A DNA stretch of 64,000 bases from Verrucomicrobiales bacterium (GTDB lineage: Bacteria; Verrucomicrobiota; Verrucomicrobiia; Verrucomicrobiales; DEV007). The DNA lies in contig JARGOD010000002.1 of assembly GCA_029210205.1 (NCBI GenBank), positions 1-64,000 on the forward strand. Reading direction: 5' to 3'. Each line of letters starts with the position of its first letter. Positions within the stretch are counted from its first letter, which is position 1. The position numbers were made by a program, and so were the translations under genes. Of this stretch, positions 1 through 64,000 are shown in pieces. The notes beneath the pieces were generated by a model. The model was not told the DNA's origin. It saw only the letters and a list, made by a program, of their open reading frames with translations, and did no database searches.

Positions 1-610
1 AGCTCTGCGTGACATCGGCCATCGCGTCGAGGGTGACGTCATTTGAATCATAGATGAGGACGAGGTTATCGAGCCCGTTGTGACCGGCAAAAGCGATCGC
101 CTCGGAGGCGACGCCTTCCTGAAGACAGCCGTCACCAGCGAGACAGTAGATGGTCTGGTCGAAAATGGTGTGCTCGTCAGTGTTGTACTTGGCGGCCGCC
201 ATTTTACCGGACAGCGCGTAGCCGACCGCATTTCCGACTCCCTGTCCGAGTGGTCCAGTCGTCGCTTCGACCCCATCGGTCTCATCGAACTCGGGGTGAC
301 CCGGAGTGATGCTATGGAGCTGGCGAAAGTTTTTGACCTCATCGAGGGAGAGATTGTAGCCGGAGAGGTGAAGCCACCCGTAGAGGAACATGGAGCCGTG
401 ACCCGCGGAAAGGATGAAGCGGTCTCGGTTGAGCCACTTGGGCGCTGCGGGGTTGTAGCTCATTGCGTGGCCGTAGAGAACGGCTCCGATGTCAGCGGCG
501 CCGAGGGGCAATCCGAGGTGTCCGGAGCTGCAGGCGTGGACGGCGTCGATAGCGATACCGCGGGCCTCATTGGCGGCGGTGGAAAGGGCGTCTAGGTTCA
601 GTTCACTCAT
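1..610 (-). CDS. tkt: Transketolase, N-terminal part (cut by window edge)
   Basis: This is the N-terminal 203 residues of a transketolase; the rest lies left of the window. The enzyme moves two-carbon ketol units between sugar phosphates in the cytosolic pentose phosphate pathway using thiamine diphosphate. The reverse-strand translation begins [10 protein letters not shown]. It carries the family's [12 protein letters not shown] segment (usually SGHPGLPMGAA), [28 protein letters not shown] and the ThDP/metal motif [13 protein letters not shown], followed by NDVTLDA. The start is the ATG whose complement is at 608-610. It is transcribed away from hisG, with a 165-bp divergent gap between them. 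The forward-strand open frame at 80-595 is only its shadow. Confidence 0.93.
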
Positions 611-775
611 AAGTCTGTTGCGATTCCTATTTGGATATAGAATTTGCGGCAACGTTTGGCCCATTTAATTGGCTACGCAAGCGCCTTATGGAGTCAGCTT
701 CTTTGAATTAGATGATTAGATCTGATGAAAAAGCCGCATGACAGCGCCTGAATTTTCGGGCATGTAGCGACCAAC

Positions 776-1663
776 ATGGCAGAAGACAGCAACCAGATTC
801 TAAAAATCGGATTACCGAAAGGAAGTCTCTTTGATCCTACTTTGGATCTCTTTGAGAAAGCAGGCTACAACATCACAGGCGCGGCGCGCTCCTATCGTCC
901 GTCGATTGACGATCCTGAGCTCCAGGTTCGCATCATTCGTGCGCAGGAGATCGGGCGCTACACCGACCATGGCTTTCTCGACTGTGGTATTACCGGGATG
1001 GACTGGATCGCTGAGAATGGCGCAGACGTTCATGTCGTTTGCGATCTTCCCTACAGTCGTGCGACTTCCAATCCGACCCGCTGGGTCCTCGTCGTTCCGA
1101 ATGATTCCCCGATTCAGTCGGTGAAAGATCTCGAAGGCAAGCGTATCGCGGCCGAGGCGATTGGGATCGTTGAGAAGTATCTCGAAAAGAACGGCGTCAA
1201 TGCCGAGGTCGAATTCAGCTGGGGTGCGACCGAGGTGAAGGTGCCGGAGCTGGTCGACGCGATTGTCGATATTACCGAGACAGGATCTTCGCTCCGCGCG
1301 AATAATCTCCGGATCGTCGATGAACTGATGCAAAGTTATCCGCAGTTTGTCGCGAAGAAGGAATCGTGGGAAGATCCCTGGAAGCGCGCCAAGATTGAGC
1401 GCATGGCAGTGCTTTTGCAGGGTGCTTTGACGGCTCGTGACATGGTCGGGCTGAAGATGAATCTTCCCGAGGCGTCCCGGGATGAGGTCCTTAAGCTTCT
1501 ACCATCAATGCGGAAGCCAACCGTTTCCCGCCTCACGCAGGACGGCTGGGTCGCGATTGAAGTCGTCCTGACCGAACTTCAGGCACGTGAATTGATTCCT
1601 CAGTTGAAAGAACTCGGCGCTGAAGGAATCATCGAATACCCCTTGAATAAAGTGATCGGTTGA
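776..1663 (+). CDS. hisG: ATP phosphoribosyltransferase, long form
   Basis: This enzyme catalyses the first step of histidine synthesis, joining ATP and PRPP to give phosphoribosyl-ATP. At 295 residues it is the long form: a two-lobed catalytic part (about 1-215) and a C-terminal ACT-like domain for histidine feedback (about 220-295, ending in the [19 protein letters not shown] region). The PRPP-binding segment [12 protein letters not shown] lies at residues 165-176. The N-terminal [11 protein letters not shown] and the [17 protein letters not shown] stretch are also typical. It stands alone with no other his genes near it; hisS is far away at 36.9 kb. Because it is the long form it should not need a HisZ partner. 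Confidence 0.97.
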
Positions 1664-1729
1664 CCGATAGTCGCCGCCCGCGCGATTTCGGAAGGTTCCG
1701 ACGCCGGAAAAATTGAACTATTTCTGATT

Positions 1730-1834
1730 ATGGGATCCCTCAAAAAGAAGCGGAAAACCAAAATCAACAATCACAAGCGACGTAAGCGCATGAAGGCTAA
1801 CCGCCATAAGAAGCGTTTGCGTTACAAGAGCTGA
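1730..1834 (+). CDS. COX24/AURKAIP1-domain small basic protein (34 aa)
   Basis: This 34-residue protein is made almost entirely of Lys, Arg, His and Asn: it begins MGSLKKKRKTKINNHK and continues through KRMKANRHKKRLRYKS. The KxxINxHKRRKRxKxNRHKKR pattern matches the bacterial proteins annotated as AURKAIP1/COX24 domain-containing. These are related to mitochondrial small-subunit protein mS38 and are common in Bacteroidota and relatives. A role as a small-subunit ribosomal accessory protein is therefore likely but inferred. It starts 66 bp after hisG and ends 17 bp before the TPR gene, so it may be co-transcribed with either. It is easily missed by gene finders because of its length. Confidence 0.8.
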   Translation: MGSLKKKRKTKINNHKRRKRMKANRHKKRLRYKS

Positions 1835-1851
1835 TCGTTGATCTTGGTCGC

Positions 1852-3702
1852 ATGAATACAATGCAGCGAGGTGGCCTTCAATTGAAAGCACACCGCTGCA
1901 TTGTTGCGTACGGCCTTTCAATATTTCTTCTATCAGTCACGGTGGCGGCTAAAGCGGAGCTGTCTCTCGAAGACTTCGCGGAGATAAACATCAATCAATA
2001 TTTCGAGCCGAAAGAGGAACTCATCCTTTCGGGCGAAGGGAAAAAGAAAGCCCAGGCACTTGCTTACTATTCAGTAGGGCGCAGCCATGAGGCGAAGGGA
2101 CAACTCGATGAGGCGATTAAGTCCTATCGTAAGGTGCTTGAGAATCAGCCCGACCAGTTTTTTCTCGCCCGCAAAACCGCTTACCTTCTCGCTCGGAATG
2201 GAAGCAACGATGAGGCTTTAAAGTTGCTCGAAGAAAATCTGGAGAATAATCCAAACGAACCTTTCTCGCACATCGCCCTGTCCGAGTATCTCGTGACCTA
2301 TCAGTCGAACGAACAAAGCGGCCGTGATCGGGCTTTTTCGGTGATCGAGGAGGCAGTGGATCAATTTCCGGATGAGCCCGCTGTGTATGAGCACCTTGTG
2401 AAGCTTTATCTGATGAATAATCAGCGGGAGGAAGCACGTGAACTGATTGCGAGGGCAGCAGCGAGGGGCAACTCGGATGTTCGTTTCTGGCTGAGACTTG
2501 GAGCGGTTGCGGTTCGCGCGTGGCCAAGGCTCGATAATTCAGGCCCGGACGTCCAGCGCCAGTTGGTGAACGACATTTACGCCAAGGCTCTGAAGAGCGC
2601 CGGCAATGACATGAGGGCAGTGGAGACGGTGGGAGACTACTATCATGCGACGCGGCAGTTTGATCCGGCGATTCGTGCCTACGTCGAAGTGATTGGAGCC
2701 ATGCCTGATCAGCTGAAAGTCAGATTAAAGCTCGCCCATGTCTATGGAGCAAAGGGTGACGAGGAGAAGGTGATCATGACTCTGAAAGAGATCCTCGAAA
2801 TTGATCCTGAAAGTTCCGATACCCACAAGAGGCTCGCGCAGATATACATGAGTAATGAAGACTATCTCGCGGCAATCCCACACTTGAGAAAGTCACTCGA
2901 AATCACGAAAGGTACAGCTACGGAATACGGTGCGCTTGCGCGAATGATGATAGAGTCCGAGGAGCACGAGGCGGCGATCGAGTTCATGAAGGATGCCGCT
3001 TACTTGTTTCCTGAGAATCCAGACTTCCCTTTTCTGCTGACCTTTTCACTGGGGCGGCTTGAGCGATGGGAGGAATCAATTGAGGAGTTTAAAAAGACGG
3101 TCGAGCTGGCCGGCGATGAAGAGGCGCAGATACTCAACGAGTCGTTTTTCTTTCGCTACGCCGCTGCCCATGAGCGTTTTGGCAATATCGAAGAGGCAGA
3201 GAAGCTCTTTCAAAAGACCATTGAGATGATCTCAAAGAAAGAACCGGATGAACAGAATTCACAGTTCGCCGCGACGGTCTACAACTATCTGGGATACATG
3301 TGGTTGGAAAATGACATGAATCTTGATGAGGCAGGTGAACTCATCAAAACGGCTGTCGATCTCGATCCCGAGAGTGGAGCGATCGCGGACAGCCTGGGAT
3401 GGTATTATTTCAAGCGAAGTAGATTTGAAGAAGCGAAGGCTGAGTTGCTGCGTGCTGAACAGTTGATTGAGGAATCCGATCCGGTGATTTTTGATCACAT
3501 TGCACAGGCTTTTTACATGTTGGGTGAGAGGGAAGAGGCGCTCGACTACATGAGAAAAGCCGTTGAGATGGATCCCGAAAATCAGGAGTTCAAAGATCGC
3601 CTTAAGTCCTATGAGGCGAGTCCCCCAAAGATTGGGAAACCTGAAACGACTGGGGAGTCAGCGCCGGAAGCTGACTCCGCTGAACTCAAGCCGGCGGCTT
3701 GA
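1852..3702 (+). CDS. Secreted tetratricopeptide-repeat protein
   Basis: This is a 616-residue protein with an N-terminal hydrophobic signal segment (about residues 17-35, IVAYGLSIFLLSVTVAAKA). Around a dozen TPR-like helical pairs fill about residues 45-590, for example AYYSVGRSHEAKGQLDEAI, AHVYGAKGDEEKVIMTL and a C-terminal run DSLGWYYFKRSRFEEAKAEL. It is most likely exported to the periplasm, where TPR proteins act as protein-protein scaffolds; no catalytic domain is visible. The tail (about 590-616) is acidic and Pro/Ala-rich. It is followed after 9 bp by the DUF1853 gene, suggesting co-transcription. The exact partner or process cannot be read from the sequence. Confidence 0.85.
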   Translation: MNTMQRGGLQLKAHRCIVAYGLSIFLLSVTVAAKAELSLEDFAEININQYFEPKEELILSGEGKKKAQALAYYSVGRSHEAKGQLDEAIKSYRKVLENQPDQFFLARKTAYLLARNGSNDEALKLLEENLENNPNEPFSHIALSEYLVTYQSNEQSGRDRAFSVIEEAVDQFPDEPAVYEHLVKLYLMNNQREEARELIARAAARGNSDVRFWLRLGAVAVRAWPRLDNSGPDVQRQLVNDIYAKALKSAGNDMRAVETVGDYYHATRQFDPAIRAYVEVIGAMPDQLKVRLKLAHVYGAKGDEEKVIMTLKEILEIDPESSDTHKRLAQIYMSNEDYLAAIPHLRKSLEITKGTATEYGALARMMIESEEHEAAIEFMKDAAYLFPENPDFPFLLTFSLGRLERWEESIEEFKKTVELAGDEEAQILNESFFFRYAAAHERFGNIEEAEKLFQKTIEMISKKEPDEQNSQFAATVYNYLGYMWLENDMNLDEAGELIKTAVDLDPESGAIADSLGWYYFKRSRFEEAKAELLRAEQLIEESDPVIFDHIAQAFYMLGEREEALDYMRKAVEMDPENQEFKDRLKSYEASPPKIGKPETTGESAPEADSAELKPAA

Positions 3703-3711
3703 CCGTTCTTG

Positions 3712-4530
3712 ATGGAGTTTTCTGAGTCCAGGGCAGCAGCTGACCTGCAGTGGCTTTTACAGTGCCCTTCCCTGATTCAGAGTGAGGAGAATTTCGCATT
3801 CAAAAGCATTGAATCCCGAAGCTTTGACTGGGGACCGGTCAGGCGTTTCCTTGGAACCAAGGCCGCTCATCGTGTCGGTTACTACGTCGAGTCTCTCGTT
3901 CAAACCTTATTGGAATCAGATCCAACGGTGTTTGATCTTCAGCATGGAATTCAGATCCGGCGGGAGAAGGAGACCCTCGGTGAACTGGATTTTTTATTTC
4001 AGAAAGAAGGACGGCTACACCATCTCGAAATCGCGCTGAAGCTTTATCTTTGCTATCCGGAAAGAGCTCAGAACGGAAGCCAATTCGTCGGGCCAAACGC
4101 TACCGACAGCTTTGAGCGGAAACGAGATCATCTCCTCGGGAAGCAGCTGCCTGTTGGGCGCGAATTTTTCCCTGAGATTGAAGAGAGCTGTCAGACCGTG
4201 AAGGGAATGATCTTTTATCACCCCTCGGATGAAGGAATGGTGGCAGCGCCGGAATTGCTGAATCCCAGCCACGCGAGGGGGATCTGGATCCGGGAGAGCG
4301 AGTTGGAGAGTTTTCTTTCCGGTCTCCCATCCGGCCAAAGCGGTAGAATTTTACGAAAGCCTTTCTGGTTGGGTGCGCACGGCGGCGATCTCGGCTTCGA
4401 AGACATCGAACAAGCAGCATCGGGTCATTTTCAAGAATGGGACGGTCCTGTTTTTCTCGCTCTTTTTGAGAATGGACAGGAAGTCGAGCGAGTCTTTGTC
4501 ATGCCGGATTTCTGGCCCAAAAGAACTTAG
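3712..4530 (+). CDS. DUF1853 family protein, PD-(D/E)XK-like fold
   Basis: This 272-residue cytosolic protein is recognised as DUF1853 from its overall pattern: N-terminal SRAAADLQWLLQCPSLI, RVGYYVESLVQTLL, and C-terminal KPFWLGAHGG. In the middle it has E(T)LGELDFLF followed about 12 residues later by HHLEIALKLYL. That is the E...GE-x-D...E-x-K arrangement of PD-(D/E)XK nuclease folds, so a nucleic-acid-processing role is possible, but no function is established for the family. The ATG at 3712 was chosen over the in-frame TTG immediately before it. It follows the TPR gene by 9 bp. Confidence 0.8.
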   Translation: MEFSESRAAADLQWLLQCPSLIQSEENFAFKSIESRSFDWGPVRRFLGTKAAHRVGYYVESLVQTLLESDPTVFDLQHGIQIRREKETLGELDFLFQKEGRLHHLEIALKLYLCYPERAQNGSQFVGPNATDSFERKRDHLLGKQLPVGREFFPEIEESCQTVKGMIFYHPSDEGMVAAPELLNPSHARGIWIRESELESFLSGLPSGQSGRILRKPFWLGAHGGDLGFEDIEQAASGHFQEWDGPVFLALFENGQEVERVFVMPDFWPKRT

Positions 4531-4602
4531 TTTAGATTCAACCCTGTTCAGTCACTGACCTAAGCCTGTTGACCTCCCTCCCCCTTCGCTCCATCTTCCG
4601 AC

Positions 4603-5736
4603 ATGTTTCCGGCCCGTTGCTTCGTTGCCTTTTCTTCGATGCTGTTTTCTGCCTCCACTCTTTTTGCGCAGTTGTCATCGGAATCGATCGCTAAAGCGCA
4701 GCAGTACTCCGAGGCGCACAATGGTCGAGCGATGATCGTTCAGGAGGGCGGGAAGCTTCGTTTCGAAAAATATTACAGCGGCTACTCGAAAGGGGAACCT
4801 CTTCATATTTATTCGGGGACGAAATCGTTCTTCGGGGTTCTCGCAGTCATTGCGCAGGAGGAAGGTTTGCTCGATCTCGACGAGCGCGTTGCGGAGACGG
4901 TGGTGGAGTGGCAAAGCGATCCCCGGAAAAGTCAGATCACGATCCGGGAGACCTTGAATTTCACCTCGGGCCTTGAGACGGGTTTTGAGGAGATTTACGG
5001 GCGTTCTTCAGAGGACAAGATCAACCGTGCGGTCGGGCTTGATGCGATTCGCGAGCGTGGGCAGAGCTTTATCTATGGTCCGGGGAACATGAACATTTTT
5101 TGTGAAGTCCTGCGCCGGAAACTGAAGCAGAAGGGGCTTAGCTACGAGGAGTATCTTTCGAAGAAGTTACTTCGCCCCCTCGGGATCCGTGTCTCCCGCT
5201 GGAGAGAAGACTCTCATGGTAATCCAGTGCCTTCGGCAGGTATGTACATGACCGGGCAGGAGTGGATCAAGCTGGGTGAAATGATCAACAACGGTGGCCG
5301 GGTCGGGATGAAGCAGATCGTGCGGACAGAGAATCTGCGCGAGTGTTTTCGCGCGACAGAGATCAATCCAGCATTCGGGCTTTGTTTCTGGGTTAACGGC
5401 AATGCCGGGCAGCCCGGTGCCCGGGAGATGGATATCGAGGAAGAGCTTGAGATCGATCCCCTTCCGGAAGATTGGCGCGGTGCCGTGATATGCAATGAGG
5501 CGCCTCGTGATTTAATTGTTTCGTTAGGGTCAACTTTTCAGCGGCTCTACCTTGTGCCGTCGCTGGATCTCATCGTGGTTCATCACGGAAAGCCCGGTCA
5601 CGAGTTCCGTGACTTTGACTTTCTAGAGATCCTTTTCGCGGGAGCGAATAGGTCGTTGTCTTCCCCTGAAAAGCGGACGACTAAGCCGATTCTCAAAAAA
5701 CTATTCATACCTCCGGGGCAGGATCAGCCGGAGTGA
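4603..5736 (+). CDS. Secreted serine hydrolase, beta-lactamase/PBP4* family
   Basis: This 377-residue protein has a signal peptide ending near residue 22 (SASTLFAQ). A class C beta-lactamase-type domain follows, with the catalytic SxxK as SGTK (Ser71, Lys74) inside HIYSGTKSFFG and a candidate second-motif tyrosine in FIYGPGNMN (Tyr158). The family includes DD-peptidases, esterases and lactamases; many relatives in this kind of bacterium are generic periplasmic serine hydrolases, so antibiotic resistance should not be assumed. Its last 32 bp overlap tail-to-tail with the convergent gene ending at 5705. Confidence 0.85.
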   Translation: MFPARCFVAFSSMLFSASTLFAQLSSESIAKAQQYSEAHNGRAMIVQEGGKLRFEKYYSGYSKGEPLHIYSGTKSFFGVLAVIAQEEGLLDLDERVAETVVEWQSDPRKSQITIRETLNFTSGLETGFEEIYGRSSEDKINRAVGLDAIRERGQSFIYGPGNMNIFCEVLRRKLKQKGLSYEEYLSKKLLRPLGIRVSRWREDSHGNPVPSAGMYMTGQEWIKLGEMINNGGRVGMKQIVRTENLRECFRATEINPAFGLCFWVNGNAGQPGAREMDIEEELEIDPLPEDWRGAVICNEAPRDLIVSLGSTFQRLYLVPSLDLIVVHHGKPGHEFRDFDFLEILFAGANRSLSSPEKRTTKPILKKLFIPPGQDQPE

Positions 5737-6883
5737 CTTCGGACTCCTCTTCCACAGGCTCTGGCTCTGCAGTTTCTTCGGGCAAGGCGTCTTGTCTTAA
5801 GAATCGCATGAGGTTGGATTCTCCCTTTCTCCATTTGTAGCCAGTGCCGAAATCGAGTGGCTTTTTCCGGCTCTGATAAGCAGCGCGCATGTCGCGCTGA
5901 TAATATTCAGCGAAGAGGTCAATCGGTCCCGTGTAGACGCCGTAAAGATCGACATACCATTCGTCAGCTTTGAAATATTTGAAGGGGATTCCAGAGTCGT
6001 CCTGAACGAGCTGATCACTGTATTCAATGAGATGATCTCTCACTTTGGTGAACCAACTCTGGTGCATGAGGAAAGAAGCAGCTTTGAGGTAGGCGTTGCC
6101 CTTTGGGTGTGTTTCAAGCCACGTTTCGAATCCGGTGGAGTCGAATCCACTGTCTGAAAGGTCTGAGGAAAAATAGTAAACCGTTTTGGTCTGCTTGAGT
6201 CGTTGTGGTCCGAAGTCGATTTTCACTCCCTCGGCACCTTTTGAATCGAGACCTTTTGAGGTAATGGTTCCGTCTGAATTGAGATCGAGAAATTCGAGTC
6301 CCTTGATGTATTGGCCGGAGCGGGCAAGGAAGATCATGATGATCGGCGTTGTTCCGCGGAAGGTTGCAAACTGGAGGTCATCCTTCATGTCCTTCGTTCG
6401 GAAGAAGCTGAGGTTGATGATCTCGCCGAGCGCGTTGCGTACTTCTCCGAGAGCTTTTGATGCATTGCCTGTATTCAACTCGCTGAGATCCGGAATTTCT
6501 CCAACCGGCTCCAGACCGCACATGATGAAAGTTTCTGCTGTTGGGAACATGTGATAGGCGTGCAAGATGTCGGGTCCGCTGAAGAGGTAGCGAACGGTGG
6601 AGCCCTCAACCAGCTCGCGGGTGAGGCTGGCATTCGACCAAGAGGTCATTGGAAAGAGGACGCGGTCCTGGTGGCTCTTGAAGTCTTTATCGAGCGAAGA
6701 TTTGTGGCTTGTCCAGGATGAGGAAGAGGTCAGTGGGTGGTCTCCCTGATGGGGAAATTCCAATCCGGCAAGGAAAGCGATCGCATCGTTGATCGGACCG
6801 GGGGCAAAGGACTCATCCTCAGCGCTAAGGGAACCGGGTAGTAAAAAAGTGGCTAGAAGGCAAAGGAAGAGACGGGAGGTCAT
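5705..6883 (-). CDS. Secreted protein of unknown function
   Basis: This 392-residue protein begins MTSRLFLCLLATFLLPGSLSA, a clear signal peptide cleaved near residue 21. The upstream extension of the open frame to 6940 was discarded because the ATG at 6883 gives the signal sequence. I do not recognise a catalytic domain. One segment, FLDLNSDGTITSKG, resembles a single EF-hand-like calcium loop. The C-terminus is an acidic Glu/Pro/Ala-rich tail of about 25 residues. It converges on and overlaps the serine hydrolase gene by 32 bp. It could be a periplasmic or surface-associated protein. Confidence 0.6.
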   Translation of the reverse strand: MTSRLFLCLLATFLLPGSLSAEDESFAPGPINDAIAFLAGLEFPHQGDHPLTSSSSWTSHKSSLDKDFKSHQDRVLFPMTSWSNASLTRELVEGSTVRYLFSGPDILHAYHMFPTAETFIMCGLEPVGEIPDLSELNTGNASKALGEVRNALGEIINLSFFRTKDMKDDLQFATFRGTTPIIMIFLARSGQYIKGLEFLDLNSDGTITSKGLDSKGAEGVKIDFGPQRLKQTKTVYYFSSDLSDSGFDSTGFETWLETHPKGNAYLKAASFLMHQSWFTKVRDHLIEYSDQLVQDDSGIPFKYFKADEWYVDLYGVYTGPIDLFAEYYQRDMRAAYQSRKKPLDFGTGYKWRKGESNLMRFLRQDALPEETAEPEPVEEESEVTPADPAPEV

Positions 6884-6999
6884 GATAGTGGATCGATTGA
6901 TGGCAGAGTATCTATTAAGGGAGGACCTCTCGTCCAGCATCTTTCATTCCTGACACATGATTGAAGAGTTCCGGATATTCGGGTTCGGACGGGACTTCT

Positions 7000-8025
7000 T
7001 CAGGGAAAGAAACCGCGGAGCCGAATATCGGGCCCTATTTTGGTGACTTCGAGATCAGCGAGATGTGCGGTGATGCCATCAACAGGGAGAAGGCGGGTGT
7101 GACCTCCGCCGAGTCGGGGCGCGAGGTAGAGGATGAGCTCATCGACAAAGCCCAGATGCATAGCGTGCGCGAGGAGTCGTCCGCCGGATTCAAGCATGAC
7201 CCCGTTGACGCCTTCGTCAACGAGGGAACGAAGTGATTCCTCCAGGGACTGTGACCAGTGAACTCGGGTGCGATCCCTGTGTTCGTCGGTGAAGAGGTGA
7301 TGCGTTTGGGGAAGAAGTTCGTCTGAGGTAAAGATGACGCGAAGGGGTTGTGGTCGACCCTCAGCGGACGAGCCGCGCAGGGTGAGAGAGGGGTTGTCGA
7401 TGCGGAAGGTTTCGCCTCCGACCATGATTGCATCGCATTGCCGCCGCCATTTTTGGACATCTTCCCGTGAGGCTTCGCTGGAAATCCACTGGCTTTCTCC
7501 CGGGCCGAGCGTAGTGCGTCCGTCCAGGGTCGCGGCAGTTTTTGCAATGACCCAGGGTAATCCCGTCGTCATTCTTTTGGCGAAGAACCGGATCATTTCA
7601 TCGCCGTCGTCTTCGAGGACTCCGGTGGTGACCTCGACGCCCGCTTCCCGCAAAGTTCCGAATCCTGCTCCGACATGGTCCGGATTTGGATCAATGGAGG
7701 CGATGACGACGCGGGCGAACCCGGCCTTGAGGATTGCGTCGACGCATGGTGGGGTCCGTCCGTGAGTGGAGCATGGCTCGAGAGTGACATAGATGGTGGC
7801 ATTTCGGCATGATTCTGTTCCGTGGTTCGCTGAAGCGTTTGCAATGGCGTTCACCTCGGCATGTTCGAGGCCTGCGCCCTGATGCCATCCTCGACCTAGC
7901 TCGATTCCGTCGCGGACGATGACTGCGCCGACCGGCGGATTCGGACTGGTGAGACCGAAGCCTTTGTCTGCTTCGGCGAGAGCTTCACGCATCCATCTTT
8001 CGTCCTCCGTTAGCTCCTCATTCAT
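7000..8025 (-). CDS. ribD: Riboflavin biosynthesis deaminase/reductase RibD
   Basis: This bifunctional cytosolic enzyme performs the second and third steps of riboflavin synthesis: deamination of the diaminopyrimidine, then NADPH reduction of the ribosyl group. The N-terminal zinc deaminase has HAE (His55, Glu57) and PCSTHGRTPPC (Cys85, Cys94). The C-terminal reductase starts near residue 150 (VIAKTAATLDGRT) and includes SSEASREDVQKWRRQCDAIMVGGETFRIDNPSLTLR-type residues for dihydrofolate-reductase-like folding. The 341-residue length is close to normal for a full RibD, with a slightly short C-terminus. No other rib genes are nearby. Confidence 0.95.
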   Translation of the reverse strand: MNEELTEDERWMREALAEADKGFGLTSPNPPVGAVIVRDGIELGRGWHQGAGLEHAEVNAIANASANHGTESCRNATIYVTLEPCSTHGRTPPCVDAILKAGFARVVIASIDPNPDHVGAGFGTLREAGVEVTTGVLEDDGDEMIRFFAKRMTTGLPWVIAKTAATLDGRTTLGPGESQWISSEASREDVQKWRRQCDAIMVGGETFRIDNPSLTLRGSSAEGRPQPLRVIFTSDELLPQTHHLFTDEHRDRTRVHWSQSLEESLRSLVDEGVNGVMLESGGRLLAHAMHLGFVDELILYLAPRLGGGHTRLLPVDGITAHLADLEVTKIGPDIRLRGFFP

Positions 8026-8136
8026 GAGGGGAGGTTAGCCGTTCGAACAGTATTTCGCCAGTCCCCGTGAGAGGATTTTCCGTCATCCCGTTGTCTTGCC
8101 TCTTGCAGCTCAGGGGATTTCATCGCTTCATTGGGA

Positions 8137-9495
8137 ATGGATCGATTTTTCTTTTTCGCAGCATTGTTGGTTTTTTCGTCGTGCTTGCTTCAGGCAAAAC
8201 CGAATGTGATTATTGTTTACACTGACGATCAGGGCTCGGTTGATGCGAATTGCTACGGCTCCACTGATATTGAAACGCCTCACATTGATCGGCTCGCGGA
8301 GACCGGGGTGAGGTTCACACAAATGCTTGCTCCCTCGGCAATTTGTTCTGCTTCGAGAGCCGGGCTTTTGACCGGGCAGATCCCGGCCCGTGCCGGAGTG
8401 CCGGCGAACGTCTCGTCGGCGAAGGGGAATGAAGGAATGCCCGCCTCTAAGTTTATTCTTCCAGAGTTGTTTAAATCAAACGGCTATGCGACCGGTCACA
8501 TCGGCAAGTGGCATCTAGGCTACACGGAGGAGACCATGCCGAATGCGCAGGGCTTTGACTATTCGTACGGGCACATGGGAGGCTGCATCGATAATTACTC
8601 TCACTTCTTCTACTGGAATGGGCCTAACCGTCATGACCTCTGGCGGAATGGCACCGAGATCTGGGAGGATGGAGCGTTTTTTGGCGACCGGATGGTGGAA
8701 GAGTTAAAGGGGTTCATTGATCTGCACGCGGAAGAGCCGTTCTTTGTCTACTGGGCAATCAACTGGCCCCACTATCCTTTGCAGGGAACCTCGAAATGGC
8801 GGGAGCGCTATGCTGACCTGCCCCATCCCAGAGACAAGTATGCGGCTTTCATGTCCTCGACCGATGATCTATTGGGTGAGTTACTGGACCACCTCGAGGC
8901 TTCCGGATTGCGCGACGATACCATTGTCATTTTCCAATCTGACCACGGGCACTCCGTGGAGGAGCGGACTTTCGGAGGCGGCGGTTCAGCAGGCCCCTAT
9001 CGTGGTCATAAAGGGAATTTGTTTGAGGGCGGTATCCGCGTCCCGGCGGTCGTGAGTTGGCCGGGCGGTGACCTGCCGCAAGGCGCAGTGCGGGAGGGAC
9101 TTGTGACGGGGATGGACTGGTATCCGACCCTCGCTGAGTGGACGGGGGCGACGATCCCTGATGATCACCCTGTGGACGGCAGATCCATCGCGAAAGTGGT
9201 CAGCGGGGAAATGAAGACGCCGCACGAAAAAGTCTATTGGCGCCTCGGAGCAAATCCGGAGAAGGCTAAGTGGGTGGTGCGAAAAGGGGATTGGAAGCTG
9301 CTGGGGAACGCGACCGAGAATGTAACCCCCGAAGACTGCGAGCCACTCACGGACGATGACCGGAAGCTGTTTTTGGTGAATTTGAAGGAGGATGTGGGTG
9401 AGCATGAGAATATCAAGGCGCAGCATCCAGAGGTAGTCGCAGAGCTACTCGAGATTCGTGCTGAATTTGAGTCGAGCCTCGCGAGCGAACCGTAA
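8137..9495 (+). CDS. Secreted type I sulfatase (cysteine type)
   Basis: This is a 452-residue alkaline-phosphatase-fold sulfatase with a signal peptide (MDRFFFFAALLVFSS...). Metal ligands include Asp30-Asp31 in YTDDQG. The formylglycine signature is CSASRAGLLTG at residues 70-80, with Cys70 as the residue to be converted to formylglycine. The third position of the motif is Ala (CxAxR) instead of the commoner Pro, a form often matured by radical anaerobic sulfatase-maturating enzymes. HIGKWHLG and DHGHS are further family motifs. The ATG at 8137 is preferred over the TTG at 8131. It probably cleaves sulfate from polysaccharides in the periplasm. No carbohydrate-active genes surround it. Confidence 0.93.
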   Translation: MDRFFFFAALLVFSSCLLQAKPNVIIVYTDDQGSVDANCYGSTDIETPHIDRLAETGVRFTQMLAPSAICSASRAGLLTGQIPARAGVPANVSSAKGNEGMPASKFILPELFKSNGYATGHIGKWHLGYTEETMPNAQGFDYSYGHMGGCIDNYSHFFYWNGPNRHDLWRNGTEIWEDGAFFGDRMVEELKGFIDLHAEEPFFVYWAINWPHYPLQGTSKWRERYADLPHPRDKYAAFMSSTDDLLGELLDHLEASGLRDDTIVIFQSDHGHSVEERTFGGGGSAGPYRGHKGNLFEGGIRVPAVVSWPGGDLPQGAVREGLVTGMDWYPTLAEWTGATIPDDHPVDGRSIAKVVSGEMKTPHEKVYWRLGANPEKAKWVVRKGDWKLLGNATENVTPEDCEPLTDDDRKLFLVNLKEDVGEHENIKAQHPEVVAELLEIRAEFESSLASEP

Positions 9496-9503
9496 TCTCC
9501 TGC

Positions 9504-10148
9504 GTGAAAGAGCGCCTTGTCATTCCAGAGATTCTCGACTCTCTGCCACACGAGAATCCTGAGGCGCGTCGTTCCCGGCGTGACTTGCGCCGGGTTAATT
9601 GGCTCATGGGCAACTATCGGTGGGTGCGAGATCGCATTCTCGGATCCGCGGTGGACGAGTGGTTCGAGATTGGCTCCGGTGAGGGGCGGCTTTCATTTCT
9701 GTCAGGCTTAGGTGGAATGAATTTCACAGGAGTGGACTTCGCCCCCCGGCCTGACGAATGGCCGGAATCCTGGAGCTGGATCCAGGGTGATCTTTTTGAG
9801 GCTTTGTCAGGAGAAGGAAGTGAAATGCGTTCGGGTTGCGTGGCGGTTCTCTTTCTTCATCACTTTAAGACTCCGGAATTGCGGAAGCTGGGTGAGATTA
9901 TGAATCGGCGATTTGTGAACCTGGTGTTCGCCGAACCGGCCCGATACCGACTGTTCAGGCTTTTAGCCTATGCATTGTTCCCGTTCGTAAACCGAGTGAC
10001 ACGTCATGACATGCAGGTCAGCATTGGCGCGGGATTCCGACCGGGCGAATTGACAATGGCGTTATGTCTTGATGGCGATTGGATGGTGGAGGAATCCGTT
10101 CATTGGCTCGGTGGCTATCGGTTGGAAGCATGGAGAGTTGAGACATGA
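9504..10148 (+). CDS. Class I SAM-dependent methyltransferase-like protein
   Basis: This 214-residue protein has a glycine-rich SAM-binding motif I, EIGSGEG (residues 55-61), followed by an acidic strand end (FTGVDFAP) and a motif IV-like VAVLFLHHFKTPELRKLGEIM. It is short for the family and lacks a long C-terminal lid, so its substrate is unclear. The start is GTG at 9504, 8 bp after the sulfatase stop. Its stop overlaps the start of the flavoprotein gene (ATGA), so the two are translationally coupled and likely act on the same molecule. Confidence 0.7.
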   Translation: MKERLVIPEILDSLPHENPEARRSRRDLRRVNWLMGNYRWVRDRILGSAVDEWFEIGSGEGRLSFLSGLGGMNFTGVDFAPRPDEWPESWSWIQGDLFEALSGEGSEMRSGCVAVLFLHHFKTPELRKLGEIMNRRFVNLVFAEPARYRLFRLLAYALFPFVNRVTRHDMQVSIGAGFRPGELTMALCLDGDWMVEESVHWLGGYRLEAWRVET

Positions 10149-11170
10149 AACCGATTTTGATTGCCGGTGGCGGATTGTCCGGGCTTTCCCTGGGGATTGC
10201 GCTTCGGGAGCAGGGTGTTCCCGTCGATATATATGAAGCAGCGACGTTTCCGCGTCATCGGGTTTGTGGAGAGTTTATTTCCGGAGTCAGTGAGGAAACC
10301 CTGGAGCTACTTGGAATTCACGAGTTTCTTGAGGACGCAGAGTCGTTGGTGAGCACGGCCTGGTATGATCAACGGTCGCAGATTTTTTCAGCTCCTTTGC
10401 CCCGCGCAGCACGCGGGATCTCACGGTATCGTCTTGATCATCGGCTCGCGAATCACTTTAAGAAAATGGGCGGTGAATTTCGTGAGGGCGAACGGCTTTC
10501 GTTAGAAGGTTTGAATCAAGAGGGTGTCGTCCATGCAACCGGGCGTGCCGTCGAGAAAGGAAGCGGATGGCTCGGGCTCAAGGCGCACTGGCTGGATTTT
10601 GAGTTGGAAGCCGATCTCGAGATGCACCTGGGGGATGCGGGGTATGTCGGGTTGAGTCGCGTCGAAGACGGACGAGTGAATGTGGCTGGCTTGTTTCAAC
10701 GGAGACGGGAAGTGAAAGCGAAGGGTTCTGAGGCTCTGCTTGCCTACACGAAAGCTTGTGGGCTGGGTGAGCTTGAATCGCGAATGAGAGAGGGTTCCCT
10801 TGATCCACGATCCTGCGTTGGAGTGAGTTCTTTCGGGTTCGGTCTGAAGGATCGGCCTGATTCAGAAGGTTTCAGGATTGGAGATCAGCGGGCAATCATT
10901 CCTCCGTTCACCGGGAACGGAATGAGCATGGCTCTTCAGTCAGCCGGCTTGGCGCTTCCGCGATTGCTCGATTTTGCGTCCGGGCTGGCAACGTGGAAGG
11001 AAAGCGCAGGTGTGTACGAGAGTGAGTCCGGGAAATATTTCAATCAGCGTCTTCGGGCTGCACGCTGGATGCATCCTTTCATTTTTTCCTCTTTCGGCCA
11101 GCAAGTTGTCGGCGGTCTCGCGAGAAACCACCTCCTACCGTTCTCCCTCCTCTATCGAGCGCTCCGATAG
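10145..11170 (+). CDS. FAD-dependent oxidoreductase (geranylgeranyl-reductase/PHBH-like)
   Basis: This 341-residue flavoprotein has an N-terminal Rossmann FAD motif (LIAGGGLSGLSLGIAL) and YEAATFPRHRVCGEFISG, the CGE signature seen in the geranylgeranyl-reductase-like branch. The second FAD contact is IGDQRAIIPPFTGNGMSMAL near residue 245. It overlaps the methyltransferase start-to-stop. Such methyltransferase-flavoprotein pairs are often found beside type III polyketide or lipid-quinone genes in other bacteria; none is here, so the substrate is unknown. Confidence 0.85.
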   Translation: MKPILIAGGGLSGLSLGIALREQGVPVDIYEAATFPRHRVCGEFISGVSEETLELLGIHEFLEDAESLVSTAWYDQRSQIFSAPLPRAARGISRYRLDHRLANHFKKMGGEFREGERLSLEGLNQEGVVHATGRAVEKGSGWLGLKAHWLDFELEADLEMHLGDAGYVGLSRVEDGRVNVAGLFQRRREVKAKGSEALLAYTKACGLGELESRMREGSLDPRSCVGVSSFGFGLKDRPDSEGFRIGDQRAIIPPFTGNGMSMALQSAGLALPRLLDFASGLATWKESAGVYESESGKYFNQRLRAARWMHPFIFSSFGQQVVGGLARNHLLPFSLLYRALR

Positions 11171-11221
11171 TTATTTTATTTTTTATGAACATTTGTTATG
11201 CTTTGCGCGTCAAACAGACAA

Positions 11222-11734
11222 ATGCAGGATTTATCTGACCAGTGGAAAAATTGGCTGAGTGAATACAGCGGGCGCTTGATGCTCTTTGCGAGACAGCAGT
11301 GTCGCTCTGAGGCGGATGCTGAAGATGTCTTGCAGATGGCCCTCGTTAAGACCTGGAAAACTCATCAGGGCGCTCCGAACAAGCAGGTCGTGAGTTTGGC
11401 CTACACTAACGTCAAGCGCTGTGCGATCGATCTTGCTAGGAGCATGGATCGTCGTCGTAAGCGGGAGGACGAAGCATCTCTTGATCGTGGAGAGATGGTT
11501 TCCTGGTTTCAGCTTCCCGAGGATGACACGGCGCGCGCCCTGCAGGTTGCGATGTCAAAAATCCCTGAGAAATTTCGCGAAGTGATTACTTTGAAAATCT
11601 GGGGTGAGCAGACATTCGAAGAGATTGGTCAAACCTTGGAGATTTCGGCAAACACGGCGGCGAGTCGGTACCGTTACGGCATGGAAGCGCTCAGGCGTTG
11701 CCTGACCAAGGAGAAGCTGGAAATCGGTATCTGA
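11222..11734 (+). CDS. ECF-type sigma-70 factor
   Basis: This 170-residue sigma factor contains region 2 (about 10-75: RLMLFARQQCRSEADAEDVLQMALVKTWK) and region 4 with a helix-turn-helix (about 105-160: MSKIPEKFREVITLKIWGEQTFEEIGQTLEISANTAASRYR). There is no region 1 or 3, which defines the ECF group. The ATG at 11222 is preferred to the ATG at 11198, because the longer form adds a Cys-rich start unlike the family. No anti-sigma factor or membrane partner is adjacent. The next gene converges on it 7 bp away. Confidence 0.88.
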   Translation: MQDLSDQWKNWLSEYSGRLMLFARQQCRSEADAEDVLQMALVKTWKTHQGAPNKQVVSLAYTNVKRCAIDLARSMDRRRKREDEASLDRGEMVSWFQLPEDDTARALQVAMSKIPEKFREVITLKIWGEQTFEEIGQTLEISANTAASRYRYGMEALRRCLTKEKLEIGI

Positions 11735-11741
11735 GATTCTT

Positions 11742-12266
11742 TTAGGCAATCGGATCCGGGCAGACGTCGCGGCGATCGCACTTGAGGCAGTATTCGCCCA
11801 TGAAGAGGTTGTCGAACATTTCCATGAGGGGTTCGACATGATCGGGAGACTCGACGAGCATTCCGCATTCGAAGTTTCGGCGCGTCGCTGATTTGGCGCC
11901 CATCCCTGCACCGGTCAGATTGGCAGATCCGAGGAATGCGCGCTTCCCGTCCACAATAACGCACTTCATATGATTGCGTGGGCAGAGGACGCGCTCGAAG
12001 CGGTCTGAATTAATCAGGTTCGGGAACCGATCAAAATCTTTGCGAAACCGTGGGCCGGGCTCTTTCGCATGGACGAGCCGGATTTCGATCCCGTCGCTGA
12101 TGAGATCATCAAACATAGCGAGGAAAGTCTCAAACTTCTTTGCCGTTCGCTGGTAGTGAAGATCTTTGATGTCCGCGGTAGCGATCCAGACGAATCGTTT
12201 CGCGGACGGAATCAAATCTTTGAAGACGACGTCGTGGATCTCTTCATTGAGGACGACGCGACTCAT
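11742..12266 (-). CDS. Phospholipase D-fold protein with a single HKD motif
   Basis: This 174-residue protein has one HKD motif: His99, Lys101, Asp106 in NHMKCVIVDGKRAFLGSANLTGAGMG. The single-motif architecture resembles the Nuc/Zuc and FAM83-like families, which act as dimers on nucleic acids or phospholipids. There is no signal peptide, so a cytosolic nuclease-type role is plausible. The C-terminus has a small Cys cluster, CLKCDRRDVC, that could bind a metal. The ATG at 12266 was chosen over the TTG at 12278, which lies inside an inverted repeat. It follows lpdA by 73 bp on the same strand. Confidence 0.75.
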   Translation of the reverse strand: MSRVVLNEEIHDVVFKDLIPSAKRFVWIATADIKDLHYQRTAKKFETFLAMFDDLISDGIEIRLVHAKEPGPRFRKDFDRFPNLINSDRFERVLCPRNHMKCVIVDGKRAFLGSANLTGAGMGAKSATRRNFECGMLVESPDHVEPLMEMFDNLFMGEYCLKCDRRDVCPDPIA

Positions 12267-12274
12267 GAGAACTT

Positions 12275-12319
12275 TCAACTTCTAACTCTCGACGTTGAAC
12301 ATTCAAGGTTGGAAGTTGA
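12275..12319. repeat. Intergenic inverted repeat behind lpdA
   Basis: The arms TCAACTTCTAAC (12275-12286) and GTTGGAAGTTGA (12308-12319) are complementary at 11 of 12 positions. The spacer holds a second small dyad (TTGAACATTCAA). It lies between the lpdA stop and the phospholipase D-like start. It has no T-run after it on either strand, so it looks more like a dispersed REP-type hairpin than a terminator. Confidence 0.55.
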
Positions 12320-12339
12320 GCGTTCGAACCGTAAGACGA

Positions 12340-13731
12340 CTAGATATGAATCGCGTGTCCGAAGGCTTCGCCGGTGGCCTCATGAATTGCTTCGGCGAGG
12401 GTCGGGTGAGCGTGAATTGTCGCTTCAATTTCCTCGTTAGTCGCTTCGAGATTCATGGCAAGACCTACCTCGGCAATGAGCTCAGTCGCTCCGCCGCCAA
12501 TCATGTGAGCTCCGAGGATTTCTCCATGTTTTTTATCGAAGATCATTTTCACGAAACCTTCTGAGTCGGCGACAGCGAGGGCGCGTCCGCTCGCGGCGAA
12601 CGGAAACTTCCCAACGCGGTATTCGAGTCCCTGCTCTTTACACTTCTCTTCGGTTAGTCCGATCGAGGCAACCTCAGGGTGGCAGTAGGTACAGCCGGGA
12701 AAGAGCCCGACTTGTTTTGGTTTGTGTCCTTCGACGAAGATTCCTTCAATTGCCTGGACGGCTTCGTAGCTGCCGACATGGGCAAGCCAGGGTGGTCCTG
12801 TAATATCCCCAGCGGCATAGACATTTGGAACACTGGTTTGATAGCGCTCATCGGTATCGATGTAGCCGCGTTCCAGCTTGAGTTGCTCGGAGTTATTCGG
12901 AAGGACGGGGGCGATGCCGATTGCAACAAGAACGACCTCGGACTCGAGGACTTCGCTATCTCCGCCATCGGCAGGTTCGACCGTGAGTTTGACGCCTTTT
13001 CCGGAAGTGTCGGCGGAGACCGTCTTTGTTGACGTCTTGACTGTGATTCCCTGGTTGGTGAGAGATTTTTCGAGAGTCTTGCTGACTTCGTTGTCTTCAA
13101 TTGGCAGGACGGTGTCCATCATTTCGACAACGGTAACTTTCGTTCCGTAGGCGTTGAAGAAATAGGCGAATTCGATACCGATTGCCCCGGCTCCGATGAT
13201 GGTGATGGACTTGGGTTGTTTCGGGAGGGCCATCGCTTCTCGAGAGCCAATAACTTTCTTGCCGTCGAATGGTAGGAAAGGTAGCTCCCGGGAGACGCAT
13301 CCAGTGGCGACGAGGACATTGTCTGCCTGATACATTTCGGATTTTCCGTCTGCGTCGATGACTTCGATTTTTCCATTGGCGGCGAGGCCGCCCACTCCAC
13401 GGATGTAATCGATCTTGTTCTTCTTGAAGAGAAACTCGATACCACCGGCAAGTTTGTCCGAGACATTTCGAGAGCGCTTGATGACTTTTTCCCAGTCATA
13501 GCTGAGATCTGAAAAAGAGAGCCCGAAATCATCGGCATGGTGCTTCATTGTATGATAAAGCTCAGCGTTTTTGAGAAGTGCTTTCGTGGGAATACAGCCC
13601 CAGTTGAGGCAAGTTCCTCCGGCGCGTTCTTTCTCGACGCAGGCGACTTTTTTGCCGAGTTGAGCGGCTCGGATTGCGCCGACATACCCTGCAGGGCCGC
13701 CGCCGATTACGATGAGATCATAAGATGCCAT
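12340..13731 (-). CDS. lpdA: Dihydrolipoyl dehydrogenase (E3)
   Basis: This 463-residue FAD disulfide oxidoreductase reoxidises the dihydrolipoyl arm of the pyruvate dehydrogenase complex, passing electrons to NAD+. Visible are the N-terminal FAD motif VIGGGPAGYVGAI, the redox disulfide GGTCLNWGC (Cys41, Cys46), the NAD motif IIGAGAIGIEFAYFF, and the C-terminal His-Glu pair in HAHPTLAEAIHEA. It is the last gene of the pdh operon, starting 18 bp after the E2 stop. Confidence 0.97.
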   Translation of the reverse strand: MASYDLIVIGGGPAGYVGAIRAAQLGKKVACVEKERAGGTCLNWGCIPTKALLKNAELYHTMKHHADDFGLSFSDLSYDWEKVIKRSRNVSDKLAGGIEFLFKKNKIDYIRGVGGLAANGKIEVIDADGKSEMYQADNVLVATGCVSRELPFLPFDGKKVIGSREAMALPKQPKSITIIGAGAIGIEFAYFFNAYGTKVTVVEMMDTVLPIEDNEVSKTLEKSLTNQGITVKTSTKTVSADTSGKGVKLTVEPADGGDSEVLESEVVLVAIGIAPVLPNNSEQLKLERGYIDTDERYQTSVPNVYAAGDITGPPWLAHVGSYEAVQAIEGIFVEGHKPKQVGLFPGCTYCHPEVASIGLTEEKCKEQGLEYRVGKFPFAASGRALAVADSEGFVKMIFDKKHGEILGAHMIGGGATELIAEVGLAMNLEATNEEIEATIHAHPTLAEAIHEATGEAFGHAIHI

Positions 13732-13749
13732 TTCAGTATTAAAGAAGTG

Positions 13750-15018
13750 TTAGGAAATGAGGAGAACTGGTGTTTCGATGAAACGTTTCAGGTGAGCAAG
13801 GAAAGTGGCACCGACGGCACCGTCGATGACGCGGTGATCGCAACTCATGCCGATCCACATGCGCTGACCGGGTACAATTTGGTTGGCGCTGTTAACGACC
13901 GGTTGCTTGGTGATCGTGCCGACTGAAAGGATCATCGCTTGTGGCGGATTGATTATCGCATCGAAGTTTCCGATGCCGTAGGACCCAAGATTCGAAATGG
14001 TGATCGTGCCGCCCTGCATTTCATCGGGAGCAAGTTTCTTGTCTCTGGCGCGTCCGGCGAGATCTTTGATCTCCGCGGCGAGTTCTTTGATCGACTTCGT
14101 TTGCGCGGAGCGGATCACAGGAGTGACGAGCCCTTCATCGATAGCCACGGCGATCGAGAGATGGACTTCGCTGTATTGCTGAATCGAGTCACCCATGAAG
14201 GAAGCATTCACTTCCGGAGTGGCCTGTGTTGCGAGCACGGTTGCGCGCATGATGAAATCATTCACGGTGTATTTTGGTCCACCGTTCGCGAGGCTCGCTT
14301 CGTTCACCTGACCGCGCATCGTCATGAGCGGTTCGGTATCGACTTCAATGTTGAGGTAGAAGTGAGGAATCGTCGTTTTGCTCTCGAGGAGTCTCTGCGC
14401 GATAACGCGGCGCATGCCGGAGAGAGGCACATTGGCATCGACGAGGCCGTCGGTCGCAGGAAGGAGCCCGAGATCGGATCCGCCGCCACCGCCGAGAGGC
14501 GCTTTCTCGACATCTTCGCGGATGATCCGTCCGCCTGGCCCAGTGCCTTTGACGCGGGTCAGGTCGACGCCCATTTCTGCAGCGAGTTTACGTGCGAGGG
14601 GAGACGCTTTGACGCGGCCACCGGATGAAACGGGGGCAGGGGCAGGTGTGCTTGGCGCGTCAGGAGTTGCAGTAGGAGCCGGAGTTTCTTTGGATTCCTC
14701 TTTTTCCGCGGGAGTTTCTTCGGCTGCGGGCGCGGCTTCCGAGACGGGAGGGCTATCGGCATCGGCGGGTGGTTCTTCACCGTCTTCAAGGATCAGGGCG
14801 AGAGTGGCACCAAGTGCGACTGTCTCACCTTCCTGGACATAAATTTTGTGGATGACTCCATCGTCGAAAGACGGCATTGCCATGGTCGCCTTGTCAGTTT
14901 CGACTTCGGCGACTTCTTCGTCCATGGAGACTTCGTCTCCTTCTTTCTTGAGCCACTTCACGAGCGTTCCTTCGCTCATGGTGTCGCTCAGCTTGGGCAT
15001 CGTGAGATAGGCTGCCAT
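13750..15018 (-). CDS. pdhC: Pyruvate dehydrogenase E2, dihydrolipoamide acetyltransferase
   Basis: This 422-residue core subunit transfers the acetyl group from lipoate to CoA. It has one lipoyl domain (about 1-80, lipoylated Lys43 in ETDKA), a long Ala/Pro/Glu-rich linker (about 85-130), a peripheral subunit-binding domain (about 135-170: ASPLARKLAAEMGVDL) and the catalytic domain ending with the active-site motif DHRVIDG. The single lipoyl domain and linker are typical of the alpha2-beta2 type complex. It lies between pdhB (58 bp) and lpdA (18 bp). Confidence 0.96.
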   Translation of the reverse strand: MAAYLTMPKLSDTMSEGTLVKWLKKEGDEVSMDEEVAEVETDKATMAMPSFDDGVIHKIYVQEGETVALGATLALILEDGEEPPADADSPPVSEAAPAAEETPAEKEESKETPAPTATPDAPSTPAPAPVSSGGRVKASPLARKLAAEMGVDLTRVKGTGPGGRIIREDVEKAPLGGGGGSDLGLLPATDGLVDANVPLSGMRRVIAQRLLESKTTIPHFYLNIEVDTEPLMTMRGQVNEASLANGGPKYTVNDFIMRATVLATQATPEVNASFMGDSIQQYSEVHLSIAVAIDEGLVTPVIRSAQTKSIKELAAEIKDLAGRARDKKLAPDEMQGGTITISNLGSYGIGNFDAIINPPQAMILSVGTITKQPVVNSANQIVPGQRMWIGMSCDHRVIDGAVGATFLAHLKRFIETPVLLIS

Positions 15019-15076
15019 GTGATCTGTGTAAAACTAGCGGGTGATAAAGAGGTTAAAAATGTGGAAGTGTTAGAGT

Positions 15077-16072
15077 CTAACAAATGGTCAAAGCGCGTTC
15101 GACGATTTCCTCTGGATTTGGAAGTTGGAGCTTCTCAATTGGAGGACTGTAGAAAGCGGGGGCATCAGCGCTGGTGATGCGAAGCACGGGAGCATCGAGG
15201 TCATCGAAGGCCTGCTCCATGATCATCGAAGAGATCTGAGCTCCGACTCCGCAGAATGGCTTGTTCTCTTCGACATAAATCGCGCGGTGCGTCTTACGGA
15301 CCGATTCCATGATCGCTGCTTCATCGAGTGGGCGGATGCTGCGAAGGTCGAGGACTTCAGCGTTGATGTCATACTTCTCGGCGAGAATTTCTGCTGCCTG
15401 AAGTGAGGTCACGACGGCGCGGCCGTGAGCGATAAGGGAGATGTCGGTTCCTTCCTTTTTCACCTTCGCTTTGCCGAGCGGGATGATGAGTTCGCCGTCT
15501 TCGAGTTCGTCGTTACTGGGAACTTCTCCGGTCATGCCGTAGAGCACGGTGCTTTCCATGAAGTAGACAGGATCGTTGTCGCGGATCGAAGACTTGATCA
15601 GTCCTTTCACATCATGGGCATCTGACGGTGAGACGACTTTCAGACCCGGCATGTTGGCGAAAATATTCTCGGGCGTGTGTGAGTGAGTCGCGCCGACATT
15701 TGTGCCGCCGTTCGCAGGCCCGCGAACCACGATGGGGCAGTTGGTGAGACCGCCGGACATGTAACGACATGTCGCGGCGTTGTTCATCATCTGGTCGAAA
15801 GCGACGTAAGCGAAGCTGTAAAACATGAGCTCCATGACGGGACGGATGCCGAGCATGGAAGCGCCGATGCCCATGCCGATAAATCCCGCTTCGGAAATGG
15901 GAGCGTCGATGAGGCGCTTGTCGCCCCACTTTTTCCAGAGTCCTTCGGTGACCTTGTAGGCTCCATTGTATTCGGCGACTTCTTCACCGATGATGCAGAC
16001 GTTATCGTCGTAGGCGAGTTCTTCGTCGAGTCCTTCCCGGAGTGCTTCGCGATAGGTGATTTCTCTTGGCAT
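15077..16072 (-). CDS. pdhB: Pyruvate dehydrogenase E1 beta subunit
   Basis: This 331-residue beta subunit of the E1 decarboxylase pairs with PdhA. It has IGEEVAEYNGAYKVTEGL, the DAPISEAGFIGMGIGASMLGIRPV stretch of the pyrimidine-binding half, and the C-terminal transketolase-C domain beginning near residue 200 (EGTDISLIAHGRAV). It is in the four-gene operon pdhA-pdhB-pdhC-lpdA, 66 bp downstream of pdhA. The closely related 2-oxo-acid dehydrogenases cannot be wholly excluded, but a full pyruvate-type gene set is present. Confidence 0.94.
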   Translation of the reverse strand: MPREITYREALREGLDEELAYDDNVCIIGEEVAEYNGAYKVTEGLWKKWGDKRLIDAPISEAGFIGMGIGASMLGIRPVMELMFYSFAYVAFDQMMNNAATCRYMSGGLTNCPIVVRGPANGGTNVGATHSHTPENIFANMPGLKVVSPSDAHDVKGLIKSSIRDNDPVYFMESTVLYGMTGEVPSNDELEDGELIIPLGKAKVKKEGTDISLIAHGRAVVTSLQAAEILAEKYDINAEVLDLRSIRPLDEAAIMESVRKTHRAIYVEENKPFCGVGAQISSMIMEQAFDDLDAPVLRITSADAPAFYSPPIEKLQLPNPEEIVERALTIC

Positions 16073-16138
16073 GTTCTAAAGAGGAAAAGTTAACAGGGTT
16101 AGGTGAGTGACCTAACAGGGTCGAATTTGTTCAGCGGC

Positions 16139-17224
16139 TTACTTATGAAAGAAGTGACGTCCTGTGCGTCCGGCTTCGGTGTTGTTGTCTACCTCCCAAT
16201 AGATGTCGTCGAATATTTCAGACTCATCGGGAAAGGGAGATTTTTCGGCAAACTCGGCGGCGGAATTAGCTTCGGCACCGGCTTCCTTGTTGATCGCTTT
16301 GTAGTCGTCTTCTGTGATGACGCCTTCGTCGATAAGAGTCGTTTTCCAGAATTCGATTGGATCATGCTCTTGCATGTATCTTTGAATCTCTTCCTTGGTT
16401 CGATATTTCTCAGCATTTGCGTCAGCGACTGAGTGTCCTTTGTGGCGGTAAGTCATGATCTCGAGGATCGTCGGCTTCGACTCTTCGTGAGCTCGCTCGA
16501 CTGCCTTTTGAACGCCAGCGCGAATCTCGTAGATGCTAACCCCTTCCAGTTTGTCCCAGGCCATGTTGTATCCCTCGGCACGCTGTGCGAGTCCACCTTC
16601 CGGGTAGGCGGAAGATCGAGCCTGAGAAGTCCCCATGGAGTAGCCGTTGTTCTCGATGATGTAAATAACGGGGAGATCCCAAAGTGAAGCGAGGTTCAGC
16701 GCTTCGTGGAATGCTCCCTGGTTGATGGCTCCGTCTCCGAGGTAACAGAGGCAGCAGCCTTTCAATCCTTTGTATTTGAGAGCGAAAGCAAGGCCGGCTC
16801 CGAGCGGGGTCTGTCCGCCCACGATTCCGTGACCGCCCCAGTAATTCTTATCGGGGGCAAAGTAGTGCATCGAGCCACCCTTTCCTTTGGAGCATCCGGT
16901 TGCCTTTCCGAAGAGCTCGGCCATGCACTCATCCATGTTCATGCCAACGGAGAGGGCGTGCCCGTGATCGCGATAGGCGGTGATAACGTGGTCGTTGTCT
17001 CCGAGGAGGGAAATCGACCCGACAGCAACTGACTCCTGGCCGATGTAAAGGTGAAGGAATCCTCCGATTTTATCGCCCTGATAATGCTTCAGTGAGGTCT
17101 GCTCGAAACGGCGAATGCGGACCATCTTGCGGAGCAATTCGATCTTATCTTCGTCAGTCAATGACGCATTAATTGGTGCGTCGGCGTATTCAGCAGTAGG
17201 TTTCGATTTTGTCTTGGCAGCCAT
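16139..17224 (-). CDS. pdhA: Pyruvate dehydrogenase E1 alpha subunit
   Basis: This 361-residue thiamine-diphosphate subunit decarboxylates pyruvate and loads the lipoyl arm. The ThDP motif GDGAINQGAFHEALNLASLWDLPVIYIIENN begins near residue 155, and the phosphorylation-loop-like region YRHKGHSVAD is present. It is the first gene of the pdh operon and is divergent from mnmG. The 147-bp gap between them holds both promoters and a parS site. The N-terminal 25 residues are Lys/Thr-rich and probably disordered. Confidence 0.95.
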   Translation of the reverse strand: MAAKTKSKPTAEYADAPINASLTDEDKIELLRKMVRIRRFEQTSLKHYQGDKIGGFLHLYIGQESVAVGSISLLGDNDHVITAYRDHGHALSVGMNMDECMAELFGKATGCSKGKGGSMHYFAPDKNYWGGHGIVGGQTPLGAGLAFALKYKGLKGCCLCYLGDGAINQGAFHEALNLASLWDLPVIYIIENNGYSMGTSQARSSAYPEGGLAQRAEGYNMAWDKLEGVSIYEIRAGVQKAVERAHEESKPTILEIMTYRHKGHSVADANAEKYRTKEEIQRYMQEHDPIEFWKTTLIDEGVITEDDYKAINKEAGAEANSAAEFAEKSPFPDESEIFDDIYWEVDNNTEAGRTGRHFFHK

Positions 17225-17340
17225 CTCTATCAGAAATATATCTCCCGAAGTTGGAAGGGAGCGGACGGTAGCTTAAAGTCCCCCTGAAGGAAAACGGTAA
17301 GTCGTCTAAATTTGGTGCTTTTTTGCTGAATTCGACACCG

Positions 17341-17356
17341 TGTTCCACGTGGAACA
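17341..17356. other. parS centromere-like site, copy 1
   Basis: TGTTCCACGTGGAACA is a perfect 16-bp palindrome matching the ParB-binding parS consensus (TGTTNCACGTGNAACA). It lies 15 bp before the mnmG start, in the mnmG-pdhA divergent gap. ParB binding here would help chromosome segregation and origin placement; parA/parB themselves are not in the window. Confidence 0.88.
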
Positions 17357-17371
17357 TTTTGAATGTTTTAG

Positions 17372-19231
17372 ATGTTTATTTACCCAAAAAAATACGATGT
17401 CCTGATTATCGGTGGTGGTCACGCTGGTGTTGAGGCAGCGATGGCCGCGGCGAGGGTCGGCGCTCAGGTCGCGCTGCTCAGCCAGAACCTCGACACGCTA
17501 GGTCAGATGTCCTGTAATCCCGCAATAGGAGGATTGGGGAAAGGGCACATGGTTCGTGAGATCGACGCGCTTGGTGGAGTCATGGGGCTGAACACTGATG
17601 CGACAGCAATTCAGTTTCGGACATTGAATGCAAAGAAGGGTCCAAGTGTTCGAGCGCCGCGGGCACAGTGCGATAAGAAGGCTTACCAGTTTCGGATGAA
17701 GTGGCTAATCGAGGGGGAGGATCATATCGATCTTCACCAGGGGAATGTGGCAAGCCTTCTCGTGGAGAATGATCAAGTCGGCGGAATAGAGACAAGTCTA
17801 GGGCTCCGTATTGAAAGTCACTCAGTCATCGTCACCACCGGGACATTTATGCGCGGTTTGATGCATGTGGGGCTGCAGAATCAACAGGGCGGTAGGATGG
17901 GTGATGCCACCTCCACTTTGAGCGATGATCTCAAGCGATTGGGATTTGAAGTCGAGCGATTTAAGACCGGTACACCCTGCCGTTTGAACGGTCGCTCAAT
18001 CGACCTTTCCAAGTGCGAGTCACAGGAGGGCGATACGCCCCCTCCGTTGTTCTCTTTTCGCTCTGGGCTCGAGCCATGGAATGAGAATGATATCTTTAGC
18101 TTGAATCGATGGAGTGATGAGATGTTCCACGTGGAACAATTGCCGTGCTGGATCACCTACACAAACCAGCGCACACACGACGTCATCAATTCCAATCTCG
18201 ATAAATCGCCGATGTATTCGGGAGTTATCGAAGGGGTGGGGCCGCGCTACTGCCCGTCGATCGAAGACAAGGTCGTCCGCTTCGCTGAGAAGGATAGGCA
18301 TCAGGTCTTTCTCGAACCGGAAGGGCGACAGACTCACGAGTATTATGTAAATGGGGTCTCGACCTCACTTCCTTTTGAAGTCCAATATGATTTCATTCGT
18401 TCCATCGAGGGCCTCGAAGATGCCGAAATTATCCGCCCGGGCTACGCGGTTGAATACGATTACTGCCTGCCCACGCAGTTGTTTCCCACTCTCGAAACGA
18501 AACGCGTCGCCGGACTCTATTTCGCCGGACAAATCAACGGAACCTCCGGTTACGAAGAGGCTGCCGGTCAGGGGCTCGTCGCGGGTGCGAATGCGGCACT
18601 CAAAGTAGCAGGGAAGCCTGACTTCATTCTTGGTCGTGACGAGGCATACCTCGGGGTCATGATTGATGACTTAGTCACGAAAGGTGTTGATGAGCCGTAC
18701 CGCATGTTCACGAGCCGCGCTGAGCACCGTTTGCTTCTGCGTCATGATAATGCCGATCTTCGGCTGCTTGAGAAGGCGACAGCGAATGGTTTGATCGATC
18801 CGGATTTTCGTGAAAGGTCGCTCGAAAAAATTCAAAAGATTGGAGAACTTCGTCGGCTTCTTGAGAACACACACACGGCGGAAGGTTCGCTCGCGAAGTG
18901 GTTGAAGCGACCGGAGTCATCGTGGAAGGACTACGACGACGAGCTTAAAGGATCATTCGATCCCGGAGTCTGGGAACAGGCGGAGGTCGACATCAAGTAT
19001 GAGGGTTACATTGCCCGTCAATACGACATGGTTGAGAAGACTCGTCGACTTGATGGTAAGGAAATTCCCGAAGCTCTTGAGTTCACCAACATTAAGGGAT
19101 TGAAACGCGAAGCACAATTGAAGCTAGAGCACATCCGTCCGAAAACGCTCGGGCAGGCTTCCAGAATTAGTGGAATCACCCCTGCTGATATCTCTTTGCT
19201 TGCCGTTTGGCTCGAAAAAGGGCAACGCTAG
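17372..19231 (+). CDS. mnmG: tRNA uridine-5-carboxymethylaminomethyl synthesis enzyme MnmG
   Basis: This 619-residue FAD enzyme works with MnmE to modify U34 of several tRNAs. The FAD motif [12 protein letters not shown] is at about residues 12-23. [16 protein letters not shown] and the C-terminal helical MnmE-binding region ([36 protein letters not shown]) are diagnostic. Within the gene, codons for MFHVEQ encode a second parS site (18123-18138). The gene is often near oriC in bacteria, but the usual rsmG-parA-parB followers are absent here. Confidence 0.97.
18123..18138. other. parS centromere-like site, copy 2, inside mnmG
   Basis: This is the same 16-mer TGTTCCACGTGGAACA, 782 bp from copy 1 and embedded in the mnmG reading frame, where it encodes MFHVEQ. 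An exact second copy of a 16-bp palindrome is very unlikely by chance, so it is probably a functional ParB site that constrains the codons used here. Confidence 0.85.
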
Positions 19232-19236
19232 ATCTG

Positions 19237-20058
19237 ATGCGCTCGCTAGTTCTTTCCATTGTCACGTTCTGCCTTCTTGCTGCTTCAGCGGATCTGCGAT
19301 CAGATGACTACATTCGCTTTCCTGATGATGACTCCTTCCTCCCGGCTTCGTGGGTCGAGGAGCCTATCAAGGCGATTATAGATCCTCTCGATGAGAAGTT
19401 CGAAGCCGCCTCATCGGATATCCTTAAGAAAGCACTCTCGAAGTATCCGGAGTCGCTGCTTAAGGAGTTTCTCGACGGGATCTATGTCGTGGGCTCACTC
19501 CGGTTTTATGATGTCGGTTACGGCGGAACCTACATGGCAAATGCAGAGCGAATAGTCCTCGTCTATCGCCCTAGTTTTGATGCCCGTGGATTTGAGCAAC
19601 GCTTCCATCATGAGTTCTCTTCAATTCTTCTGAAAAAGAACGAAGAGGCCTTTGAGCAGATTCGTTGGAAGAAGGGGAATGCTCCGGGCTACGTCTATCG
19701 AGCTCCTGGAGTGATCGAAGAGCAGTCAGGGGATCGTTCCGAGGCGACTCGAGTCCTTGCCGCAGAGCAGAAAAAGACCGGCGGATCAGGAAGCGGGTTG
19801 TTGAGGCTGGATGCTGATCTGATGGAGAGGGGATTTCTGACTCAATACAATCAGGTCTCAATCGAGCAGGACCTGAATGAAACGGCTGCTCATCTTTTCA
19901 CCAACCCGGATCTTTGGTCCTACTGCCGCGACTTTCCGAAAATCGATCACAAGGTTGACGTGCTTATCGATTTTTACCGCTCATTGGATGAATCCTTTGA
20001 TCGATATTATTTTCGAAGCATCACTGACACTGACCACGCCGGAACTGATTCCGAATAA
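19237..20058 (+). CDS. Secreted protein, possible degenerate zincin
   Basis: This 273-residue protein begins MRSLVLSIVTFCLLAASADL, a signal peptide. The longer frame from 19207 was rejected because the ATG at 19237 gives the signal. The middle has RFHHEFSSILLKKNEEAF and later a QDLNETAAHLFTNP segment. These resemble the HExxH and downstream Glu region of zinc metallopeptidases, but the second His of HExxH is replaced (HEFSS). It may be a distant or inactive metallopeptidase; I do not recognise the family. It starts 5 bp after mnmG and is followed by nadC after 4 bp, suggesting co-transcription. Confidence 0.6.
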   Translation: MRSLVLSIVTFCLLAASADLRSDDYIRFPDDDSFLPASWVEEPIKAIIDPLDEKFEAASSDILKKALSKYPESLLKEFLDGIYVVGSLRFYDVGYGGTYMANAERIVLVYRPSFDARGFEQRFHHEFSSILLKKNEEAFEQIRWKKGNAPGYVYRAPGVIEEQSGDRSEATRVLAAEQKKTGGSGSGLLRLDADLMERGFLTQYNQVSIEQDLNETAAHLFTNPDLWSYCRDFPKIDHKVDVLIDFYRSLDESFDRYYFRSITDTDHAGTDSE

Positions 20059-20062
20059 CACT

Positions 20063-20917
20063 ATGAATGATATCTCGAAAGAATTGATCAGCCTCTCGCT
20101 GAAAGAGGACCTCCTCGATATCGGTGATCTAACGAGTCATTACTTTGTTGATGGAGAGCACCGTTCAAGCGGGAAAATTGTCAGCCGGGAGTCAGCGATC
20201 GTTTCCGGTGTGGCCGTCGCGATTGAAGTTTGTCGCCAGGTTGATTCCGCTCTTGTTGTTGAAGAAGTTTGTGCGGACGGCTCGGCTGTTTCAAAAGGTG
20301 AGACGGTTGTCGAGTTCAGTGGTCCGACGCGATCGATTCTCACCGCTGAACGCACCGCTCTCAATTTCATGCAGCGGCTTTCCGGTGTGGCGACAGTGAC
20401 TCGCACATTCATGGATTTGATCGCCCACACAAGCGTTCGACTGTTAGACACGAGAAAGACGACCCCCGGATTTCGTGAGCTCGAAAAAGCGGCCGTTCTT
20501 CACGGCGGGGGAACGAATCATAGAATGGGGCTCTATGATGCCGTGATGGTGAAAGATAATCACCTCGCAGCGAATCTCAAACCGATCGATCTCGCTGAGC
20601 GAATAGGTCAGTTGAAAGCGGAGAGACCAGATATAAAAATCGAAGTGGAAGCAGATCGGCTTGACCAGTTTGCCGCGTTTCTTCGCATCGATCGGATTGA
20701 CGTTGTCCTATTGGATAACATGTCCAATTCGCAACTCGTCGAGGCCGTCTCGATGCGTGATACGGCGGGCTCGCCGATACTACTCGAAGCGAGTGGAGGA
20801 GTGAATCTTGATACGATCTCGGCGATTGCCGAAACTGGTGTCGACTTCATTTCGGTGGGTGCCTTGACCCATTCAGTTCGTTCAATCGATCTGGGATTAG
20901 ATCTTGTCGAGGAATGA
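20063..20917 (+). CDS. nadC: Nicotinate-nucleotide pyrophosphorylase (quinolinate PRTase)
   Basis: This 284-residue enzyme converts quinolinate and PRPP to nicotinate mononucleotide in de novo NAD synthesis. Diagnostic stretches are RTALNFMQRLSGVAT, the active-site region LLDTRKTTPGFRELEKAAV and HGGGTNHRMGLYDAVMVKDNH, with IEVEADRLDQ and LLDNM in the barrel. The ATG at 20063 was chosen; the open frame extends upstream to 19877 but overlaps the previous gene out of frame. Its stop overlaps the birA start (ATGA), so the two are coupled. Confidence 0.97.
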   Translation: MNDISKELISLSLKEDLLDIGDLTSHYFVDGEHRSSGKIVSRESAIVSGVAVAIEVCRQVDSALVVEEVCADGSAVSKGETVVEFSGPTRSILTAERTALNFMQRLSGVATVTRTFMDLIAHTSVRLLDTRKTTPGFRELEKAAVLHGGGTNHRMGLYDAVMVKDNHLAANLKPIDLAERIGQLKAERPDIKIEVEADRLDQFAAFLRIDRIDVVLLDNMSNSQLVEAVSMRDTAGSPILLEASGGVNLDTISAIAETGVDFISVGALTHSVRSIDLGLDLVEE

Positions 20918-21720
20918 GTGGCTCCGCGGTCTATGCCGCCGTCACTCGCGGCTGGTCGCCGGACCTCGCCCGGCTTTTCCCCGAGGAGCGATTTCGTTTT
21001 GTCGAAGAGACGGGTTCAACGAACGACGATCTTTTACGTCTCTTACGTGACGGCCCGGTAGAACATCTCACGACGATTCAGACAGATCACCAGTTGAATG
21101 GTCGAGGTCGGCGTGGAGACAAATGGGAGGCTCCGGCGGGGACCAATCTTCTCTTCTCGATCGCATTGCGTTTGCCGGAGGACAAAACAATCTGGACGAG
21201 GCTTCCGCATCTAACCGCCTACATTGTTGGGAAAGCTGTTGAATCCATTCTTCCGGGCGAGGCAAATCTCCGTGCGAAGTGGCCGAATGATCTCATCGTT
21301 AACGGGAAAAAACTGGGTGGTATCCTTGTTGAGACTTTCATGACGCCGGACCCCTTTGCGGTCGTCGGAGTCGGGCTGAACGTGAATATGCGAACGAGCG
21401 AACTTCCAGAAGACCTGCAGGAAATTGCGACCTCAATTTATGAGTCGCTCGGATGCGAATCGAGCCGTTCGTTTTTAATGGGGCTGATTATTCAGGGATT
21501 TATTCAGGATTTTCCATCACAGCTCGATGAATTCGAGAAGGTTCTATCGTGGCTCGAAAGAAGGAGTTTTCTGATGGGGAAAACCATTCGCGTTTCTGCT
21601 GCGGACGGATCCCTTGTCGGAAAGGGGCATGGTTTAGGTCCGGGGGGAGAACTGCTTTTAGAGATGGAATCCGGAGAACTTCAAACCATCATCAGTGCAG
21701 AAAAAATAGAGATTTGTTAG
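20914..21720 (+). CDS. birA: Biotin--protein ligase, no DNA-binding domain
   Basis: This 268-residue ligase attaches biotin to carboxylase carrier domains. The biotin/ATP loop is GRGRRGDKWEAPAGTNLLFS; KWPNDLIVNGKKLGGILVE follows, and a short C-terminal SH3-like domain ends the protein. It lacks an N-terminal helix-turn-helix, so it is a monofunctional ligase without repressor activity. It would biotinylate the urea/guanidine carboxylase encoded at 44.9 kb as well as acetyl-CoA carboxylase. It is coupled to nadC. Confidence 0.94.
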   Translation: MSGSAVYAAVTRGWSPDLARLFPEERFRFVEETGSTNDDLLRLLRDGPVEHLTTIQTDHQLNGRGRRGDKWEAPAGTNLLFSIALRLPEDKTIWTRLPHLTAYIVGKAVESILPGEANLRAKWPNDLIVNGKKLGGILVETFMTPDPFAVVGVGLNVNMRTSELPEDLQEIATSIYESLGCESSRSFLMGLIIQGFIQDFPSQLDEFEKVLSWLERRSFLMGKTIRVSAADGSLVGKGHGLGPGGELLLEMESGELQTIISAEKIEIC

Positions 21721-21804
21721 GGTCCGGGTTCGAAAGACAGAAATTAATTAAGTTGTGTAAATTAAATCGGAAGGTATTCTCAGGTCAAACTTGATATCCA
21801 CGCC

Positions 21805-22530
21805 ATGGCCGACTTCTTCTTTGCTGACGACTATCGGCTCGACCAGAGTCCGACCCGTGAGTTTTACGATACCTTTTTAAAAGGGCTCGTTCACAAGCAC
21901 AATAATCTAATGGGGGTCATTCAGGGATTCTCCAGCCTGATTCTTTATGATGAAGGAATCAGTGACGAAGTTCGCGATAGTGCGCAGCAGATGCAGGATT
22001 CCTCCAAGTTGGCCTCGTCATTAAATCAGGAGGTCCTCATTTCGGCGGGGTGCTCTCGCTGCGATGAAGGTAATGTTTCGATCGGTGATCTCATGTCTTT
22101 CTGGAAAGGCAAAGCCGAAGAAATCTGTCAGAAGTCCGGCGTTGGACTGCAGGTCACGGCACGGGATGATTTGCCAACGGTGAAGGGTGATGGAGGCAAG
22201 TTGAGCGAAATATTTTTTCACCTTGTAAGGAATGCGGCAGAGGCATCTGCCGAAGTTTCGGGCGGCTCAGTTGCGGTTGATCTCTTCCCTCCGGGCGAGG
22301 CAAGTCCCGGCACGAATATTGATCTCTTTGTCAGGAACACCAGTGTTGAAATGAGCGAAGAGGCGGTAAAAAAGGCCTTTGAACCTTTCCACACAAGTAA
22401 GGGGAGCGAACACTTTGGGCTGGGTCTGACAACAGCTTCAGTGCTTGGAGGCCAGATGGGGATGCGACTCGGGCTACGGTATGCAGAAGGAACCACGACT
22501 GCCTGGCTTGCAATCCCCCAGGCTGGCTGA
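21805..22530 (+). CDS. Soluble NtrB-like sensor histidine kinase
   Basis: This 241-residue histidine kinase has no sensor or membrane segment. The H-box HKHNNLMGVIQGF (phosphoacceptor His30) matches the HxFNNLL form of NtrB-like kinases. The ATPase domain has an N-box (FFHLVRNAAEAS), a weak G1 and a G2 (HFGLGLTTASVLGG). With only about 25 residues before the H-box it cannot sense much itself and probably responds through partner proteins such as PII. It faces an NtrC-like gene tail-to-tail, 9 bp apart; the pair may form a two-component system although they are not co-transcribed. Confidence 0.85.
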   Translation: MADFFFADDYRLDQSPTREFYDTFLKGLVHKHNNLMGVIQGFSSLILYDEGISDEVRDSAQQMQDSSKLASSLNQEVLISAGCSRCDEGNVSIGDLMSFWKGKAEEICQKSGVGLQVTARDDLPTVKGDGGKLSEIFFHLVRNAAEASAEVSGGSVAVDLFPPGEASPGTNIDLFVRNTSVEMSEEAVKKAFEPFHTSKGSEHFGLGLTTASVLGGQMGMRLGLRYAEGTTTAWLAIPQAG

Positions 22531-22539
22531 GTGGGACCA

Positions 22540-23970
22540 CTAGTTCGAATCGGTGATCCCGTATTTTTTAGCCTTCTCACGAACCGTCAGCCGTGAAAGC
22601 CCAAGCCACTTTGAGGCCTTGCTGATGTTTCCGTCGCTCTTTTTCAGAGCCAGGTCGATTAATGCAGTTTCGATCGTTTCCACTGCAACTTGATGGGCGT
22701 TCTCGATTTTTTCCTCAGCGGCATCGTTCAAGAGTTGTCGGCAAAAATCCTCAACCGAATGATTGTCTGAACGGGACTGATCAGGTGGTTCTGTTTCAAT
22801 GAGAAGCTCTTCGATCATGTCCCGATCGATGGCATAGCCGCGACTTCGGAGAAGAGCCTTTCTGACAATATTCTGAAGCTGACGAACGTTTCCGGGAAGC
22901 CTTGCCGACTCCAGCCGTGAGACGGCATTTCGTGTCATCGAAACTGAGGGCACTCCGAGTTCCGTCCCGTAGCGTCCGAGAAAGAAATTGGTGAGAAGAG
23001 CAACATCTCCGGTTCGGTCTCTCAGCGGTGGTAGCTTAATCGTCGCGACATTAAGGCGATAGAAGAGATCTTCGCGAAAGTCACCTTCCGCGATCATTTT
23101 ATCGAGGTTCCGGTGTGTCGCCGCGATAATTCTAACATCCACAGAAATCTCTTCAGAGCCGCCAACCCGTTGAAAGCGCTTCTCCTGGAGCACCCTCAGC
23201 ATTTTCGCCTGTAGAGCGAGGTCGAGATCACCGATTTCGTCCAGGAACAAAGTGGCGCCGTTGGCCTGTTCGAACTTTCCAATACGTGTGGTCACCGCTC
23301 CGGTGAAGGCGCCTTTCTCATGGCCGAATAGTTCTGACTCAAGCAAATTCTCGGGAATAGCAGCGCAATTCACGGTGATGAATGCTCGATGCGCACGGTG
23401 CCCGTGCTGGAAGAGCGCTCGGGCAACCAATTCCTTTCCGGTTCCGGTCTCGCCCCGGATTAAAACTGTGACCGGTGTTGGCGAGAGTCGACCGAGTGCC
23501 TTATAGACATCGAGCATGGCACGACTGTTTCCAACCAGTGAGTCAGTTGTATCGGTGAGCTCGTTGGTCGGATCTATCGCAACTGGCTCAGAAGACTTCT
23601 GAGCACAGGTCACGGCCTCTTTGACCGCTTTCACAATATCCGGCCCGTGGATTGGTTTTGAAATGAAATCAAAGGCACCTGACTTGACTGCCTCAATGGC
23701 CATTCGGCTTTCAGAAGAAGCACTTATTCCGATCGCAGCAAGTTGAGGATGAGTTCGATGAATCGCCTTGATAAAACTGAAGCCCTCGCCGTCGGGAAAG
23801 TCCAGATTGATGATCACAGCGATAAACTCGCGATGTTGAACCTCCTCCTCTCCTTCATTGATCGAGGGAACTGACATGACCCGAAGGTCCGTATCCCTCA
23901 ATGCAACCGCAACAGCTTCAGCGGTTTCGGGATCGTCATCTACCACCAGTAGTCGTTTCGCTTTAGCCAT
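22540..23970 (-). CDS. NtrC-family sigma-54 activator with atypical receiver
   Basis: This is a 476-residue regulator with a receiver domain (1-120), an AAA+ sigma-54-interaction domain (about 145-385: Walker A GETGTGKE at 173-180, GAFTGA at 220-225, LFLDEIGD at 241-248) and a C-terminal Fis-type helix-turn-helix (about 435-476). In the receiver the acidic pair DD (11-12) and the Lys of SKP are present, but the position of the phosphoacceptor Asp is Asn55 (VIINLDFPDG against the usual VLTDLRMPGMDG). GAFTGA shows it should still activate sigma-54 polymerase. It is divergent from glnB, whose promoter is sigma-54 type. Confidence 0.92.
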   Translation of the reverse strand: MAKAKRLLVVDDDPETAEAVAVALRDTDLRVMSVPSINEGEEEVQHREFIAVIINLDFPDGEGFSFIKAIHRTHPQLAAIGISASSESRMAIEAVKSGAFDFISKPIHGPDIVKAVKEAVTCAQKSSEPVAIDPTNELTDTTDSLVGNSRAMLDVYKALGRLSPTPVTVLIRGETGTGKELVARALFQHGHRAHRAFITVNCAAIPENLLESELFGHEKGAFTGAVTTRIGKFEQANGATLFLDEIGDLDLALQAKMLRVLQEKRFQRVGGSEEISVDVRIIAATHRNLDKMIAEGDFREDLFYRLNVATIKLPPLRDRTGDVALLTNFFLGRYGTELGVPSVSMTRNAVSRLESARLPGNVRQLQNIVRKALLRSRGYAIDRDMIEELLIETEPPDQSRSDNHSVEDFCRQLLNDAAEEKIENAHQVAVETIETALIDLALKKSDGNISKASKWLGLSRLTVREKAKKYGITDSN

Positions 23971-23985
23971 CGATTGATTTGTAAG

Positions 23986-24058
23986 TTACCACTAACTGGT
24001 AAGTAAATTACCAGGGAAAGCGAGGATAAAGACTTCCCATAAATTTAACTCCCTGGTA
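23986..24058. promoter_or_regulatory. Cluster of TTACCA/TGGTAA boxes, candidate operators
   Basis: There are four related half-sites between the divergent NtrC-like gene and glnB. TTACCA (23986-23991) and TGGTAA (23997-24002) form a palindrome with a 5-bp spacer. CTGGTAA (23996-24002) and TTACCAG (24008-24014) form an overlapping one. TACCAGGGA (24009-24017) is exactly complementary to TCCCTGGTA (24050-24058). They lie about 55-130 bp upstream of the predicted glnB start point, where sigma-54 enhancers are normally found. Inferred to be binding sites of the adjacent regulator. Confidence 0.6.
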
Positions 24059-24088
24059 TTCATCGCGTTACATAATTGAAATATGCAT

Positions 24089-24104
24089 TGGCATTTATAT
24101 TGCT
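24089..24104 (+). promoter_or_regulatory. Sigma-54 promoter of glnB
   Basis: TGGCATTTATATTGCT matches the sigma-54 consensus TGGCAC-N5-TTGCA, with GG (24090-24091) and GC (24102-24103) at the exact -24/-12 spacing. The predicted transcription start is near 24115, about 32 bp before the glnB ATG. Confidence 0.8.
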
Positions 24105-24128
24105 AATTAATTCGCTAGAGGTTTATAA

Positions 24129-24500
<372 letters not shown>

Positions 24501-24536
24501 GTTCACCGAGTCTTGCTAAGCAAGGCAACGCATGAG

Positions 24537-24568
24537 ACCCGGGCCACCCAGTGGTTCCGGGTTTTTTT
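24537..24568 (+). terminator. Rho-independent terminator after glnB
   Basis: A two-part stem is formed by ACCCGG and CCAC pairing with GTGG and CCGGGT around a 3-base loop, followed by seven Ts. It sits 36 bp after the glnB stop. Confidence 0.85.
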
Positions 24569-24578
24569 GTGCCAGGTA

Positions 24579-25853
24579 TCAAGCGCCGATCCGGTCAGTC
24601 CCAAGATAGGGTTGCAATACCTCCGGAATAAGAATGCTCCCGTCAGCCTGCTGATAGGTTTCTACGAAAGCCACATACAGGCGGGGAAGGGCCGTGCCGG
24701 AACCGTTCAGCGTATGGCAAAATCGATTCTTTCCGTCCTCATCCTTGAAGCGAAGTTTCATGCGCCTCGCTTGATAGTCGAAGAAATTTGAGCAACTCGA
24801 TACTTCCAGATATCCGCCGTGGCCCGGGGCCCAGACTTCGATGTCATAGGTCTTTGCTGAACTGAAACCAAGATCGCCCGTGCAAAGCTCAATTGTCCGA
24901 TAGTGTAGGCCCAGTTTTTGAAGCACGACTTCCGCCTCGGCAGTCAGCTTCTCCAAAAAGACTTCGGATTCTTCCGGGGGCACGATGTTCACCAGTTCGA
25001 CTTTGTCGAATTGGTGCATACGAATAAGTCCACGGCTTTCTCGTCCGGCTGAGCCGGCTTCACGACGAAAGCATGGAGTATAGGCTGTCAGTTTGATCGG
25101 GAGATCGGATTGCGCCAGGAGCTGCTCCCGATAAAGATTAGTGACAGGAACTTCTGCAGTCGGTGCTAGAAAATACGAACCGTTTTCGAGCCCATACATG
25201 TCATCCTCGAACTTGGGGAGTTGGCCTGTCCCGAACATGGAGTCTCGATTGATAATAAATGGAGGCGAGACCTCGCGGTAATCATGCTCCGAGGTATGAA
25301 GGTCGAGGAGGAACTGGATGAGGCCACGCTCAAGGCGGGCACCGATACCGGTAAAGGTGACAAATCCACTCGAGCTGACCCGCGCTCCCAGCTCAAAATC
25401 AAAGAGGCCGTTTTTCTGCCCCAGCTCTACATGGTCAACGGGAGTAAAATCAAAAGATGGTTTTTCGCCCCATTCCCGGATCACGGGATTCGAGGTCTCG
25501 TCCTCACCAACCGGGCAATCATCATGTGGCAGATTCGGGATCTGTAGCAGAAGCTCGGTTTGGCGGAAGTCCGCTGCATCGACCTCTTCTCCGATCGATT
25601 TGATCCTCTCACCGATCTTGCGCACTTCGGCCTCTACCTCGGAGCTGTCATCCCCAGCCTTCTTGAGTTGCCCAATCTCTTTTGAAATGCGATTCCGATC
25701 GGATTGAAGCTGCTGCTTTTCCGTTTCGCCGGAGCGTCGTTTTTCGTCGCAAACCAGTATTTCATCAATCAGCGTCCACGCCTCTCCGCCACGTGCCTTG
25801 ACGCGGGATTTGATGGCTTCGGCATTGTCACGAAGAAGTCGGATATCAAGCAT
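24579..25853 (-). CDS. serS: Seryl-tRNA synthetase
   Basis: This 424-residue class II synthetase has an N-terminal coiled-coil arm (about 30-105, rich in Glu/Lys/Arg) that grips the long variable arm of tRNA-Ser. The catalytic domain follows with TAEVPVTNLYREQLL, motif 2 FRREAGSAGRESRGLIRMHQFDKVE and motif 3 NGSGTALPRLYVAFVETYQ. Its 3' end is 10 bp from the glnB terminator, which may serve both strands. Confidence 0.97.
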   Translation of the reverse strand: MLDIRLLRDNAEAIKSRVKARGGEAWTLIDEILVCDEKRRSGETEKQQLQSDRNRISKEIGQLKKAGDDSSEVEAEVRKIGERIKSIGEEVDAADFRQTELLLQIPNLPHDDCPVGEDETSNPVIREWGEKPSFDFTPVDHVELGQKNGLFDFELGARVSSSGFVTFTGIGARLERGLIQFLLDLHTSEHDYREVSPPFIINRDSMFGTGQLPKFEDDMYGLENGSYFLAPTAEVPVTNLYREQLLAQSDLPIKLTAYTPCFRREAGSAGRESRGLIRMHQFDKVELVNIVPPEESEVFLEKLTAEAEVVLQKLGLHYRTIELCTGDLGFSSAKTYDIEVWAPGHGGYLEVSSCSNFFDYQARRMKLRFKDEDGKNRFCHTLNGSGTALPRLYVAFVETYQQADGSILIPEVLQPYLGTDRIGA

Positions 25854-25886
25854 GTCGGGCAGAGTGTAACTCAGAGACTCAAAGCG

Positions 25887-26705
25887 TCAACGGGTCAGGA
25901 TGAACTGGAGGGCAAGAACTGTTAGAGGAAAAATTAAAAGAGCAAGATCGGCAAATGCCTGCACGAACGAATCCGAGATTCTACGAGTTGAGTTAATAAC
26001 GAAACAGATCAGTGAAGTGCCGAGGATGCAAAAACCAATGGGAATCACTTCTCCCGAAAGGATCAGGTAAAGTGAAATCACAAAGGCGAGGGTGGGAAGT
26101 ACAACGACTGTTCGCGAACTTCTTCTGCATGAGAATGCAAAGAACCCTGCCGGGTCATGGAACTTGTCGTAGTCCGCCTCAGCCATGGAAATCCGGAAGC
26201 AATTTGCGAAGAACAGAGAAGTCATGGCGACGCCAAGTAGCAATGCTTCCGCGGATGCCTCGATCGGAAAAACACTGAGGAAAATGCCACTCGTGAAGCA
26301 GAGGGCGATTGTCAGTTCCTTCCAGGGTCCCCTCAGGAATTGACCGCTGAACCGTCGGAAAAAGCGAAATACTACATAGTAGCCAAGAGTGAGACCGGCA
26401 AGGATCGCTCCGCCCTGTTTCATTATCACAGGCAGGAATGGATAGCTCAAGAGAGCGAGAGACAAAGCTATCACAAGGAGTGTCAAAATTAGAGATCTGA
26501 ATCGCACGGTAAATTTGTGCCGCATCGGCATGTGCTTCTCGATGGCGAGTCTCCTCGTGTCATAGAGTCTGTCGAAAAGATAGACCGCCCAAACGGCTGA
26601 AAAGAGTGCGACGACCGGATAGGGCGAATCGAGGGGGCCTTCCCTTAGTGAACTCACAACAAGGGCCCAGGCCGCGGCGACCAGGGGGGCATCCAGACAG
26701 AGCAA
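25887..26705 (-). CDS. Polytopic membrane protein, UbiA-prenyltransferase-like
   Basis: This protein of about 272 residues has seven to nine hydrophobic segments. The loop AVYLFDRLYDTRRL resembles the first Asp-rich motif of UbiA prenyltransferases (here DRxYD), and FRISMAEADYDKFHDPAGFFAF is in the place of the second. UbiA enzymes transfer prenyl chains to aromatic rings, but the motifs are weak here. The start is uncertain: the annotated start is a TTG at 26705 without a good Shine-Dalgarno. The frame stays open upstream to about 26805 with no ATG or GTG, so a rare start codon is possible. Confidence 0.6.
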   Translation of the reverse strand: MLCLDAPLVAAAWALVVSSLREGPLDSPYPVVALFSAVWAVYLFDRLYDTRRLAIEKHMPMRHKFTVRFRSLILTLLVIALSLALLSYPFLPVIMKQGGAILAGLTLGYYVVFRFFRRFSGQFLRGPWKELTIALCFTSGIFLSVFPIEASAEALLLGVAMTSLFFANCFRISMAEADYDKFHDPAGFFAFSCRRSSRTVVVLPTLAFVISLYLILSGEVIPIGFCILGTSLICFVINSTRRISDSFVQAFADLALLIFPLTVLALQFILTR

Positions 26706-26848
26706 GGATGGCCATAAGATGAACTGTCGCTTTGATTGGTCGATAGCGAGGGTGGATGAGGAGAAGGGGATAATAATTAAGATCTGAAATCCCTCAGTGA
26801 ATTTACTTTATTCTCCAGTGATTCTCGTGCTGATTCACTGCCATACAC

Positions 26849-27934
26849 ATGGAAGCATCCCAACCGAAAATTTATGCCCTCATTCTTGCAGGAGGGAGCG
26901 GCACTCGATTTTGGCCACTGAGCCGAAATGTGCGGCCAAAGCAATTGCTCAATCTTTTCGACGAAGAGACCTTGATTGAAAAAGCGGTGAATCGGCTTGA
27001 GGGCCTCGTGCCCCCGGAACGGATCCTGGTGCTGACAAATGAGGTCCAGCGTGAAGGGGTCATGGCAGCACTTCCCAATCTGCCTCCCGAAAATGTCGTG
27101 GCAGAACCAGCACGTCGAGACACCGCTCCGGCAATCGCGCTCGCAGCAGGGTGGATCGCAGCGAGAGACCCGGAGGCGATCATGATCGCTCTGCCTGCAG
27201 ACCAGCTCGTGGTCAAGGAGGAGGCCTTTCGACAAGTGCTAGAAGCGTCGGCGAAAGCAGCGTTTGATCGGGATGCGATTGTCACCCTCGGAATAAAACC
27301 AACCTGGGCGTGTCCCGGTTATGGATACATTGAGCGGGGTAGTGTAGTCACCTCCCTGGATCTACCCCATGGCTTTGAGGCGCGAGACGTGATCAGGTTT
27401 CGAGAGAAGCCATCGCCGGAACTTGCTGAAGAGTATGTTGCTGATGGTAACTTCTCGTGGAATGCCGGAATCTTCATTTGGAGCATCAGCACCGTGATTC
27501 GTGAATTGTCAGAGCATTGCTCGCAGCTTGCTGAGTTTGTGAATCAACTCAGCACAGCAGACGACTTTGCTTCGACTGTGGCTGATCAATTTCCAACTCT
27601 CGACAAGATCTCGATCGACTACGCTCTCATGGAGAATGCAAAAAGCATTCTTAATATCGAAGCAGATGTTGGATGGGATGACGTGGGCGGGTGGCCCTCC
27701 GTCGCAAAGTATCTTGAGAATGATGCGGACGGGAATGCTCACCGAGGACCACTCATCACCGTGGACGCTCGTCAAAATATCGTTTTTTCGGTGGAGGGGG
27801 CTCCAGTGCCGGCCCTTCTCGGCGTGAGCAATTTGATCGTCGTGCAAACGGAAGACGCACTTCTTGTCGCTGATCGAAACGACGCAGACCAGATTAAAAA
27901 GCTCGTCGATGTTTTGCCAGAAGGGCTTCTCTGA
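26849..27934 (+). CDS. manC: Mannose-1-phosphate guanylyltransferase
   Basis: This 361-residue nucleotidyltransferase makes GDP-mannose from GTP and mannose-1-phosphate for surface polysaccharides. It has the pyrophosphorylase signature LAGGSGTRFWPLSR, and KQLLNLFDEETLIEKAV, TLGIKPTWACPGYGYIERG and FREKPSPELAEEYV are typical. It is the single-domain form without a fused isomerase, as in many PVC and Bacteroidota members. The gene is followed by ruvX after 5 bp. Confidence 0.93.
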   Translation: MEASQPKIYALILAGGSGTRFWPLSRNVRPKQLLNLFDEETLIEKAVNRLEGLVPPERILVLTNEVQREGVMAALPNLPPENVVAEPARRDTAPAIALAAGWIAARDPEAIMIALPADQLVVKEEAFRQVLEASAKAAFDRDAIVTLGIKPTWACPGYGYIERGSVVTSLDLPHGFEARDVIRFREKPSPELAEEYVADGNFSWNAGIFIWSISTVIRELSEHCSQLAEFVNQLSTADDFASTVADQFPTLDKISIDYALMENAKSILNIEADVGWDDVGGWPSVAKYLENDADGNAHRGPLITVDARQNIVFSVEGAPVPALLGVSNLIVVQTEDALLVADRNDADQIKKLVDVLPEGLL

Positions 27935-27939
27935 TCATC

Positions 27940-28389
27940 ATGAGCGATTGGGTGAGGGCGCTGGGTATTGATTACGGGACCGTGAGGATTGGGCTCGCGG
28001 TGAGCGACGACCTTGGATTTCTAGCGCATCCTCTCGAAACAGTCGCCGGTGACCATCCTGACAAAGCCGCCATCGAGATAGCGCGAATAGTGTCTGAACG
28101 CAAAATCGAAGACATCGTTATAGGCCTCCCTCTTCATGCAAACGGAGATGAGGGTAAAGCGGTTGGAAAAGTCCGGCAATTTACTGAGCTCCTGCGTTCT
28201 GAAATTGAGCTCATGGTTCGCTGGCACGAAGTTGACGAACGTTACACGACGATGCTGGCAATGGAAAAACTCCATTCAGCGGGCCGCAATGAGAAGAACT
28301 CCCGCAAGATCATTGACCAGGCTGCCGCCGTCGAAATCCTTCAAAAGTGGCTTGATGACCGTGTCCCTTCCGACTCTGCTTATTCCTGA
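27940..28389 (+). CDS. ruvX: Holliday junction resolvase-like RuvX/YqgF
   Basis: This 149-residue RNase H-fold protein is implicated in pre-16S rRNA 5'-end processing and Holliday-junction resolution. The motifs are LGIDYGTVRIGLAVSD, the IGLPLHANGDEGKAVGKVRQF region, VRWHEVDERYTT and the C-terminal DQAAAVEILQKWLD. It lies 5 bp after manC. Confidence 0.93.
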   Translation: MSDWVRALGIDYGTVRIGLAVSDDLGFLAHPLETVAGDHPDKAAIEIARIVSERKIEDIVIGLPLHANGDEGKAVGKVRQFTELLRSEIELMVRWHEVDERYTTMLAMEKLHSAGRNEKNSRKIIDQAAAVEILQKWLDDRVPSDSAYS

Positions 28390-28464
28390 GACCGGTCGAA
28401 GGCTTCTGCGCCTGTTTACAGAAAGGTTGTTGGATTTCTTTATGATCTCACCCGATCATTTGTG

Positions 28465-29346
28465 ATGCAGAACGACAAGGTAGAAAAAGTCGGGGTGATT
28501 GGTCTTGGGATCATTGGAAGCCGTATCGCGGAAGTGCTTCGCGAAAGTGGTCGCCAGGTTTATGTGTGGAGTCGCACTCCGACGCCGGAGCCGAACTTCC
28601 TGAGTTCGCCTGCCGAGATGGCGGAACTCACTGATTGCATTCAGATATTCGTCGCGAACGGCGAAGCACTTGTAGAGGTCGTCAGTTCGATGAAGGACTC
28701 TTTGTCGAAGCGTCACACGATTATTAATAACAGCACCGCAGACCCTGACTCAGTGGTGGAAGCTTTCCAAATCGCTAAGGACGCCGGGGCAACCTTCCTC
28801 GATGCTCCATTTACTGGAAGTAAAGCTGCGGCCGAAAAGGGTGCTCTTGTGTATTATGTCGGGGGAGACCCGGCGGCACTGGATACGTCGAGGTCTCTGC
28901 TCGAAGCGTCATCGAAAGAAATTCTCTACGTTGGACGCGTTGGCGAGGCAACTGTCCTCAAGCTCGCTACGAATATGATTTCCGCGGCAACTGTTGAAAT
29001 CCTTTCGGAAGCACTTGGCCTTGTCACCGCAGCCGGAATTGACCCTGCTAAGCTTTCGGAGGCGATAGAGCAGAACGCATGTGGCTCGACACTCACCAGT
29101 ATGAAATTACCCACCATGATCACCAGTGATTTCGAGCCGCACTTTTCACTGAAGCACATGTTTAAAGATGCTCAGTATGCGCTCAATCTTGGAAAGCGTC
29201 TTGGGATTGAGTTACCTGCACTTTCGACAACCGCGAGCGTCATGTTCCGGACGATGCAGAAGGGTCATGCTGACGACGACTATTCCGTTCTCGCCGCGAA
29301 GTATCAGAGCAAAGAGGCCAAAGCCGCGAAAACAAAGAAATCATGA
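28465..29346 (+). CDS. NAD(P)-dependent beta-hydroxyacid dehydrogenase
   Basis: This 293-residue enzyme of the 3-hydroxyisobutyrate dehydrogenase family has an N-terminal Rossmann motif VIGLGIIGSRIAE, the DAPFTGSKAAAEKGALVYYVGG substrate-loop signature and the catalytic-lysine region VLKLATNMISAATVEILSEAL. The substrate within this broad family (hydroxyisobutyrate, tartronate semialdehyde, succinic semialdehyde) cannot be decided. The ATG at 28465 is preferred over the adjacent GTG. Its stop overlaps the ygfZ start (ATGA). The last 15 residues are Lys/Ala-rich. Confidence 0.88.
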   Translation: MQNDKVEKVGVIGLGIIGSRIAEVLRESGRQVYVWSRTPTPEPNFLSSPAEMAELTDCIQIFVANGEALVEVVSSMKDSLSKRHTIINNSTADPDSVVEAFQIAKDAGATFLDAPFTGSKAAAEKGALVYYVGGDPAALDTSRSLLEASSKEILYVGRVGEATVLKLATNMISAATVEILSEALGLVTAAGIDPAKLSEAIEQNACGSTLTSMKLPTMITSDFEPHFSLKHMFKDAQYALNLGKRLGIELPALSTTASVMFRTMQKGHADDDYSVLAAKYQSKEAKAAKTKKS

Positions 29347-30176
29347 TGTCGACGAAGACTCCGGAGGGTGGATGGTTGCATCTCAAGAACAGGGCCATTT
29401 TTAAAATTAGCGGACCGGATCGTGTTCGCTTCCTAAATGGACAAGTGACTAACGACGTCGCTGGCCCCCTGGATAAGAAAGTCATTGGAGCTTGTCTTTG
29501 TTCCCTGAAAGGAAAGGTGGAATTTCTTGTTTGGATCTCAGCGAATGAAGAAGCGCTCTTTGTCGACGGTCAATTAGACCAGCGCGAAGAACTTGCTGAG
29601 AGACTGGACCGCTACTTAATCGCTGACGATTGTGAGATTAGTGATGTGACGGACGAGGCCATCTTGATTCATCACTTTGATCCAGGCCTTGAAGGAATCC
29701 GGTCGCTACGAACCGAAGAGGAAGGATTTGATCTTTATCTGAAACGCGGAGAATCGACACCCTCTGCCGAAGCGGAAATTCCACTGGAAGACTTTGCGAC
29801 AAGGCAGGCTCTCGCTTTGATCCCAGAATACCCAACTGAGATTACCGGGAGTGAATTTCCTGCCGAACTGGGCATCGACAAGTGGGCTGTGGACTTCCAC
29901 AAGGGCTGCTATCTAGGCCAGGAGGTGATTTCCCGCATAAAAAGCGTCGGAAAAGTAAAGCGTTCCTTAATTCTCGCACATGCTGAAACTCCACTAACAC
30001 AAGACTCAAAGGTGAGAACCGGCGCCGGAAGGGAAGGGCGGGTCACTCGTCTCATTCGAGCCGACAAAGAAAAAAATCCTCTCTATATCTGCTTCGTTAA
30101 AGAAGCCCCTGAATTGCTTCAATCGCTTGTCCCACAAAGGGTTGAGCTCGATGAGGGTCATGCTCAGAAGAGTTAA
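29343..30176 (+). CDS. ygfZ: Folate-binding Fe-S maintenance protein YgfZ
   Basis: This 277-residue protein is related to aminomethyltransferase GcvT and helps assemble or repair certain iron-sulfur enzymes with tetrahydrofolate. The family motif KGCYxGQE is present as HKGCYLGQEVISR near residue 190, and the N-terminal FLNGQVTNDV is diagnostic. It is coupled to the preceding dehydrogenase. An AT-rich 213-bp gap follows it. Confidence 0.92.
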   Translation: MMSTKTPEGGWLHLKNRAIFKISGPDRVRFLNGQVTNDVAGPLDKKVIGACLCSLKGKVEFLVWISANEEALFVDGQLDQREELAERLDRYLIADDCEISDVTDEAILIHHFDPGLEGIRSLRTEEEGFDLYLKRGESTPSAEAEIPLEDFATRQALALIPEYPTEITGSEFPAELGIDKWAVDFHKGCYLGQEVISRIKSVGKVKRSLILAHAETPLTQDSKVRTGAGREGRVTRLIRADKEKNPLYICFVKEAPELLQSLVPQRVELDEGHAQKS

Positions 30177-30389
30177 AACGTCAAAAAAAACACTTTATTA
30201 GAAAAAAGATGAATAATTTTCGGTTGCGTAGTGAGAACAATTCAACAATGGTCATTCTGAACTGCTGTAGAGCGAACTCCTGTTAGCAAGAAGCTGGCAT
30301 GGTAACTGCTCAAAGGTGGTTCAGGATTTAACGATCCACGAAAACAGGTTATTACGACCACATCTCAAACCAAGGGAGTTAACAAAATT

Positions 30390-31220
30390 ATGAAAAAAGC
30401 AATATTAGTTGCAGTGATTAGTGCATTCACGCTCGGCGTAAATGCAGGAGACTGGGGAAAGGCGCCGATTCCGGACAAAACCCCAATTGAAGAGTGCGTC
30501 GACATCGGCGGTTCTATCAGCAGTGGATACGAGACAGACTACATCTTCTACGGTGCACGTTTCGCTCGTGACGCAGTATGGACTGACGTTAATTACACGT
30601 TCGACAATTTCGTCGTTCCTATCAACGTTGGTGCTTGGTATCTTAACGGTATCGGTGGTGCTCCTGGATATGACGAGCTCGACCTCTACATCGCTGCTGA
30701 ACTCGGAACCTTCGCTGGTTTCGACGTGAGCCTCGGATACACTCACTTCTTCTTCCCTGAGGGCAACCTCGGTCAGAGCTATGGTGAGATCGGTCTTGAC
30801 CTCACTCGTTCACTCGGATTTGTCGACCTCGCACTCGAAGCTAACTACGCACTCCTTAACGGTCGTGCTGGTCAGAACACTGGTGCTTGGTATTACCAGG
30901 CTGGAATCGAGAAGACTTTCGGCATCACTGATGCTGTGAGCCTCGTTCTCGGAACTGGTGTTGGTTACTCCGACGGTTACTTCACCCAAGGTGGTGGAAT
31001 CCCAGCAGCACCTGCTGCCGGAAACCAGAGCGGATGGAACCACTACTATGCTACTGCATCTCTTCCAATCGAGCTTAACTGCCGTGCAACGCTTACACCA
31101 TACATTGGTTACAGCGGTGCTCCTGACACTTGGGTCGTTGACGGCCTCGGTGGTGGCGGACAGCCCGGTGCTCAGTCAGACATCCTCCACGGTGGTGTCT
31201 CCCTCAGCGTTTCTTTCTAA
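30390..31220 (+). CDS. Outer-membrane beta-barrel protein, probably abundant
   Basis: This 276-residue protein has a signal peptide (cut after about residue 19, VNAG) and alternating aromatic/small residues through the whole chain, typical of beta-strands. It ends in Phe (VSLSVSF), the outer-membrane insertion signal. The start GGSISSGYETDYIFYGARF resembles the TorF/Gcw_chp putative porin family. A consensus-like AAGGGAG Shine-Dalgarno, a strong UUCG-loop terminator and strong preference for C-ending codons suggest high expression. It stands alone. Confidence 0.82.
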   Translation: MKKAILVAVISAFTLGVNAGDWGKAPIPDKTPIEECVDIGGSISSGYETDYIFYGARFARDAVWTDVNYTFDNFVVPINVGAWYLNGIGGAPGYDELDLYIAAELGTFAGFDVSLGYTHFFFPEGNLGQSYGEIGLDLTRSLGFVDLALEANYALLNGRAGQNTGAWYYQAGIEKTFGITDAVSLVLGTGVGYSDGYFTQGGGIPAAPAAGNQSGWNHYYATASLPIELNCRATLTPYIGYSGAPDTWVVDGLGGGGQPGAQSDILHGGVSLSVSF

Positions 31221-31262
31221 GTAACGCTACGAAGGTTAAAAAATTTATTTAAACCTTGGTGT

Positions 31263-31298
31263 AAATCGCCTCCCGTTCGCGGGGGGCGATTTCTTTTT
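31263..31298 (+). terminator. Strong terminator after the beta-barrel gene
   Basis: A 13-bp stem (31263-31275 with 31280-31292, one G-T pair) is closed by a TTCG tetraloop and followed by a T-rich run. Confidence 0.93.
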
Positions 31299-31334
31299 GT
31301 ACACAGATCGCCAATTCTTCCGATTTGATTGCTG

Positions 31335-33575
31335 ATGGAAGAGAAGACTGTTCACGTCCTGATTGATGGAGCAACGAGCGATCTGACGTTCAGCTATCTG
31401 GTTCCTGAAGGATTGGAGGTCTCTCCCGGGCAGCGAGTTCGTATCCGCCTTCGTAACCGTCCCGCCATTGGGACCGTTACAGCAGCCGAAACGATCGACA
31501 CTGCTACCCTGGGATACACATTGAGGCCGATTGAAGGGGTCGTCGCTGAGGAGCCATTCCTTACTTCCGGCCTGATTCAGTTGGCTCGTTGGATCTCCTC
31601 TTTTTATCTCGCCCCTGTTGAGACGGTTATTCGCTCAATGCTGCCAAAGCCTTCACGAGGCGAGCAGGAAAAACGGAAGAAAGAGAAGTTCGTCGCACTA
31701 ACCGCTGCTGGTAAGGGGCACGACGATACCAAGACTAAAGTAAGCGAGAAGCAACGAGCCGTATTGAAGCTCCTCGGCACGGAAGGCGATCTCAGTCTTG
31801 CCGCAATGACCGGAGAGCACGGTCTTTCCCGATCATCAATCAAATCACTTGAGACCAAAGGGCTGCTCGAGATTGGCGAGCGAATTGTCACTCGCGACCC
31901 AGTCAAGGATGTGGAATACGTCGCCAACAGTGCGCTGGAACTCAACGATGAACAGAGTGTCGTCCTCGATGCCATTCTCGAAGCAGGTAAAAGCATCGAA
32001 GGTGGTGACCCGGTAAAGCCCATTCTTCTCTACGGAGTCACGGGCAGCGGCAAAACTGAAGTCTATTTGCAGGCAATTCAGGAAACCATTCGTCAAGGCA
32101 AAGGAGCTGTTGTCCTCGTCCCGGAGATATCACTGACGCCGCAAACCGCAGACCGCTTTAAGCAGCGCTTCGCAGATATTCAGGACCAGGTCGCGATCCT
32201 TCATAGCAATCTCTCAGAGGGCGAGAGACATGATGAATGGCGAAAAGTGCTGGACCAAAAGGCTCGCATCGTCATTGGCGCCCGGAGCGCCATCTTCTCT
32301 CCAATTCAAAATCTCGGGCTCATTGTCGTCGATGAAGAGCATGAGAATTCTTATAAGCAGGATATCATTCCCCGATACCAGGCGAGAGATATTGCCGTTG
32401 TTCGGGCGACGATTGAAAAATGCCCCGTCCTTCTTGCCAGCGCGACACCTTCTCTTGAGTCGTGGAACAACACGCTCAGCGGGAAATATGACCTCGCCAC
32501 GATGAGTAAGCGTGTTGACGACCAGAAGCTCCCGCTGATTCGCATCATCGACATGCGACTTGAGTCAAAAAAGGTTCAATCGGGTCCTGCGATCCTTTCA
32601 ACGAAGCTAAGGCAGTCCATTGAAGAACGTCTTGCCGAAGGCGAACAAACAATTCTCTTTCTCAACCGGCGGGGTTTTGCCCGCAACATCCTTTGTCCCG
32701 AATGTGGGTATGTCGCGAATTGCCGGCACTGTGCGACAACAATGACCCTGCATCGCGGCGACGACCGCCTCATCTGCCATATCTGCGGTTTCACGCAACT
32801 TCCCCCGACACGATGTCCGGAGTGCAGTTCACGATCGATTGTGAATGCAGGGTATGGAACGGAACGGGCGGAGGAGATTCTTAATAAGGTCTTTCCTGAA
32901 GCGAAAATAACTCGAATTGACACTGATTCGATGCGGAAAAAGAACCAGTTGCGCGACACCCTCAATGATTTCCGGGCAAAAAAGATCGATATTCTTCTGG
33001 GGACTCAGATGATCGCAAAGGGCCTGCATTTTCCAAATGTAACGCTCGTCGGGATTCTGAATGCTGACGTGGGATTGCACATTCCCGATTTTCGTGCCGG
33101 TGAGAGAACTTTTCAGCTCCTGACCCAAGTCGCGGGGCGGGCAGGACGGGGAGAACTCGAAGGCGAGGTTGTCGTGCAGACTTTTACACCGCATCACCCG
33201 TCGATTCAGCATGCGCGACATCATGATTTTGAGGGGTTTGCGGAACAGGAGCTCGTGATGCGGAGGCAGTTTGGTCATCCTCCGTTTCAGCGCATGGTTC
33301 TCGTCACGGTTCGCTCGGTTCACCAGGAACGGGCTGAATTTTCTCTGAAAACACTCCATGCCCGCCTTAAGCGAAGCTTGCCTGAAACGATGTCTCTCAC
33401 CGAACCACTTCCCTCACCCTTGGTAAAATCTCACGACCAGTGGCGATTCCAAATCATTCTGAAAGGGGGAAATCCAAGAAAGATGGCGCATCATATCCGG
33501 GAGGTAACCAAAGACCTGACTTTTCCCTCTGATGTGATCGTGACCTACGACGTCGATCCGTATTCAATGGGATAA
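31335..33575 (+). CDS. priA: Primosomal protein N' (PriA helicase)
   Basis: This 746-residue superfamily 2 helicase restarts stalled replication forks by loading the primosome. It has an N-terminal DNA-binding domain (1-about 105), Walker A GVTGSGKTEVYL, Walker B VVDEEHENSYKQ, the paired zinc-binding cysteines in CPECGYVANCRHC and ICHICGF...RCPECSS, and QVAGRAGRGELEG in motif VI. The ATG at 31335 is used; two weaker in-frame codons precede it. Confidence 0.96.
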   Translation: MEEKTVHVLIDGATSDLTFSYLVPEGLEVSPGQRVRIRLRNRPAIGTVTAAETIDTATLGYTLRPIEGVVAEEPFLTSGLIQLARWISSFYLAPVETVIRSMLPKPSRGEQEKRKKEKFVALTAAGKGHDDTKTKVSEKQRAVLKLLGTEGDLSLAAMTGEHGLSRSSIKSLETKGLLEIGERIVTRDPVKDVEYVANSALELNDEQSVVLDAILEAGKSIEGGDPVKPILLYGVTGSGKTEVYLQAIQETIRQGKGAVVLVPEISLTPQTADRFKQRFADIQDQVAILHSNLSEGERHDEWRKVLDQKARIVIGARSAIFSPIQNLGLIVVDEEHENSYKQDIIPRYQARDIAVVRATIEKCPVLLASATPSLESWNNTLSGKYDLATMSKRVDDQKLPLIRIIDMRLESKKVQSGPAILSTKLRQSIEERLAEGEQTILFLNRRGFARNILCPECGYVANCRHCATTMTLHRGDDRLICHICGFTQLPPTRCPECSSRSIVNAGYGTERAEEILNKVFPEAKITRIDTDSMRKKNQLRDTLNDFRAKKIDILLGTQMIAKGLHFPNVTLVGILNADVGLHIPDFRAGERTFQLLTQVAGRAGRGELEGEVVVQTFTPHHPSIQHARHHDFEGFAEQELVMRRQFGHPPFQRMVLVTVRSVHQERAEFSLKTLHARLKRSLPETMSLTEPLPSPLVKSHDQWRFQIILKGGNPRKMAHHIREVTKDLTFPSDVIVTYDVDPYSMG

Positions 33576-33643
33576 TGCTATTTTGAACAGCTTTTTTACG
33601 AAAAGGATTTGCATTGAATGGAAAAATTGAAGATTGATGGACC

Positions 33644-35197
33644 ATGGCGTTGTCCTGTGTCTACTCAGGCGCCCTTGTCGGTGTCGATGCGGTTGGTGTT
33701 GAAATCGAGGTAAATGCCTCAGATTCGGGCAAGGTCGATATCAAACTGGTAGGACTCCCTGATGCAGCGGTCCGGGAAAGTGTCGATCGAGTTACCACGG
33801 CGATCAAAAACAGCGGTCTGAGGTGGCCGGCTAAGGCGATCACCATCAATCTGGCTCCGGCAGATATCAAAAAAGAGGGGCCGAGCTATGACCTTCCCAT
33901 CGCGATCGGGATGGCATCATTGGATGAAGAGCGAAACGGTAAGCTGAAAGAAGGGGCCCTGGACAAATGCGCCGTTGTCGGGGAATTGGCCCTCGATGGA
34001 AGAGTCCGTCCGGTAAAGGGAATTCTCTCCCTGGCGCTTCAGGCAAAAAAGTCTGGGAGGAAAGCAATTATTGTCCCGAACGAGAATGCCGTTGAAGCCA
34101 GCATTGTCGAAGGAATATTTGTCTATGGGGTAAGCTCACTGCGAGACGCCTATGATCTCCTTGCGGGCAGCGGAAATATCCGCCCCCAAAAATTGGACCG
34201 TGACGAGTTTTTCAATACAAAACGAGCCTATCCGTTTGATTTCGACGAAGTGAAGGGGCAGGCGCACGCCAAGCGGGCTCTCGAAGTCGCCATGGCCGGT
34301 GGGCATAACCTTCTCATGCTTGGGAGCCCTGGAACTGGCAAGTCGATGCTGGCTAAGAGACTCGTCACGATTCTTCCGGCAATGATGGAGGATGAGGCGA
34401 TTGAAACGACGAAGATCCACAGCGTCGCCGGATTGGTCGACGGAAAGCACAGCTTCCTTGCGACGCGCCCTTTCCGCTCGCCGCATCATACGATTTCGGA
34501 TGTTGGCTTATTGGGCGGAAGTAGCAACCCAACACCGGGCGAAGTAAGTCTCGCCCACAATGGAATTCTTTTTCTTGATGAACTGCCTGAATTTCGGCGT
34601 TCAACACTCGAAGTCCTTCGTCAGCCTCTTGAAGACGGGCATGTGACCATTTCCCGCGCCGCCGGGAAATTCACTTTCCCAAGCCGGTTCAGTCTCGTCG
34701 CGGCAATGAATCCCTGTCCGTGCGGCTATCTCGGAGATCCGTCGCGGGAATGTCGATGTTCTCCCGGCCAGATCGAAAAGTATCGCCAGCGAATCAGTGG
34801 GCCTTTGCTGGACAGAATTGATCTTCATATTGATGTCCCCGCCGTGAATTATAAAGAGCTGCGCTCCGAGTCCGGAGGGGAATCCTCTGAAGTGATTCGC
34901 GAACGGGTTGAAGACGCAAGATCAATCCAACTGGAGAGGCTCGTTTCATTTCCCGGCGTGAATTGTAATGCAGACATGGGCAATCGCCAGGTTTCGAATT
35001 TCTGCCGACTGGACAAGCAAAGCGAGCGGACCCTTGAGCAGGCCATGGAGACTCTAAATTTCAGTGCCAGAGCACACGACCGAATTCTCAAGGTCGCAAG
35101 GACTCTCGCTGATCTCGAAGGGGAGATGGAGATCAAAGAGGTCCACGTGCTTGAGGCAATTCAGTATCGGACCTTAGATCGGAATCTTTGGGTTTAG
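33644..35197 (+). CDS. comM: YifB/ComM-type Mg-chelatase-like AAA+ ATPase
   Basis: This 517-residue protein has an N-terminal Lon-protease-like S5 fold (about 1-170), then a Mg-chelatase-type AAA+ domain with Walker [28 protein letters not shown], and [11 protein letters not shown] as Walker B. A Cys-rich insertion is present, [18 protein letters not shown]. ComM is a branch-migration helicase acting in natural transformation. The family is widespread in non-competent bacteria, so competence should not be concluded. Confidence 0.92.
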
Positions 35198-35225
35198 CTG
35201 GAAAAGTTGAATAAAACCGGCTTGG

Positions 35226-35263
35226 AGGCCGTCTACCCACTGTTCCGTTCTGGAACACGGCCT
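35226..35263 (+). other. Two-stem hairpin between comM and the small secreted protein
   Basis: AGGCCGT (35226-35232) pairs with ACGGCCT (35257-35263), and inside it GTTCC pairs with GGAAC around a 5-base loop. Three Ts follow, weak for a terminator. A second small stem, GGAGGG with CCTCCC (about 35273-35295), lies before the next start. Together they look like a structured 5' leader or a comM terminator. Confidence 0.45.
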
Positions 35264-35302
35264 TTCCCAAAGGAGGGTCGAACTTCAAACCTCCCCTGAA
35301 AT

Positions 35303-35656
35303 ATGAAGAAATTGATCTCCCTCACCGTAGCTGTTGCTGCCTCCTTTTTCCTTTTTACCCCGACTTCTGCGGAAGCTGGCTCTTACCGCTCCAAAGTGAT
35401 TGGCAAGTGCGGTGGCTGCGGCGGACACATCCATGCCTACTATCGCCCGGTTCGCCTTTCCTGCGGCCAGATCCGTTATTCATGGGTTCCTTCGTACCAC
35501 AGTAATTGTAACCGCGTTTCCTCGTATCGTTCGATAAGCCGATACCCAACTTCCCGTTACGTGTCACGCTCCCATGGTTACAGTTCACGGAGCTACATTT
35601 CCCGAGGATCGGGTTTCTCGATCCGCTTTGGAAGTAGCCGCGGATTCTGCCGATAA
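35303..35656 (+). CDS. Small secreted Cys- and Ser/Tyr/Arg-rich protein
   Basis: This 117-residue protein has a clear signal peptide (MKKLISLTVAVAASFFLF..., cut near residue 25). A short Cys motif follows, IGKCGGCGGHIHAYYRP...LSCG...NCN, which might bind metal. The last 55 residues are repetitive and low in complexity, rich in Ser, Tyr and Arg (SYRS, SRSH, SRSY). I recognise no family. A structured leader precedes it and a strong terminator follows, so it is a monocistronic gene. Confidence 0.7.
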   Translation: MKKLISLTVAVAASFFLFTPTSAEAGSYRSKVIGKCGGCGGHIHAYYRPVRLSCGQIRYSWVPSYHSNCNRVSSYRSISRYPTSRYVSRSHGYSSRSYISRGSGFSIRFGSSRGFCR

Positions 35657-35685
35657 TCCGACAAACTCCCTCACTTGTTTTCGAA

Positions 35686-35716
35686 AAAAAACGCTCCGCC
35701 CCGGCGGAGCGTTTTT
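35686..35716. terminator. Bidirectional-looking terminator
   Basis: AACGCTCCGCC (35690-35700) and GGCGGAGCGTT (35703-35713) form an 11-bp GC-rich stem with A-run before and T-run after. It lies 33 bp past the stop of the small secreted protein. Confidence 0.9.
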
Positions 35717-35838
35717 GTTTCCGGCCTTGGCAGGAAGAAATTTGTCGTTTCCTTCACAAAGAATGCTTGCGAAAAGGGCATTTAGAATTTAAGAATCCCT
35801 CCCTTCGCGCTGGAGCCTCCTCGGTTTCAGCCCCGGTT

Positions 35839-35920
35839 GCTCGGGTGGCGGAATTGGTAGACGCGCAGGATTAAGGATCCTGTGGGGCGACCCGTGGGGG
35901 TTCGATTCCCCCCTCGAGCA
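35839..35920 (+). tRNA. tRNA-Leu, anticodon AAG
   Basis: The complete cloverleaf reads: acceptor GCTCGGG paired with CTCGAGC, discriminator A, D-arm GCG...CGC, anticodon stem CAGGA/TCCTG around loop TTAAGGA, long variable arm with GGG-GCGA-CCC, and T-arm GGGGG-TTCGATT-CCCCC. Positions 34-36 are AAG, which pairs with CUU (and CUC after A-to-inosine editing). The CCA end is not encoded. The class II long arm and TTCGATT confirm tRNA-Leu. Bacteria more often have GAG here. Confidence 0.95.
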
Positions 35921-35933
35921 CTTTTATATACGG

Positions 35934-36812
35934 ATGACTGTGAGCATGACTTCCACTGATTCACCCTCCGCGATCTTAACGATCTCCTGTGATGACCAGC
36001 CCGGTATCGTTGCGTCAGTCTCAGATTTTCTCTTCCAAAACAAAGGGAACATCGTTGATGTTGACCAGCATGTGGATCGGGAGGCGGGCATCTTTTTCAT
36101 GCGCGTCGAATGGGAAATCAATGGATTCGCCGTTGCCCGCGAGGAGATTGAAGCGGCGCTCGCTTCGATTATTGAGAAATTTTCAATGCAATCGTCGCTC
36201 TACTTCTCCGACGTGCGCCCACGCGTCGCGCTCTTTGTGACGCGTGACAATCATTGCTTCTACGACTTGCTTTCCCGACACGAGAGCGGTGAGCTTCCGA
36301 TGGAGATCCCGCTAATTATCAGTAATCGCGAGGACCTCAAGCCGGTCGCGGAGCGGTTCGGGATTCCATTTTATCATTTCCCGATCACGAAAGAGACGAA
36401 GCAGGGACAAGAGACCGCGGAGATTGCGCTGCTGAGGGATCATGAGGTTGATCTTGTCATACTGGCCCGCTACATGCAGATCCTGAGTCCACAATTGACG
36501 GAAGCTTTTCCGAATCGGATCATCAACATTCACCATTCCTTCCTTCCTGCATTTCCCGGCGCGAGGCCTTATCATTCGGCGCACAAGCGCGGAGTGAAAC
36601 TCGTTGGGGCAACCAGTCATTACGTCACTGAAGACCTCGACGAGGGGCCTATCATCGCTCAGGGGGTAACGCCAGTGTCTCACAAAGACACGGTTCACGA
36701 CTTTGTTCGAAAGGGGCGTGCTCTAGAGCAAAGCGTTCTCTCGCGCGCCGTTTGGCTTCATCTCAATCGCCGAACGCTCGTGCACGAGAACAGAACCGTC
36801 GTCTTTGGGTAA
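35934..36812 (+). CDS. purU: Formyltetrahydrofolate deformylase
   Basis: This 292-residue enzyme hydrolyses 10-formyl-tetrahydrofolate to formate and tetrahydrofolate, balancing one-carbon pools. It has an N-terminal ACT domain (about 10-90: LTISCDDQPGIVASVSDFLF) and a formyltransferase-fold domain with the INIHHSFLPAFPGARPYHSA motif (Asn, His) and the catalytic Asp region HYVTEDLDEGPIIAQ. It begins 13 bp after the tRNA-Leu gene. Confidence 0.96.
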   Translation: MTVSMTSTDSPSAILTISCDDQPGIVASVSDFLFQNKGNIVDVDQHVDREAGIFFMRVEWEINGFAVAREEIEAALASIIEKFSMQSSLYFSDVRPRVALFVTRDNHCFYDLLSRHESGELPMEIPLIISNREDLKPVAERFGIPFYHFPITKETKQGQETAEIALLRDHEVDLVILARYMQILSPQLTEAFPNRIINIHHSFLPAFPGARPYHSAHKRGVKLVGATSHYVTEDLDEGPIIAQGVTPVSHKDTVHDFVRKGRALEQSVLSRAVWLHLNRRTLVHENRTVVFG

Positions 36813-36865
36813 ACCTTTCCGCGTCCGTTTTCTGGTATTGCCTGAAAATCGAGGTAAGATCGCGA

Positions 36866-38113
36866 ATGGCCCAAAAATTTCAGACTCTGCCGGGTTTCCG
36901 GGATTTCTACCCTGCTGACTGTGCGGCGAGAAACTACGTCTTTGAAACTTGGCGTCGCGTTGCGCGTCGCTATGGATTCGTCGAATACGAAGGGCCTATT
37001 CTTGAGCCGACAGATCTTTACAGAAAGAAAAGCGGTAACGAGATCGTCAATCAGCTGTTTTGCTTTGAGGATAAGGGTGAACGAGATGTCTCCCTGCGCC
37101 CTGAATTGACTCCTACTCTTGCCCGAATGGCTGCCTCACGTCAGCGGGATTTCAAAAAGCCGCTTCGCTGGTTTTCGATTGGACAGTTTTTCCGTTACGA
37201 AAAACATCAGAAAGGTCGAGGGCGGGAATTCTATCAGTTTAACTGCGATATACTCGGAGAAGACTCTGTGCTTGCTGACGCTGAGCTCATGGCACTGGCA
37301 ATTGATCTCATGCTCGAACTGGATTTCAGCTCCGAAGATTTCAAAATCCGTATCAGTGACCGTCAGGCCTGGGTTTCCTACGCTATGGATCAAGGGGTTC
37401 CTGAAGAATCGCTCACTGATTTCCTTCAAACTGTCGATAAGATGGAACGGACTCCGCCTGAGAAAACCGACGAAAAGTTGCAAGAGATCGGATTGTCGCT
37501 CGCTGGTATCGAAGCCTTCATCAAGTCCGGGGCTGAAGCGTCGGAGCCATTGAGGGAGGTTCTGGCAAATCTTGAAGCGCGTGGACTTGGAGACTTCGTA
37601 GAGGTGGACCTCGGGATCGTTCGCGGATTGGCCTACTACACCGGGCCTGTCTTCGAGATTTTCGATATTGGAAAAGGGATGCGAGCGGTTGCCGGGGGTG
37701 GTCGTTATGATCAATTGATTGGATTAATTGGCGGAGTCGAAATGCCTGCCTGTGGTTTCGCAATGGGCGACATGGTCATCACTGATTTAGTGAAGGAGAC
37801 TGAAAAACCTGCCGCACTTCTTGAGGCGGCGATTACTACTGAACAGTCCGTGGATCTCTACGTCGTCGAAGCTGATTCCTCAAAAAAAGCCGCCACTGCG
37901 CAGGTCGTGCAGTTACTGCGTTCCGGAGGGTTTAGCGTTCAGTACGCTTTTGCTGACATGAAGGTAGGGAAGCAATTTCAGACAGCAGAGCAATCTGGCG
38001 CAACGCATGCGGTGGTGATTGGCTCAGAGTTCCCTCAGGTTGGAATCAAAGATCTCTCCGATCGGAGTGAAAAAACGGTCTCGCTCGAGGCACTTTTGGA
38101 AGCGGTTAAATGA
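36866..38113 (+). CDS. hisS: Histidyl-tRNA synthetase
   Basis: This 415-residue class II synthetase starts MAQKFQTLPGFRDFYP. Motif 2 is WFSIGQFFRYEKHQKGRGREFYQFNCDILG, the histidine-A loop is VDLGIVRGLAYYTGPVFEIFD, and GGGRYDQLI follows. The C-terminal anticodon-binding domain begins near residue 325. The open frame extends 38 residues upstream but the ATG at 36866 matches the family start. Confidence 0.95.
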   Translation: MAQKFQTLPGFRDFYPADCAARNYVFETWRRVARRYGFVEYEGPILEPTDLYRKKSGNEIVNQLFCFEDKGERDVSLRPELTPTLARMAASRQRDFKKPLRWFSIGQFFRYEKHQKGRGREFYQFNCDILGEDSVLADAELMALAIDLMLELDFSSEDFKIRISDRQAWVSYAMDQGVPEESLTDFLQTVDKMERTPPEKTDEKLQEIGLSLAGIEAFIKSGAEASEPLREVLANLEARGLGDFVEVDLGIVRGLAYYTGPVFEIFDIGKGMRAVAGGGRYDQLIGLIGGVEMPACGFAMGDMVITDLVKETEKPAALLEAAITTEQSVDLYVVEADSSKKAATAQVVQLLRSGGFSVQYAFADMKVGKQFQTAEQSGATHAVVIGSEFPQVGIKDLSDRSEKTVSLEALLEAVK

Positions 38114-38194
38114 CGTAAATCTCAACTATTTCCAGTTTAGCTTGGAGAGTAGCCTGCTACACTTGCATTTCAGGTCCGTCTGCCGAATCTAGCC

Positions 38195-39547
38195 ATGACT
38201 AAAACGAACGCCATTGTCTTCTGTTCCATCATTGTGGTGGGACTCGTGATTTCTTATTTCACTCTCGACCGCTTTGCGAAACCGGTCGAAGTCGCAGACG
38301 AGCCTGTGCCGGTGAAAGTAACTGAAGAGCCTGCCCCGACTGCTCCTGAGCCTGAAGTAAAAAAGCCAAAGCCTAAAGTGCTCGTGGTTGAGAAGCCGGC
38401 AAAACCTGAGCCGCCGGAACCAAAGAGCGAAGGATTTGCCTCCCCTGCGATAGCCATGAAAGCATTGGTCGGGACAATTGGGGAAAAGAACTTTGAAGCT
38501 TTCACAAAACTCGTTGGCGAAGATGCCATTGACGATCCAATTAAGGAAGAGGTGAAAGCCTTGGTCGAATCGCCGTCATTCATCCTTAGTGACGAGGAAC
38601 CGTTCTCAGAGATTTCGAAGTCTGCCACACTGGTTCGTTGGGCTCTGAATTTCGAACCCGTTCCGGTTAGTGCTGCTGAACCGCAGGCCGTCGCTCCCAG
38701 GCAGCTCTATGCTGATCTTGAGAGTGTTCAAAATGAAGCTGTCGATTTTAAAAAGATCAGTCTACCTCTCCTCCCGGCTGCAGTTGAAGGGTTGGGATCA
38801 CCGACCGCAAATCTACAAAATGATCCTCTTACGATAGCTCACACCTTTTCCAAGGCGGTGATTTCGAGGGATTTCCGCGTCGCACGCGCGCTCGCCGACC
38901 CGGAAAAAGTGACTGATGAACGGGTTGCGGCTCTCATGATTGCGGTAGAAGAGGGTGGCTTTGATTTGAGGGAGAAGCGCCCCCTCGTAGTCACCCTGTC
39001 GCGCGAAGACATTACCTGGGTGCTTGCTCGAATCACGTCTCGTGAATCTTCGTCAGAGTTCGCGCTCGAACTGGGACAGGATGGAGGGAAGTGGAAGATC
39101 GGAGGGCTTACGTTTTCGAAGGTTCTTTCAGCTCTGGCGGCACAAGCTGGTGGAGGTGACGTCGCTTATAGCCCAATCGTCGAAGATCCGTCGGGCGGTG
39201 ATTCTCTCGTCCTCTACTTTGAATTCGATAGTGCTGGCGTGACGCCTCGCGGAAAACGTCAACTCGGAATCATCGCAGATATCTTGAGTCAGGGCGCAGA
39301 AAGGGTTATCCGAATTAACGGTCACGCAGACGCCCTTGGAACGGATCAGTACAACAAAGGCCTGAGTGATGGTCGGGCTGAGTCAATTCGAGACGCTCTC
39401 GTTGAGATGGGAGTCGCCCCGGCTCAGGTTATCACCGAAGCCTTTGGCGAAACAAAGCCACGCCGTCCTAATTTCAATCCCGACGGCACTGACAACCCAA
39501 CAGGACGCTCAAAAAATCGCCGTGCTGAAGTCTACTTGGATTTTTAA
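38195..39547 (+). CDS. Membrane-anchored OmpA-domain protein
   Basis: This 450-residue protein has one N-terminal transmembrane helix (about 7-24, IVFCSIIVVGLVISYF), then a Pro/Glu/Lys-rich linker (about 30-80) and two repeated alpha-beta segments resembling a DUF4878/NTF2-like fold. A C-terminal OmpA peptidoglycan-binding domain follows (about 335-450: LYFEFDSAGVTPRGKRQL, INGHADALGTDQYNKGLSDGRAESI). It probably spans the periplasm from inner membrane to peptidoglycan. There is no clear operon partner. Confidence 0.85.
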   Translation: MTKTNAIVFCSIIVVGLVISYFTLDRFAKPVEVADEPVPVKVTEEPAPTAPEPEVKKPKPKVLVVEKPAKPEPPEPKSEGFASPAIAMKALVGTIGEKNFEAFTKLVGEDAIDDPIKEEVKALVESPSFILSDEEPFSEISKSATLVRWALNFEPVPVSAAEPQAVAPRQLYADLESVQNEAVDFKKISLPLLPAAVEGLGSPTANLQNDPLTIAHTFSKAVISRDFRVARALADPEKVTDERVAALMIAVEEGGFDLREKRPLVVTLSREDITWVLARITSRESSSEFALELGQDGGKWKIGGLTFSKVLSALAAQAGGGDVAYSPIVEDPSGGDSLVLYFEFDSAGVTPRGKRQLGIIADILSQGAERVIRINGHADALGTDQYNKGLSDGRAESIRDALVEMGVAPAQVITEAFGETKPRRPNFNPDGTDNPTGRSKNRRAEVYLDF

Positions 39548-39731
39548 GACGCCGTGAACAGGGCAAGGTCATTGGCCCAACCCCGCTGAGGGTCGCGAGC
39601 GATGTTGAATCGCGGAGGAAATAGTGCGCTTTCAGGTATCGATCGTGCCGGGGAATTCTCAGGTTCCATCTTGACCTGCCTTCCCGCGAACGTAAGTTGC
39701 GCCCCTCGCTAACGAGACGCGTCGCAGCTGC

Positions 39732-40913
39732 ATGAATATCCACGAATACCAGGCTAAGGAACTATTTGAAAAATTTGGCGTTGCCACCCCGAAAGGGAAG
39801 GTCGCTGACACGGCGGAGGAGGCGAAAACAGCGGCGGCGGAACTAGGCGACGAGATCGTTGTGAAAGCCCAGGTTCACGCTGGTGGACGCGGGAAAGGAA
39901 CGTTCAAAAATGGTTTTCAAGGCGGAGTTCACCTCGTCAAAGATGCGAACGAAGCGGCTGACATTGCTTCGAAAATGCTCGGACAGACATTGGTCACTCA
40001 CCAGACTGGTGAAGAGGGCAAGCTTGTCAGTAAGGTGATGGTCGCCGATGGCGTTGATATCGAAAAAGAATACTACCTCGCGATTCTCATGGATCGCGAA
40101 AGTCGTTCGCCGGTCATCGTCGCAAGCACCGAAGGTGGAGTGAACATCGAAGATGTCGCCGAGAACACGCCTGAGAAAATTTTTAATGAAGAGATTCACC
40201 CACTCCTCGGACTTCAGCCTTACGAGATTCGCAATCTCTCGGCCGGACTCGGTTTTTCCGGTGACACCGCGAAGCAGTTCGGAAAGCTTCTCAAGTCGCT
40301 CTACAATCTCTTCATCTCCTGCGACTGTTCGATGGTCGAGGTCAATCCTCTTGTGACCACGCCAGACGGCCAGGTCCTCGCGCTTGATGCAAAGTTCGAT
40401 TTCGACGACAATGCCCTTTACCGTCATCCTGAAATCGCAGAACTCCACGATCCAACCGAGGAAGATCCACGCGAAGTTGAGGCGGCCAAGTTTGACCTGA
40501 ACTACATTGGTCTCGACGGAAACATTGCGTGTCTCGTGAACGGAGCCGGACTCGCCATGGCGACGATGGACATCATCAAGCAAAGTGGCGGCGAGCCCGC
40601 CAACTTTCTCGACGTAGGAGGAGGTGCAACGCAGGAGCAGGTCCGCAACGCTTTCAAAATTATCCTGAGCGATCCAAACGTGAAAGGGATTCTCGTCAAT
40701 ATCTTTGGTGGAATCATGGACTGCGATGTCATCGCGAAAGGAATCGTAGCTGCCTGCGGCGAAGTCGATCTCAATATCCCACTCGTCGTTCGCCTCGAAG
40801 GCAACAACGTTGAGGCGGGCAAAGCGACCCTCGCTAGCTCAGATGTTAACCTTATCGCGGCAGATACCCTTGCCGACGCGGCTCAGAAAGCCGTTGCTGC
40901 CATCACCGTTTAA
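39732..40913 (+). CDS. sucC: Succinyl-CoA ligase beta subunit
   Basis: This 393-residue ATP-grasp subunit of the TCA-cycle enzyme makes ATP or GTP from succinyl-CoA. It starts [35 protein letters not shown] is the ATP-grasp loop, and [17 protein letters not shown] and [14 protein letters not shown] lie in the C-terminal ligase domain. It is followed by sucD (24 bp) and gltA, making a small TCA-cycle cluster. A weak TTGACC-type -35 at about 39673 precedes it. Confidence 0.97.
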
Positions 40914-40937
40914 TCAGGACCTTTACTTCATTTTCTC

Positions 40938-41831
40938 ATGGCTATTCTCGTTGACGAAAACACGAAAATCTTGATTCAGGGTATCACCGGATCTTTTGGC
41001 GGGCGCCACGCGCAGCTCAGCCTGGACTATGGCACGCAACTCGTCGCCGGCGTCACTCCGGGTAAGGGCGGGCAGAAGTTTGCGGACACCGTCCCGATTT
41101 TTGACACGGTCGGACAGGCTGTCCAGGAAACCGGCGCAACGGTCAGTACGATCTTTGTTCCACCTCCCTTCGCAGCGGATGCGATTCTCGAAGCGGTCGA
41201 TGCAGGCGTCGAACTCGTCGTCGCGATCACCGAAGGAATTCCGGTCATGGACATGATGCGCGTCCGCGCCGGTATGGCCGGTTCCGGAGCGCGCCTCATC
41301 GGGCCGAACTGCCCCGGCATTGTCACTCCCGGCACCGGTGAAAATTCACACGGCGGCTGCCGCATTGGCATCGCGCCCGGATACATTCACAAGCGTGGCA
41401 AAGTCGGCGTCGTTTCCCGCAGTGGAACGCTTACTTACGAAGCGGTTTATCAGCTCACCAGTCTCGGTCTCGGTCAGAGCACTTGTGTTGGAATTGGTGG
41501 AGACCCTATTAATGGCACCTCCCACCTCGACATCATGAAGATGTTCAACGAGGACCCTGAGACCGAAGCGATCATCATGATCGGTGAGATCGGCGGCACT
41601 GCCGAGGAAGAAGCTGCCGAGTGGGCGAAAGAGAATTGTAAAAAACCAATCGCCGGTTTTATCGCTGGTGCGACCGCTCCTCCGGGACGCCGCATGGGTC
41701 ACGCTGGCGCAATCGTTTCAGGGGGCAAAGGAACCGCCGAGGCAAAGATTGCCGCGATGCGCGATGCCGGGATCGAAGTCGCAGACAACCCATCCGATAT
41801 GGGCGCTGCTCTCGTTCGTGCGATGGGCTGA
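40938..41831 (+). CDS. sucD: Succinyl-CoA ligase alpha subunit
   Basis: This 297-residue subunit binds CoA and carries the phospho-histidine. The CoA-binding [12 protein letters not shown] is in the N-terminal domain. [11 protein letters not shown] and the active-site His in [20 protein letters not shown] (near residue 250) are diagnostic. It forms the alpha-beta enzyme with SucC. Confidence 0.97.
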
Positions 41832-41899
41832 AAGAGTTTCGAGGAACGAAGCTCGATTTGAGTTTCAATACGTAGTTTAAGAGGATTAGAATAACAGAG

Positions 41900-43033
41900 A
41901 TGTCGGAAAAACCGGAATATGCAAAGGGACTCGCGGGAGTCATCGCCAATGAATCATGTCTGAGCGATGTTCAGGGCCAGGAAGGCATCCTTCGCTACCT
42001 CGGTTTTAACATCGATGATCTCGTCGAAAACTGCACTTTTGAAGAGGTAACCTATCTACTTCATCGCCGTAAGCTTCCGACCGAATCCGAGTTGGCTGAA
42101 TTCACGAAAACACTCCGTGCCGAACGTCATCTCCCTCAGGGCGTCATTGATTTCATCCAGGCTGCGCCGAAGGACGCGCAACCGATGGAGGTGCTTCGCA
42201 CCGGAGTCAGCATGCTCGGACTCTACGACACCCGTGGACACGATCAGGACTACGATTTAAACGAAGAGCGTGCCATCGCGATTTGCGCGCAGATGTCTCT
42301 TATCGTCGCCTACTATCATCGGGCACGTCAGGGTCTCGACTTACCACCGGTTCGCGAAGACTTATCCGAGGCGGCTCACTTTCTCTATCTCATCACTGGC
42401 GAAGAACCAAGTGCCGAGGCCACGAAGACTCTCGATGTCGCCCTCATCATTCACGCCGACCACGGCATGAACGCTTCGACTTTCAGTGCGCGTGTTACCG
42501 TCGCGACCTTGTCCGACATGTATTCGGCGATCACTTCCGCGATCGGAACGTTGAAAGGTCCACTTCACGGTGGTGCTAACGAAGGGGTCATTCACATGCT
42601 TCAGGAGATCGGCAGCCTCGATAAGGTTGATGCCTACGTCGAAGATTGTCTCGAAAACAAAAAGAAGATCATGGGAATCGGGCACCGCGTCTATCGTGTC
42701 CTCGACCCACGCGCGCCACACCTTCGCAAGATGGCGATCAAGCTTACTGAAGAGTTGGGTGAGACAAAGTGGATCGACATGTCCGAGCGTATCGCTGAGA
42801 TCATGCGCGAGCGAAAAGGGCTCAACGCGAACGTCGATTTCTACTCAGCAACAGTTTACTACTCGCTCGATATCCCGACCGATCTCTTCACCCCGATTTT
42901 CGCGATATCGCGCGCTGCGGGATGGACTGCGCAGGTCCTGGAGCAATTAGAAGATAACCGCCTCTACCGTCCGTTGACCTATTACACCGGTCCGACGACG
43001 GATCAGCCTGTGCCTCCGTTGTCGGAGCGCTGA
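41900..43033 (+). CDS. gltA: Citrate synthase
   Basis: This 377-residue enzyme condenses acetyl-CoA and oxaloacetate. It is the short, Gram-positive/archaeal-type citrate synthase of about 375 residues rather than the hexameric form. Catalytic segments are ALIIHADHGMNASTFSARV, IGTLKGPLHGGANEGV and IMGIGHRVYRVLDPRAPHLR, with Asp in NVDFYSATVYYSL. A 2-methylcitrate synthase role is possible from sequence alone, but the sucCD neighbours favour the TCA cycle. Confidence 0.93.
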   Translation: MSEKPEYAKGLAGVIANESCLSDVQGQEGILRYLGFNIDDLVENCTFEEVTYLLHRRKLPTESELAEFTKTLRAERHLPQGVIDFIQAAPKDAQPMEVLRTGVSMLGLYDTRGHDQDYDLNEERAIAICAQMSLIVAYYHRARQGLDLPPVREDLSEAAHFLYLITGEEPSAEATKTLDVALIIHADHGMNASTFSARVTVATLSDMYSAITSAIGTLKGPLHGGANEGVIHMLQEIGSLDKVDAYVEDCLENKKKIMGIGHRVYRVLDPRAPHLRKMAIKLTEELGETKWIDMSERIAEIMRERKGLNANVDFYSATVYYSLDIPTDLFTPIFAISRAAGWTAQVLEQLEDNRLYRPLTYYTGPTTDQPVPPLSER

Positions 43034-43105
43034 TAGCCTAAATCATCCGAAGCGGATTTAGAAAAGGCCACTCTCTTTGTGGCGGACTCTTTATGTTCTG
43101 ATTAA

Positions 43106-44866
43106 TCAACTCGCTTCCGCAGAAAGGAATGCACGCCAGCCACCCAGTTCGGTGATGTCAGTGGAACCTTCCGGGACTGCTGATTCGCAGATGAAGCCGG
43201 TCACAATCTTTCCGCCGGCGAGAGTCAGTTTTCCAAATCCGAGTGGGCTTGGGATTCCCGCGACAAAGGAGCCGAACTGATCTGCCGGAATCGCCCAGCT
43301 TTCGACAGCGATAGAAGCGCCTTTTCCCGCTTCCTTTCGAATAAGACCGGGCCTGGGCGGAAGACCATTCTCGGGGGGCAAGGCCAGGAGCTGGTAGTCC
43401 GATGACGTCGAATCTTCACGCAGAAAGTAAGCGCCGCGATCCGTGAGTTGATGATTGAGAGGAAGGCCTCGCATGTGTGCGCCGCACACAACGACTTCGA
43501 TCCAGTCGTGGGGGAGTGAGTTCTCTGAAGACTCTGCGCCTCCAAAACGGTTTGCGAGATCGAGAAGCGCGTGATCGGAAAGGGCAGGGGCGACGAGTGT
43601 GATTCCCCAGGGCATTCCTTTTGAGGCGAGCCGTCCCGCTGGAATCGCGCAGGCGCTCAGGTCGAGGAGGTTCATGAAATTTGTATAGTAGCCGAGGTTG
43701 GAATTCAGCTGAACCGGCTCGGCCTCGACTTCGGCCGCCGTATAGGCGGTCCCGGCGGTCGGAGTTACGATAAGATCGACAGAGGCCATCACGAGATCGG
43801 CACGGCGTTTCAATTCCTTGAGTTGATACTGTGCACGAAAGCCGTCAACCGCCCGGGGCGCGCCACCTCCGCTGATGATTTTATGCGTCACCGGAAAGAG
43901 GGACTCGGGCTGCGACGTGATAAACTCTTCGATCGCCGCGAAACGCTCGGACACCCAGGGGCCCTCATAGAGGAGAAGGGCGGCTTCGAGAAGAGCGCTG
44001 AAATCAATGGTCACTTTGGTGCCGCCAATCGATTCCAGTTTCGTGACGGCTTCTGTGAAAAGAATTTCCGCTTCAGCATCACCAAAAAACTTGAGCTGTT
44101 CGGCCTGCGGAACACCGAAGGTGAAATTATCTGCAGGGAACCAATTTGTCTGGCTCGGAGCACGAGAGTAGGCGTCATCTGAATCCGGTTGCGCTGCGAC
44201 TGAGAAAACGGTCGCTGCGTCATCCGGGATTTTCGTGAAGATGGAAACGCAGTCCAGCGATCGACATGCCGGAACGACTCCTGCGCAGGAGAGGCTTCCG
44301 AAGGTGGGTTTGAGTCCGATCAATTCATTGAGACCCGCGGGGATGCGGCCCGACCCTGCGGTGTCAGTACCAAGAGAGAAGGTGACGAGATCACGAGCAA
44401 CGGAAACGGCTGATCCTGAGGAAGAGCCACCGGGGATGAAGTCTTCGTTGAAAGGATTCTTTGGAAAACCGTAGGGCGACCGAACCCCGACGAGACCAGT
44501 CGCGAACTGGTCGAGATTGGTTTTGCCCATGGGGATCGCACCCGCTTCGATCAGAAGAGCGACAACCGTGGCGTCTTTGTCAGGATCGTAGGCATAGTCG
44601 GGGCAAGCCGCTGTCGTGGAGTTCCCGGCCAAGTCGATATTGTCTTTGATCGCGAAGGGAATCCCGAAGAGCGGTTTGGTTTGAGACGATTCCCCCTCGA
44701 GATTCCCGAGGATGGATGCCATCCGCTCGTCGGAGGTCAGCGAGATCCAGATCAGGGGATCGGATTCGCTGATCGCGGCTTTGAGCTGATCGACGAGCTT
44801 CGCGGGTGTGAGTTCGCCGCTCGCATACTGAGCATGGAGCGCGGAGATAGAAAGATCGAGTGACAT
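43106..44866 (-). CDS. atzF: Allophanate hydrolase
   Basis: This 586-residue amidase splits allophanate into ammonia and CO2 (via carbamate-type decomposition), the final step of the urea/guanidine carboxylase route. The N-terminal amidase-signature domain has catalytic Lys74 (FAIKDNI), the GGSSSGSA loop at about residues 146-153 and the nucleophile Ser172 in GTDTAGSGR. The C-terminal domain (about 470-586) includes CGAHMRGLPLNHQL and is the allophanate-hydrolase-specific part. It starts 1 bp after the carboxylase stop. Confidence 0.94.
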   Translation of the reverse strand: MSLDLSISALHAQYASGELTPAKLVDQLKAAISESDPLIWISLTSDERMASILGNLEGESSQTKPLFGIPFAIKDNIDLAGNSTTAACPDYAYDPDKDATVVALLIEAGAIPMGKTNLDQFATGLVGVRSPYGFPKNPFNEDFIPGGSSSGSAVSVARDLVTFSLGTDTAGSGRIPAGLNELIGLKPTFGSLSCAGVVPACRSLDCVSIFTKIPDDAATVFSVAAQPDSDDAYSRAPSQTNWFPADNFTFGVPQAEQLKFFGDAEAEILFTEAVTKLESIGGTKVTIDFSALLEAALLLYEGPWVSERFAAIEEFITSQPESLFPVTHKIISGGGAPRAVDGFRAQYQLKELKRRADLVMASVDLIVTPTAGTAYTAAEVEAEPVQLNSNLGYYTNFMNLLDLSACAIPAGRLASKGMPWGITLVAPALSDHALLDLANRFGGAESSENSLPHDWIEVVVCGAHMRGLPLNHQLTDRGAYFLREDSTSSDYQLLALPPENGLPPRPGLIRKEAGKGASIAVESWAIPADQFGSFVAGIPSPLGFGKLTLAGGKIVTGFICESAVPEGSTDITELGGWRAFLSAEAS

Positions 44867-44867
44867 G

Positions 44868-47800
44868 TCAGGATGGTTTCAGAGCAATGAGAAGTTGTCC
44901 CGGCTGCACAGGATCTCCTTCGGAGGCAAAGAGTGACTCCACCGTGCCAGCTTCCGGCGAGGGAATCGTGATTTCCATTTTCATCGCTTCAAGGATGAGA
45001 ACTGGATCATCGGCGGCAACGACATCTCCTGGTTTCACGAGAACCTTCCAGACGGAACCGGCGACGGCGGCTTCGACGGGTTCGCATCCCTCCGGTAACT
45101 CGCTCTCGGGCGGCGCGGCCGCTTCCTCGGCGGTCTCGACGAGCTTCTTGAAAATACCTGCGTCTTCCCAGCGCTGCCGTTCTTCTCGGAAGGAGTTCTG
45201 CTGGGTCGACTGAAAGCTGGAGATCGACTCGACTTCACTTTCGAGAAACTGATTGTAGTTTCGCAGCGAGAAGCTTGTCTCTTCGATCTTCGGATTCCAT
45301 CGACCAATGAGAAAGTCGGCGCGAAGTTGCTGAAGCTCCTCGCCGGAGACTTCGTAGAAACGGATCTGATCAAAGAAGCGCAGAAGCCACGGCTCCTCCT
45401 CAGTGAAGGATGGAGTGACATGAAATTTGTTCCACATCTGTACGGTGCGCCCGACGAACTGATAGCCGCCGGGACCTTCCATACCGTAGATGCAGAGGTA
45501 GGCTCCTCCGATCCCGACAGCGTTTTCCGGCGTCCAGGTTCTCGCTGGGTTGTACTTCGTGGTTACAAGCCGGTGTCTCGGGTCGAGCGGCGTTGCGACT
45601 GGCGCTCCAAGATAAACGTCGCCGAGGCCCATGACGCAGTAGGCGGCGGAGTAGACGATTTCCTTCACCTCGTCGATCGACTCCAAACCATTGACGCGAC
45701 GGATGAATTCAATGTTGCTTGGGCACCAGGGCGCCTCGGGATTGACCGACTGCATGTATTTTTGAATCGCCTCCTGTGTGCTCGGATCGTCCCACGAGAG
45801 AGGCAGGTGCACGATCCGCGCCGGAACCTCGACCGATTCCAGATCGGTGATCGCGGCTTCCGACTCGCGGACCAGCTCGATGACTTTCCCTTGCGAAAGG
45901 CGGTGGCTGTCAAAGTGGACCTGAAGAGACCGAATCCCAGGGGTGAGATCGAGGATGCCGTCGATCTTCTGTTCCTGAAACCACTGGTAGACCACGTGCG
46001 CTTTGAAGCGAAGATTCAGGTCGAGTTTCATCTCGCCGTATTCGATGAGGAGATGGCTTTCTCCGCTCGGCCGAATCGTGACGCCGGGGAGTGATTCGAT
46101 CACTGCGGTTTGAGTTGGTATAGCTTGGGTCTCAGCAGGCTTAGGGTCACTTGAGCCGATGAGTTTCGCGATCGACAAATCTTGTTGGTCGCGCAGAAGT
46201 CTCGCCTCCTCATCCGAGACCGGATGAAACCGGATCGTATCACCTGGATCGACCTGTCCCATCTTCCAGAGATCAGCTTCGATGACGGTAGCAGGACAAA
46301 CAAAGCCACCGAGACTCGGACCATCGGGGCCAAGAACCACGGGCATGTCTCCCGTGAAATCAATCGAACCGACTGCATAGGCATTGTCGTGAATATTCGA
46401 GGGGTGAAGACCGGCTTCGCCTCCGTCCTCGCGCGCCCATGTCGGCTTAGGTCCGATCAGTCGAACGCCGGTTCGCGCAGAGTTGTAGTGGACCTTCCAA
46501 TCCGTCGTGAAGACCATTTCGATGTCTTCCGGAGTAAAAAATTCCGGACAGCCGTGAGGTCCGTAGATGACCGCGATATCCCAGTGCGTCGAGTACGTCG
46601 GGATGAGGCCTTCAGGTGCAGGGAGGGAATCACCCGCGGCCGCATGACCGAGTCTAAGGACGTCGCCGACTCGCAACGCGCGACCTCCGTGACCACCGAA
46701 CTGGCCGAGAGTAAAAGTTGATTTACTGCCAAGGTAATCAGGCACATCCAATCCCCCCTTCACGGCGAGGTAAGCCCGCACGCCAGGATCTTTTCCGCTT
46801 GTTCCGATTTTAAGAACGGAATCTTTGCTAACAGAGATTGGCTTCCCGAAAGAAATAGGCTCTCCGTCCAGCGTCGATGGTAGAGGTGCACCAACGAGTG
46901 CTATCTCGCTCGCTTGATTGAACTTTAAGGTTGGTCCTGACACGGTGATTTCAAGCCCCGCAGTCCCCTCATCATTTCCGACGAGTCGATTCGCAATCCG
47001 GAAGGAAAGAGAATCCATCGGGCCGGAAGGCGGAATGCCGACCTCCCAGTAGCCGATCCGACCGGGGAAATCCTGCACCGTAGTCTGTGTGCCCGAAGCG
47101 AGGACATCGATCGTTGAGGGGGTGTAGTCGAAATCGGCAAGGACGCTCGTGCTCATCGCGCCCGGATCGGCAAAAACATCGCACTGAATGATCTCGCGGA
47201 GATATTCAAGATTGGTTTCGATGCCAGCGATATTTGTTTCTGCAAGAGCAGTAGACATTGCGGCGACGGCTTCTTCACGACTCGGAGCCGTGACCATGAT
47301 CTTTCCGATGAGAGAATCATAGTGCGCCGAGATAACGCTACCGCTTGAAATCCAATGATCGACTCTCGCGTTGTTTGGGAAAATGACTTCAGTGAGGAGG
47401 CCGGATGAAGGCTGGAAATCTTTCGCCGGATCTTCGGCGCAGAGGCGCACTTCGATGGAGTAACCGGACTCGGCGAAGGTGTAATCGATTTCATCGCCAC
47501 CCGCGAGTTTCACCATCCACTCGACGAGGTCCACGCCGGTGACTGATTCGGTGATGCCGTGCTCGACCTGGAGACGCGTGTTGATTTCGAGAAAGTAGTA
47601 TTCGCCGGTGTCGGCATCGACGAGAAACTCAGCGGTCCCGGCACTGCGATAGTTCAGCGCTGCCGCCATCTTTGCGGCGCCTTCGAAAAGATCCGGAGCT
47701 TCTTCACGAGTGAAGCCGGGAGCAGGAGTTTCCTCGACGATCTTCTGGTGGCGACGTTGCGCGGAGCAGTCGCGCGTTCCTAAGGCAACGACATGGCCTT

Positions 47801-48449
47801 TTCCGTCGCCAAACAACTGGACCTCGACGTGGCGGGCACGCTGAATGTATTTTTCGAGAAAAACTCCGCTATCACCGAAGTTCGCTTCGCTGGCACGGGT
47901 AACCCTGTTGAATGCGTCACCCAACCCTGTTGAGTCCTGACAAATCTCCATCCCAATACCGCCTCCTCCTGCGGTGCTCTTGAGCATGACAGGATAGCCG
48001 ATTGCTTCTGCTGCCGTGATCGCTTCATCGACGGAGGTGAGAAGGGCAGTCCCTTCAAGAAGAGGGACGCCGCTGTCTTTGGCTATCTGCCTAGCGGTGT
48101 GCTTTAGGCCGAACTGACGAATCTGTTCTCCCGTGGGTCCGATCCAGGCGACTCCGGCTGCTTCGCATGCCTCCGCGAACGAAGCGTTCTCGGAGAGGAG
48201 ACCGTAGCCCGGGTGTATTCCGTCAGCTCCGGTTTGTGCGGCAATTTCAAGAATGCGTTCCGTTTGCAGATAAGATTCGGAGACCGGAGCGGGTCCAAGA
48301 AGAAACGCTTCGTCAGCGTCGGTGACATGAGGCGCGTCACGATCCGCCTCCGAATAAACAGCGACAGAAGGGATACCAAGAACCTTGAGTGTGCGAATAA
48401 TCCGGCAGGCGATTTCCCCGCGGTTGGCGATAAGAACTTTGGAAAGCAT
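44868..48449 (-). CDS. Biotin-dependent urea/guanidine carboxylase
   Basis: This 1193-residue single-chain carboxylase has a biotin carboxylase domain (about 1-450: [29 protein letters not shown]), the carboxyltransferase halves AHS2 (about 470-790) and AHS1 (about 830-1060), and a C-terminal biotinyl domain with EAMKMEI near residue 1155. It carboxylates urea to allophanate or, in the widespread bacterial form, guanidine to carboxyguanidine. Two adjacent DUF1989 proteins favour guanidine. The segment SIDFTGD has Asp where I recall Asn in fungal urea carboxylases; this needs an alignment. The upstream 93 residues of open frame are out-of-family and were excluded. BirA at 20.9 kb should biotinylate it. 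Confidence 0.93.
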
Positions 48450-48460
48450 GATGGGTGAGC

Positions 48461-49093
48461 TCAGTCCCAGATGAGAACCTCGACAGGAGTGGGGTTGTAG
48501 GCGTTGCAGGGATTGTTGAGCTGCGGGCAGTTGGAAATCAAGGCGATGACATCCATTTCCGCGACCATTTCGACGTAGCGACCGGGGGCGGAAATTCCGT
48601 CGGCGAAGGTGAGTTTGCCATCGGGAGTGACGGGGACGTTCATGAAAAAGTTGATGTTGTTCGTGATGTCCCGCTTCCCGAGGCCCTCGCCCCATTCGAT
48701 CACCCCGCAAAGAAAGGAGTCGCGACAAGCGTGCATGGGTTCCTTGTCGAGCGAGTAGCGCATCGTGTTCGACTCGCGCGAGCAGGCGCCGCCAACGGTG
48801 TCGTGGCGACCGCAGGTGTCCGCAGTGATCGTGAGAAGTTCGTTGCCCTCTGTCGACATCAGGGTCGTGCCGGCAGTGAGGTAAAGTGCGGCCTGATTTC
48901 GAATCGTGACATCGGCGGCGTATCGATCAGTCGGGTCGTTCGCGTTGTAGAAAAGCGTGTCAGCGGCCTGATTGCCCTCGAGGTCGAGAATGCGAAAGGT
49001 CTGGCCTTTGCTGATCTTGCGCATCCAGTGATCACCGGCTTCGATGACTTCACGATAGACGGCGTCTTCGGGAGAATAAGATGATTCAGTCAT
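48461..49093 (-). CDS. DUF1989 protein, urea-carboxylase-associated protein 2 (CgdB/A-like)
   Basis: This 210-residue protein contains [26 protein letters not shown]-type residues, [37 protein letters not shown] and [16 protein letters not shown]. These are the DUF1989/UAAP2 hallmarks. The Cys and His in CGRHD are likely metal or catalytic ligands. In characterised systems the two DUF1989 subunits form carboxyguanidine deiminase, making allophanate from carboxyguanidine. It is 11 bp upstream of the carboxylase and 3 bp downstream of its paralogue. Confidence 0.9.
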
Positions 49094-49096
49094 GGC

Positions 49097-49822
49097 TCAG
49101 GAACGCAGGGCGTAGTAGTCCTCTGTGTTGATAAAAGCCCGCTCGTTCTCGGGCCGGGAGAGGCGGCAGGGATCGTCCGCTGCGACAGGGTCGGCATCGA
49201 AGACTTCGAGCTTTACTGGCTTGGGTGCATAGGTCGTGTTCGGATCGAGCGGATGTTGGCAGGAGGTCAGGACCACCAGCGTATCCATTTCAAAACGGAG
49301 TTCGACGACGGATCCCGCAGCCGACGCACCATCGACATAACTGAGATGCCCTCCGTCATTGGAGACGACTTTCGAGAAGAGATTCAAATTCGGAACGATA
49401 TCCTTCTTTCCGAGTCCGTGCTTTCCTAACTCGATCAGAAAATTTTCACGCGCGTTCCGGTAAAAATCATTCCGCGCAATTTGGTAATTGTGCTCGCCAT
49501 ATTTCTCACGGACCAACTTCGCATCGGTGCAGCCGCAAACGCTGTCATGCCAACCGGCAGTGTCCTTGATGATCGAACAAAAGAGGCGGCCCATGTCGGA
49601 ATGCAGGCAATGTCCTTCGGTGAGCTGAAAGGTGTGCTGCCCTTTCAGCGTGTCGGGCATGTTGTAACGCTCGATCGGCTCGTCGGCATTGTAGAGGAGG
49701 GTGCTGACATTCGCGCCACCTTCAAGATCGGTGAGTCTAAGAACCTTGCCTCGACGGATTGTCTGCGACCACATCCCTCCGCCGGGAACAGTCTTCGCGT
49801 AAATGATTTCAGGCTCGCTCAT
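49097..49822 (-). CDS. DUF1989 protein, urea-carboxylase-associated protein 1
   Basis: This is a 241-residue paralogue of the preceding DUF1989 protein: [52 protein letters not shown] and a C-terminal [17 protein letters not shown]. The last element is typical of UAAP1. Together the two should form the heteromeric carboxyguanidine deiminase. The ATG at 49822 is used; an upstream TTG would add 8 residues. A copy of a dispersed repeat (49852-49899) lies just before it. Confidence 0.9.
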
Positions 49823-49851
49823 GGGGTGGGCGCTTTGCGCTGTCAAAAGTG

Positions 49852-49899
49852 AAAGGTAAAAGGTGGGAAGGTTTTCAAGGTGGCAGGATGGTGCCCGCC
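49852..49899. repeat. Dispersed repeat with hairpin, copy A
   Basis: This 48-bp element starts AAAGGTAAAAGGTGGGAAGG and ends with an imperfect hairpin (GGCAGG...GTGCCCGCC). Its first 24 bp are identical to 59299-59322. Both copies sit 30-40 bp in front of a minus-strand start codon in the same orientation. Confidence 0.7.
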
Positions 49900-49917
49900 T
49901 TTTCTCTAGACTGCTGA

Positions 49918-50358
49918 CTACTCGCCTGGAAATGGGTGGATCGGTGGGATGAGGAGTGACATCATGACGAGGCGTCCCGACTTCACTCCCTTACAGGTGA
50001 TAAGCTTGTCGGCGATCATTTTGAGACGTCTCGCCGGGCCCTGCACGAGAATGACTTCCATGGTGTGGTCTTCTTCGAGGAGGATGTGCTGCGAGCTGAT
50101 GACTTCGTCGATGTATTCCCGCTCGATCGCAGCGAGTTGGGGAAGGAGTCCCGACTTTGACTCGTCGTAAAAGAGCGTGATGGTCCCGGCCATCATTTCC
50201 GTGCCGCGTTGCTTGTAATGCTCGATCAAGCTGGCATTGATCATCTCCGCGACGGCCTGCGAGCGATTCGTGAATCCGCGCGCTTTCACGAGATTATCCA
50301 ACTCGTTGTAGACTCCGTTCGGCAGAGAAATACTGATTCGTTTAACACCTTTTTCCAA
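49918..50358 (-). CDS. NikR-family repressor without a canonical nickel site
   Basis: This 146-residue regulator has an N-terminal ribbon-helix-helix (about 5-45: [35 protein letters not shown]) and a C-terminal ACT-like NikR domain. An ungapped 38-residue match to E. coli NikR puts Arg80, His91, Leu93 and Thr99 at the nickel ligands His76, His87, His89 and Cys95, so three of four are lost. It likely senses something other than nickel. The start is a TTG at 50358 with a GGAGG sequence 5 bp upstream. A palindrome with NikR-operator geometry lies 47 bp upstream. It heads the DUF1989-carboxylase-allophanate hydrolase genes. Confidence 0.85.
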
Positions 50359-50404
50359 GACGACCTCCTTTTCTCCGACTACCTGAGCACAACGCGGGCC
50401 AAGG

Positions 50405-50434
50405 AGTAATACTTTTAAGCAAAATAGTATTACT
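50405..50434. promoter_or_regulatory. NikR-type operator palindrome
   Basis: AGTAATACT (50405-50413) and AGTATTACT (50426-50434) are exact inverted repeats with a 12-bp spacer. Read as GTAATA-N16-TATTAC it is 28 bp long, identical in layout to the E. coli NikR operator (GTATGA-N16-TCATAC). It overlaps the stop of the upstream gene and precedes the NikR-like gene, so autoregulation is likely. Confidence 0.75.
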
Positions 50435-51104
50435 AACTAACTTTCGGCGTCATACTCACTCGACGCACGAGGCGAAAGCCGACATTGTCGCGCTCGCTCG
50501 TGTCAGGAATCTCATCACTCCAGGAGCATCGTAACAGTCTTGGTAGATAGTCCCAGGCTCCCCCCCGGATCTGGTGGGAACCGGCCAGTCGTCCGGACTC
50601 GTTCGTCCACTCGCAGACGTTCCCGAGAAGGTCATAAATGCCGAATGCGTTTCCCGGATAGCTTCCCGTCTTTGTCATGGAGCCGGGTCCGATTCTCTGG
50701 ATCGATTCGTCGAAGAGGAAGTTCGCATCCGTTGGGCTGAGCGTGTCAGAATCGGGGAAAACTGAGTCCGTCCCCGCGCGGGCGGCATGCTCCCATTCAA
50801 GAGCAGAGGGGAGATCCCAACTTTCATCTTCGCTTTCTTTCCTAAGCCATCGAATGAAGCTCATCGCATCATCCCAGCTGATTCCATATGCAGGGAGCTC
50901 GTCATCGACTTCCTCGAACCGACCCGGCTCAAACGACTGCCATTCGGCCACGGTGACGGGAAACTTGCCAATCTCAAAAGGGCCGTCAACTTCACACCAT
51001 CCCCCAAGGGGTTCGCCTGCGTTCGCGAACTTGTCGTTTGGGGAAGATCCAATCCAGGTTCTTCCGCCTTCGAGAACGACCATTTCAGGAAGAGTAATCG
51101 TCAT
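50433..51104 (-). CDS. FGE/SUMF1-fold protein, copy 1
   Basis: This 223-residue protein is a formylglycine-generating-enzyme (sulfatase-modifying factor) domain: GGRTWIGSS, FPVTVAEW, GISWDDAMSFIRWL, LPSALEWEHAARAG, GNAFGIYDLLGNVCEWT, RGGAWDYLPRLLRCSWSD and NVGFRLVRR. The two copper-binding cysteines of true FGE, expected just after the RGGAW position, are absent, so it is unlikely to make formylglycine. It also lacks the DinB iron domain of EgtB. It might be a binding or accessory subunit. Its start overlaps the upstream gene (ATGA). Confidence 0.85.
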   Translation of the reverse strand: MTITLPEMVVLEGGRTWIGSSPNDKFANAGEPLGGWCEVDGPFEIGKFPVTVAEWQSFEPGRFEEVDDELPAYGISWDDAMSFIRWLRKESEDESWDLPSALEWEHAARAGTDSVFPDSDTLSPTDANFLFDESIQRIGPGSMTKTGSYPGNAFGIYDLLGNVCEWTNESGRLAGSHQIRGGAWDYLPRLLRCSWSDEIPDTSERDNVGFRLVRRVSMTPKVS

Positions 51105-51961
51105 GCATCAAAGTTAGTTTCGAGACGACGACCCGGATCTTCACGAACCCAATCCGCGATCTCTGATCCGGTCGCTATCCACGCATCTCCTGTCTTGACG
51201 ATGTCGTTGAGAAGTCGCTCGAGAAGTTTCACCCGCGACGGGCGACCGCTGAGCCATGGGTGCAATGTCAGGACAAAGCAGCAGCCGTAATCACGCATCG
51301 CAGTGAATTCATCCCACCAAAGGCGATAAACCTTTTCACAGTCCTCCGGAATGAAGCCCCACGCCGGGTCAGCATTGAAGGCGAACTGTTCCCAGTCTTC
51401 GAGCATCCATTGACCCGGAATCTCGACGAGTCCGTTACCGTGGATGAAAGGCACGTCGTCAGCCATCATGCTGGCGTTGTAGACAAACCCTTCGCGCACA
51501 AGAAGATCGGTCGTCCCCGGGTTAATCTCGAACCAGGGAGCGCGGAATCCAGCGGGCCGCTTCCCTGTCACGGATTCGAGAATGCCAAGACTCTTGAGCA
51601 GGACCTCCTCTTCCTCGGCCGGAGAAAGGTCGGCAAGCTTTTCGTGAAGATGTCCATGGGCTCCGATCTCATGACCGTCCTCGAGAATCGCCGCAGTCAT
51701 CTTTGGATGATGCTCGACAATGTAGCTCGGAATGAAAAATGTCGCCGGGAGCCCGAGATGTTTCATGAGGCCGAGAAGACGTGGCACCGCCACGGTCGGG
51801 CCATACTCGCACTGTGACATCGTCGTGAGACGCGAAGCGAGCGCGGGATCCTCGGAGAGAGCCGTGGTTTCGCCGTCGACATCGAAGCAAATCATGACGG
51901 CACACTTTTTGCCGTGAGGCCAAAGATGCCGAGGTGGCGGTGTATACGGAGTCGCTGCCAT
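51101..51961 (-). CDS. NodB-type polysaccharide deacetylase/amidohydrolase
   Basis: This 286-residue protein has a NodB homology domain: FDVDGE (catalytic and metal Asp), HEIGAHGHLHEKL (metal His), FRAPWFEINPGT and LTLHPWLSGRPSRV. Relatives include PuuE-type allantoinase and other C-N hydrolases that act on small cyclic or acylated nitrogen compounds, as well as glycan deacetylases. There is no signal peptide, and the nitrogen-catabolic neighbourhood argues for the former. It is sandwiched between the SDR and FGE-like genes with 2-bp and overlapping junctions. Confidence 0.87.
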   Translation of the reverse strand: MAATPYTPPPRHLWPHGKKCAVMICFDVDGETTALSEDPALASRLTTMSQCEYGPTVAVPRLLGLMKHLGLPATFFIPSYIVEHHPKMTAAILEDGHEIGAHGHLHEKLADLSPAEEEEVLLKSLGILESVTGKRPAGFRAPWFEINPGTTDLLVREGFVYNASMMADDVPFIHGNGLVEIPGQWMLEDWEQFAFNADPAWGFIPEDCEKVYRLWWDEFTAMRDYGCCFVLTLHPWLSGRPSRVKLLERLLNDIVKTGDAWIATGSEIADWVREDPGRRLETNFDA

Positions 51962-51963
51962 GA

Positions 51964-52752
51964 TCAGGTCGCCGGGTCTTGCCACTCTCCGGCAGCATTG
52001 ATCTCTGATGGAAGAGTAAGGTCGTAGCGCTCCCATCCTGCAGCGATTCCTCCATCGACGGGAATGATCGCACCTGTCACATAGGAAGCATCATCCGAAG
52101 CAAGAAAATGAAAAGCAGCGGCAATCTCTTCCGGCGTGCCAAGACGACCGAGCGGGGTTCGGGATTCTGCGAAAGGAATTTCAGGGTTGTCTTCGATTTC
52201 AAGAACAGCCGGGGTTTCGATCGTTCCGGGGGCGACGGCGTTCACGGTGACTCCTTCCGAAGCGAGCTCCAGCGCACCGCACTTGGTGAGATGCGCCACG
52301 GCCGCTTTGGAAGTGGCGTAGGCTGTGCCTGCCGGAATCCCCAACGTTCCGACAAAGGAAGCCGTGTTCAAAATTCGACCACCGCTTTGCATCACGCGAG
52401 CGGCGTGCTTGATACCGAAGGCGACACCGTGAACATTGACCGAGAGAGTTTTCTCTAACAGCGCAGGAGTCAGGTCCTTGAAACTCACCCCGAGAGGCTG
52501 AATGCCAGCATTGTTGACCATGATGTCGAGCTGCCCATGTTTTGCAACGACTGCGTCGACGAGAGCAGCAATTTGTGATTCTTCGGAAACATCGGTTTCG
52601 ATGAATTCAAATGAGGAATCGACCGGGGCTTTACGATCAGCGACGACGACGGTCGCACCCGCTTCATGAAAGCGGTTAACAATTGCTTCGCCAATCCCGG
52701 AACTGCCACCGGTGACGATGGCGACTTTTCCTTCGAGGGAAAAGAAACTCAT
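51964..52752 (-). CDS. Short-chain dehydrogenase/reductase
   Basis: This 262-residue classical SDR has the NAD(P) motif VTGGSSGIGEAI, NNAG, the catalytic Ser in NTASFVG and YATSK (Tyr-xxx-Lys), plus AVAPGTIETP. It ends with an unusual extended C-terminal 20 residues. It could oxidise a hydroxylated intermediate released by the Rieske oxygenases. It starts inside the Rieske stop codon (ATGA overlap), so it is translationally coupled to that oxygenase. Confidence 0.92.
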   Translation of the reverse strand: MSFFSLEGKVAIVTGGSSGIGEAIVNRFHEAGATVVVADRKAPVDSSFEFIETDVSEESQIAALVDAVVAKHGQLDIMVNNAGIQPLGVSFKDLTPALLEKTLSVNVHGVAFGIKHAARVMQSGGRILNTASFVGTLGIPAGTAYATSKAAVAHLTKCGALELASEGVTVNAVAPGTIETPAVLEIEDNPEIPFAESRTPLGRLGTPEEIAAAFHFLASDDASYVTGAIIPVDGGIAAGWERYDLTLPSEINAAGEWQDPAT

Positions 52753-54005
52753 GCACGCGAGCGCTCGATCACAGAAGTGAGGTACTGCTGAAAATGCCAG
52801 ATCGGTTCTTCGAGGTGGCTCAGCCTTCCGGGCTTGTAGGCCGCAGAGCGCATTCCCATTTGGGTCGCGCCACAAACCTCCATGTCCTCGAGGTGAAATT
52901 TGATCGCTGCTTCGACCTCGCTTTCGAAGAGAGCGTTGTAGTCCTCTCGCTCCTTATTCGAAGGATGAATGATCATCGTCGTGAGGAGGCTGCAAGTTTC
53001 AGGTCCGGTCGGCAGAAGCCGATACCAGTAGGTGCGATCCGGAGCATTGAAGATGAGGAAGTTAGGGAAGCCAAGATAGACCCACCATTCCGTGTAGTCC
53101 TCGACCTCGAGTCCAGGAAAAGGATCCATCGTTGTCCCGGCGTCACCGCTTTTGAGAATCTCCTCCTTCATGTCATCCCTGAGTGGCAGGTGCATGACGG
53201 AGAAGTTCTCATCATAAGGTTCTGTCCAGCAGCCTTTCGCCGGAAGAAACGGCTCAAGCGTTTCGCGGTGTGCACCGAGATGATGGTAGGCCTCCATGAA
53301 GTTTTCGAGGAGGATCTTCCAGTTGAAATCACACTCCCAGGTCTGAGACCAAACGAGCTCGGCTTTCGACCAGTTCCACTTGCTGATAAAATTCTCTTTG
53401 AGGCCGCCAAGCTTTTCGGCGACCGGCGGGAGATCTTCATTCAATGTCGCAAAGATGAACCCTTCCCAGATTTCACTGCGGTATTCGTGAAGGCAGACTT
53501 CGCTGCGATCAAAGTCTTCAGCTTCCTGCATCTCGGGGACGCCGACGAGCTTACCGGTGAGGTCATAACTCCAGAGGTGGTAGGGGCAAAGGACGACGCG
53601 CTGATTCCCACTTTCAGGGGCCGCACCTTTTGGCATCACATCCATTCCGCGATGTCGACAGACGCGTGAGAGAACGCGGACTTGCTCATCTTTTCCGCGC
53701 GTCACGAGCATCGGCTCACCGCACATGTCAACGCGGAGGTAGTCGCCGGATTTCGGGATTTGTGAGATATGCGCGACCGAGATCCATTCTTTGCGAAAGA
53801 TTTCGTTCACTTCGAAATCGAGGAACTCCGGCGATACATACGCGCCCGAAGGGAGCGACTGTGACTTCTCCCGCGGGAGCGCGGCGGATTCGACAATGCT
53901 GTCACAAATGGCTTTGAAGTCAGCGGTGCTTCTTCCGTTCGCGGGAAAAGTGTAGCCTTCTTCAGTCGTCGAGGAAGCTGGCATGGGTGGGGATGCTGTC
54001 GTCAT
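52749..54005 (-). CDS. Rieske oxygenase alpha subunit, copy 1
   Basis: This 418-residue oxygenase has Rieske [2Fe-2S] ligands Cys116, His118, Cys140, His143 (CRHRGMD and CPYHLW). The mononuclear iron site has His241 and His246 in ENFMEAYHHLGAH and Asp in FHLEDMEVC. The residue bridging the two centres aligns with naphthalene dioxygenase Asp205 but is Glu238, as in carnitine-type (CntA) N-acting oxygenases. It probably hydroxylates an N-methyl or similar carbon. No reductase is encoded nearby. It is coupled to the SDR gene. Confidence 0.93.
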   Translation of the reverse strand: MTTASPPMPASSTTEEGYTFPANGRSTADFKAICDSIVESAALPREKSQSLPSGAYVSPEFLDFEVNEIFRKEWISVAHISQIPKSGDYLRVDMCGEPMLVTRGKDEQVRVLSRVCRHRGMDVMPKGAAPESGNQRVVLCPYHLWSYDLTGKLVGVPEMQEAEDFDRSEVCLHEYRSEIWEGFIFATLNEDLPPVAEKLGGLKENFISKWNWSKAELVWSQTWECDFNWKILLENFMEAYHHLGAHRETLEPFLPAKGCWTEPYDENFSVMHLPLRDDMKEEILKSGDAGTTMDPFPGLEVEDYTEWWVYLGFPNFLIFNAPDRTYWYRLLPTGPETCSLLTTMIIHPSNKEREDYNALFESEVEAAIKFHLEDMEVCGATQMGMRSAAYKPGRLSHLEEPIWHFQQYLTSVIERSRA

Positions 54006-54022
54006 GATATTTTGTCAGGAGG

Positions 54023-54877
54023 TTAGGTTGAAAGGAGAGACTTGAGGCGGTCGCGCTGCTTGTGGGCGATCCAGGTATTGATATCCCAGAGATCGCCGAC
54101 CGGCTTTTGAGTGAAGGGCTCACAGTGGAGGTAGCCATCAGGGCCGAACTCAGGAGTGATCGTAAAATGTTCGAAGCCACGGGCGATCTGCGATTCCCAA
54201 ACTTTGTCCCACCACCCTTCGTGAGCGGCGAGATCATCAGCGTGCTCCGGTGCGCGCGGGTCAGGAACCTGAGGGCCCTGGTTATAGCCGACCCGCGTTT
54301 GAAGATGGAAGGCATGCCTCGCGCAAAGGTCGAGGATCTCAGGTTCTTCGTCGAGAACAAGTCGCTCCGCGACGACAACGAAATGACTGAAGTCACAGGT
54401 GATCTTAAGATCGGGGACTTCGGTGAGAACATCGCGTGTTGCCCAGGCACTGTTAATGTAGCGACCGCGGTGCGTCTCGGCGGAGATGGAGATTCCGTAT
54501 TCTTCTTCCAAGCCCGGAATGGCTCCGTAGAATCCGATGGCTTGTGCCGGACTCCAGGCGTCGCTACCACCCATCGTGTTGATAAATAGCGGCTTGGCGG
54601 GTAGCGCGTTTTCAATACCTTCGCGGAGCGAGGCAAGGTGTTCATCGACGGACTTACCCGGTGAGGGAACATAGAAACCCGGAACGGTCGCCGTCGAAAT
54701 CTCGGCGATGTAGAGGAGTTCGTTTTCGGCGATGCATTGAAGAAAGGATTCCTGTTCTGCGGAATCGGTCGGAAAAGGAGATTCAAAACCCTGGAAGTCG
54801 GCTTCGGCACACAGTTGCGCCGCGTCGGCATAACTGCCTTCGTGTCCCCAGAATGTTTTAAAGAGAGAAATTTTCAT
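54023..54877 (-). CDS. Xylose-isomerase-like TIM-barrel protein
   Basis: This 284-residue protein of the AP-endonuclease-2/sugar-isomerase superfamily has possible metal ligands Glu in SAETHRGRY, Asp-x-x-His in CDFSHF, His in RHAFHLQTRVG and Glu in TPEFGP. Relatives isomerise or epimerise hydroxypyruvate, myo-inosose or sugars, so it could rearrange a small hydroxylated intermediate. It lies between an FGE-like gene (8 bp) and the Rieske gene (17 bp), clearly in the same operon. Confidence 0.82.
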   Translation of the reverse strand: MKISLFKTFWGHEGSYADAAQLCAEADFQGFESPFPTDSAEQESFLQCIAENELLYIAEISTATVPGFYVPSPGKSVDEHLASLREGIENALPAKPLFINTMGGSDAWSPAQAIGFYGAIPGLEEEYGISISAETHRGRYINSAWATRDVLTEVPDLKITCDFSHFVVVAERLVLDEEPEILDLCARHAFHLQTRVGYNQGPQVPDPRAPEHADDLAAHEGWWDKVWESQIARGFEHFTITPEFGPDGYLHCEPFTQKPVGDLWDINTWIAHKQRDRLKSLLST

Positions 54878-54885
54878 CGCGGGGT

Positions 54886-55629
54886 TTAATCGAGTTCTAC
54901 GACGAGTCGGAAACCGAGGTTGTCGTGGCTCTCAGTTCGGAGAGCCCAGTCGCGGGAAGAGCAGCGCATCGTTCGCGGAAGTTGATCCCAGGAGCCACCT
55001 TTGGTGACGTAGCGGGTCCCGGGTGTTTCGGAGATCTCGCCGGGACTGCGGGTCCAAGGAGAGGAGGTCCACTCGCTGACGTTTCCGCTCATGTCGAAAA
55101 GGCCAAAAGGGTTGGGCGGATAGGAGCCGATCGGAGTGAGATGGCCGCGGCCGACGGGATTTCCCATTTCATCGTAGAGGTAGTTCGCTTCGTTAAGCGA
55201 AAGGCGGTTTCGGCCGGAAGGGAAAAGAGCATCGTTCCCGGCGCGGGCGGCAAACTCCCATTCGATCTCGGTGGGGAGGCGGCAAACTCTATCGGTCTGT
55301 GAGCTGAGCCAGTCTGCATACTCGACTGCTTCTTCCCACGTGATTCCAGAGAGTGGAAGGCAGGATCCATTTGATCCCGGGACAACTGACTTTTTGAAGC
55401 GCGCCCATTCACATTGTGTTACGGGAGATCTGCCCATCGCGATGCGCTTCGTGACTGCCATTTTACGCTGAGGCAGCTCGACCGCACTGACGTAGCGGTC
55501 TTCGTCAGAGCCTCCCATCAGGAATTCTCCTGTGGGAAGCTCGACAAAGGTAAAGGGGTCGGGCGCCGCGTCATCGACTTGTCCGACTTCAAGGACTAAA
55601 GCGGTGGCGATAGAGGCGGCGACTGACAT
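54886..55629 (-). CDS. FGE/SUMF1-fold protein, copy 2
   Basis: This 247-residue paralogue of the FGE-like protein at 50.4 kb has FVELPTGEFLMGGSDEDRYVSAVELPQRKM-type start, RSPVTQCEW, GITWEEAVEYADWL, LPTEIEWEFAARAG, GLFDMSGNVSEWT and KGGSWDQLPRTMRCSSRDW, ending NLGFRLVVELD. The copper cysteines of FGE are again missing. The first 25 residues are hydrophobic-acidic but not a convincing signal peptide. It directly follows the ABC lipoprotein gene by 19 bp. Confidence 0.85.
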   Translation of the reverse strand: MSVAASIATALVLEVGQVDDAAPDPFTFVELPTGEFLMGGSDEDRYVSAVELPQRKMAVTKRIAMGRSPVTQCEWARFKKSVVPGSNGSCLPLSGITWEEAVEYADWLSSQTDRVCRLPTEIEWEFAARAGNDALFPSGRNRLSLNEANYLYDEMGNPVGRGHLTPIGSYPPNPFGLFDMSGNVSEWTSSPWTRSPGEISETPGTRYVTKGGSWDQLPRTMRCSSRDWALRTESHDNLGFRLVVELD

Positions 55630-55648
55630 GACTAGTGGAGTGTTAGGA

Positions 55649-56839
55649 TTATTTTCCGTATCCTTTGCCGATGAGCGTCTTCATCGGTCCAACAGCGATA
55701 CCGGATTCCATGGGGTGACTTTCCTTGACCATTCCGAACTTGATCCACCAGTCGTTGGTGATCTTCCAGTGGGTGGCGATATGCCCGTTCTTACCGAAAG
55801 GAGGAGTTCCCTCCATGAGGCCGTAGAACTGAGCGGCGTCGGTGAAGTTGAATGGATAGATGCCACCGTCCTCGGAGCTGCCGTCAGCGCCGATCACGAG
55901 TTCGACATCTTCGATCGGGAACTGAAGCCCCTTCGCAATGATGGCATTTCCCTCTGCCGGATTCTCTTCCCAGAACTTCACCGCTTCGAAGTAGGCTTTC
56001 ACGGTGAGAGCGGCGACGTTCTTCTTCTTCATGAACGCTTTGCTCATATACATTCCGTCCGCGAGTAGCGCAGTTTCCTTGTAGTAAGGGTCTTTTGAAG
56101 TGGCGGCGACGGTGGCGTCGGGAAGTGCCTTGAGAACGTTGCTGCCGAAGGGTTCCCAGAATTCGCCAGCGGCGACTTTACCACTGACCATCGCGGCGAC
56201 CGCGTCGTCCATGATCAAGTTCGTGTATTTCACCTGATCAAAAGCGACCCCGTTCTCTTCGAGCCATATCCCCATGTAGATCTGCGTGAGGCCACCTTCG
56301 AGAACGGCAACTTCTTTCCCGATGAGATCTTTAGCGGACTCGACGCCAGGAGCTAGAATGATCTTATCTGTTCCGTAAGACGGATTCGTGTAGGCAACCA
56401 TCTGAACGGGAACGCCTTCTTCTGCAGCGATTGGTCCATATTCGACGGTGGAGGAGGTGACGTCGAGTTGGCCGGCTGCCATGAGGCCGAAGCTCTCGTA
56501 GGGATCTTCGATGATCTGAATGTCGAGATCGATCCCGGGAACGAGATTCTTCTCTTTCGCGATGAACCAGAAGCCGTAGCCTGGCCACGAGAAAAGCGAG
56601 ACCTTGACCTTGGCGGGTGCCTTCGCCGGTTTCTCAGCGACTTCAGGTTTCGGCTCCGCAGGGGCGGGAGCTGGCTCCGGTTCAGCCGGCGCTTCCGGAG
56701 CAGGAGCCGGTTCGGCTGCGGCTTCCTCAACTTCCGGTTCTTCCGGCGGGGCGGGATCGCCTGAGCAGGATGTGAGGGCGAAGAAGGCTGCCAGTGACAT
56801 GAATGCCCCGGCTCGCATTAGGTAGTGTTTTACTTTCAT
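55649..56839 (-). CDS. ABC transporter substrate-binding lipoprotein (NitT/TauT-like)
   Basis: This 396-residue lipoprotein has a signal peptide with lipobox LTSC (Cys25), a 50-residue Glu/Pro/Ala-rich spacer (about 27-77), then a type 2 periplasmic binding fold of the SsuA/TauA/NrtA group: VKVSLFSWPGYGFWFIAKEK, QLDVTSSTVEYGP, GKEVAVLEGGLTQIYMG. The ligand is a small nitrogen- or sulfur-containing organic compound; here an amine or guanidino compound is likely. It pairs with the permease 19 bp upstream. Confidence 0.92.
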   Translation of the reverse strand: MKVKHYLMRAGAFMSLAAFFALTSCSGDPAPPEEPEVEEAAAEPAPAPEAPAEPEPAPAPAEPKPEVAEKPAKAPAKVKVSLFSWPGYGFWFIAKEKNLVPGIDLDIQIIEDPYESFGLMAAGQLDVTSSTVEYGPIAAEEGVPVQMVAYTNPSYGTDKIILAPGVESAKDLIGKEVAVLEGGLTQIYMGIWLEENGVAFDQVKYTNLIMDDAVAAMVSGKVAAGEFWEPFGSNVLKALPDATVAATSKDPYYKETALLADGMYMSKAFMKKKNVAALTVKAYFEAVKFWEENPAEGNAIIAKGLQFPIEDVELVIGADGSSEDGGIYPFNFTDAAQFYGLMEGTPPFGKNGHIATHWKITNDWWIKFGMVKESHPMESGIAVGPMKTLIGKGYGK

Positions 56840-56858
56840 TTTCGTTTATTTCGTTGGG

Positions 56859-57716
56859 TTAGTCTCGATAGAGATAGCGAAAGCAGAGGCGGTGGATGAG
56901 CCTGAAGACAAGGTCAAAGAGGAGCCCGAGAAGTCCGATCACGAGGATTCCGGCGAGAATGTCCTCTACCCTGACAAAACGCTTAGCACGCATCATCATG
57001 GCGCCGATCCCATCGGTCGCAGCGACGATCTCCGCGATGACGAGGTAGGTCCAGCTCACCGCTAACATTTGTCTCGCGGTGTCAAGGTAACTGGGCAGCG
57101 CTGACGGAAGAATAACCCGCCAGAGAACGTTCCCCCGTTTTGCACCGAGCGTTCGGGAGCACTCAACGATCTCGGTTCGGACCGCCTTGGTGTTGTCCAT
57201 GAAAAGAGTGACAAGGAACCAAACGACCCCGAGAACAAGGAGAGCGATCTTTTGCCCGTCACCGGTTCCGAGCCACATGAGAAGAAGGGGAACAAAGGAG
57301 GGGGCCGGCAGGTAGCGGAAAGGGGAAACAAGCGGATTCAGAAAGCCCTCAGCGACAGGGAAAGTGCCCATGAGCATTCCAAGCGGGAGCGCAATCAAGA
57401 GTGCGATCGTGAAGCTGATCAGGATCCGCTTCACGCTCATGAGGACATCCATGCCGAACGCTTGTGTCGCGAAGAGATCGTAGAGAGCGGTGGCCACTTT
57501 CGCAGGCCCGGGAAAGAGCGCATCAGGCGTGAATGAGGCAGCAGCCAGAAAATGCCAGCCTAACAGGAAGCTAATCCAGGCAGCAATCGCGAGAACAACT
57601 TGAAGAACTTTTCCGATCGGCTTTTTGAACTCAAAGAGAGAAAAGAACGAAAATCCCGAGACCGGCTTCTCCGGACTTAGGGCAACGGGTGGCTCGGCTG
57701 TAGTGACTGATGACAT
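56859..57716 (-). CDS. ABC transporter permease (NitT/TauT-like)
   Basis: This 285-residue inner-membrane permease has about six helices and the EAA-type loop ECSRTLGAKRGNVLWRVILPSALPSYLDTARQML, typical of SsuC/TauC. It works with the lipoprotein at 55.6 kb and the ATPase at 63.1 kb. The first 35 residues are a Pro/Ser-rich cytosolic tail. A 186-bp gap with a large inverted repeat precedes it. Confidence 0.94.
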   Translation of the reverse strand: MSSVTTAEPPVALSPEKPVSGFSFFSLFEFKKPIGKVLQVVLAIAAWISFLLGWHFLAAASFTPDALFPGPAKVATALYDLFATQAFGMDVLMSVKRILISFTIALLIALPLGMLMGTFPVAEGFLNPLVSPFRYLPAPSFVPLLLMWLGTGDGQKIALLVLGVVWFLVTLFMDNTKAVRTEIVECSRTLGAKRGNVLWRVILPSALPSYLDTARQMLAVSWTYLVIAEIVAATDGIGAMMMRAKRFVRVEDILAGILVIGLLGLLFDLVFRLIHRLCFRYLYRD

Positions 57717-57817
57717 TACCGTTTAGATCCTTGAAACGAGATGCATGAGCCATGCCACCATGTTTCTAAATCTGCTGATGTGAGCGTTTCGGTATCACGA
57801 GTGGGCGGGAAAGGTGT

Positions 57818-57880
57818 GTAGAGAGGGCATTCTTGCCCTCTTCATTTCCCGAAGGTAGAGGGCAGGAATGCCCTCTCTAC
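57818..57880. repeat. Large inverted repeat before the permease gene
   Basis: The arms at 57818-57841 and 57857-57880 are 24 bp each with 23 complementary positions, around a 15-base loop. Each arm is itself a small palindrome (AGAGGGCA...TGCCCTCT), so it can form one long hairpin or two short ones. There is no T-run. It resembles the REP-like hairpins scattered in this type of genome and sits between two co-directional genes. Confidence 0.85.
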
Positions 57881-57902
57881 GGCGAAAGCTGATCGATTGC
57901 CG

Positions 57903-59261
57903 TTAGAACAGTCGGGCATAGCGATCGATCTCCCATTGGGAAACGGTTTGGTGATACTGGCGCCACTCCTCGGACTTATAGGTGATGAACTCATCCTTAA
58001 GTTCCTTGCCTAACACTTCTTCAATGAACGGGTCGCTCGCAAACTCGTTCACGGCTTCGTTGAGGTCACGGGGGAGTTCCTGAATTCCGGCGTCGGCGAG
58101 TTGCTGCGGTGAGTATTCGTAGAGGTTCTCCTCCTGAGCATCACCGGGATCAATTCCTTCGCGAATCCCTTCGAGACCAGCCGCGAGGACGAGGGTCGCA
58201 GCGAGGTAGGGATTGCACGCTGCATCAGCATTCCTAGATTCAACCCGTCCACCTCCCATGGGGACGCGGAGGGCGTTGGTGCGGTTGTTCTTCCCGTAGC
58301 TGTTGAAGACGGGCGCCCAGCTGTAGTAGGACATGAGACCACGTCGAACGAGACGTTTGTAGCTGTTCACGGTCGGAGCGAATGCGGCACAGATCGCGGG
58401 ACCATGCTTGAGGACTCCGCCGACGAACTGGTAGCCCAGCTCGGTGAGGCCGAGCCCGCGCGGGTCTTCTGATGGATCGCACTCAAAGAGGTTCTTTCCT
58501 GTCTCCGGATCGTAGAGCGACATATTGAAGTGTGCGCCGGATCCCGTCTTATCCGCGAAAGGCTTCGGCATGAAGGTCGCAAGGAGCCCCTCTTCGGCAG
58601 CGTAGTGCTTGGCCATCATCCGGAAGAAGATGAAACGGTCACACATCGTGAGGGCGTCGGCGTATTTGAAGTCGAATTCGAACTGCGAGTTCGCGTCTTC
58701 GTGGTCGAGCGAATAGAGATCCCAGCCGAGGTCATTGATGACGGTCGAGACTTTGTCGAGCCACTCATAGCGATCCATGAATCGCTTCACGTCATAGCAG
58801 GCCTTCTCAAGATTGTCGTCGTCGTTCGGAATCTCAAGGGTTCCCTCCTCGGTATACTTCACGACGAAGACTTCGCACTCGATGCCTAGATTCATGCCAA
58901 ATCCCATTTCCTTCGCCTGCGCCAGCACCTTCTTCAGAGCGACCCGTGTATTGATCTCGTAGGGTTCTCCTTTGAAGGTGTTATCGGCCGGGTAGAAAGC
59001 CACTTCCTTGTTCCAGGGAAGAATCGTTCCCCGTTCGAGATCCGGGACTGAAGCAATCTCGTCATCGTTCGGGCTCTGGCCGAGACCGTCAAGAGCGTAG
59101 CCAGTGTAGAGTTCAGAGCCCTGCGCAAAATGAACGAAGTGATCGATGGGAACGAACTTTCCCTTGGGAACGCCGTGAATATCGACATAGGCGCCGACAC
59201 AATATTTGACGCCTTTAGCTTTGAGGTCGTCGCGGAGGGAGATGAGTTCTTCTTTGGTCAT
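57903..59261 (-). CDS. Glutamine-synthetase family ligase, type III-like, copy 1
   Basis: This 452-residue GS-fold ligase resembles GlnT/GmaS-type enzymes ([23 protein letters not shown] start). The glutamate/ATP residues are visible: [65 protein letters not shown] and NPYLAATL. Members make glutamine or gamma-glutamyl amides of small amines such as methylamine; the real substrate cannot be told. A dispersed repeat lies 38 bp before its start. It has a paralogue at 60.9 kb. Confidence 0.9.
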
Positions 59262-59298
59262 GGCATGTAGGAGGTGGGAAAGTTGGCGGTAGGAAGTT

Positions 59299-59347
59299 AA
59301 AGGTAAAAGGTGGGAAGGTTTTTTGGTGTGGCGGGCTGGTGCCCGCC
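59299..59347. repeat. Dispersed repeat with hairpin, copy B
   Basis: The first 24 bp are identical to copy A (49852-49875). The second part is a perfect hairpin, GGCGGGC-TGGT-GCCCGCC (59330-59347). It lies between the Rieske stop and the GS-like start, 38 bp in front of the latter. Confidence 0.75.
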
Positions 59348-59355
59348 GTTTTTAG

Positions 59356-60717
59356 TTAGTGGTTTCCTTGTGCGGGAGCCGGAGCTCGGTCGAGGGTCGG
59401 CCAGGTTCCACGCGCTCTTGCGGCGAGAAATCGCTGGATGAGCCAGATCGGCATTTCGAGGTGGCTGAGGCGCCCCCGCTGATAGCCGGAAGTGTAGAGG
59501 CCGCGCTGAACAGCCATGCAGACCTCCATGTCTTCGAGGTGAAAATCGATCGCAGCCTGGTTGCCCTTTTCTTTCATCGACTCATATTCAGGGTGCTCCA
59601 GCGTCGAGTCGGGAACGAGAATCGTCGTGAGCAGCTTGAGGCGGTCGGGCCCAAGGGGCTCGATGCGATACCAAATGAAGGAGTCGGGCGTCGTCACAAA
59701 AGTGAAAAGAGGGAATCCCAAACCAAGACCCCACTCGAAACGCTCGTCCTCGTTGAGCCCTTCAATCGGTGGAAAAATGTCCCAGCGTTTCCCTTTCTCT
59801 TCGAGAGCTTTGATCTCTTCGCGCAACGCTTCTTTCATCGGGAGATGACAGCGGATGTGGGAAGGTTTTTCCTCCTCCGTCCAGGTGTCACGGGCGGGCA
59901 TCATGGGCTGGAGCGTCTTACTGTGCGCTCCGGCGTGGTGATACGACTCCATGAAATTCTCGCCGAGGACTTTCCAGTTGAAGGCGCAGTCCCATTCGTT
60001 CGACGAGATGAGCTTCATCTCCCCGGTCTTCCAGGGAGCGATTGACTCATTCAGCGAGGCATATTTTTCGGCGACGGTTTGCGGAGCCTTTCCGTCGAGG
60101 TTGAGGAAGAGAAACCCGTTCCAGACTTCGGAGCGGAATTCCCGAAGCTTCCAGTCATCGCGGATGAAGTCTTCGGCTTCGCCCATCTCGGCGCAGGCTT
60201 TGAGCTGGCCATCGAGTTCGAAGGTCCAGAAGTGGTAGGGACAAAGAAAGAAGCGGGTTTTCCCGCAGCCGGATTCCCCCTCTCTGACCTCTGCGGGGCT
60301 GTGTCCATCGTGTCCGAAACCGGGAGGCATGATGTCCATGGCCCGGTGCGGGCAGACCCGGGAAAGAATGCGGTATTGCCCATCCTTGTCTTTCACCGCG
60401 ATCATCGGTTCTCCGAGGAGATCGAGGTTAATGAAGTCGCCCGCTTCCGGAAGCTGGGAGATATGCGCAACCGCATACCAGTCATTCTTAAAGATGTTTT
60501 CGACTTCCCAGTTGAAGAACTCGCCGCTCGTGTAGGCCTGCGCGGGGAGGGTCGTGCTTTGTGAAAGCGGAAGGTCGGCGATGCGTTGGATCTCTTCGAG
60601 AATCTCCGATACCGAGAGTTCAGGTTGAGCGTTGGGGATCGTTCCCCGATAGCCCTGTCCGGGCGAAGTCGCGGGCAAACAGGCCTCGCGGATGTCGGAT
60701 TCGGTGACGTCTTTCAT
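59356..60717 (-). CDS. Rieske oxygenase alpha subunit, copy 2
   Basis: This 453-residue paralogue of the oxygenase at 52.7 kb has Rieske ligands Cys122, His124, Cys159, His162 (CPHRAMD and CPYHFW). The iron site has His260 and His265 in ENFMESYHHAGAH with Asp in FHLEDMEVC, and bridging Glu257 again replaces the usual Asp. It has an extra N-terminal stretch of about 30 residues. The two enzymes may act on successive methyl groups or on different substrates. It is transcribed ahead of the GS-like gene at 57.9 kb. Confidence 0.93.
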   Translation of the reverse strand: MKDVTESDIREACLPATSPGQGYRGTIPNAQPELSVSEILEEIQRIADLPLSQSTTLPAQAYTSGEFFNWEVENIFKNDWYAVAHISQLPEAGDFINLDLLGEPMIAVKDKDGQYRILSRVCPHRAMDIMPPGFGHDGHSPAEVREGESGCGKTRFFLCPYHFWTFELDGQLKACAEMGEAEDFIRDDWKLREFRSEVWNGFLFLNLDGKAPQTVAEKYASLNESIAPWKTGEMKLISSNEWDCAFNWKVLGENFMESYHHAGAHSKTLQPMMPARDTWTEEEKPSHIRCHLPMKEALREEIKALEEKGKRWDIFPPIEGLNEDERFEWGLGLGFPLFTFVTTPDSFIWYRIEPLGPDRLKLLTTILVPDSTLEHPEYESMKEKGNQAAIDFHLEDMEVCMAVQRGLYTSGYQRGRLSHLEMPIWLIQRFLAARARGTWPTLDRAPAPAQGNH

Positions 60718-60892
60718 GGAAAAATAAGATAGAAATTATAGGAATGTTAGGATATTGAATAAGGGAATGGCGGGATCGCCTTGTTGTCATGCCCTTCAAC
60801 AACCCAGAAACACAGCGCAACACAGAGTGATCCCGAGCTGCCGGAGCAGTTCGTTTGCAGGGATCGTCTTAGGTGCTGATTTCATCTTTAAT
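60718..60892 (-). other. 175-bp gap between the second GS-like gene and Rieske copy 2
   Basis: No strong hairpin or recognisable riboswitch is visible. A 29-codon open frame (60796-60885, minus strand, starting MKSAPKTIPANELL and ending in a hydrophobic Cys-containing stretch) begins 7 bp after the upstream stop. It has no obvious Shine-Dalgarno support and is probably not a gene. The gap likely holds an internal promoter, being AT-rich near 60720-60760. Confidence 0.35.
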
Positions 60893-62317
60893 TCAAACGT
60901 GAGTGAGAAACTGATTGAGCTGTCGGTCGTGGATAGGATAGAAGGATTGCTCCCACTCCCAGCGCTTCTGCTTGAGAAAAATTTCCTTCATTTCGCCTAG
61001 AACGCCTACAGTGAACGGATCATCTTCAAAAGCATCGAGAGCTTCTTTCAGTGTCGCGGGAAGGAAGTTGATGCCTTCCTTCTTCAGTTCCGCACGACTG
61101 AGGTTATAGGCGTTCGCATTGATCGGTTCGCCCGGGTCCAGTTCCTGCTCGATGCCGTCAAGGCCGGCCGCAAGGTGCATCGCAGCGGTCAGGTAGGGAT
61201 TGTTCGACATGTCAGGGGCCCGATTCTCAACGCAGTAGCGATTCTGTGGAAGGCGGAGCATGGCAGAGCGGTTGTTGCGTCCGTAGGCAGCCAGGACGGG
61301 TGCCCAGCTGATGTCCGGCATATCGCCCTGAGCGATGAAGCCCTGGTAGCTGTTGTAAGTCGGCGAAGAGACTGCAGTGATCGCAGGCGCATGCTTGAGG
61401 ACTCCCGCAATAAAATGAAAGGCGAGCTTTGAGAGTGGGATCCCAAGCTTCTCCGCAAAGGGATTCGATTCTGACTCAGGTGTGAAGAGGTTCTCTCCGG
61501 TTTCGAGACTCGCGAGTGACATGTTGTTGTGACAGCCGGAGCGAGCGTCATCCGCGAATGGCTTCGGCATGAAGGTCGCGACCGCCCCGATTGATTCGGC
61601 GACCTGTTTCGCCATGACCCGGAAAAAGGTGAGGCGGTCGGCGGTGGTGAGCGCGTCGGCATAACCGAAGTCGAACTCGTACTGACCATGGCCACCTTCC
61701 TGATCGAAAGAGTAAAGGCCCCACTCGAGTTCACGCAGGCAGTCAGAGAAAGGCTCGAGGAAATCCATCGAACCAAAAGACTGATTGATGTCATAGGAGG
61801 GACAGACTCCGCGATAGCGGTGCGTGGGAAGTTGCTCCCATTTCCCTGTATCTCCGTTCTCCTTAAGGACATAGAATTCGGGTTCGACGCCGAGATTGAA
61901 CTTCAACCCCATTGCGTTAGCGCGCTCGAGTTGGCGTTTCAAAACCTGACGGCTGTCGTTCTCGTAGGGGGCTCCGTGGTAATAGAGATCCCCGAAAAAG
62001 TAAGCGAAGCGATTGTCCCACGGACACACGATTGCCGTGTCGAGATCGGGGACGGCGGCGCATTCGTCGATCTGCGGGCCGACGAGTCCCATGCCTTCGA
62101 GAGCACCCACCGTGAACAGCTCGGAACCATTCGCCATTTTCTCAAGACACTCGATCGGATTGATCTTCGCCTTGGGGACGCCGTGGATATCGACATAGCT
62201 GGAAAAAAGATACTGAACTCCTTTTGCGCCCAGCTCTTCCTTCAGCGCCGAAACCTTTTCCGCGTCGGCAGAGAAACCGTCGGGGACTGCGAATACCGGT
62301 GTTTTGGAATCAGTCAT
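60893..62317 (-). CDS. Glutamine-synthetase family ligase, type III-like, copy 2
   Basis: This 474-residue paralogue of the ligase at 57.9 kb has [54 protein letters not shown] and NNRSAMLRLPQNRYCVENRAPD. In place of the GSGxH of copy 1 it has RSGCH, suggesting a different amine or acceptor. It starts 2 bp after the creatininase-family stop, so the two should be co-translated and may act in sequence. Confidence 0.9.
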   Translation of the reverse strand: MTDSKTPVFAVPDGFSADAEKVSALKEELGAKGVQYLFSSYVDIHGVPKAKINPIECLEKMANGSELFTVGALEGMGLVGPQIDECAAVPDLDTAIVCPWDNRFAYFFGDLYYHGAPYENDSRQVLKRQLERANAMGLKFNLGVEPEFYVLKENGDTGKWEQLPTHRYRGVCPSYDINQSFGSMDFLEPFSDCLRELEWGLYSFDQEGGHGQYEFDFGYADALTTADRLTFFRVMAKQVAESIGAVATFMPKPFADDARSGCHNNMSLASLETGENLFTPESESNPFAEKLGIPLSKLAFHFIAGVLKHAPAITAVSSPTYNSYQGFIAQGDMPDISWAPVLAAYGRNNRSAMLRLPQNRYCVENRAPDMSNNPYLTAAMHLAAGLDGIEQELDPGEPINANAYNLSRAELKKEGINFLPATLKEALDAFEDDPFTVGVLGEMKEIFLKQKRWEWEQSFYPIHDRQLNQFLTHV

Positions 62318-62319
62318 CT

Positions 62320-63102
62320 TCAGGTTGAAGGAAGGTTGAGAGATTCCCAGTGGTGTGACTCGAGAGGGGTAGCCTCTGTCTTTGCTGTCTCAATGAAAGA
62401 GGCGAGTGCTTCGGACATCTCCTCAAAGAGTTTCTTGCCGCGGGGGGCATCTCCGAGCGAAGGGCTCCCGGTGATTCCGTTGAGGCTCGTCTGTGCGACG
62501 GGATAACTGAAAACGGTGCCTTCGGTCCGGTCAGGATCATCTTCGACGAGGTCCATGCGGACCGTCTCCGGAGCGAGATGAAGCAGGAGATCGGTTTCCG
62601 CCTTGTTGGCATGTAAGTCATCCGCATCGGAGATGAAATAGGACCAGATCTCGTCGGAAAGCTGAAAGGTGTTCTTCAGTCCGATTTGAAGATCTCCAAA
62701 AAAGCGGAGACGGATTTTCTCGATCGCAACGCGAAGTGAAGCGTCATTCCCGAAGTGGCTGTTGACGAGAAGAATCTTCTTCCACCCTGTCGCGACGGCC
62801 CAGTCGGCGAGTTCTTCAATCTGGTGAATGAAGGTCTCGTGGGTGAGTGAAAAAGTTCCCGGCCACTTGTTCGTGTGGCCTGAGGAAACTGTGTAGGCGA
62901 TTGTCGGAAGGATCGGAATGCCGGCTTTGGCGCAGGCAGCTTTAGAGATCGACTCAGCGATAACCGTGTCACAATTGATCGGCAAGTGCGGACCGTGCTG
63001 CTCGGTTGCCCCAATCGGAAGGATTAAAAACCCATCAGTCTGATCACGGACTTTCGCGACCTCGGGCCACGAGAGTTCTTCCAGTCTGATCGCTGCTTCC
63101 AT
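62320..63102 (-). CDS. Creatininase-family amidohydrolase
   Basis: This 260-residue enzyme of the creatininase/MftE/ArfB superfamily has metal ligands in ATEQHGPHLPINCDT (Glu34, His36, Asp45), NSHFGND (His) and HANKAETDLLLHL (Glu). The usual NGHGGN is NSHFGN here. Members hydrolyse creatinine, formamides and peptide-like amides. The ATG at 63102 was chosen over a TTG at 63141, since it gives the family start IRLEELSWPEVAK. It lies 19 bp after the ABC ATPase gene and directly precedes a GS-like gene. Confidence 0.9.
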   Translation of the reverse strand: MEAAIRLEELSWPEVAKVRDQTDGFLILPIGATEQHGPHLPINCDTVIAESISKAACAKAGIPILPTIAYTVSSGHTNKWPGTFSLTHETFIHQIEELADWAVATGWKKILLVNSHFGNDASLRVAIEKIRLRFFGDLQIGLKNTFQLSDEIWSYFISDADDLHANKAETDLLLHLAPETVRMDLVEDDPDRTEGTVFSYPVAQTSLNGITGSPSLGDAPRGKKLFEEMSEALASFIETAKTEATPLESHHWESLNLPST

Positions 63103-63121
63103 GAGATTAGGTTTGGAAGGA

Positions 63122-64000
63122 TCACTCGACGTCGTCTCCAAGTGGTGTCATCCGCGGGAAAGGAAGATTGTCCTGATGACGTTCGCTTTCTGGGTGTATG
63201 AGCTGATTGATGTGGTGCTTCGTCGCAATAAACTCCGGCTCGATAAATTGATCGAGGTTTCGCGGACGCGGCACCGGGACCTCCAGAATCTCATCGACCT
63301 CTCCCGGGTTCGCCTTCAGAACCAATATTCGATCTGCGAGGTAAATCGCCTCATCAAGATCGTGGGTGATGAAGAGAATGGTGATATCGAGGTTGCGCCA
63401 AATCTGAAGAAGGTAGCTCTGCATCTGTGCACGGGTCTGTGCATCGAGTGCGCCGAATGGCTCATCCATAAGGAGAATGCGCGGGCGATTTGCGAGTGCC
63501 CTTGCGATGGCGACCCGCTGCTTCATGCCGCCTGACAACTGGTGCGGGTAGCTATTCTCGAATTGGGAGAGCCCGACCAACTCAATCCATTGTCGTGCGT
63601 CTGCTTCAACGCCTGCCTCCTTATGGCCGGCCATCTTCGGCCCGAACATGACATTTTGCTTCACCGTGAGCCATGGGAAGAGGGTGTAGGACTGGAAGAC
63701 CATCCCGCGGTCGGGGCCAGGTCCCGCCACCGGATTTCCATCAAGGAGGACAGCGCCGCTCGTTTCTGTCTCGAGCCCGGCGAGGATTCGGATGAGGGTT
63801 GACTTTCCGCATCCGGAAGGCCCTATCACACACATAAACTCGCGTCGATAGACTTCAAAGTCGACTGACTTAAGTGCTGTGACGTCACCGTTTCTTGAAG
63901 GGAATACTTTAGTTAGGTCGTCGACTGAAAGAACGACAGGCCGCTCCTTCAATTTCGTAAAACGTTCGCTTACTTCCGGGGACTGAGCGTGGTAATCAAT
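63122..64000 (-). CDS. ABC transporter ATPase (NitT/TauT-like), 5' end outside window
   Basis: This is an ABC ATPase of the SsuB/TauB/NrtD group: Walker [12 protein letters not shown]-loop [13 protein letters not shown], signature LSGGMKQR, Walker [13 protein letters not shown] and the H-loop THDLDEA. An internal TTG at 63952 could start it, but the reading frame stays open to the window edge (...[22 protein letters not shown]), so the true start is probably beyond 64000. It energises the permease and lipoprotein encoded 6 kb downstream. The C-terminal 40 residues extend beyond the core domain. Confidence 0.92.

Follow-up and report, generated by a model that had tools for sequence, protein, structure and literature searches.

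A run of 18 consecutive minus-strand genes was found at positions 43106-63952 of the window, i.e. the whole stretch of 64,000 nucleotides of Verrucomicrobiales DNA that was analysed, and all gene families named for it in the initial annotation could be recovered (Table 1). Past the end of the window the run continues upstream with PERM1 and SBP1, bringing it to 20 genes, and in place of the single ABC importer described earlier it encodes two binding protein/permease pairs and one ATPase. Two DUF1989 genes are present as described, but rather than a duplicate they form a UAAP1/UAAP2 pair, read as two putative carboxyguanidine deiminase subunits. One of the two supposed GS-III-like ligases (GS2) exceeded the type III GS cut-off while the other (GS1) stayed below it, and the TIM-barrel fold was retained on the basis of the predicted structure, with no match in Pfam or NCBIfam. 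The tight packing noted before was confirmed: 11 of the 17 window junctions overlap or are shorter than 20 bp, the others measuring 186, 175, 94, 74, 71 and 41 bp (lengths taken from the gene coordinates with the adopted start positions). For the carboxylase, 48452 is the most probable start; a longer reading frame to 48728 extends into the neighbouring gene. Since much of the block and its gene order recur in other genomes, the arrangement is not due to chance.

Table 1. Genes and putative operators of the block (window coordinates, or window-equivalent coordinates past the window end)
Feature	Position	Strand	Basis
AH, allophanate hydrolase	43106..44866	-	Pfam Amidase + AH_C; NCBIfam TIGR02713 above cut-off
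GC, guanidine carboxylase (urea carboxylase family)	44868..48452	-	TIGR02712 1804.8 bits; Asp at K. lactis 1330 and 1584 positions
DUF1989 UAAP2, putative carboxyguanidine deiminase subunit	48461..49093	-	TIGR03424 328 bits, above cut-off; role by analogy with the known pathway
DUF1989 UAAP1, putative carboxyguanidine deiminase subunit	49097..49846	-	TIGR03425 351 bits, above cut-off
NikR-like regulator (ribbon-helix-helix + NikR_C), nickel ligands mostly lost	49918..50358	-	Pfam NikR_C
Putative operator GTAATAC-N14-GTATTAC, upstream of NikR-like gene	50406..50433	.	Exact N14/N15 site
FGE2, FGE-fold protein without conserved cysteines	50433..51104	-	Pfam PF03781
NodB-fold hydrolase (allantoinase PuuE/3rxz-like)	51101..51961	-	Pfam PF01522; PDB 3rxz 237 bits
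SDR dehydrogenase	51964..52707	-	Pfam
RO2, Rieske oxygenase, amine-demethylase-like	52749..54005	-	Pfam; nearest PDB 3vca, 4qup, CntA
TIM-barrel isomerase-like protein	54023..54877	-	AlphaFold2 model pLDDT 88.9; fold matches
FGE1, FGE-fold protein without conserved cysteines	54886..55629	-	Pfam; predicted structure nearest PvdO, TM 0.77
SBP2, substrate-binding protein, SsuA-family-like	55649..56839	-	Pfam NMT1; NCBIfam
PERM2, ABC permease, TauC/SaoP-like	56859..57716	-	Pfam; NCBIfam
GS2, type III GS-like ligase, nearest glutamate-methylamine ligase	57903..59261	-	TIGR03105 619.7 bits, above cut-off; PDB 9qur 385 bits
RO1, second Rieske oxygenase	59356..60717	-	Pfam; 47% identical to RO2
GS1, second GS-like ligase	60893..62317	-	TIGR03105 442.3 bits, below 469.6 cut-off; PDB 9qur 290 bits
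CRN, creatininase-family hydrolase, probably not creatininase itself	62320..63141	-	Pfam PF02633; TIGR04448 120.9 vs cut-off 235
ABC ATPase, nitrate/taurine type	63122..63952	-	Pfam
PERM1, permease, just past window end	64044-65438		Named from sequence
SBP1, substrate-binding protein, past window end	65515-66531		Named from sequence and PDB matches
Second exact putative operator, beyond window end before SBP1	66580-66608

The terminal genes had been described as a known guanidine-to-ammonia route. This was borne out by scores above the TIGR03424, TIGR03425 and TIGR02713 cut-offs and by a carboxylase of the guanidine type, in which D698 and D945 correspond to residues 1330 and 1584 of the K. 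lactis enzyme, where aspartate is given as the guanidine-type signature in the excerpted text of PMC11410670. The signature residues were present in all 25 aligned carboxylases, the window protein among them, and in 19 of 20 additional loci; they support guanidine rather than urea as the predicted substrate, and assignment as a true urea carboxylase was set aside on these residues. The one exception (L093) carries a urea-type carboxylase with no CgdA/B or NikR match nearby and, judged by these residues, appears to be an internal contrast to the guanidine-type loci. All enzymes of the guanidine carboxylase pathway (GC, CgdA/CgdB and allophanate hydrolase), its signature residues and an ABC importer are present, but a NikR-like gene with a putative operator stands in place of a riboswitch, and the Rieske, FGE, TIM, GS and creatininase-like genes are extras of this block. 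No guanidine riboswitch was detected at the Rfam gathering threshold in 23 stretches (the window, L002 and 21 further loci). Riboswitch control of the carboxylase pathway is frequent but not obligatory.

The nearest solved relatives of the Rieske oxygenases (3vca, 4qup and CntA) are stachydrine/proline-betaine and carnitine enzymes. Residues C116, H118, C140 and H143, which we take to be the Rieske cluster, and H241, H246 and D374, presumably the iron ligands, are invariant in 42 of 42 Rieske sequences. In this conservation the proteins resemble the Rieske amine demethylases (carnitine CntA, glycine betaine GbcA, stachydrine Stc2), but they have other gene neighbours and lie far under the GbcA equivalog cut-off of 670 (RO2 145.6, RO1 116.6). 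No Rieske reductase is encoded in the block; a PF00970 profile search of five genomes gave no match in two and weak matches in three. One Rieske match (G307) contains a TGA. Formylglycine-generating enzyme has two copper-binding active-site cysteines, and assignment as a true FGE was set aside because the conserved positions of 29 FGE-fold sequences include no Cys; the nearest fold is PvdO. For the TIM-barrel protein, E134, H136, D162, H165, H191 and E243 are invariant in 17 sequences, and its model matched sugar epimerases, IolE and AsbF. Since the best matches mostly had TM 0.5-0.64 and 8-16% identity, it could be placed to superfamily only, on the strength of a predicted model.

The closest solved relative of both GS proteins, PDB 9qur, is a methylamine ligase. 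The partner of glutamate-methylamine ligase (GmaS) is an N-methylglutamate dehydrogenase with a SoxG-type subunit. In a search with a positive control, SoxG (PF04268) was found in three of seven proteobacteria, strongly in one, and was absent from seven of seven Verrucomicrobiota, which disfavours a methylamine route. The homarine/N-methylglutamate pathway was rejected as a model, with no gene-level match among the matches listed. By sequence, SBP2 had no solved relative and SBP1 had weak ones.

Linkage of the Rieske and guanidine halves, proposed from the window, was supported by co-occurrence in genomes, same-contig proximity and a common putative operator. Among 74 genomes of the window's family, 24 carry both the Rieske and the carboxylase gene, one the Rieske gene only, three the carboxylase only and 46 neither (Fisher p about 4e-15); the lone exception to the carboxylase accompanying the Rieske gene (24 of 25) is a 29%-identity Rieske match. 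In a phylum sample of 337 Verrucomicrobiota genomes the carboxylase was found in five of six Rieske-bearing genomes, and in the sixth (G405) its gene is cut by the contig end. The two halves are not always separated in related genomes: in 16 of 29 Rieske-bearing genomes they share a contig and are within 14 kb of each other. On a quick tree of the carboxylases the Rieske label requires seven changes, so the pairing does not go back to a single chance inheritance. FGE and TIM genes occur in 28 and 27 of 30 Rieske-bearing genomes, respectively, and each in none of 19 Rieske-free ones. Among 32 loci fetched by RO2, the carboxylase was within the stretch in six; for non-verrucomicrobial loci the count was 0 of 17. 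A cyanobacterial genome (G013) encodes a 49%-identical Rieske protein and no carboxylase over the cut-off, and four gammaproteobacterial loci combine a Rieske gene with the second importer and GS, with no guanidine genes.

Comparison showed that the operons are built from modules. A base unit, consisting of the SBP1-PERM1-ATPase importer, the NikR-like regulator, CgdA/CgdB, guanidine carboxylase and allophanate hydrolase, recurs in Verrucomicrobiota and was found without the Rieske cassette in 19 genomes. A pair made up of a creatininase-like and a GS gene, and the Rieske, FGE-fold and TIM-barrel cassette, have been added to it independently, and the SDR, NodB and second-importer genes of the window block are likewise additions. 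Guanidine operons of Rieske-free genomes also contain the first importer, some of them together with the creatininase-like gene and one GS; GS2 and the creatininase-like gene are found without Rieske in four (G131, G235, G264 and G309). Conversely, in a minimal operon (L037) the guanidine genes are accompanied solely by one importer and the FGE, TIM and Rieske genes, and GS and creatininase-like genes are absent from its 16.5 kb; its FGE reading frame is interrupted by a stop. Since ligase and oxygenase can each occur without the other in these loci, glutamate ligation is seemingly not obligatory for the Rieske part. Of the scheme first put forward (import, oxidative N-dealkylation, ligation to glutamate and hydrolysis), the Rieske-guanidine link was supported, as was guanidine over urea, while ligation to glutamate seems dispensable for the Rieske part.

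The NikR nickel ligands listed in the excerpted text of PMC7055735 are His76, His87, His89 and Cys95. Relative to the E. coli protein, the window NikR-like protein shows H76>R, H89>L and C95>T and keeps H87; among 42 NikR-like proteins these ligands are retained in 9 (H76), 32 (H87), 5 (H89) and 0 (C95), and in none of the 42 all together. The nickel site is by these residues no longer intact, and assignment as a true nickel-NikR was set aside on their loss. Of the NCBIfam NikR equivalogs, NF003381 was passed (112.2 vs 105) and TIGR02793 was below cut-off. Domain order and operator geometry (two half-sites about 16 bp apart, here as predicted sites) are those of the nickel regulator, and L036 and L041 carry an exact copy of the E. 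coli box GTATGA-N16-TCATAC, but the nickel ligands are not kept and the gene lies on guanidine operons.

The exact N14/N15 inverted repeat occurs twice in the whole genome, ahead of SBP1 and of the NikR-like gene; next to the latter copy lies a third half-site, which has one mismatch and extends to 50455. With at most one mismatch, 41 sites were found in 69 loci (1.19 Mb), 40 of them before NikR, SBP1 or SBP2 and one upstream of a NikR start that sits at a contig end, while 11 control heptamers gave 0-3 sites each in the 69 loci. The joint box GTAWKA-N16/17-TMWTAC, with at most one mismatch, was present in 49 of 67 upstream regions versus 36 of 3350 shuffles, and missing from 18 of the 67. Where the halves are certainly apart (G024, G031, G049 and G078), the operator is found on both sides in the first three genomes; in G078, NikR is preceded only by a site with two mismatches and SBP1 by none. 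Apparent separation in G027 and G030 possibly reflects an assembly break, since both halves stop at contig edges, as it may in G034, where about 390 bp separate the NikR gene from a contig edge. We tentatively suggest that a nickel-blind NikR-like factor may respond to guanidine or an alkylguanidine and, via GTAWTAC-N14/15-GTAWTAC, control a pathway of Rieske, FGE-fold and TIM-barrel proteins for the oxidative release of guanidine from natural guanidino compounds in Verrucomicrobiota. If true, this would make it the first regulatory protein to sense guanidine, and the regulon supplies a candidate sensor together with its putative DNA site. No publication joining NikR with guanidine carboxylase was found in open-licence papers, and among the open-licence matches listed NikR is absent from papers on guanidine, urea carboxylase or carboxyguanidine.

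For the block as a whole, we give an even chance to the reading that it is one guanidine regulon whose Rieske cassette frees guanidine from N-alkylguanidines by oxidation. The imported compound would be methylguanidine, guanidinoacetate/creatine or a comparable N-alkylguanidine, and the Rieske oxygenase would hydroxylate the carbon adjoining the guanidino nitrogen. With help from the TIM-barrel protein, the FGE-fold protein or both, the carbinolguanidine may then break down to guanidine and an aldehyde, the latter being handled by the SDR. Carboxylation, deimination and hydrolysis would convert guanidine to ammonia and CO2, and released methylamine or ammonia may be captured by the GS-like ligases. 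The NikR-like protein would bind its sites ahead of both parts in response to guanidine or a relative. Such a scheme would be a new route to guanidino-compound nitrogen, joining a Rieske module to the guanidine-to-ammonia machinery and suggesting a role for the FGE-fold and TIM-barrel proteins in guanidine release from N-alkylated guanidines.

A precedent for an oxygenase and lyase joined to the guanidine carboxylase pathway is MgdH/MgdL of Vreelandella boliviensis, where likewise an oxygenase and a second protein in the guanidine carboxylase operon free guanidine from a methylated guanidine (PMC12508155). In that system the oxygenase is a 2-oxoglutarate dioxygenase, the lyase is modelled as a beta-barrel, and control is by riboswitches (PMC12508155), whereas the present block has Rieske, FGE-fold and TIM-barrel proteins and a NikR-like regulator. 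Profile searches revealed no 2-oxoglutarate/Fe(II) dioxygenase among the 18 window genes. Among the open-licence matches listed, a paper on Rieske proteins and methylguanidine is unrelated by its abstract, and one on Rieske proteins and guanidine carboxylase is likewise unrelated.

The resemblance of the Rieske proteins to quaternary-amine demethylases, not to known guanidine enzymes, speaks against an N-alkylguanidine substrate, and the 19 genomes with a cassette-free base unit leave room for the cassette to act on a separate compound under common regulation. The Rieske/GS half would then degrade a methylated or quaternary (betaine-like) amine and the other half guanidine, with no common intermediate, in one nitrogen-scavenging regulon. 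This fits the stachydrine, proline-betaine and carnitine kinship of the oxygenases, the proximity of GS2 to glutamate-methylamine ligase, the second importer and the gammaproteobacterial loci without adjoining guanidine genes. It is, however, considered rather unlikely: a verrucomicrobial Rieske gene without a genomic guanidine carboxylase was met only once, as a doubtful match, and the minimal operon joins one importer and the FGE, TIM and Rieske genes to the guanidine genes only.

That operon, with its Rieske gene and no GS, also weighs against glutamylation as the first step, in which GS would join the substrate amine to glutamate and the Rieske protein oxidise the gamma-glutamyl product. 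The adjoining GS1, RO1 and GS2 genes recall aniline and 1-naphthylamine degradation, in which, in the excerpted text of PMC11335346, a GS-like ligase acts before a Rieske oxygenase encoded in the same operon. Here, by contrast, no GAT-like gene was found among the window genes, the GS is nearest to glutamate-methylamine ligase, and GS and Rieske genes occur independently, including GS2 in the four Rieske-free genomes named above, making this order improbable. Slightly less probable again is breakdown of creatinine or creatine, where the creatininase-like protein would open creatinine, the Rieske protein would demethylate creatine to guanidinoacetate, and further oxidation would yield guanidine and glyoxylate. 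It agrees with the creatininase fold, in which Glu, His and Asp residues are conserved across 20 sequences, and with a D-2-hydroxyacid dehydrogenase gene next to TIM in Roseibacillus (L017:13539-14564), an enzyme class that includes glyoxylate reductases. Against it, the equivalog score is far below its cut-off, and the creatininase stretch NGHYEN reads NSHFGN, which removes a Glu that is presumably a metal ligand; assignment as a true creatininase was set aside on both grounds. By title and abstract, the open-licence matches listed for any two of Rieske, creatininase and Verrucomicrobia look unrelated. The operon, in a compact form with both halves joined, is also carried by a named strain, Roseibacillus persicicus KCTC 12988 (L017/L050).

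The block is a known guanidine pathway in a new, extended form that is probably co-regulated. Gene calls and profile searches returned its 18 minus-strand genes with the positions and families of the initial annotation. The contig runs on beyond the window (104 kb in all), and the run comprises 20 genes once a permease and a substrate-binding protein past the window edge are counted; a plus-strand gene, which we take to be lgt, comes after it, and a convergent gene lies on the other side. The assembly (4.9 Mb, 195 contigs) is 87%-complete, and the nearest loci by Rieske protein belong to Verrucomicrobiales metagenome-assembled genomes. The sole tRNA found in the window carries an anticodon uncommon in bacteria.

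Coordinates of features (L002, contig beyond the window; other L- and G-handles, fetched stretches and genomes; positions above 64,000 extend the window numbering)
Feature	Position	Remark
Permease gene	L002:44-1438	part of run past window edge
Substrate-binding protein gene	L002:1515-2531	part of run past window edge
Citrate synthase gene	41900-43033	convergent to block
tRNA-Leu, anticodon AAG	35839-35921	
Exact repeat	66580-66608	before SBP1
Exact repeat	50406-50433	before NikR-like gene
Exact E. coli NikR box	L036:2994-3021	one of two in L036, which precede SBP1 and NikR
Exact E. coli NikR box	L036:11747-11774	the other of the two in L036
Exact E. coli NikR box	L041:12269-12296	before NikR
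Peripla_BP_4 and D-2-hydroxyacid dehydrogenase genes	L017:12718-14564	Roseibacillus, between FGE and TIM
2-Hydroxyacid dehydrogenase gene	L017:13539-14564	adjoins TIM
FGE frame with internal stop	L037:5071-5868	minimal operon
TGA within Rieske match	G307:C2:88534-89712	another minimal operon

The terminal genes had been read as a guanidine-to-ammonia route, and this reading held. The carboxylase scored 1804.8 bits against the urea carboxylase model. According to PMC11410670, Asp at K. lactis position 1330 tells guanidine from urea carboxylases, and Asp at position 1584 is needed in guanidine carboxylases; the window carboxylase has Asp opposite both yeast Asn1330 and Asp1584 (positions counted manually in the alignment with the K. 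lactis urea amidolyase 5i8i). Both Asp are present in 25/25 aligned carboxylases, this one included, and in 19 of 20 additional loci. The exception (L093, G223:C4), a second carboxylase copy adjoining allophanate hydrolase (AH), has Asn at 1330, lacks neighbouring matches to CgdA/B or NikR, and probably represents a genuine urea carboxylase alongside the guanidine one of that genome. The DUF1989 pair (CgdA, CgdB) exceeds the UAAP1 and UAAP2 cut-offs, and the guanidine-to-ammonia gene set is therefore complete.

The proposed link of the Rieske half to this route is borne out by co-occurrence, proximity and a common motif, and the tie is strong. Among 74 genomes of the window's family, 24 have Rieske protein and carboxylase, 3 carboxylase only, 46 neither and 1 Rieske only, the last a doubtful match of 29% identity (24/25; Fisher p 3.9e-15, relatives not being independent). 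In an even phylum sample of 337 genomes, 6 have a Rieske protein of this type (E <= 1e-80), 39 the carboxylase and 5 both; in the sixth, G405, the carboxylase is truncated by a contig end. The halves are not always separated: they share a contig within 14 kb in 16 of 29 Rieske-bearing genomes (24 from the family, 5 from the phylum sample, G052 excluded), a lower bound because assemblies are broken. A quick tree of 45 carboxylases requires 7 changes of the Rieske label versus a shuffled mean of 15; the label is clustered, yet repeatedly gained or lost. Against the link, just 6 of 32 loci fetched with the oxygenase RO2 hold a carboxylase within the stretch, all 6 verrucomicrobial. A search of 19 RO2-fetched genomes gave 17 carboxylases over the cut-off, a fragmented one (G009) and none in cyanobacterial G013.

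Upstream sequences have the repeat GTAWTAC-N14/15-GTAWTAC in common, a putative operator. The window's whole genome holds two exact sites and no others. Across the 74 genomes, all 7 sites of the N15 form precede SBP1, the binding protein of the first importer; of 12 N14 sites, 7 precede NikR in mapped loci, 1 SBP1 and another (L059) a NikR start located at the edge of a contig, the surroundings of 3 (G060, G062, G070:C55) lying outside the mapping. With the pattern reversed as a control, matches came from 3 and 4 genomes. A scan of 69 loci (1.19 Mb) found 41 sites with <=1 mismatch, overlapping pairs counted separately, 40 of them <=250 bp before NikR, SBP1 or SBP2 (second importer) and the 41st in L059; 11 control heptamers gave 0-3 sites. 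At <=2 mismatches, a site is present at NikR in 20/24, SBP1 in 8/10 and SBP2 in 2/7. In three genomes of one genus (G024, G031, G049) with the halves certainly apart, on different long contigs or 40 kb apart on one, both operons carry sites with <=1 mismatch, ahead of SBP1 in the Rieske operon and ahead of NikR in the carboxylase operon. In G078 (55 kb apart), the motif scan placed a site with two mismatches ahead of NikR and found none ahead of SBP1. In G027, G030 and G034, SBP1 is preceded by an exact site and the carboxylase lies on another contig, a split that may be caused by an assembly break.

The E. coli NikR box is GTATGA-N16-TCATAC (PMC7055735). Loci L036 and L041 share it exactly, yet their NikR-like proteins are without the nickel cysteine. 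The joint box (<=1 mismatch) is present in 49/67 upstream regions versus 36/3350 shuffles and missing in 18, 2 of these truncated by contig ends. Among 42 NikR-like proteins, His76 is kept in 9, His87 in 32, His89 in 5, Cys95 in 0 and all four ligands together in none; Rfam, at its threshold, gave no guanidine riboswitch for the window or 22 further loci. We infer that the NikR-like protein would control guanidine operons, its putative ligand being guanidine or a relative. Guanidine operons L086 and L095 have neither a NikR-like match nor a guanidine riboswitch by Rfam.

True creatininase, FGE and nickel-NikR identities were set aside for the creatininase-like, FGE-fold and NikR-like proteins, defining residues or scores being missing; the NikR-like protein nonetheless passes one NikR equivalog model. 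The closest PDB relatives of RO2 are stachydrine/proline-betaine and carnitine oxygenases, and what we take to be Rieske and iron ligands are invariant across 42 aligned RO1/RO2 proteins. For the ligases GS1 and GS2 the closest structure is named glutamate-methylamine ligase, and predicted FGE1 is closest to PvdO. TIM had no family match in profile searches; structure prediction (pLDDT 88.9) gave a barrel of the xylose-isomerase-like kind, in which Glu, Asp and His residues are invariant. The stops in the L037 FGE frame and the G307 Rieske match reflect either decay or assembly error.

Gene content, signature residues, co-occurrence and the shared motif are observed; the reaction steps that follow are proposed. 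An N-alkylguanidine would be imported and hydroxylated by the Rieske enzyme next to nitrogen; the product would yield guanidine and an aldehyde, TIM and/or FGE protein assisting, and guanidine would be carboxylated, deiminated and hydrolysed. MgdH/MgdL offers a precedent for such release by oxygenase and helper: N-(hydroxymethyl)guanidine is unexpectedly stable and a lyase accelerates its decay (PMC12508155). Against the mechanism, no Rieske reductase is evident in the block (PF00970 gave weak or no match in 5 genomes), and SoxG, a methylamine-route marker, is absent from 7/7 Verrucomicrobiota searched. In Roseibacillus persicicus, TIM has a periplasmic-binding-like gene and one for a 2-hydroxyacid dehydrogenase next to it; this arrangement would suit, short of proving, a glyoxylate product.

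The stretches of 19 carboxylase-bearing Rieske-free genomes define a base unit, SBP1-PERM1-ATPase-NikR-CgdA-CgdB-carboxylase-AH, with gaps (SBP1 18/19, NikR 17/19, CgdA and CgdB 19/19 each, AH 16/19).

Gene content of Rieske-bearing and Rieske-free genomes (lower bounds, because stretches are limited)
Gene	Rieske-bearing	Rieske-free
FGE	at least 28/30	at least 0/19
TIM	at least 27/30	at least 0/19
Creatininase-like	at least 26/30	at least 4/19
GS2	at least 21/30	at least 4/19
GS1	at least 17/30	at least 0/19
NodB	at least 18/30	at least 0/19
SDR	at least 17/30	at least 1/19
SBP2	at least 20/30	at least 0/19
NikR	at least 26/30	at least 17/19

The creatininase-like gene and GS2 occur without Rieske genes in G131, G235, G264 and G309, and L037 (16.5 kb) has Rieske, FGE and TIM genes without GS or creatininase-like gene. 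Four gammaproteobacterial loci (L015, L026, L029, L034) carry Rieske, GS and second-importer genes with no guanidine genes adjoining, and TIM in 2 of the 4, including L026; all 3 such genomes searched have a carboxylase of the guanidine or urea type elsewhere. L026 further holds fatty-acid-desaturase-like, TetR regulator and alpha/beta hydrolase genes.
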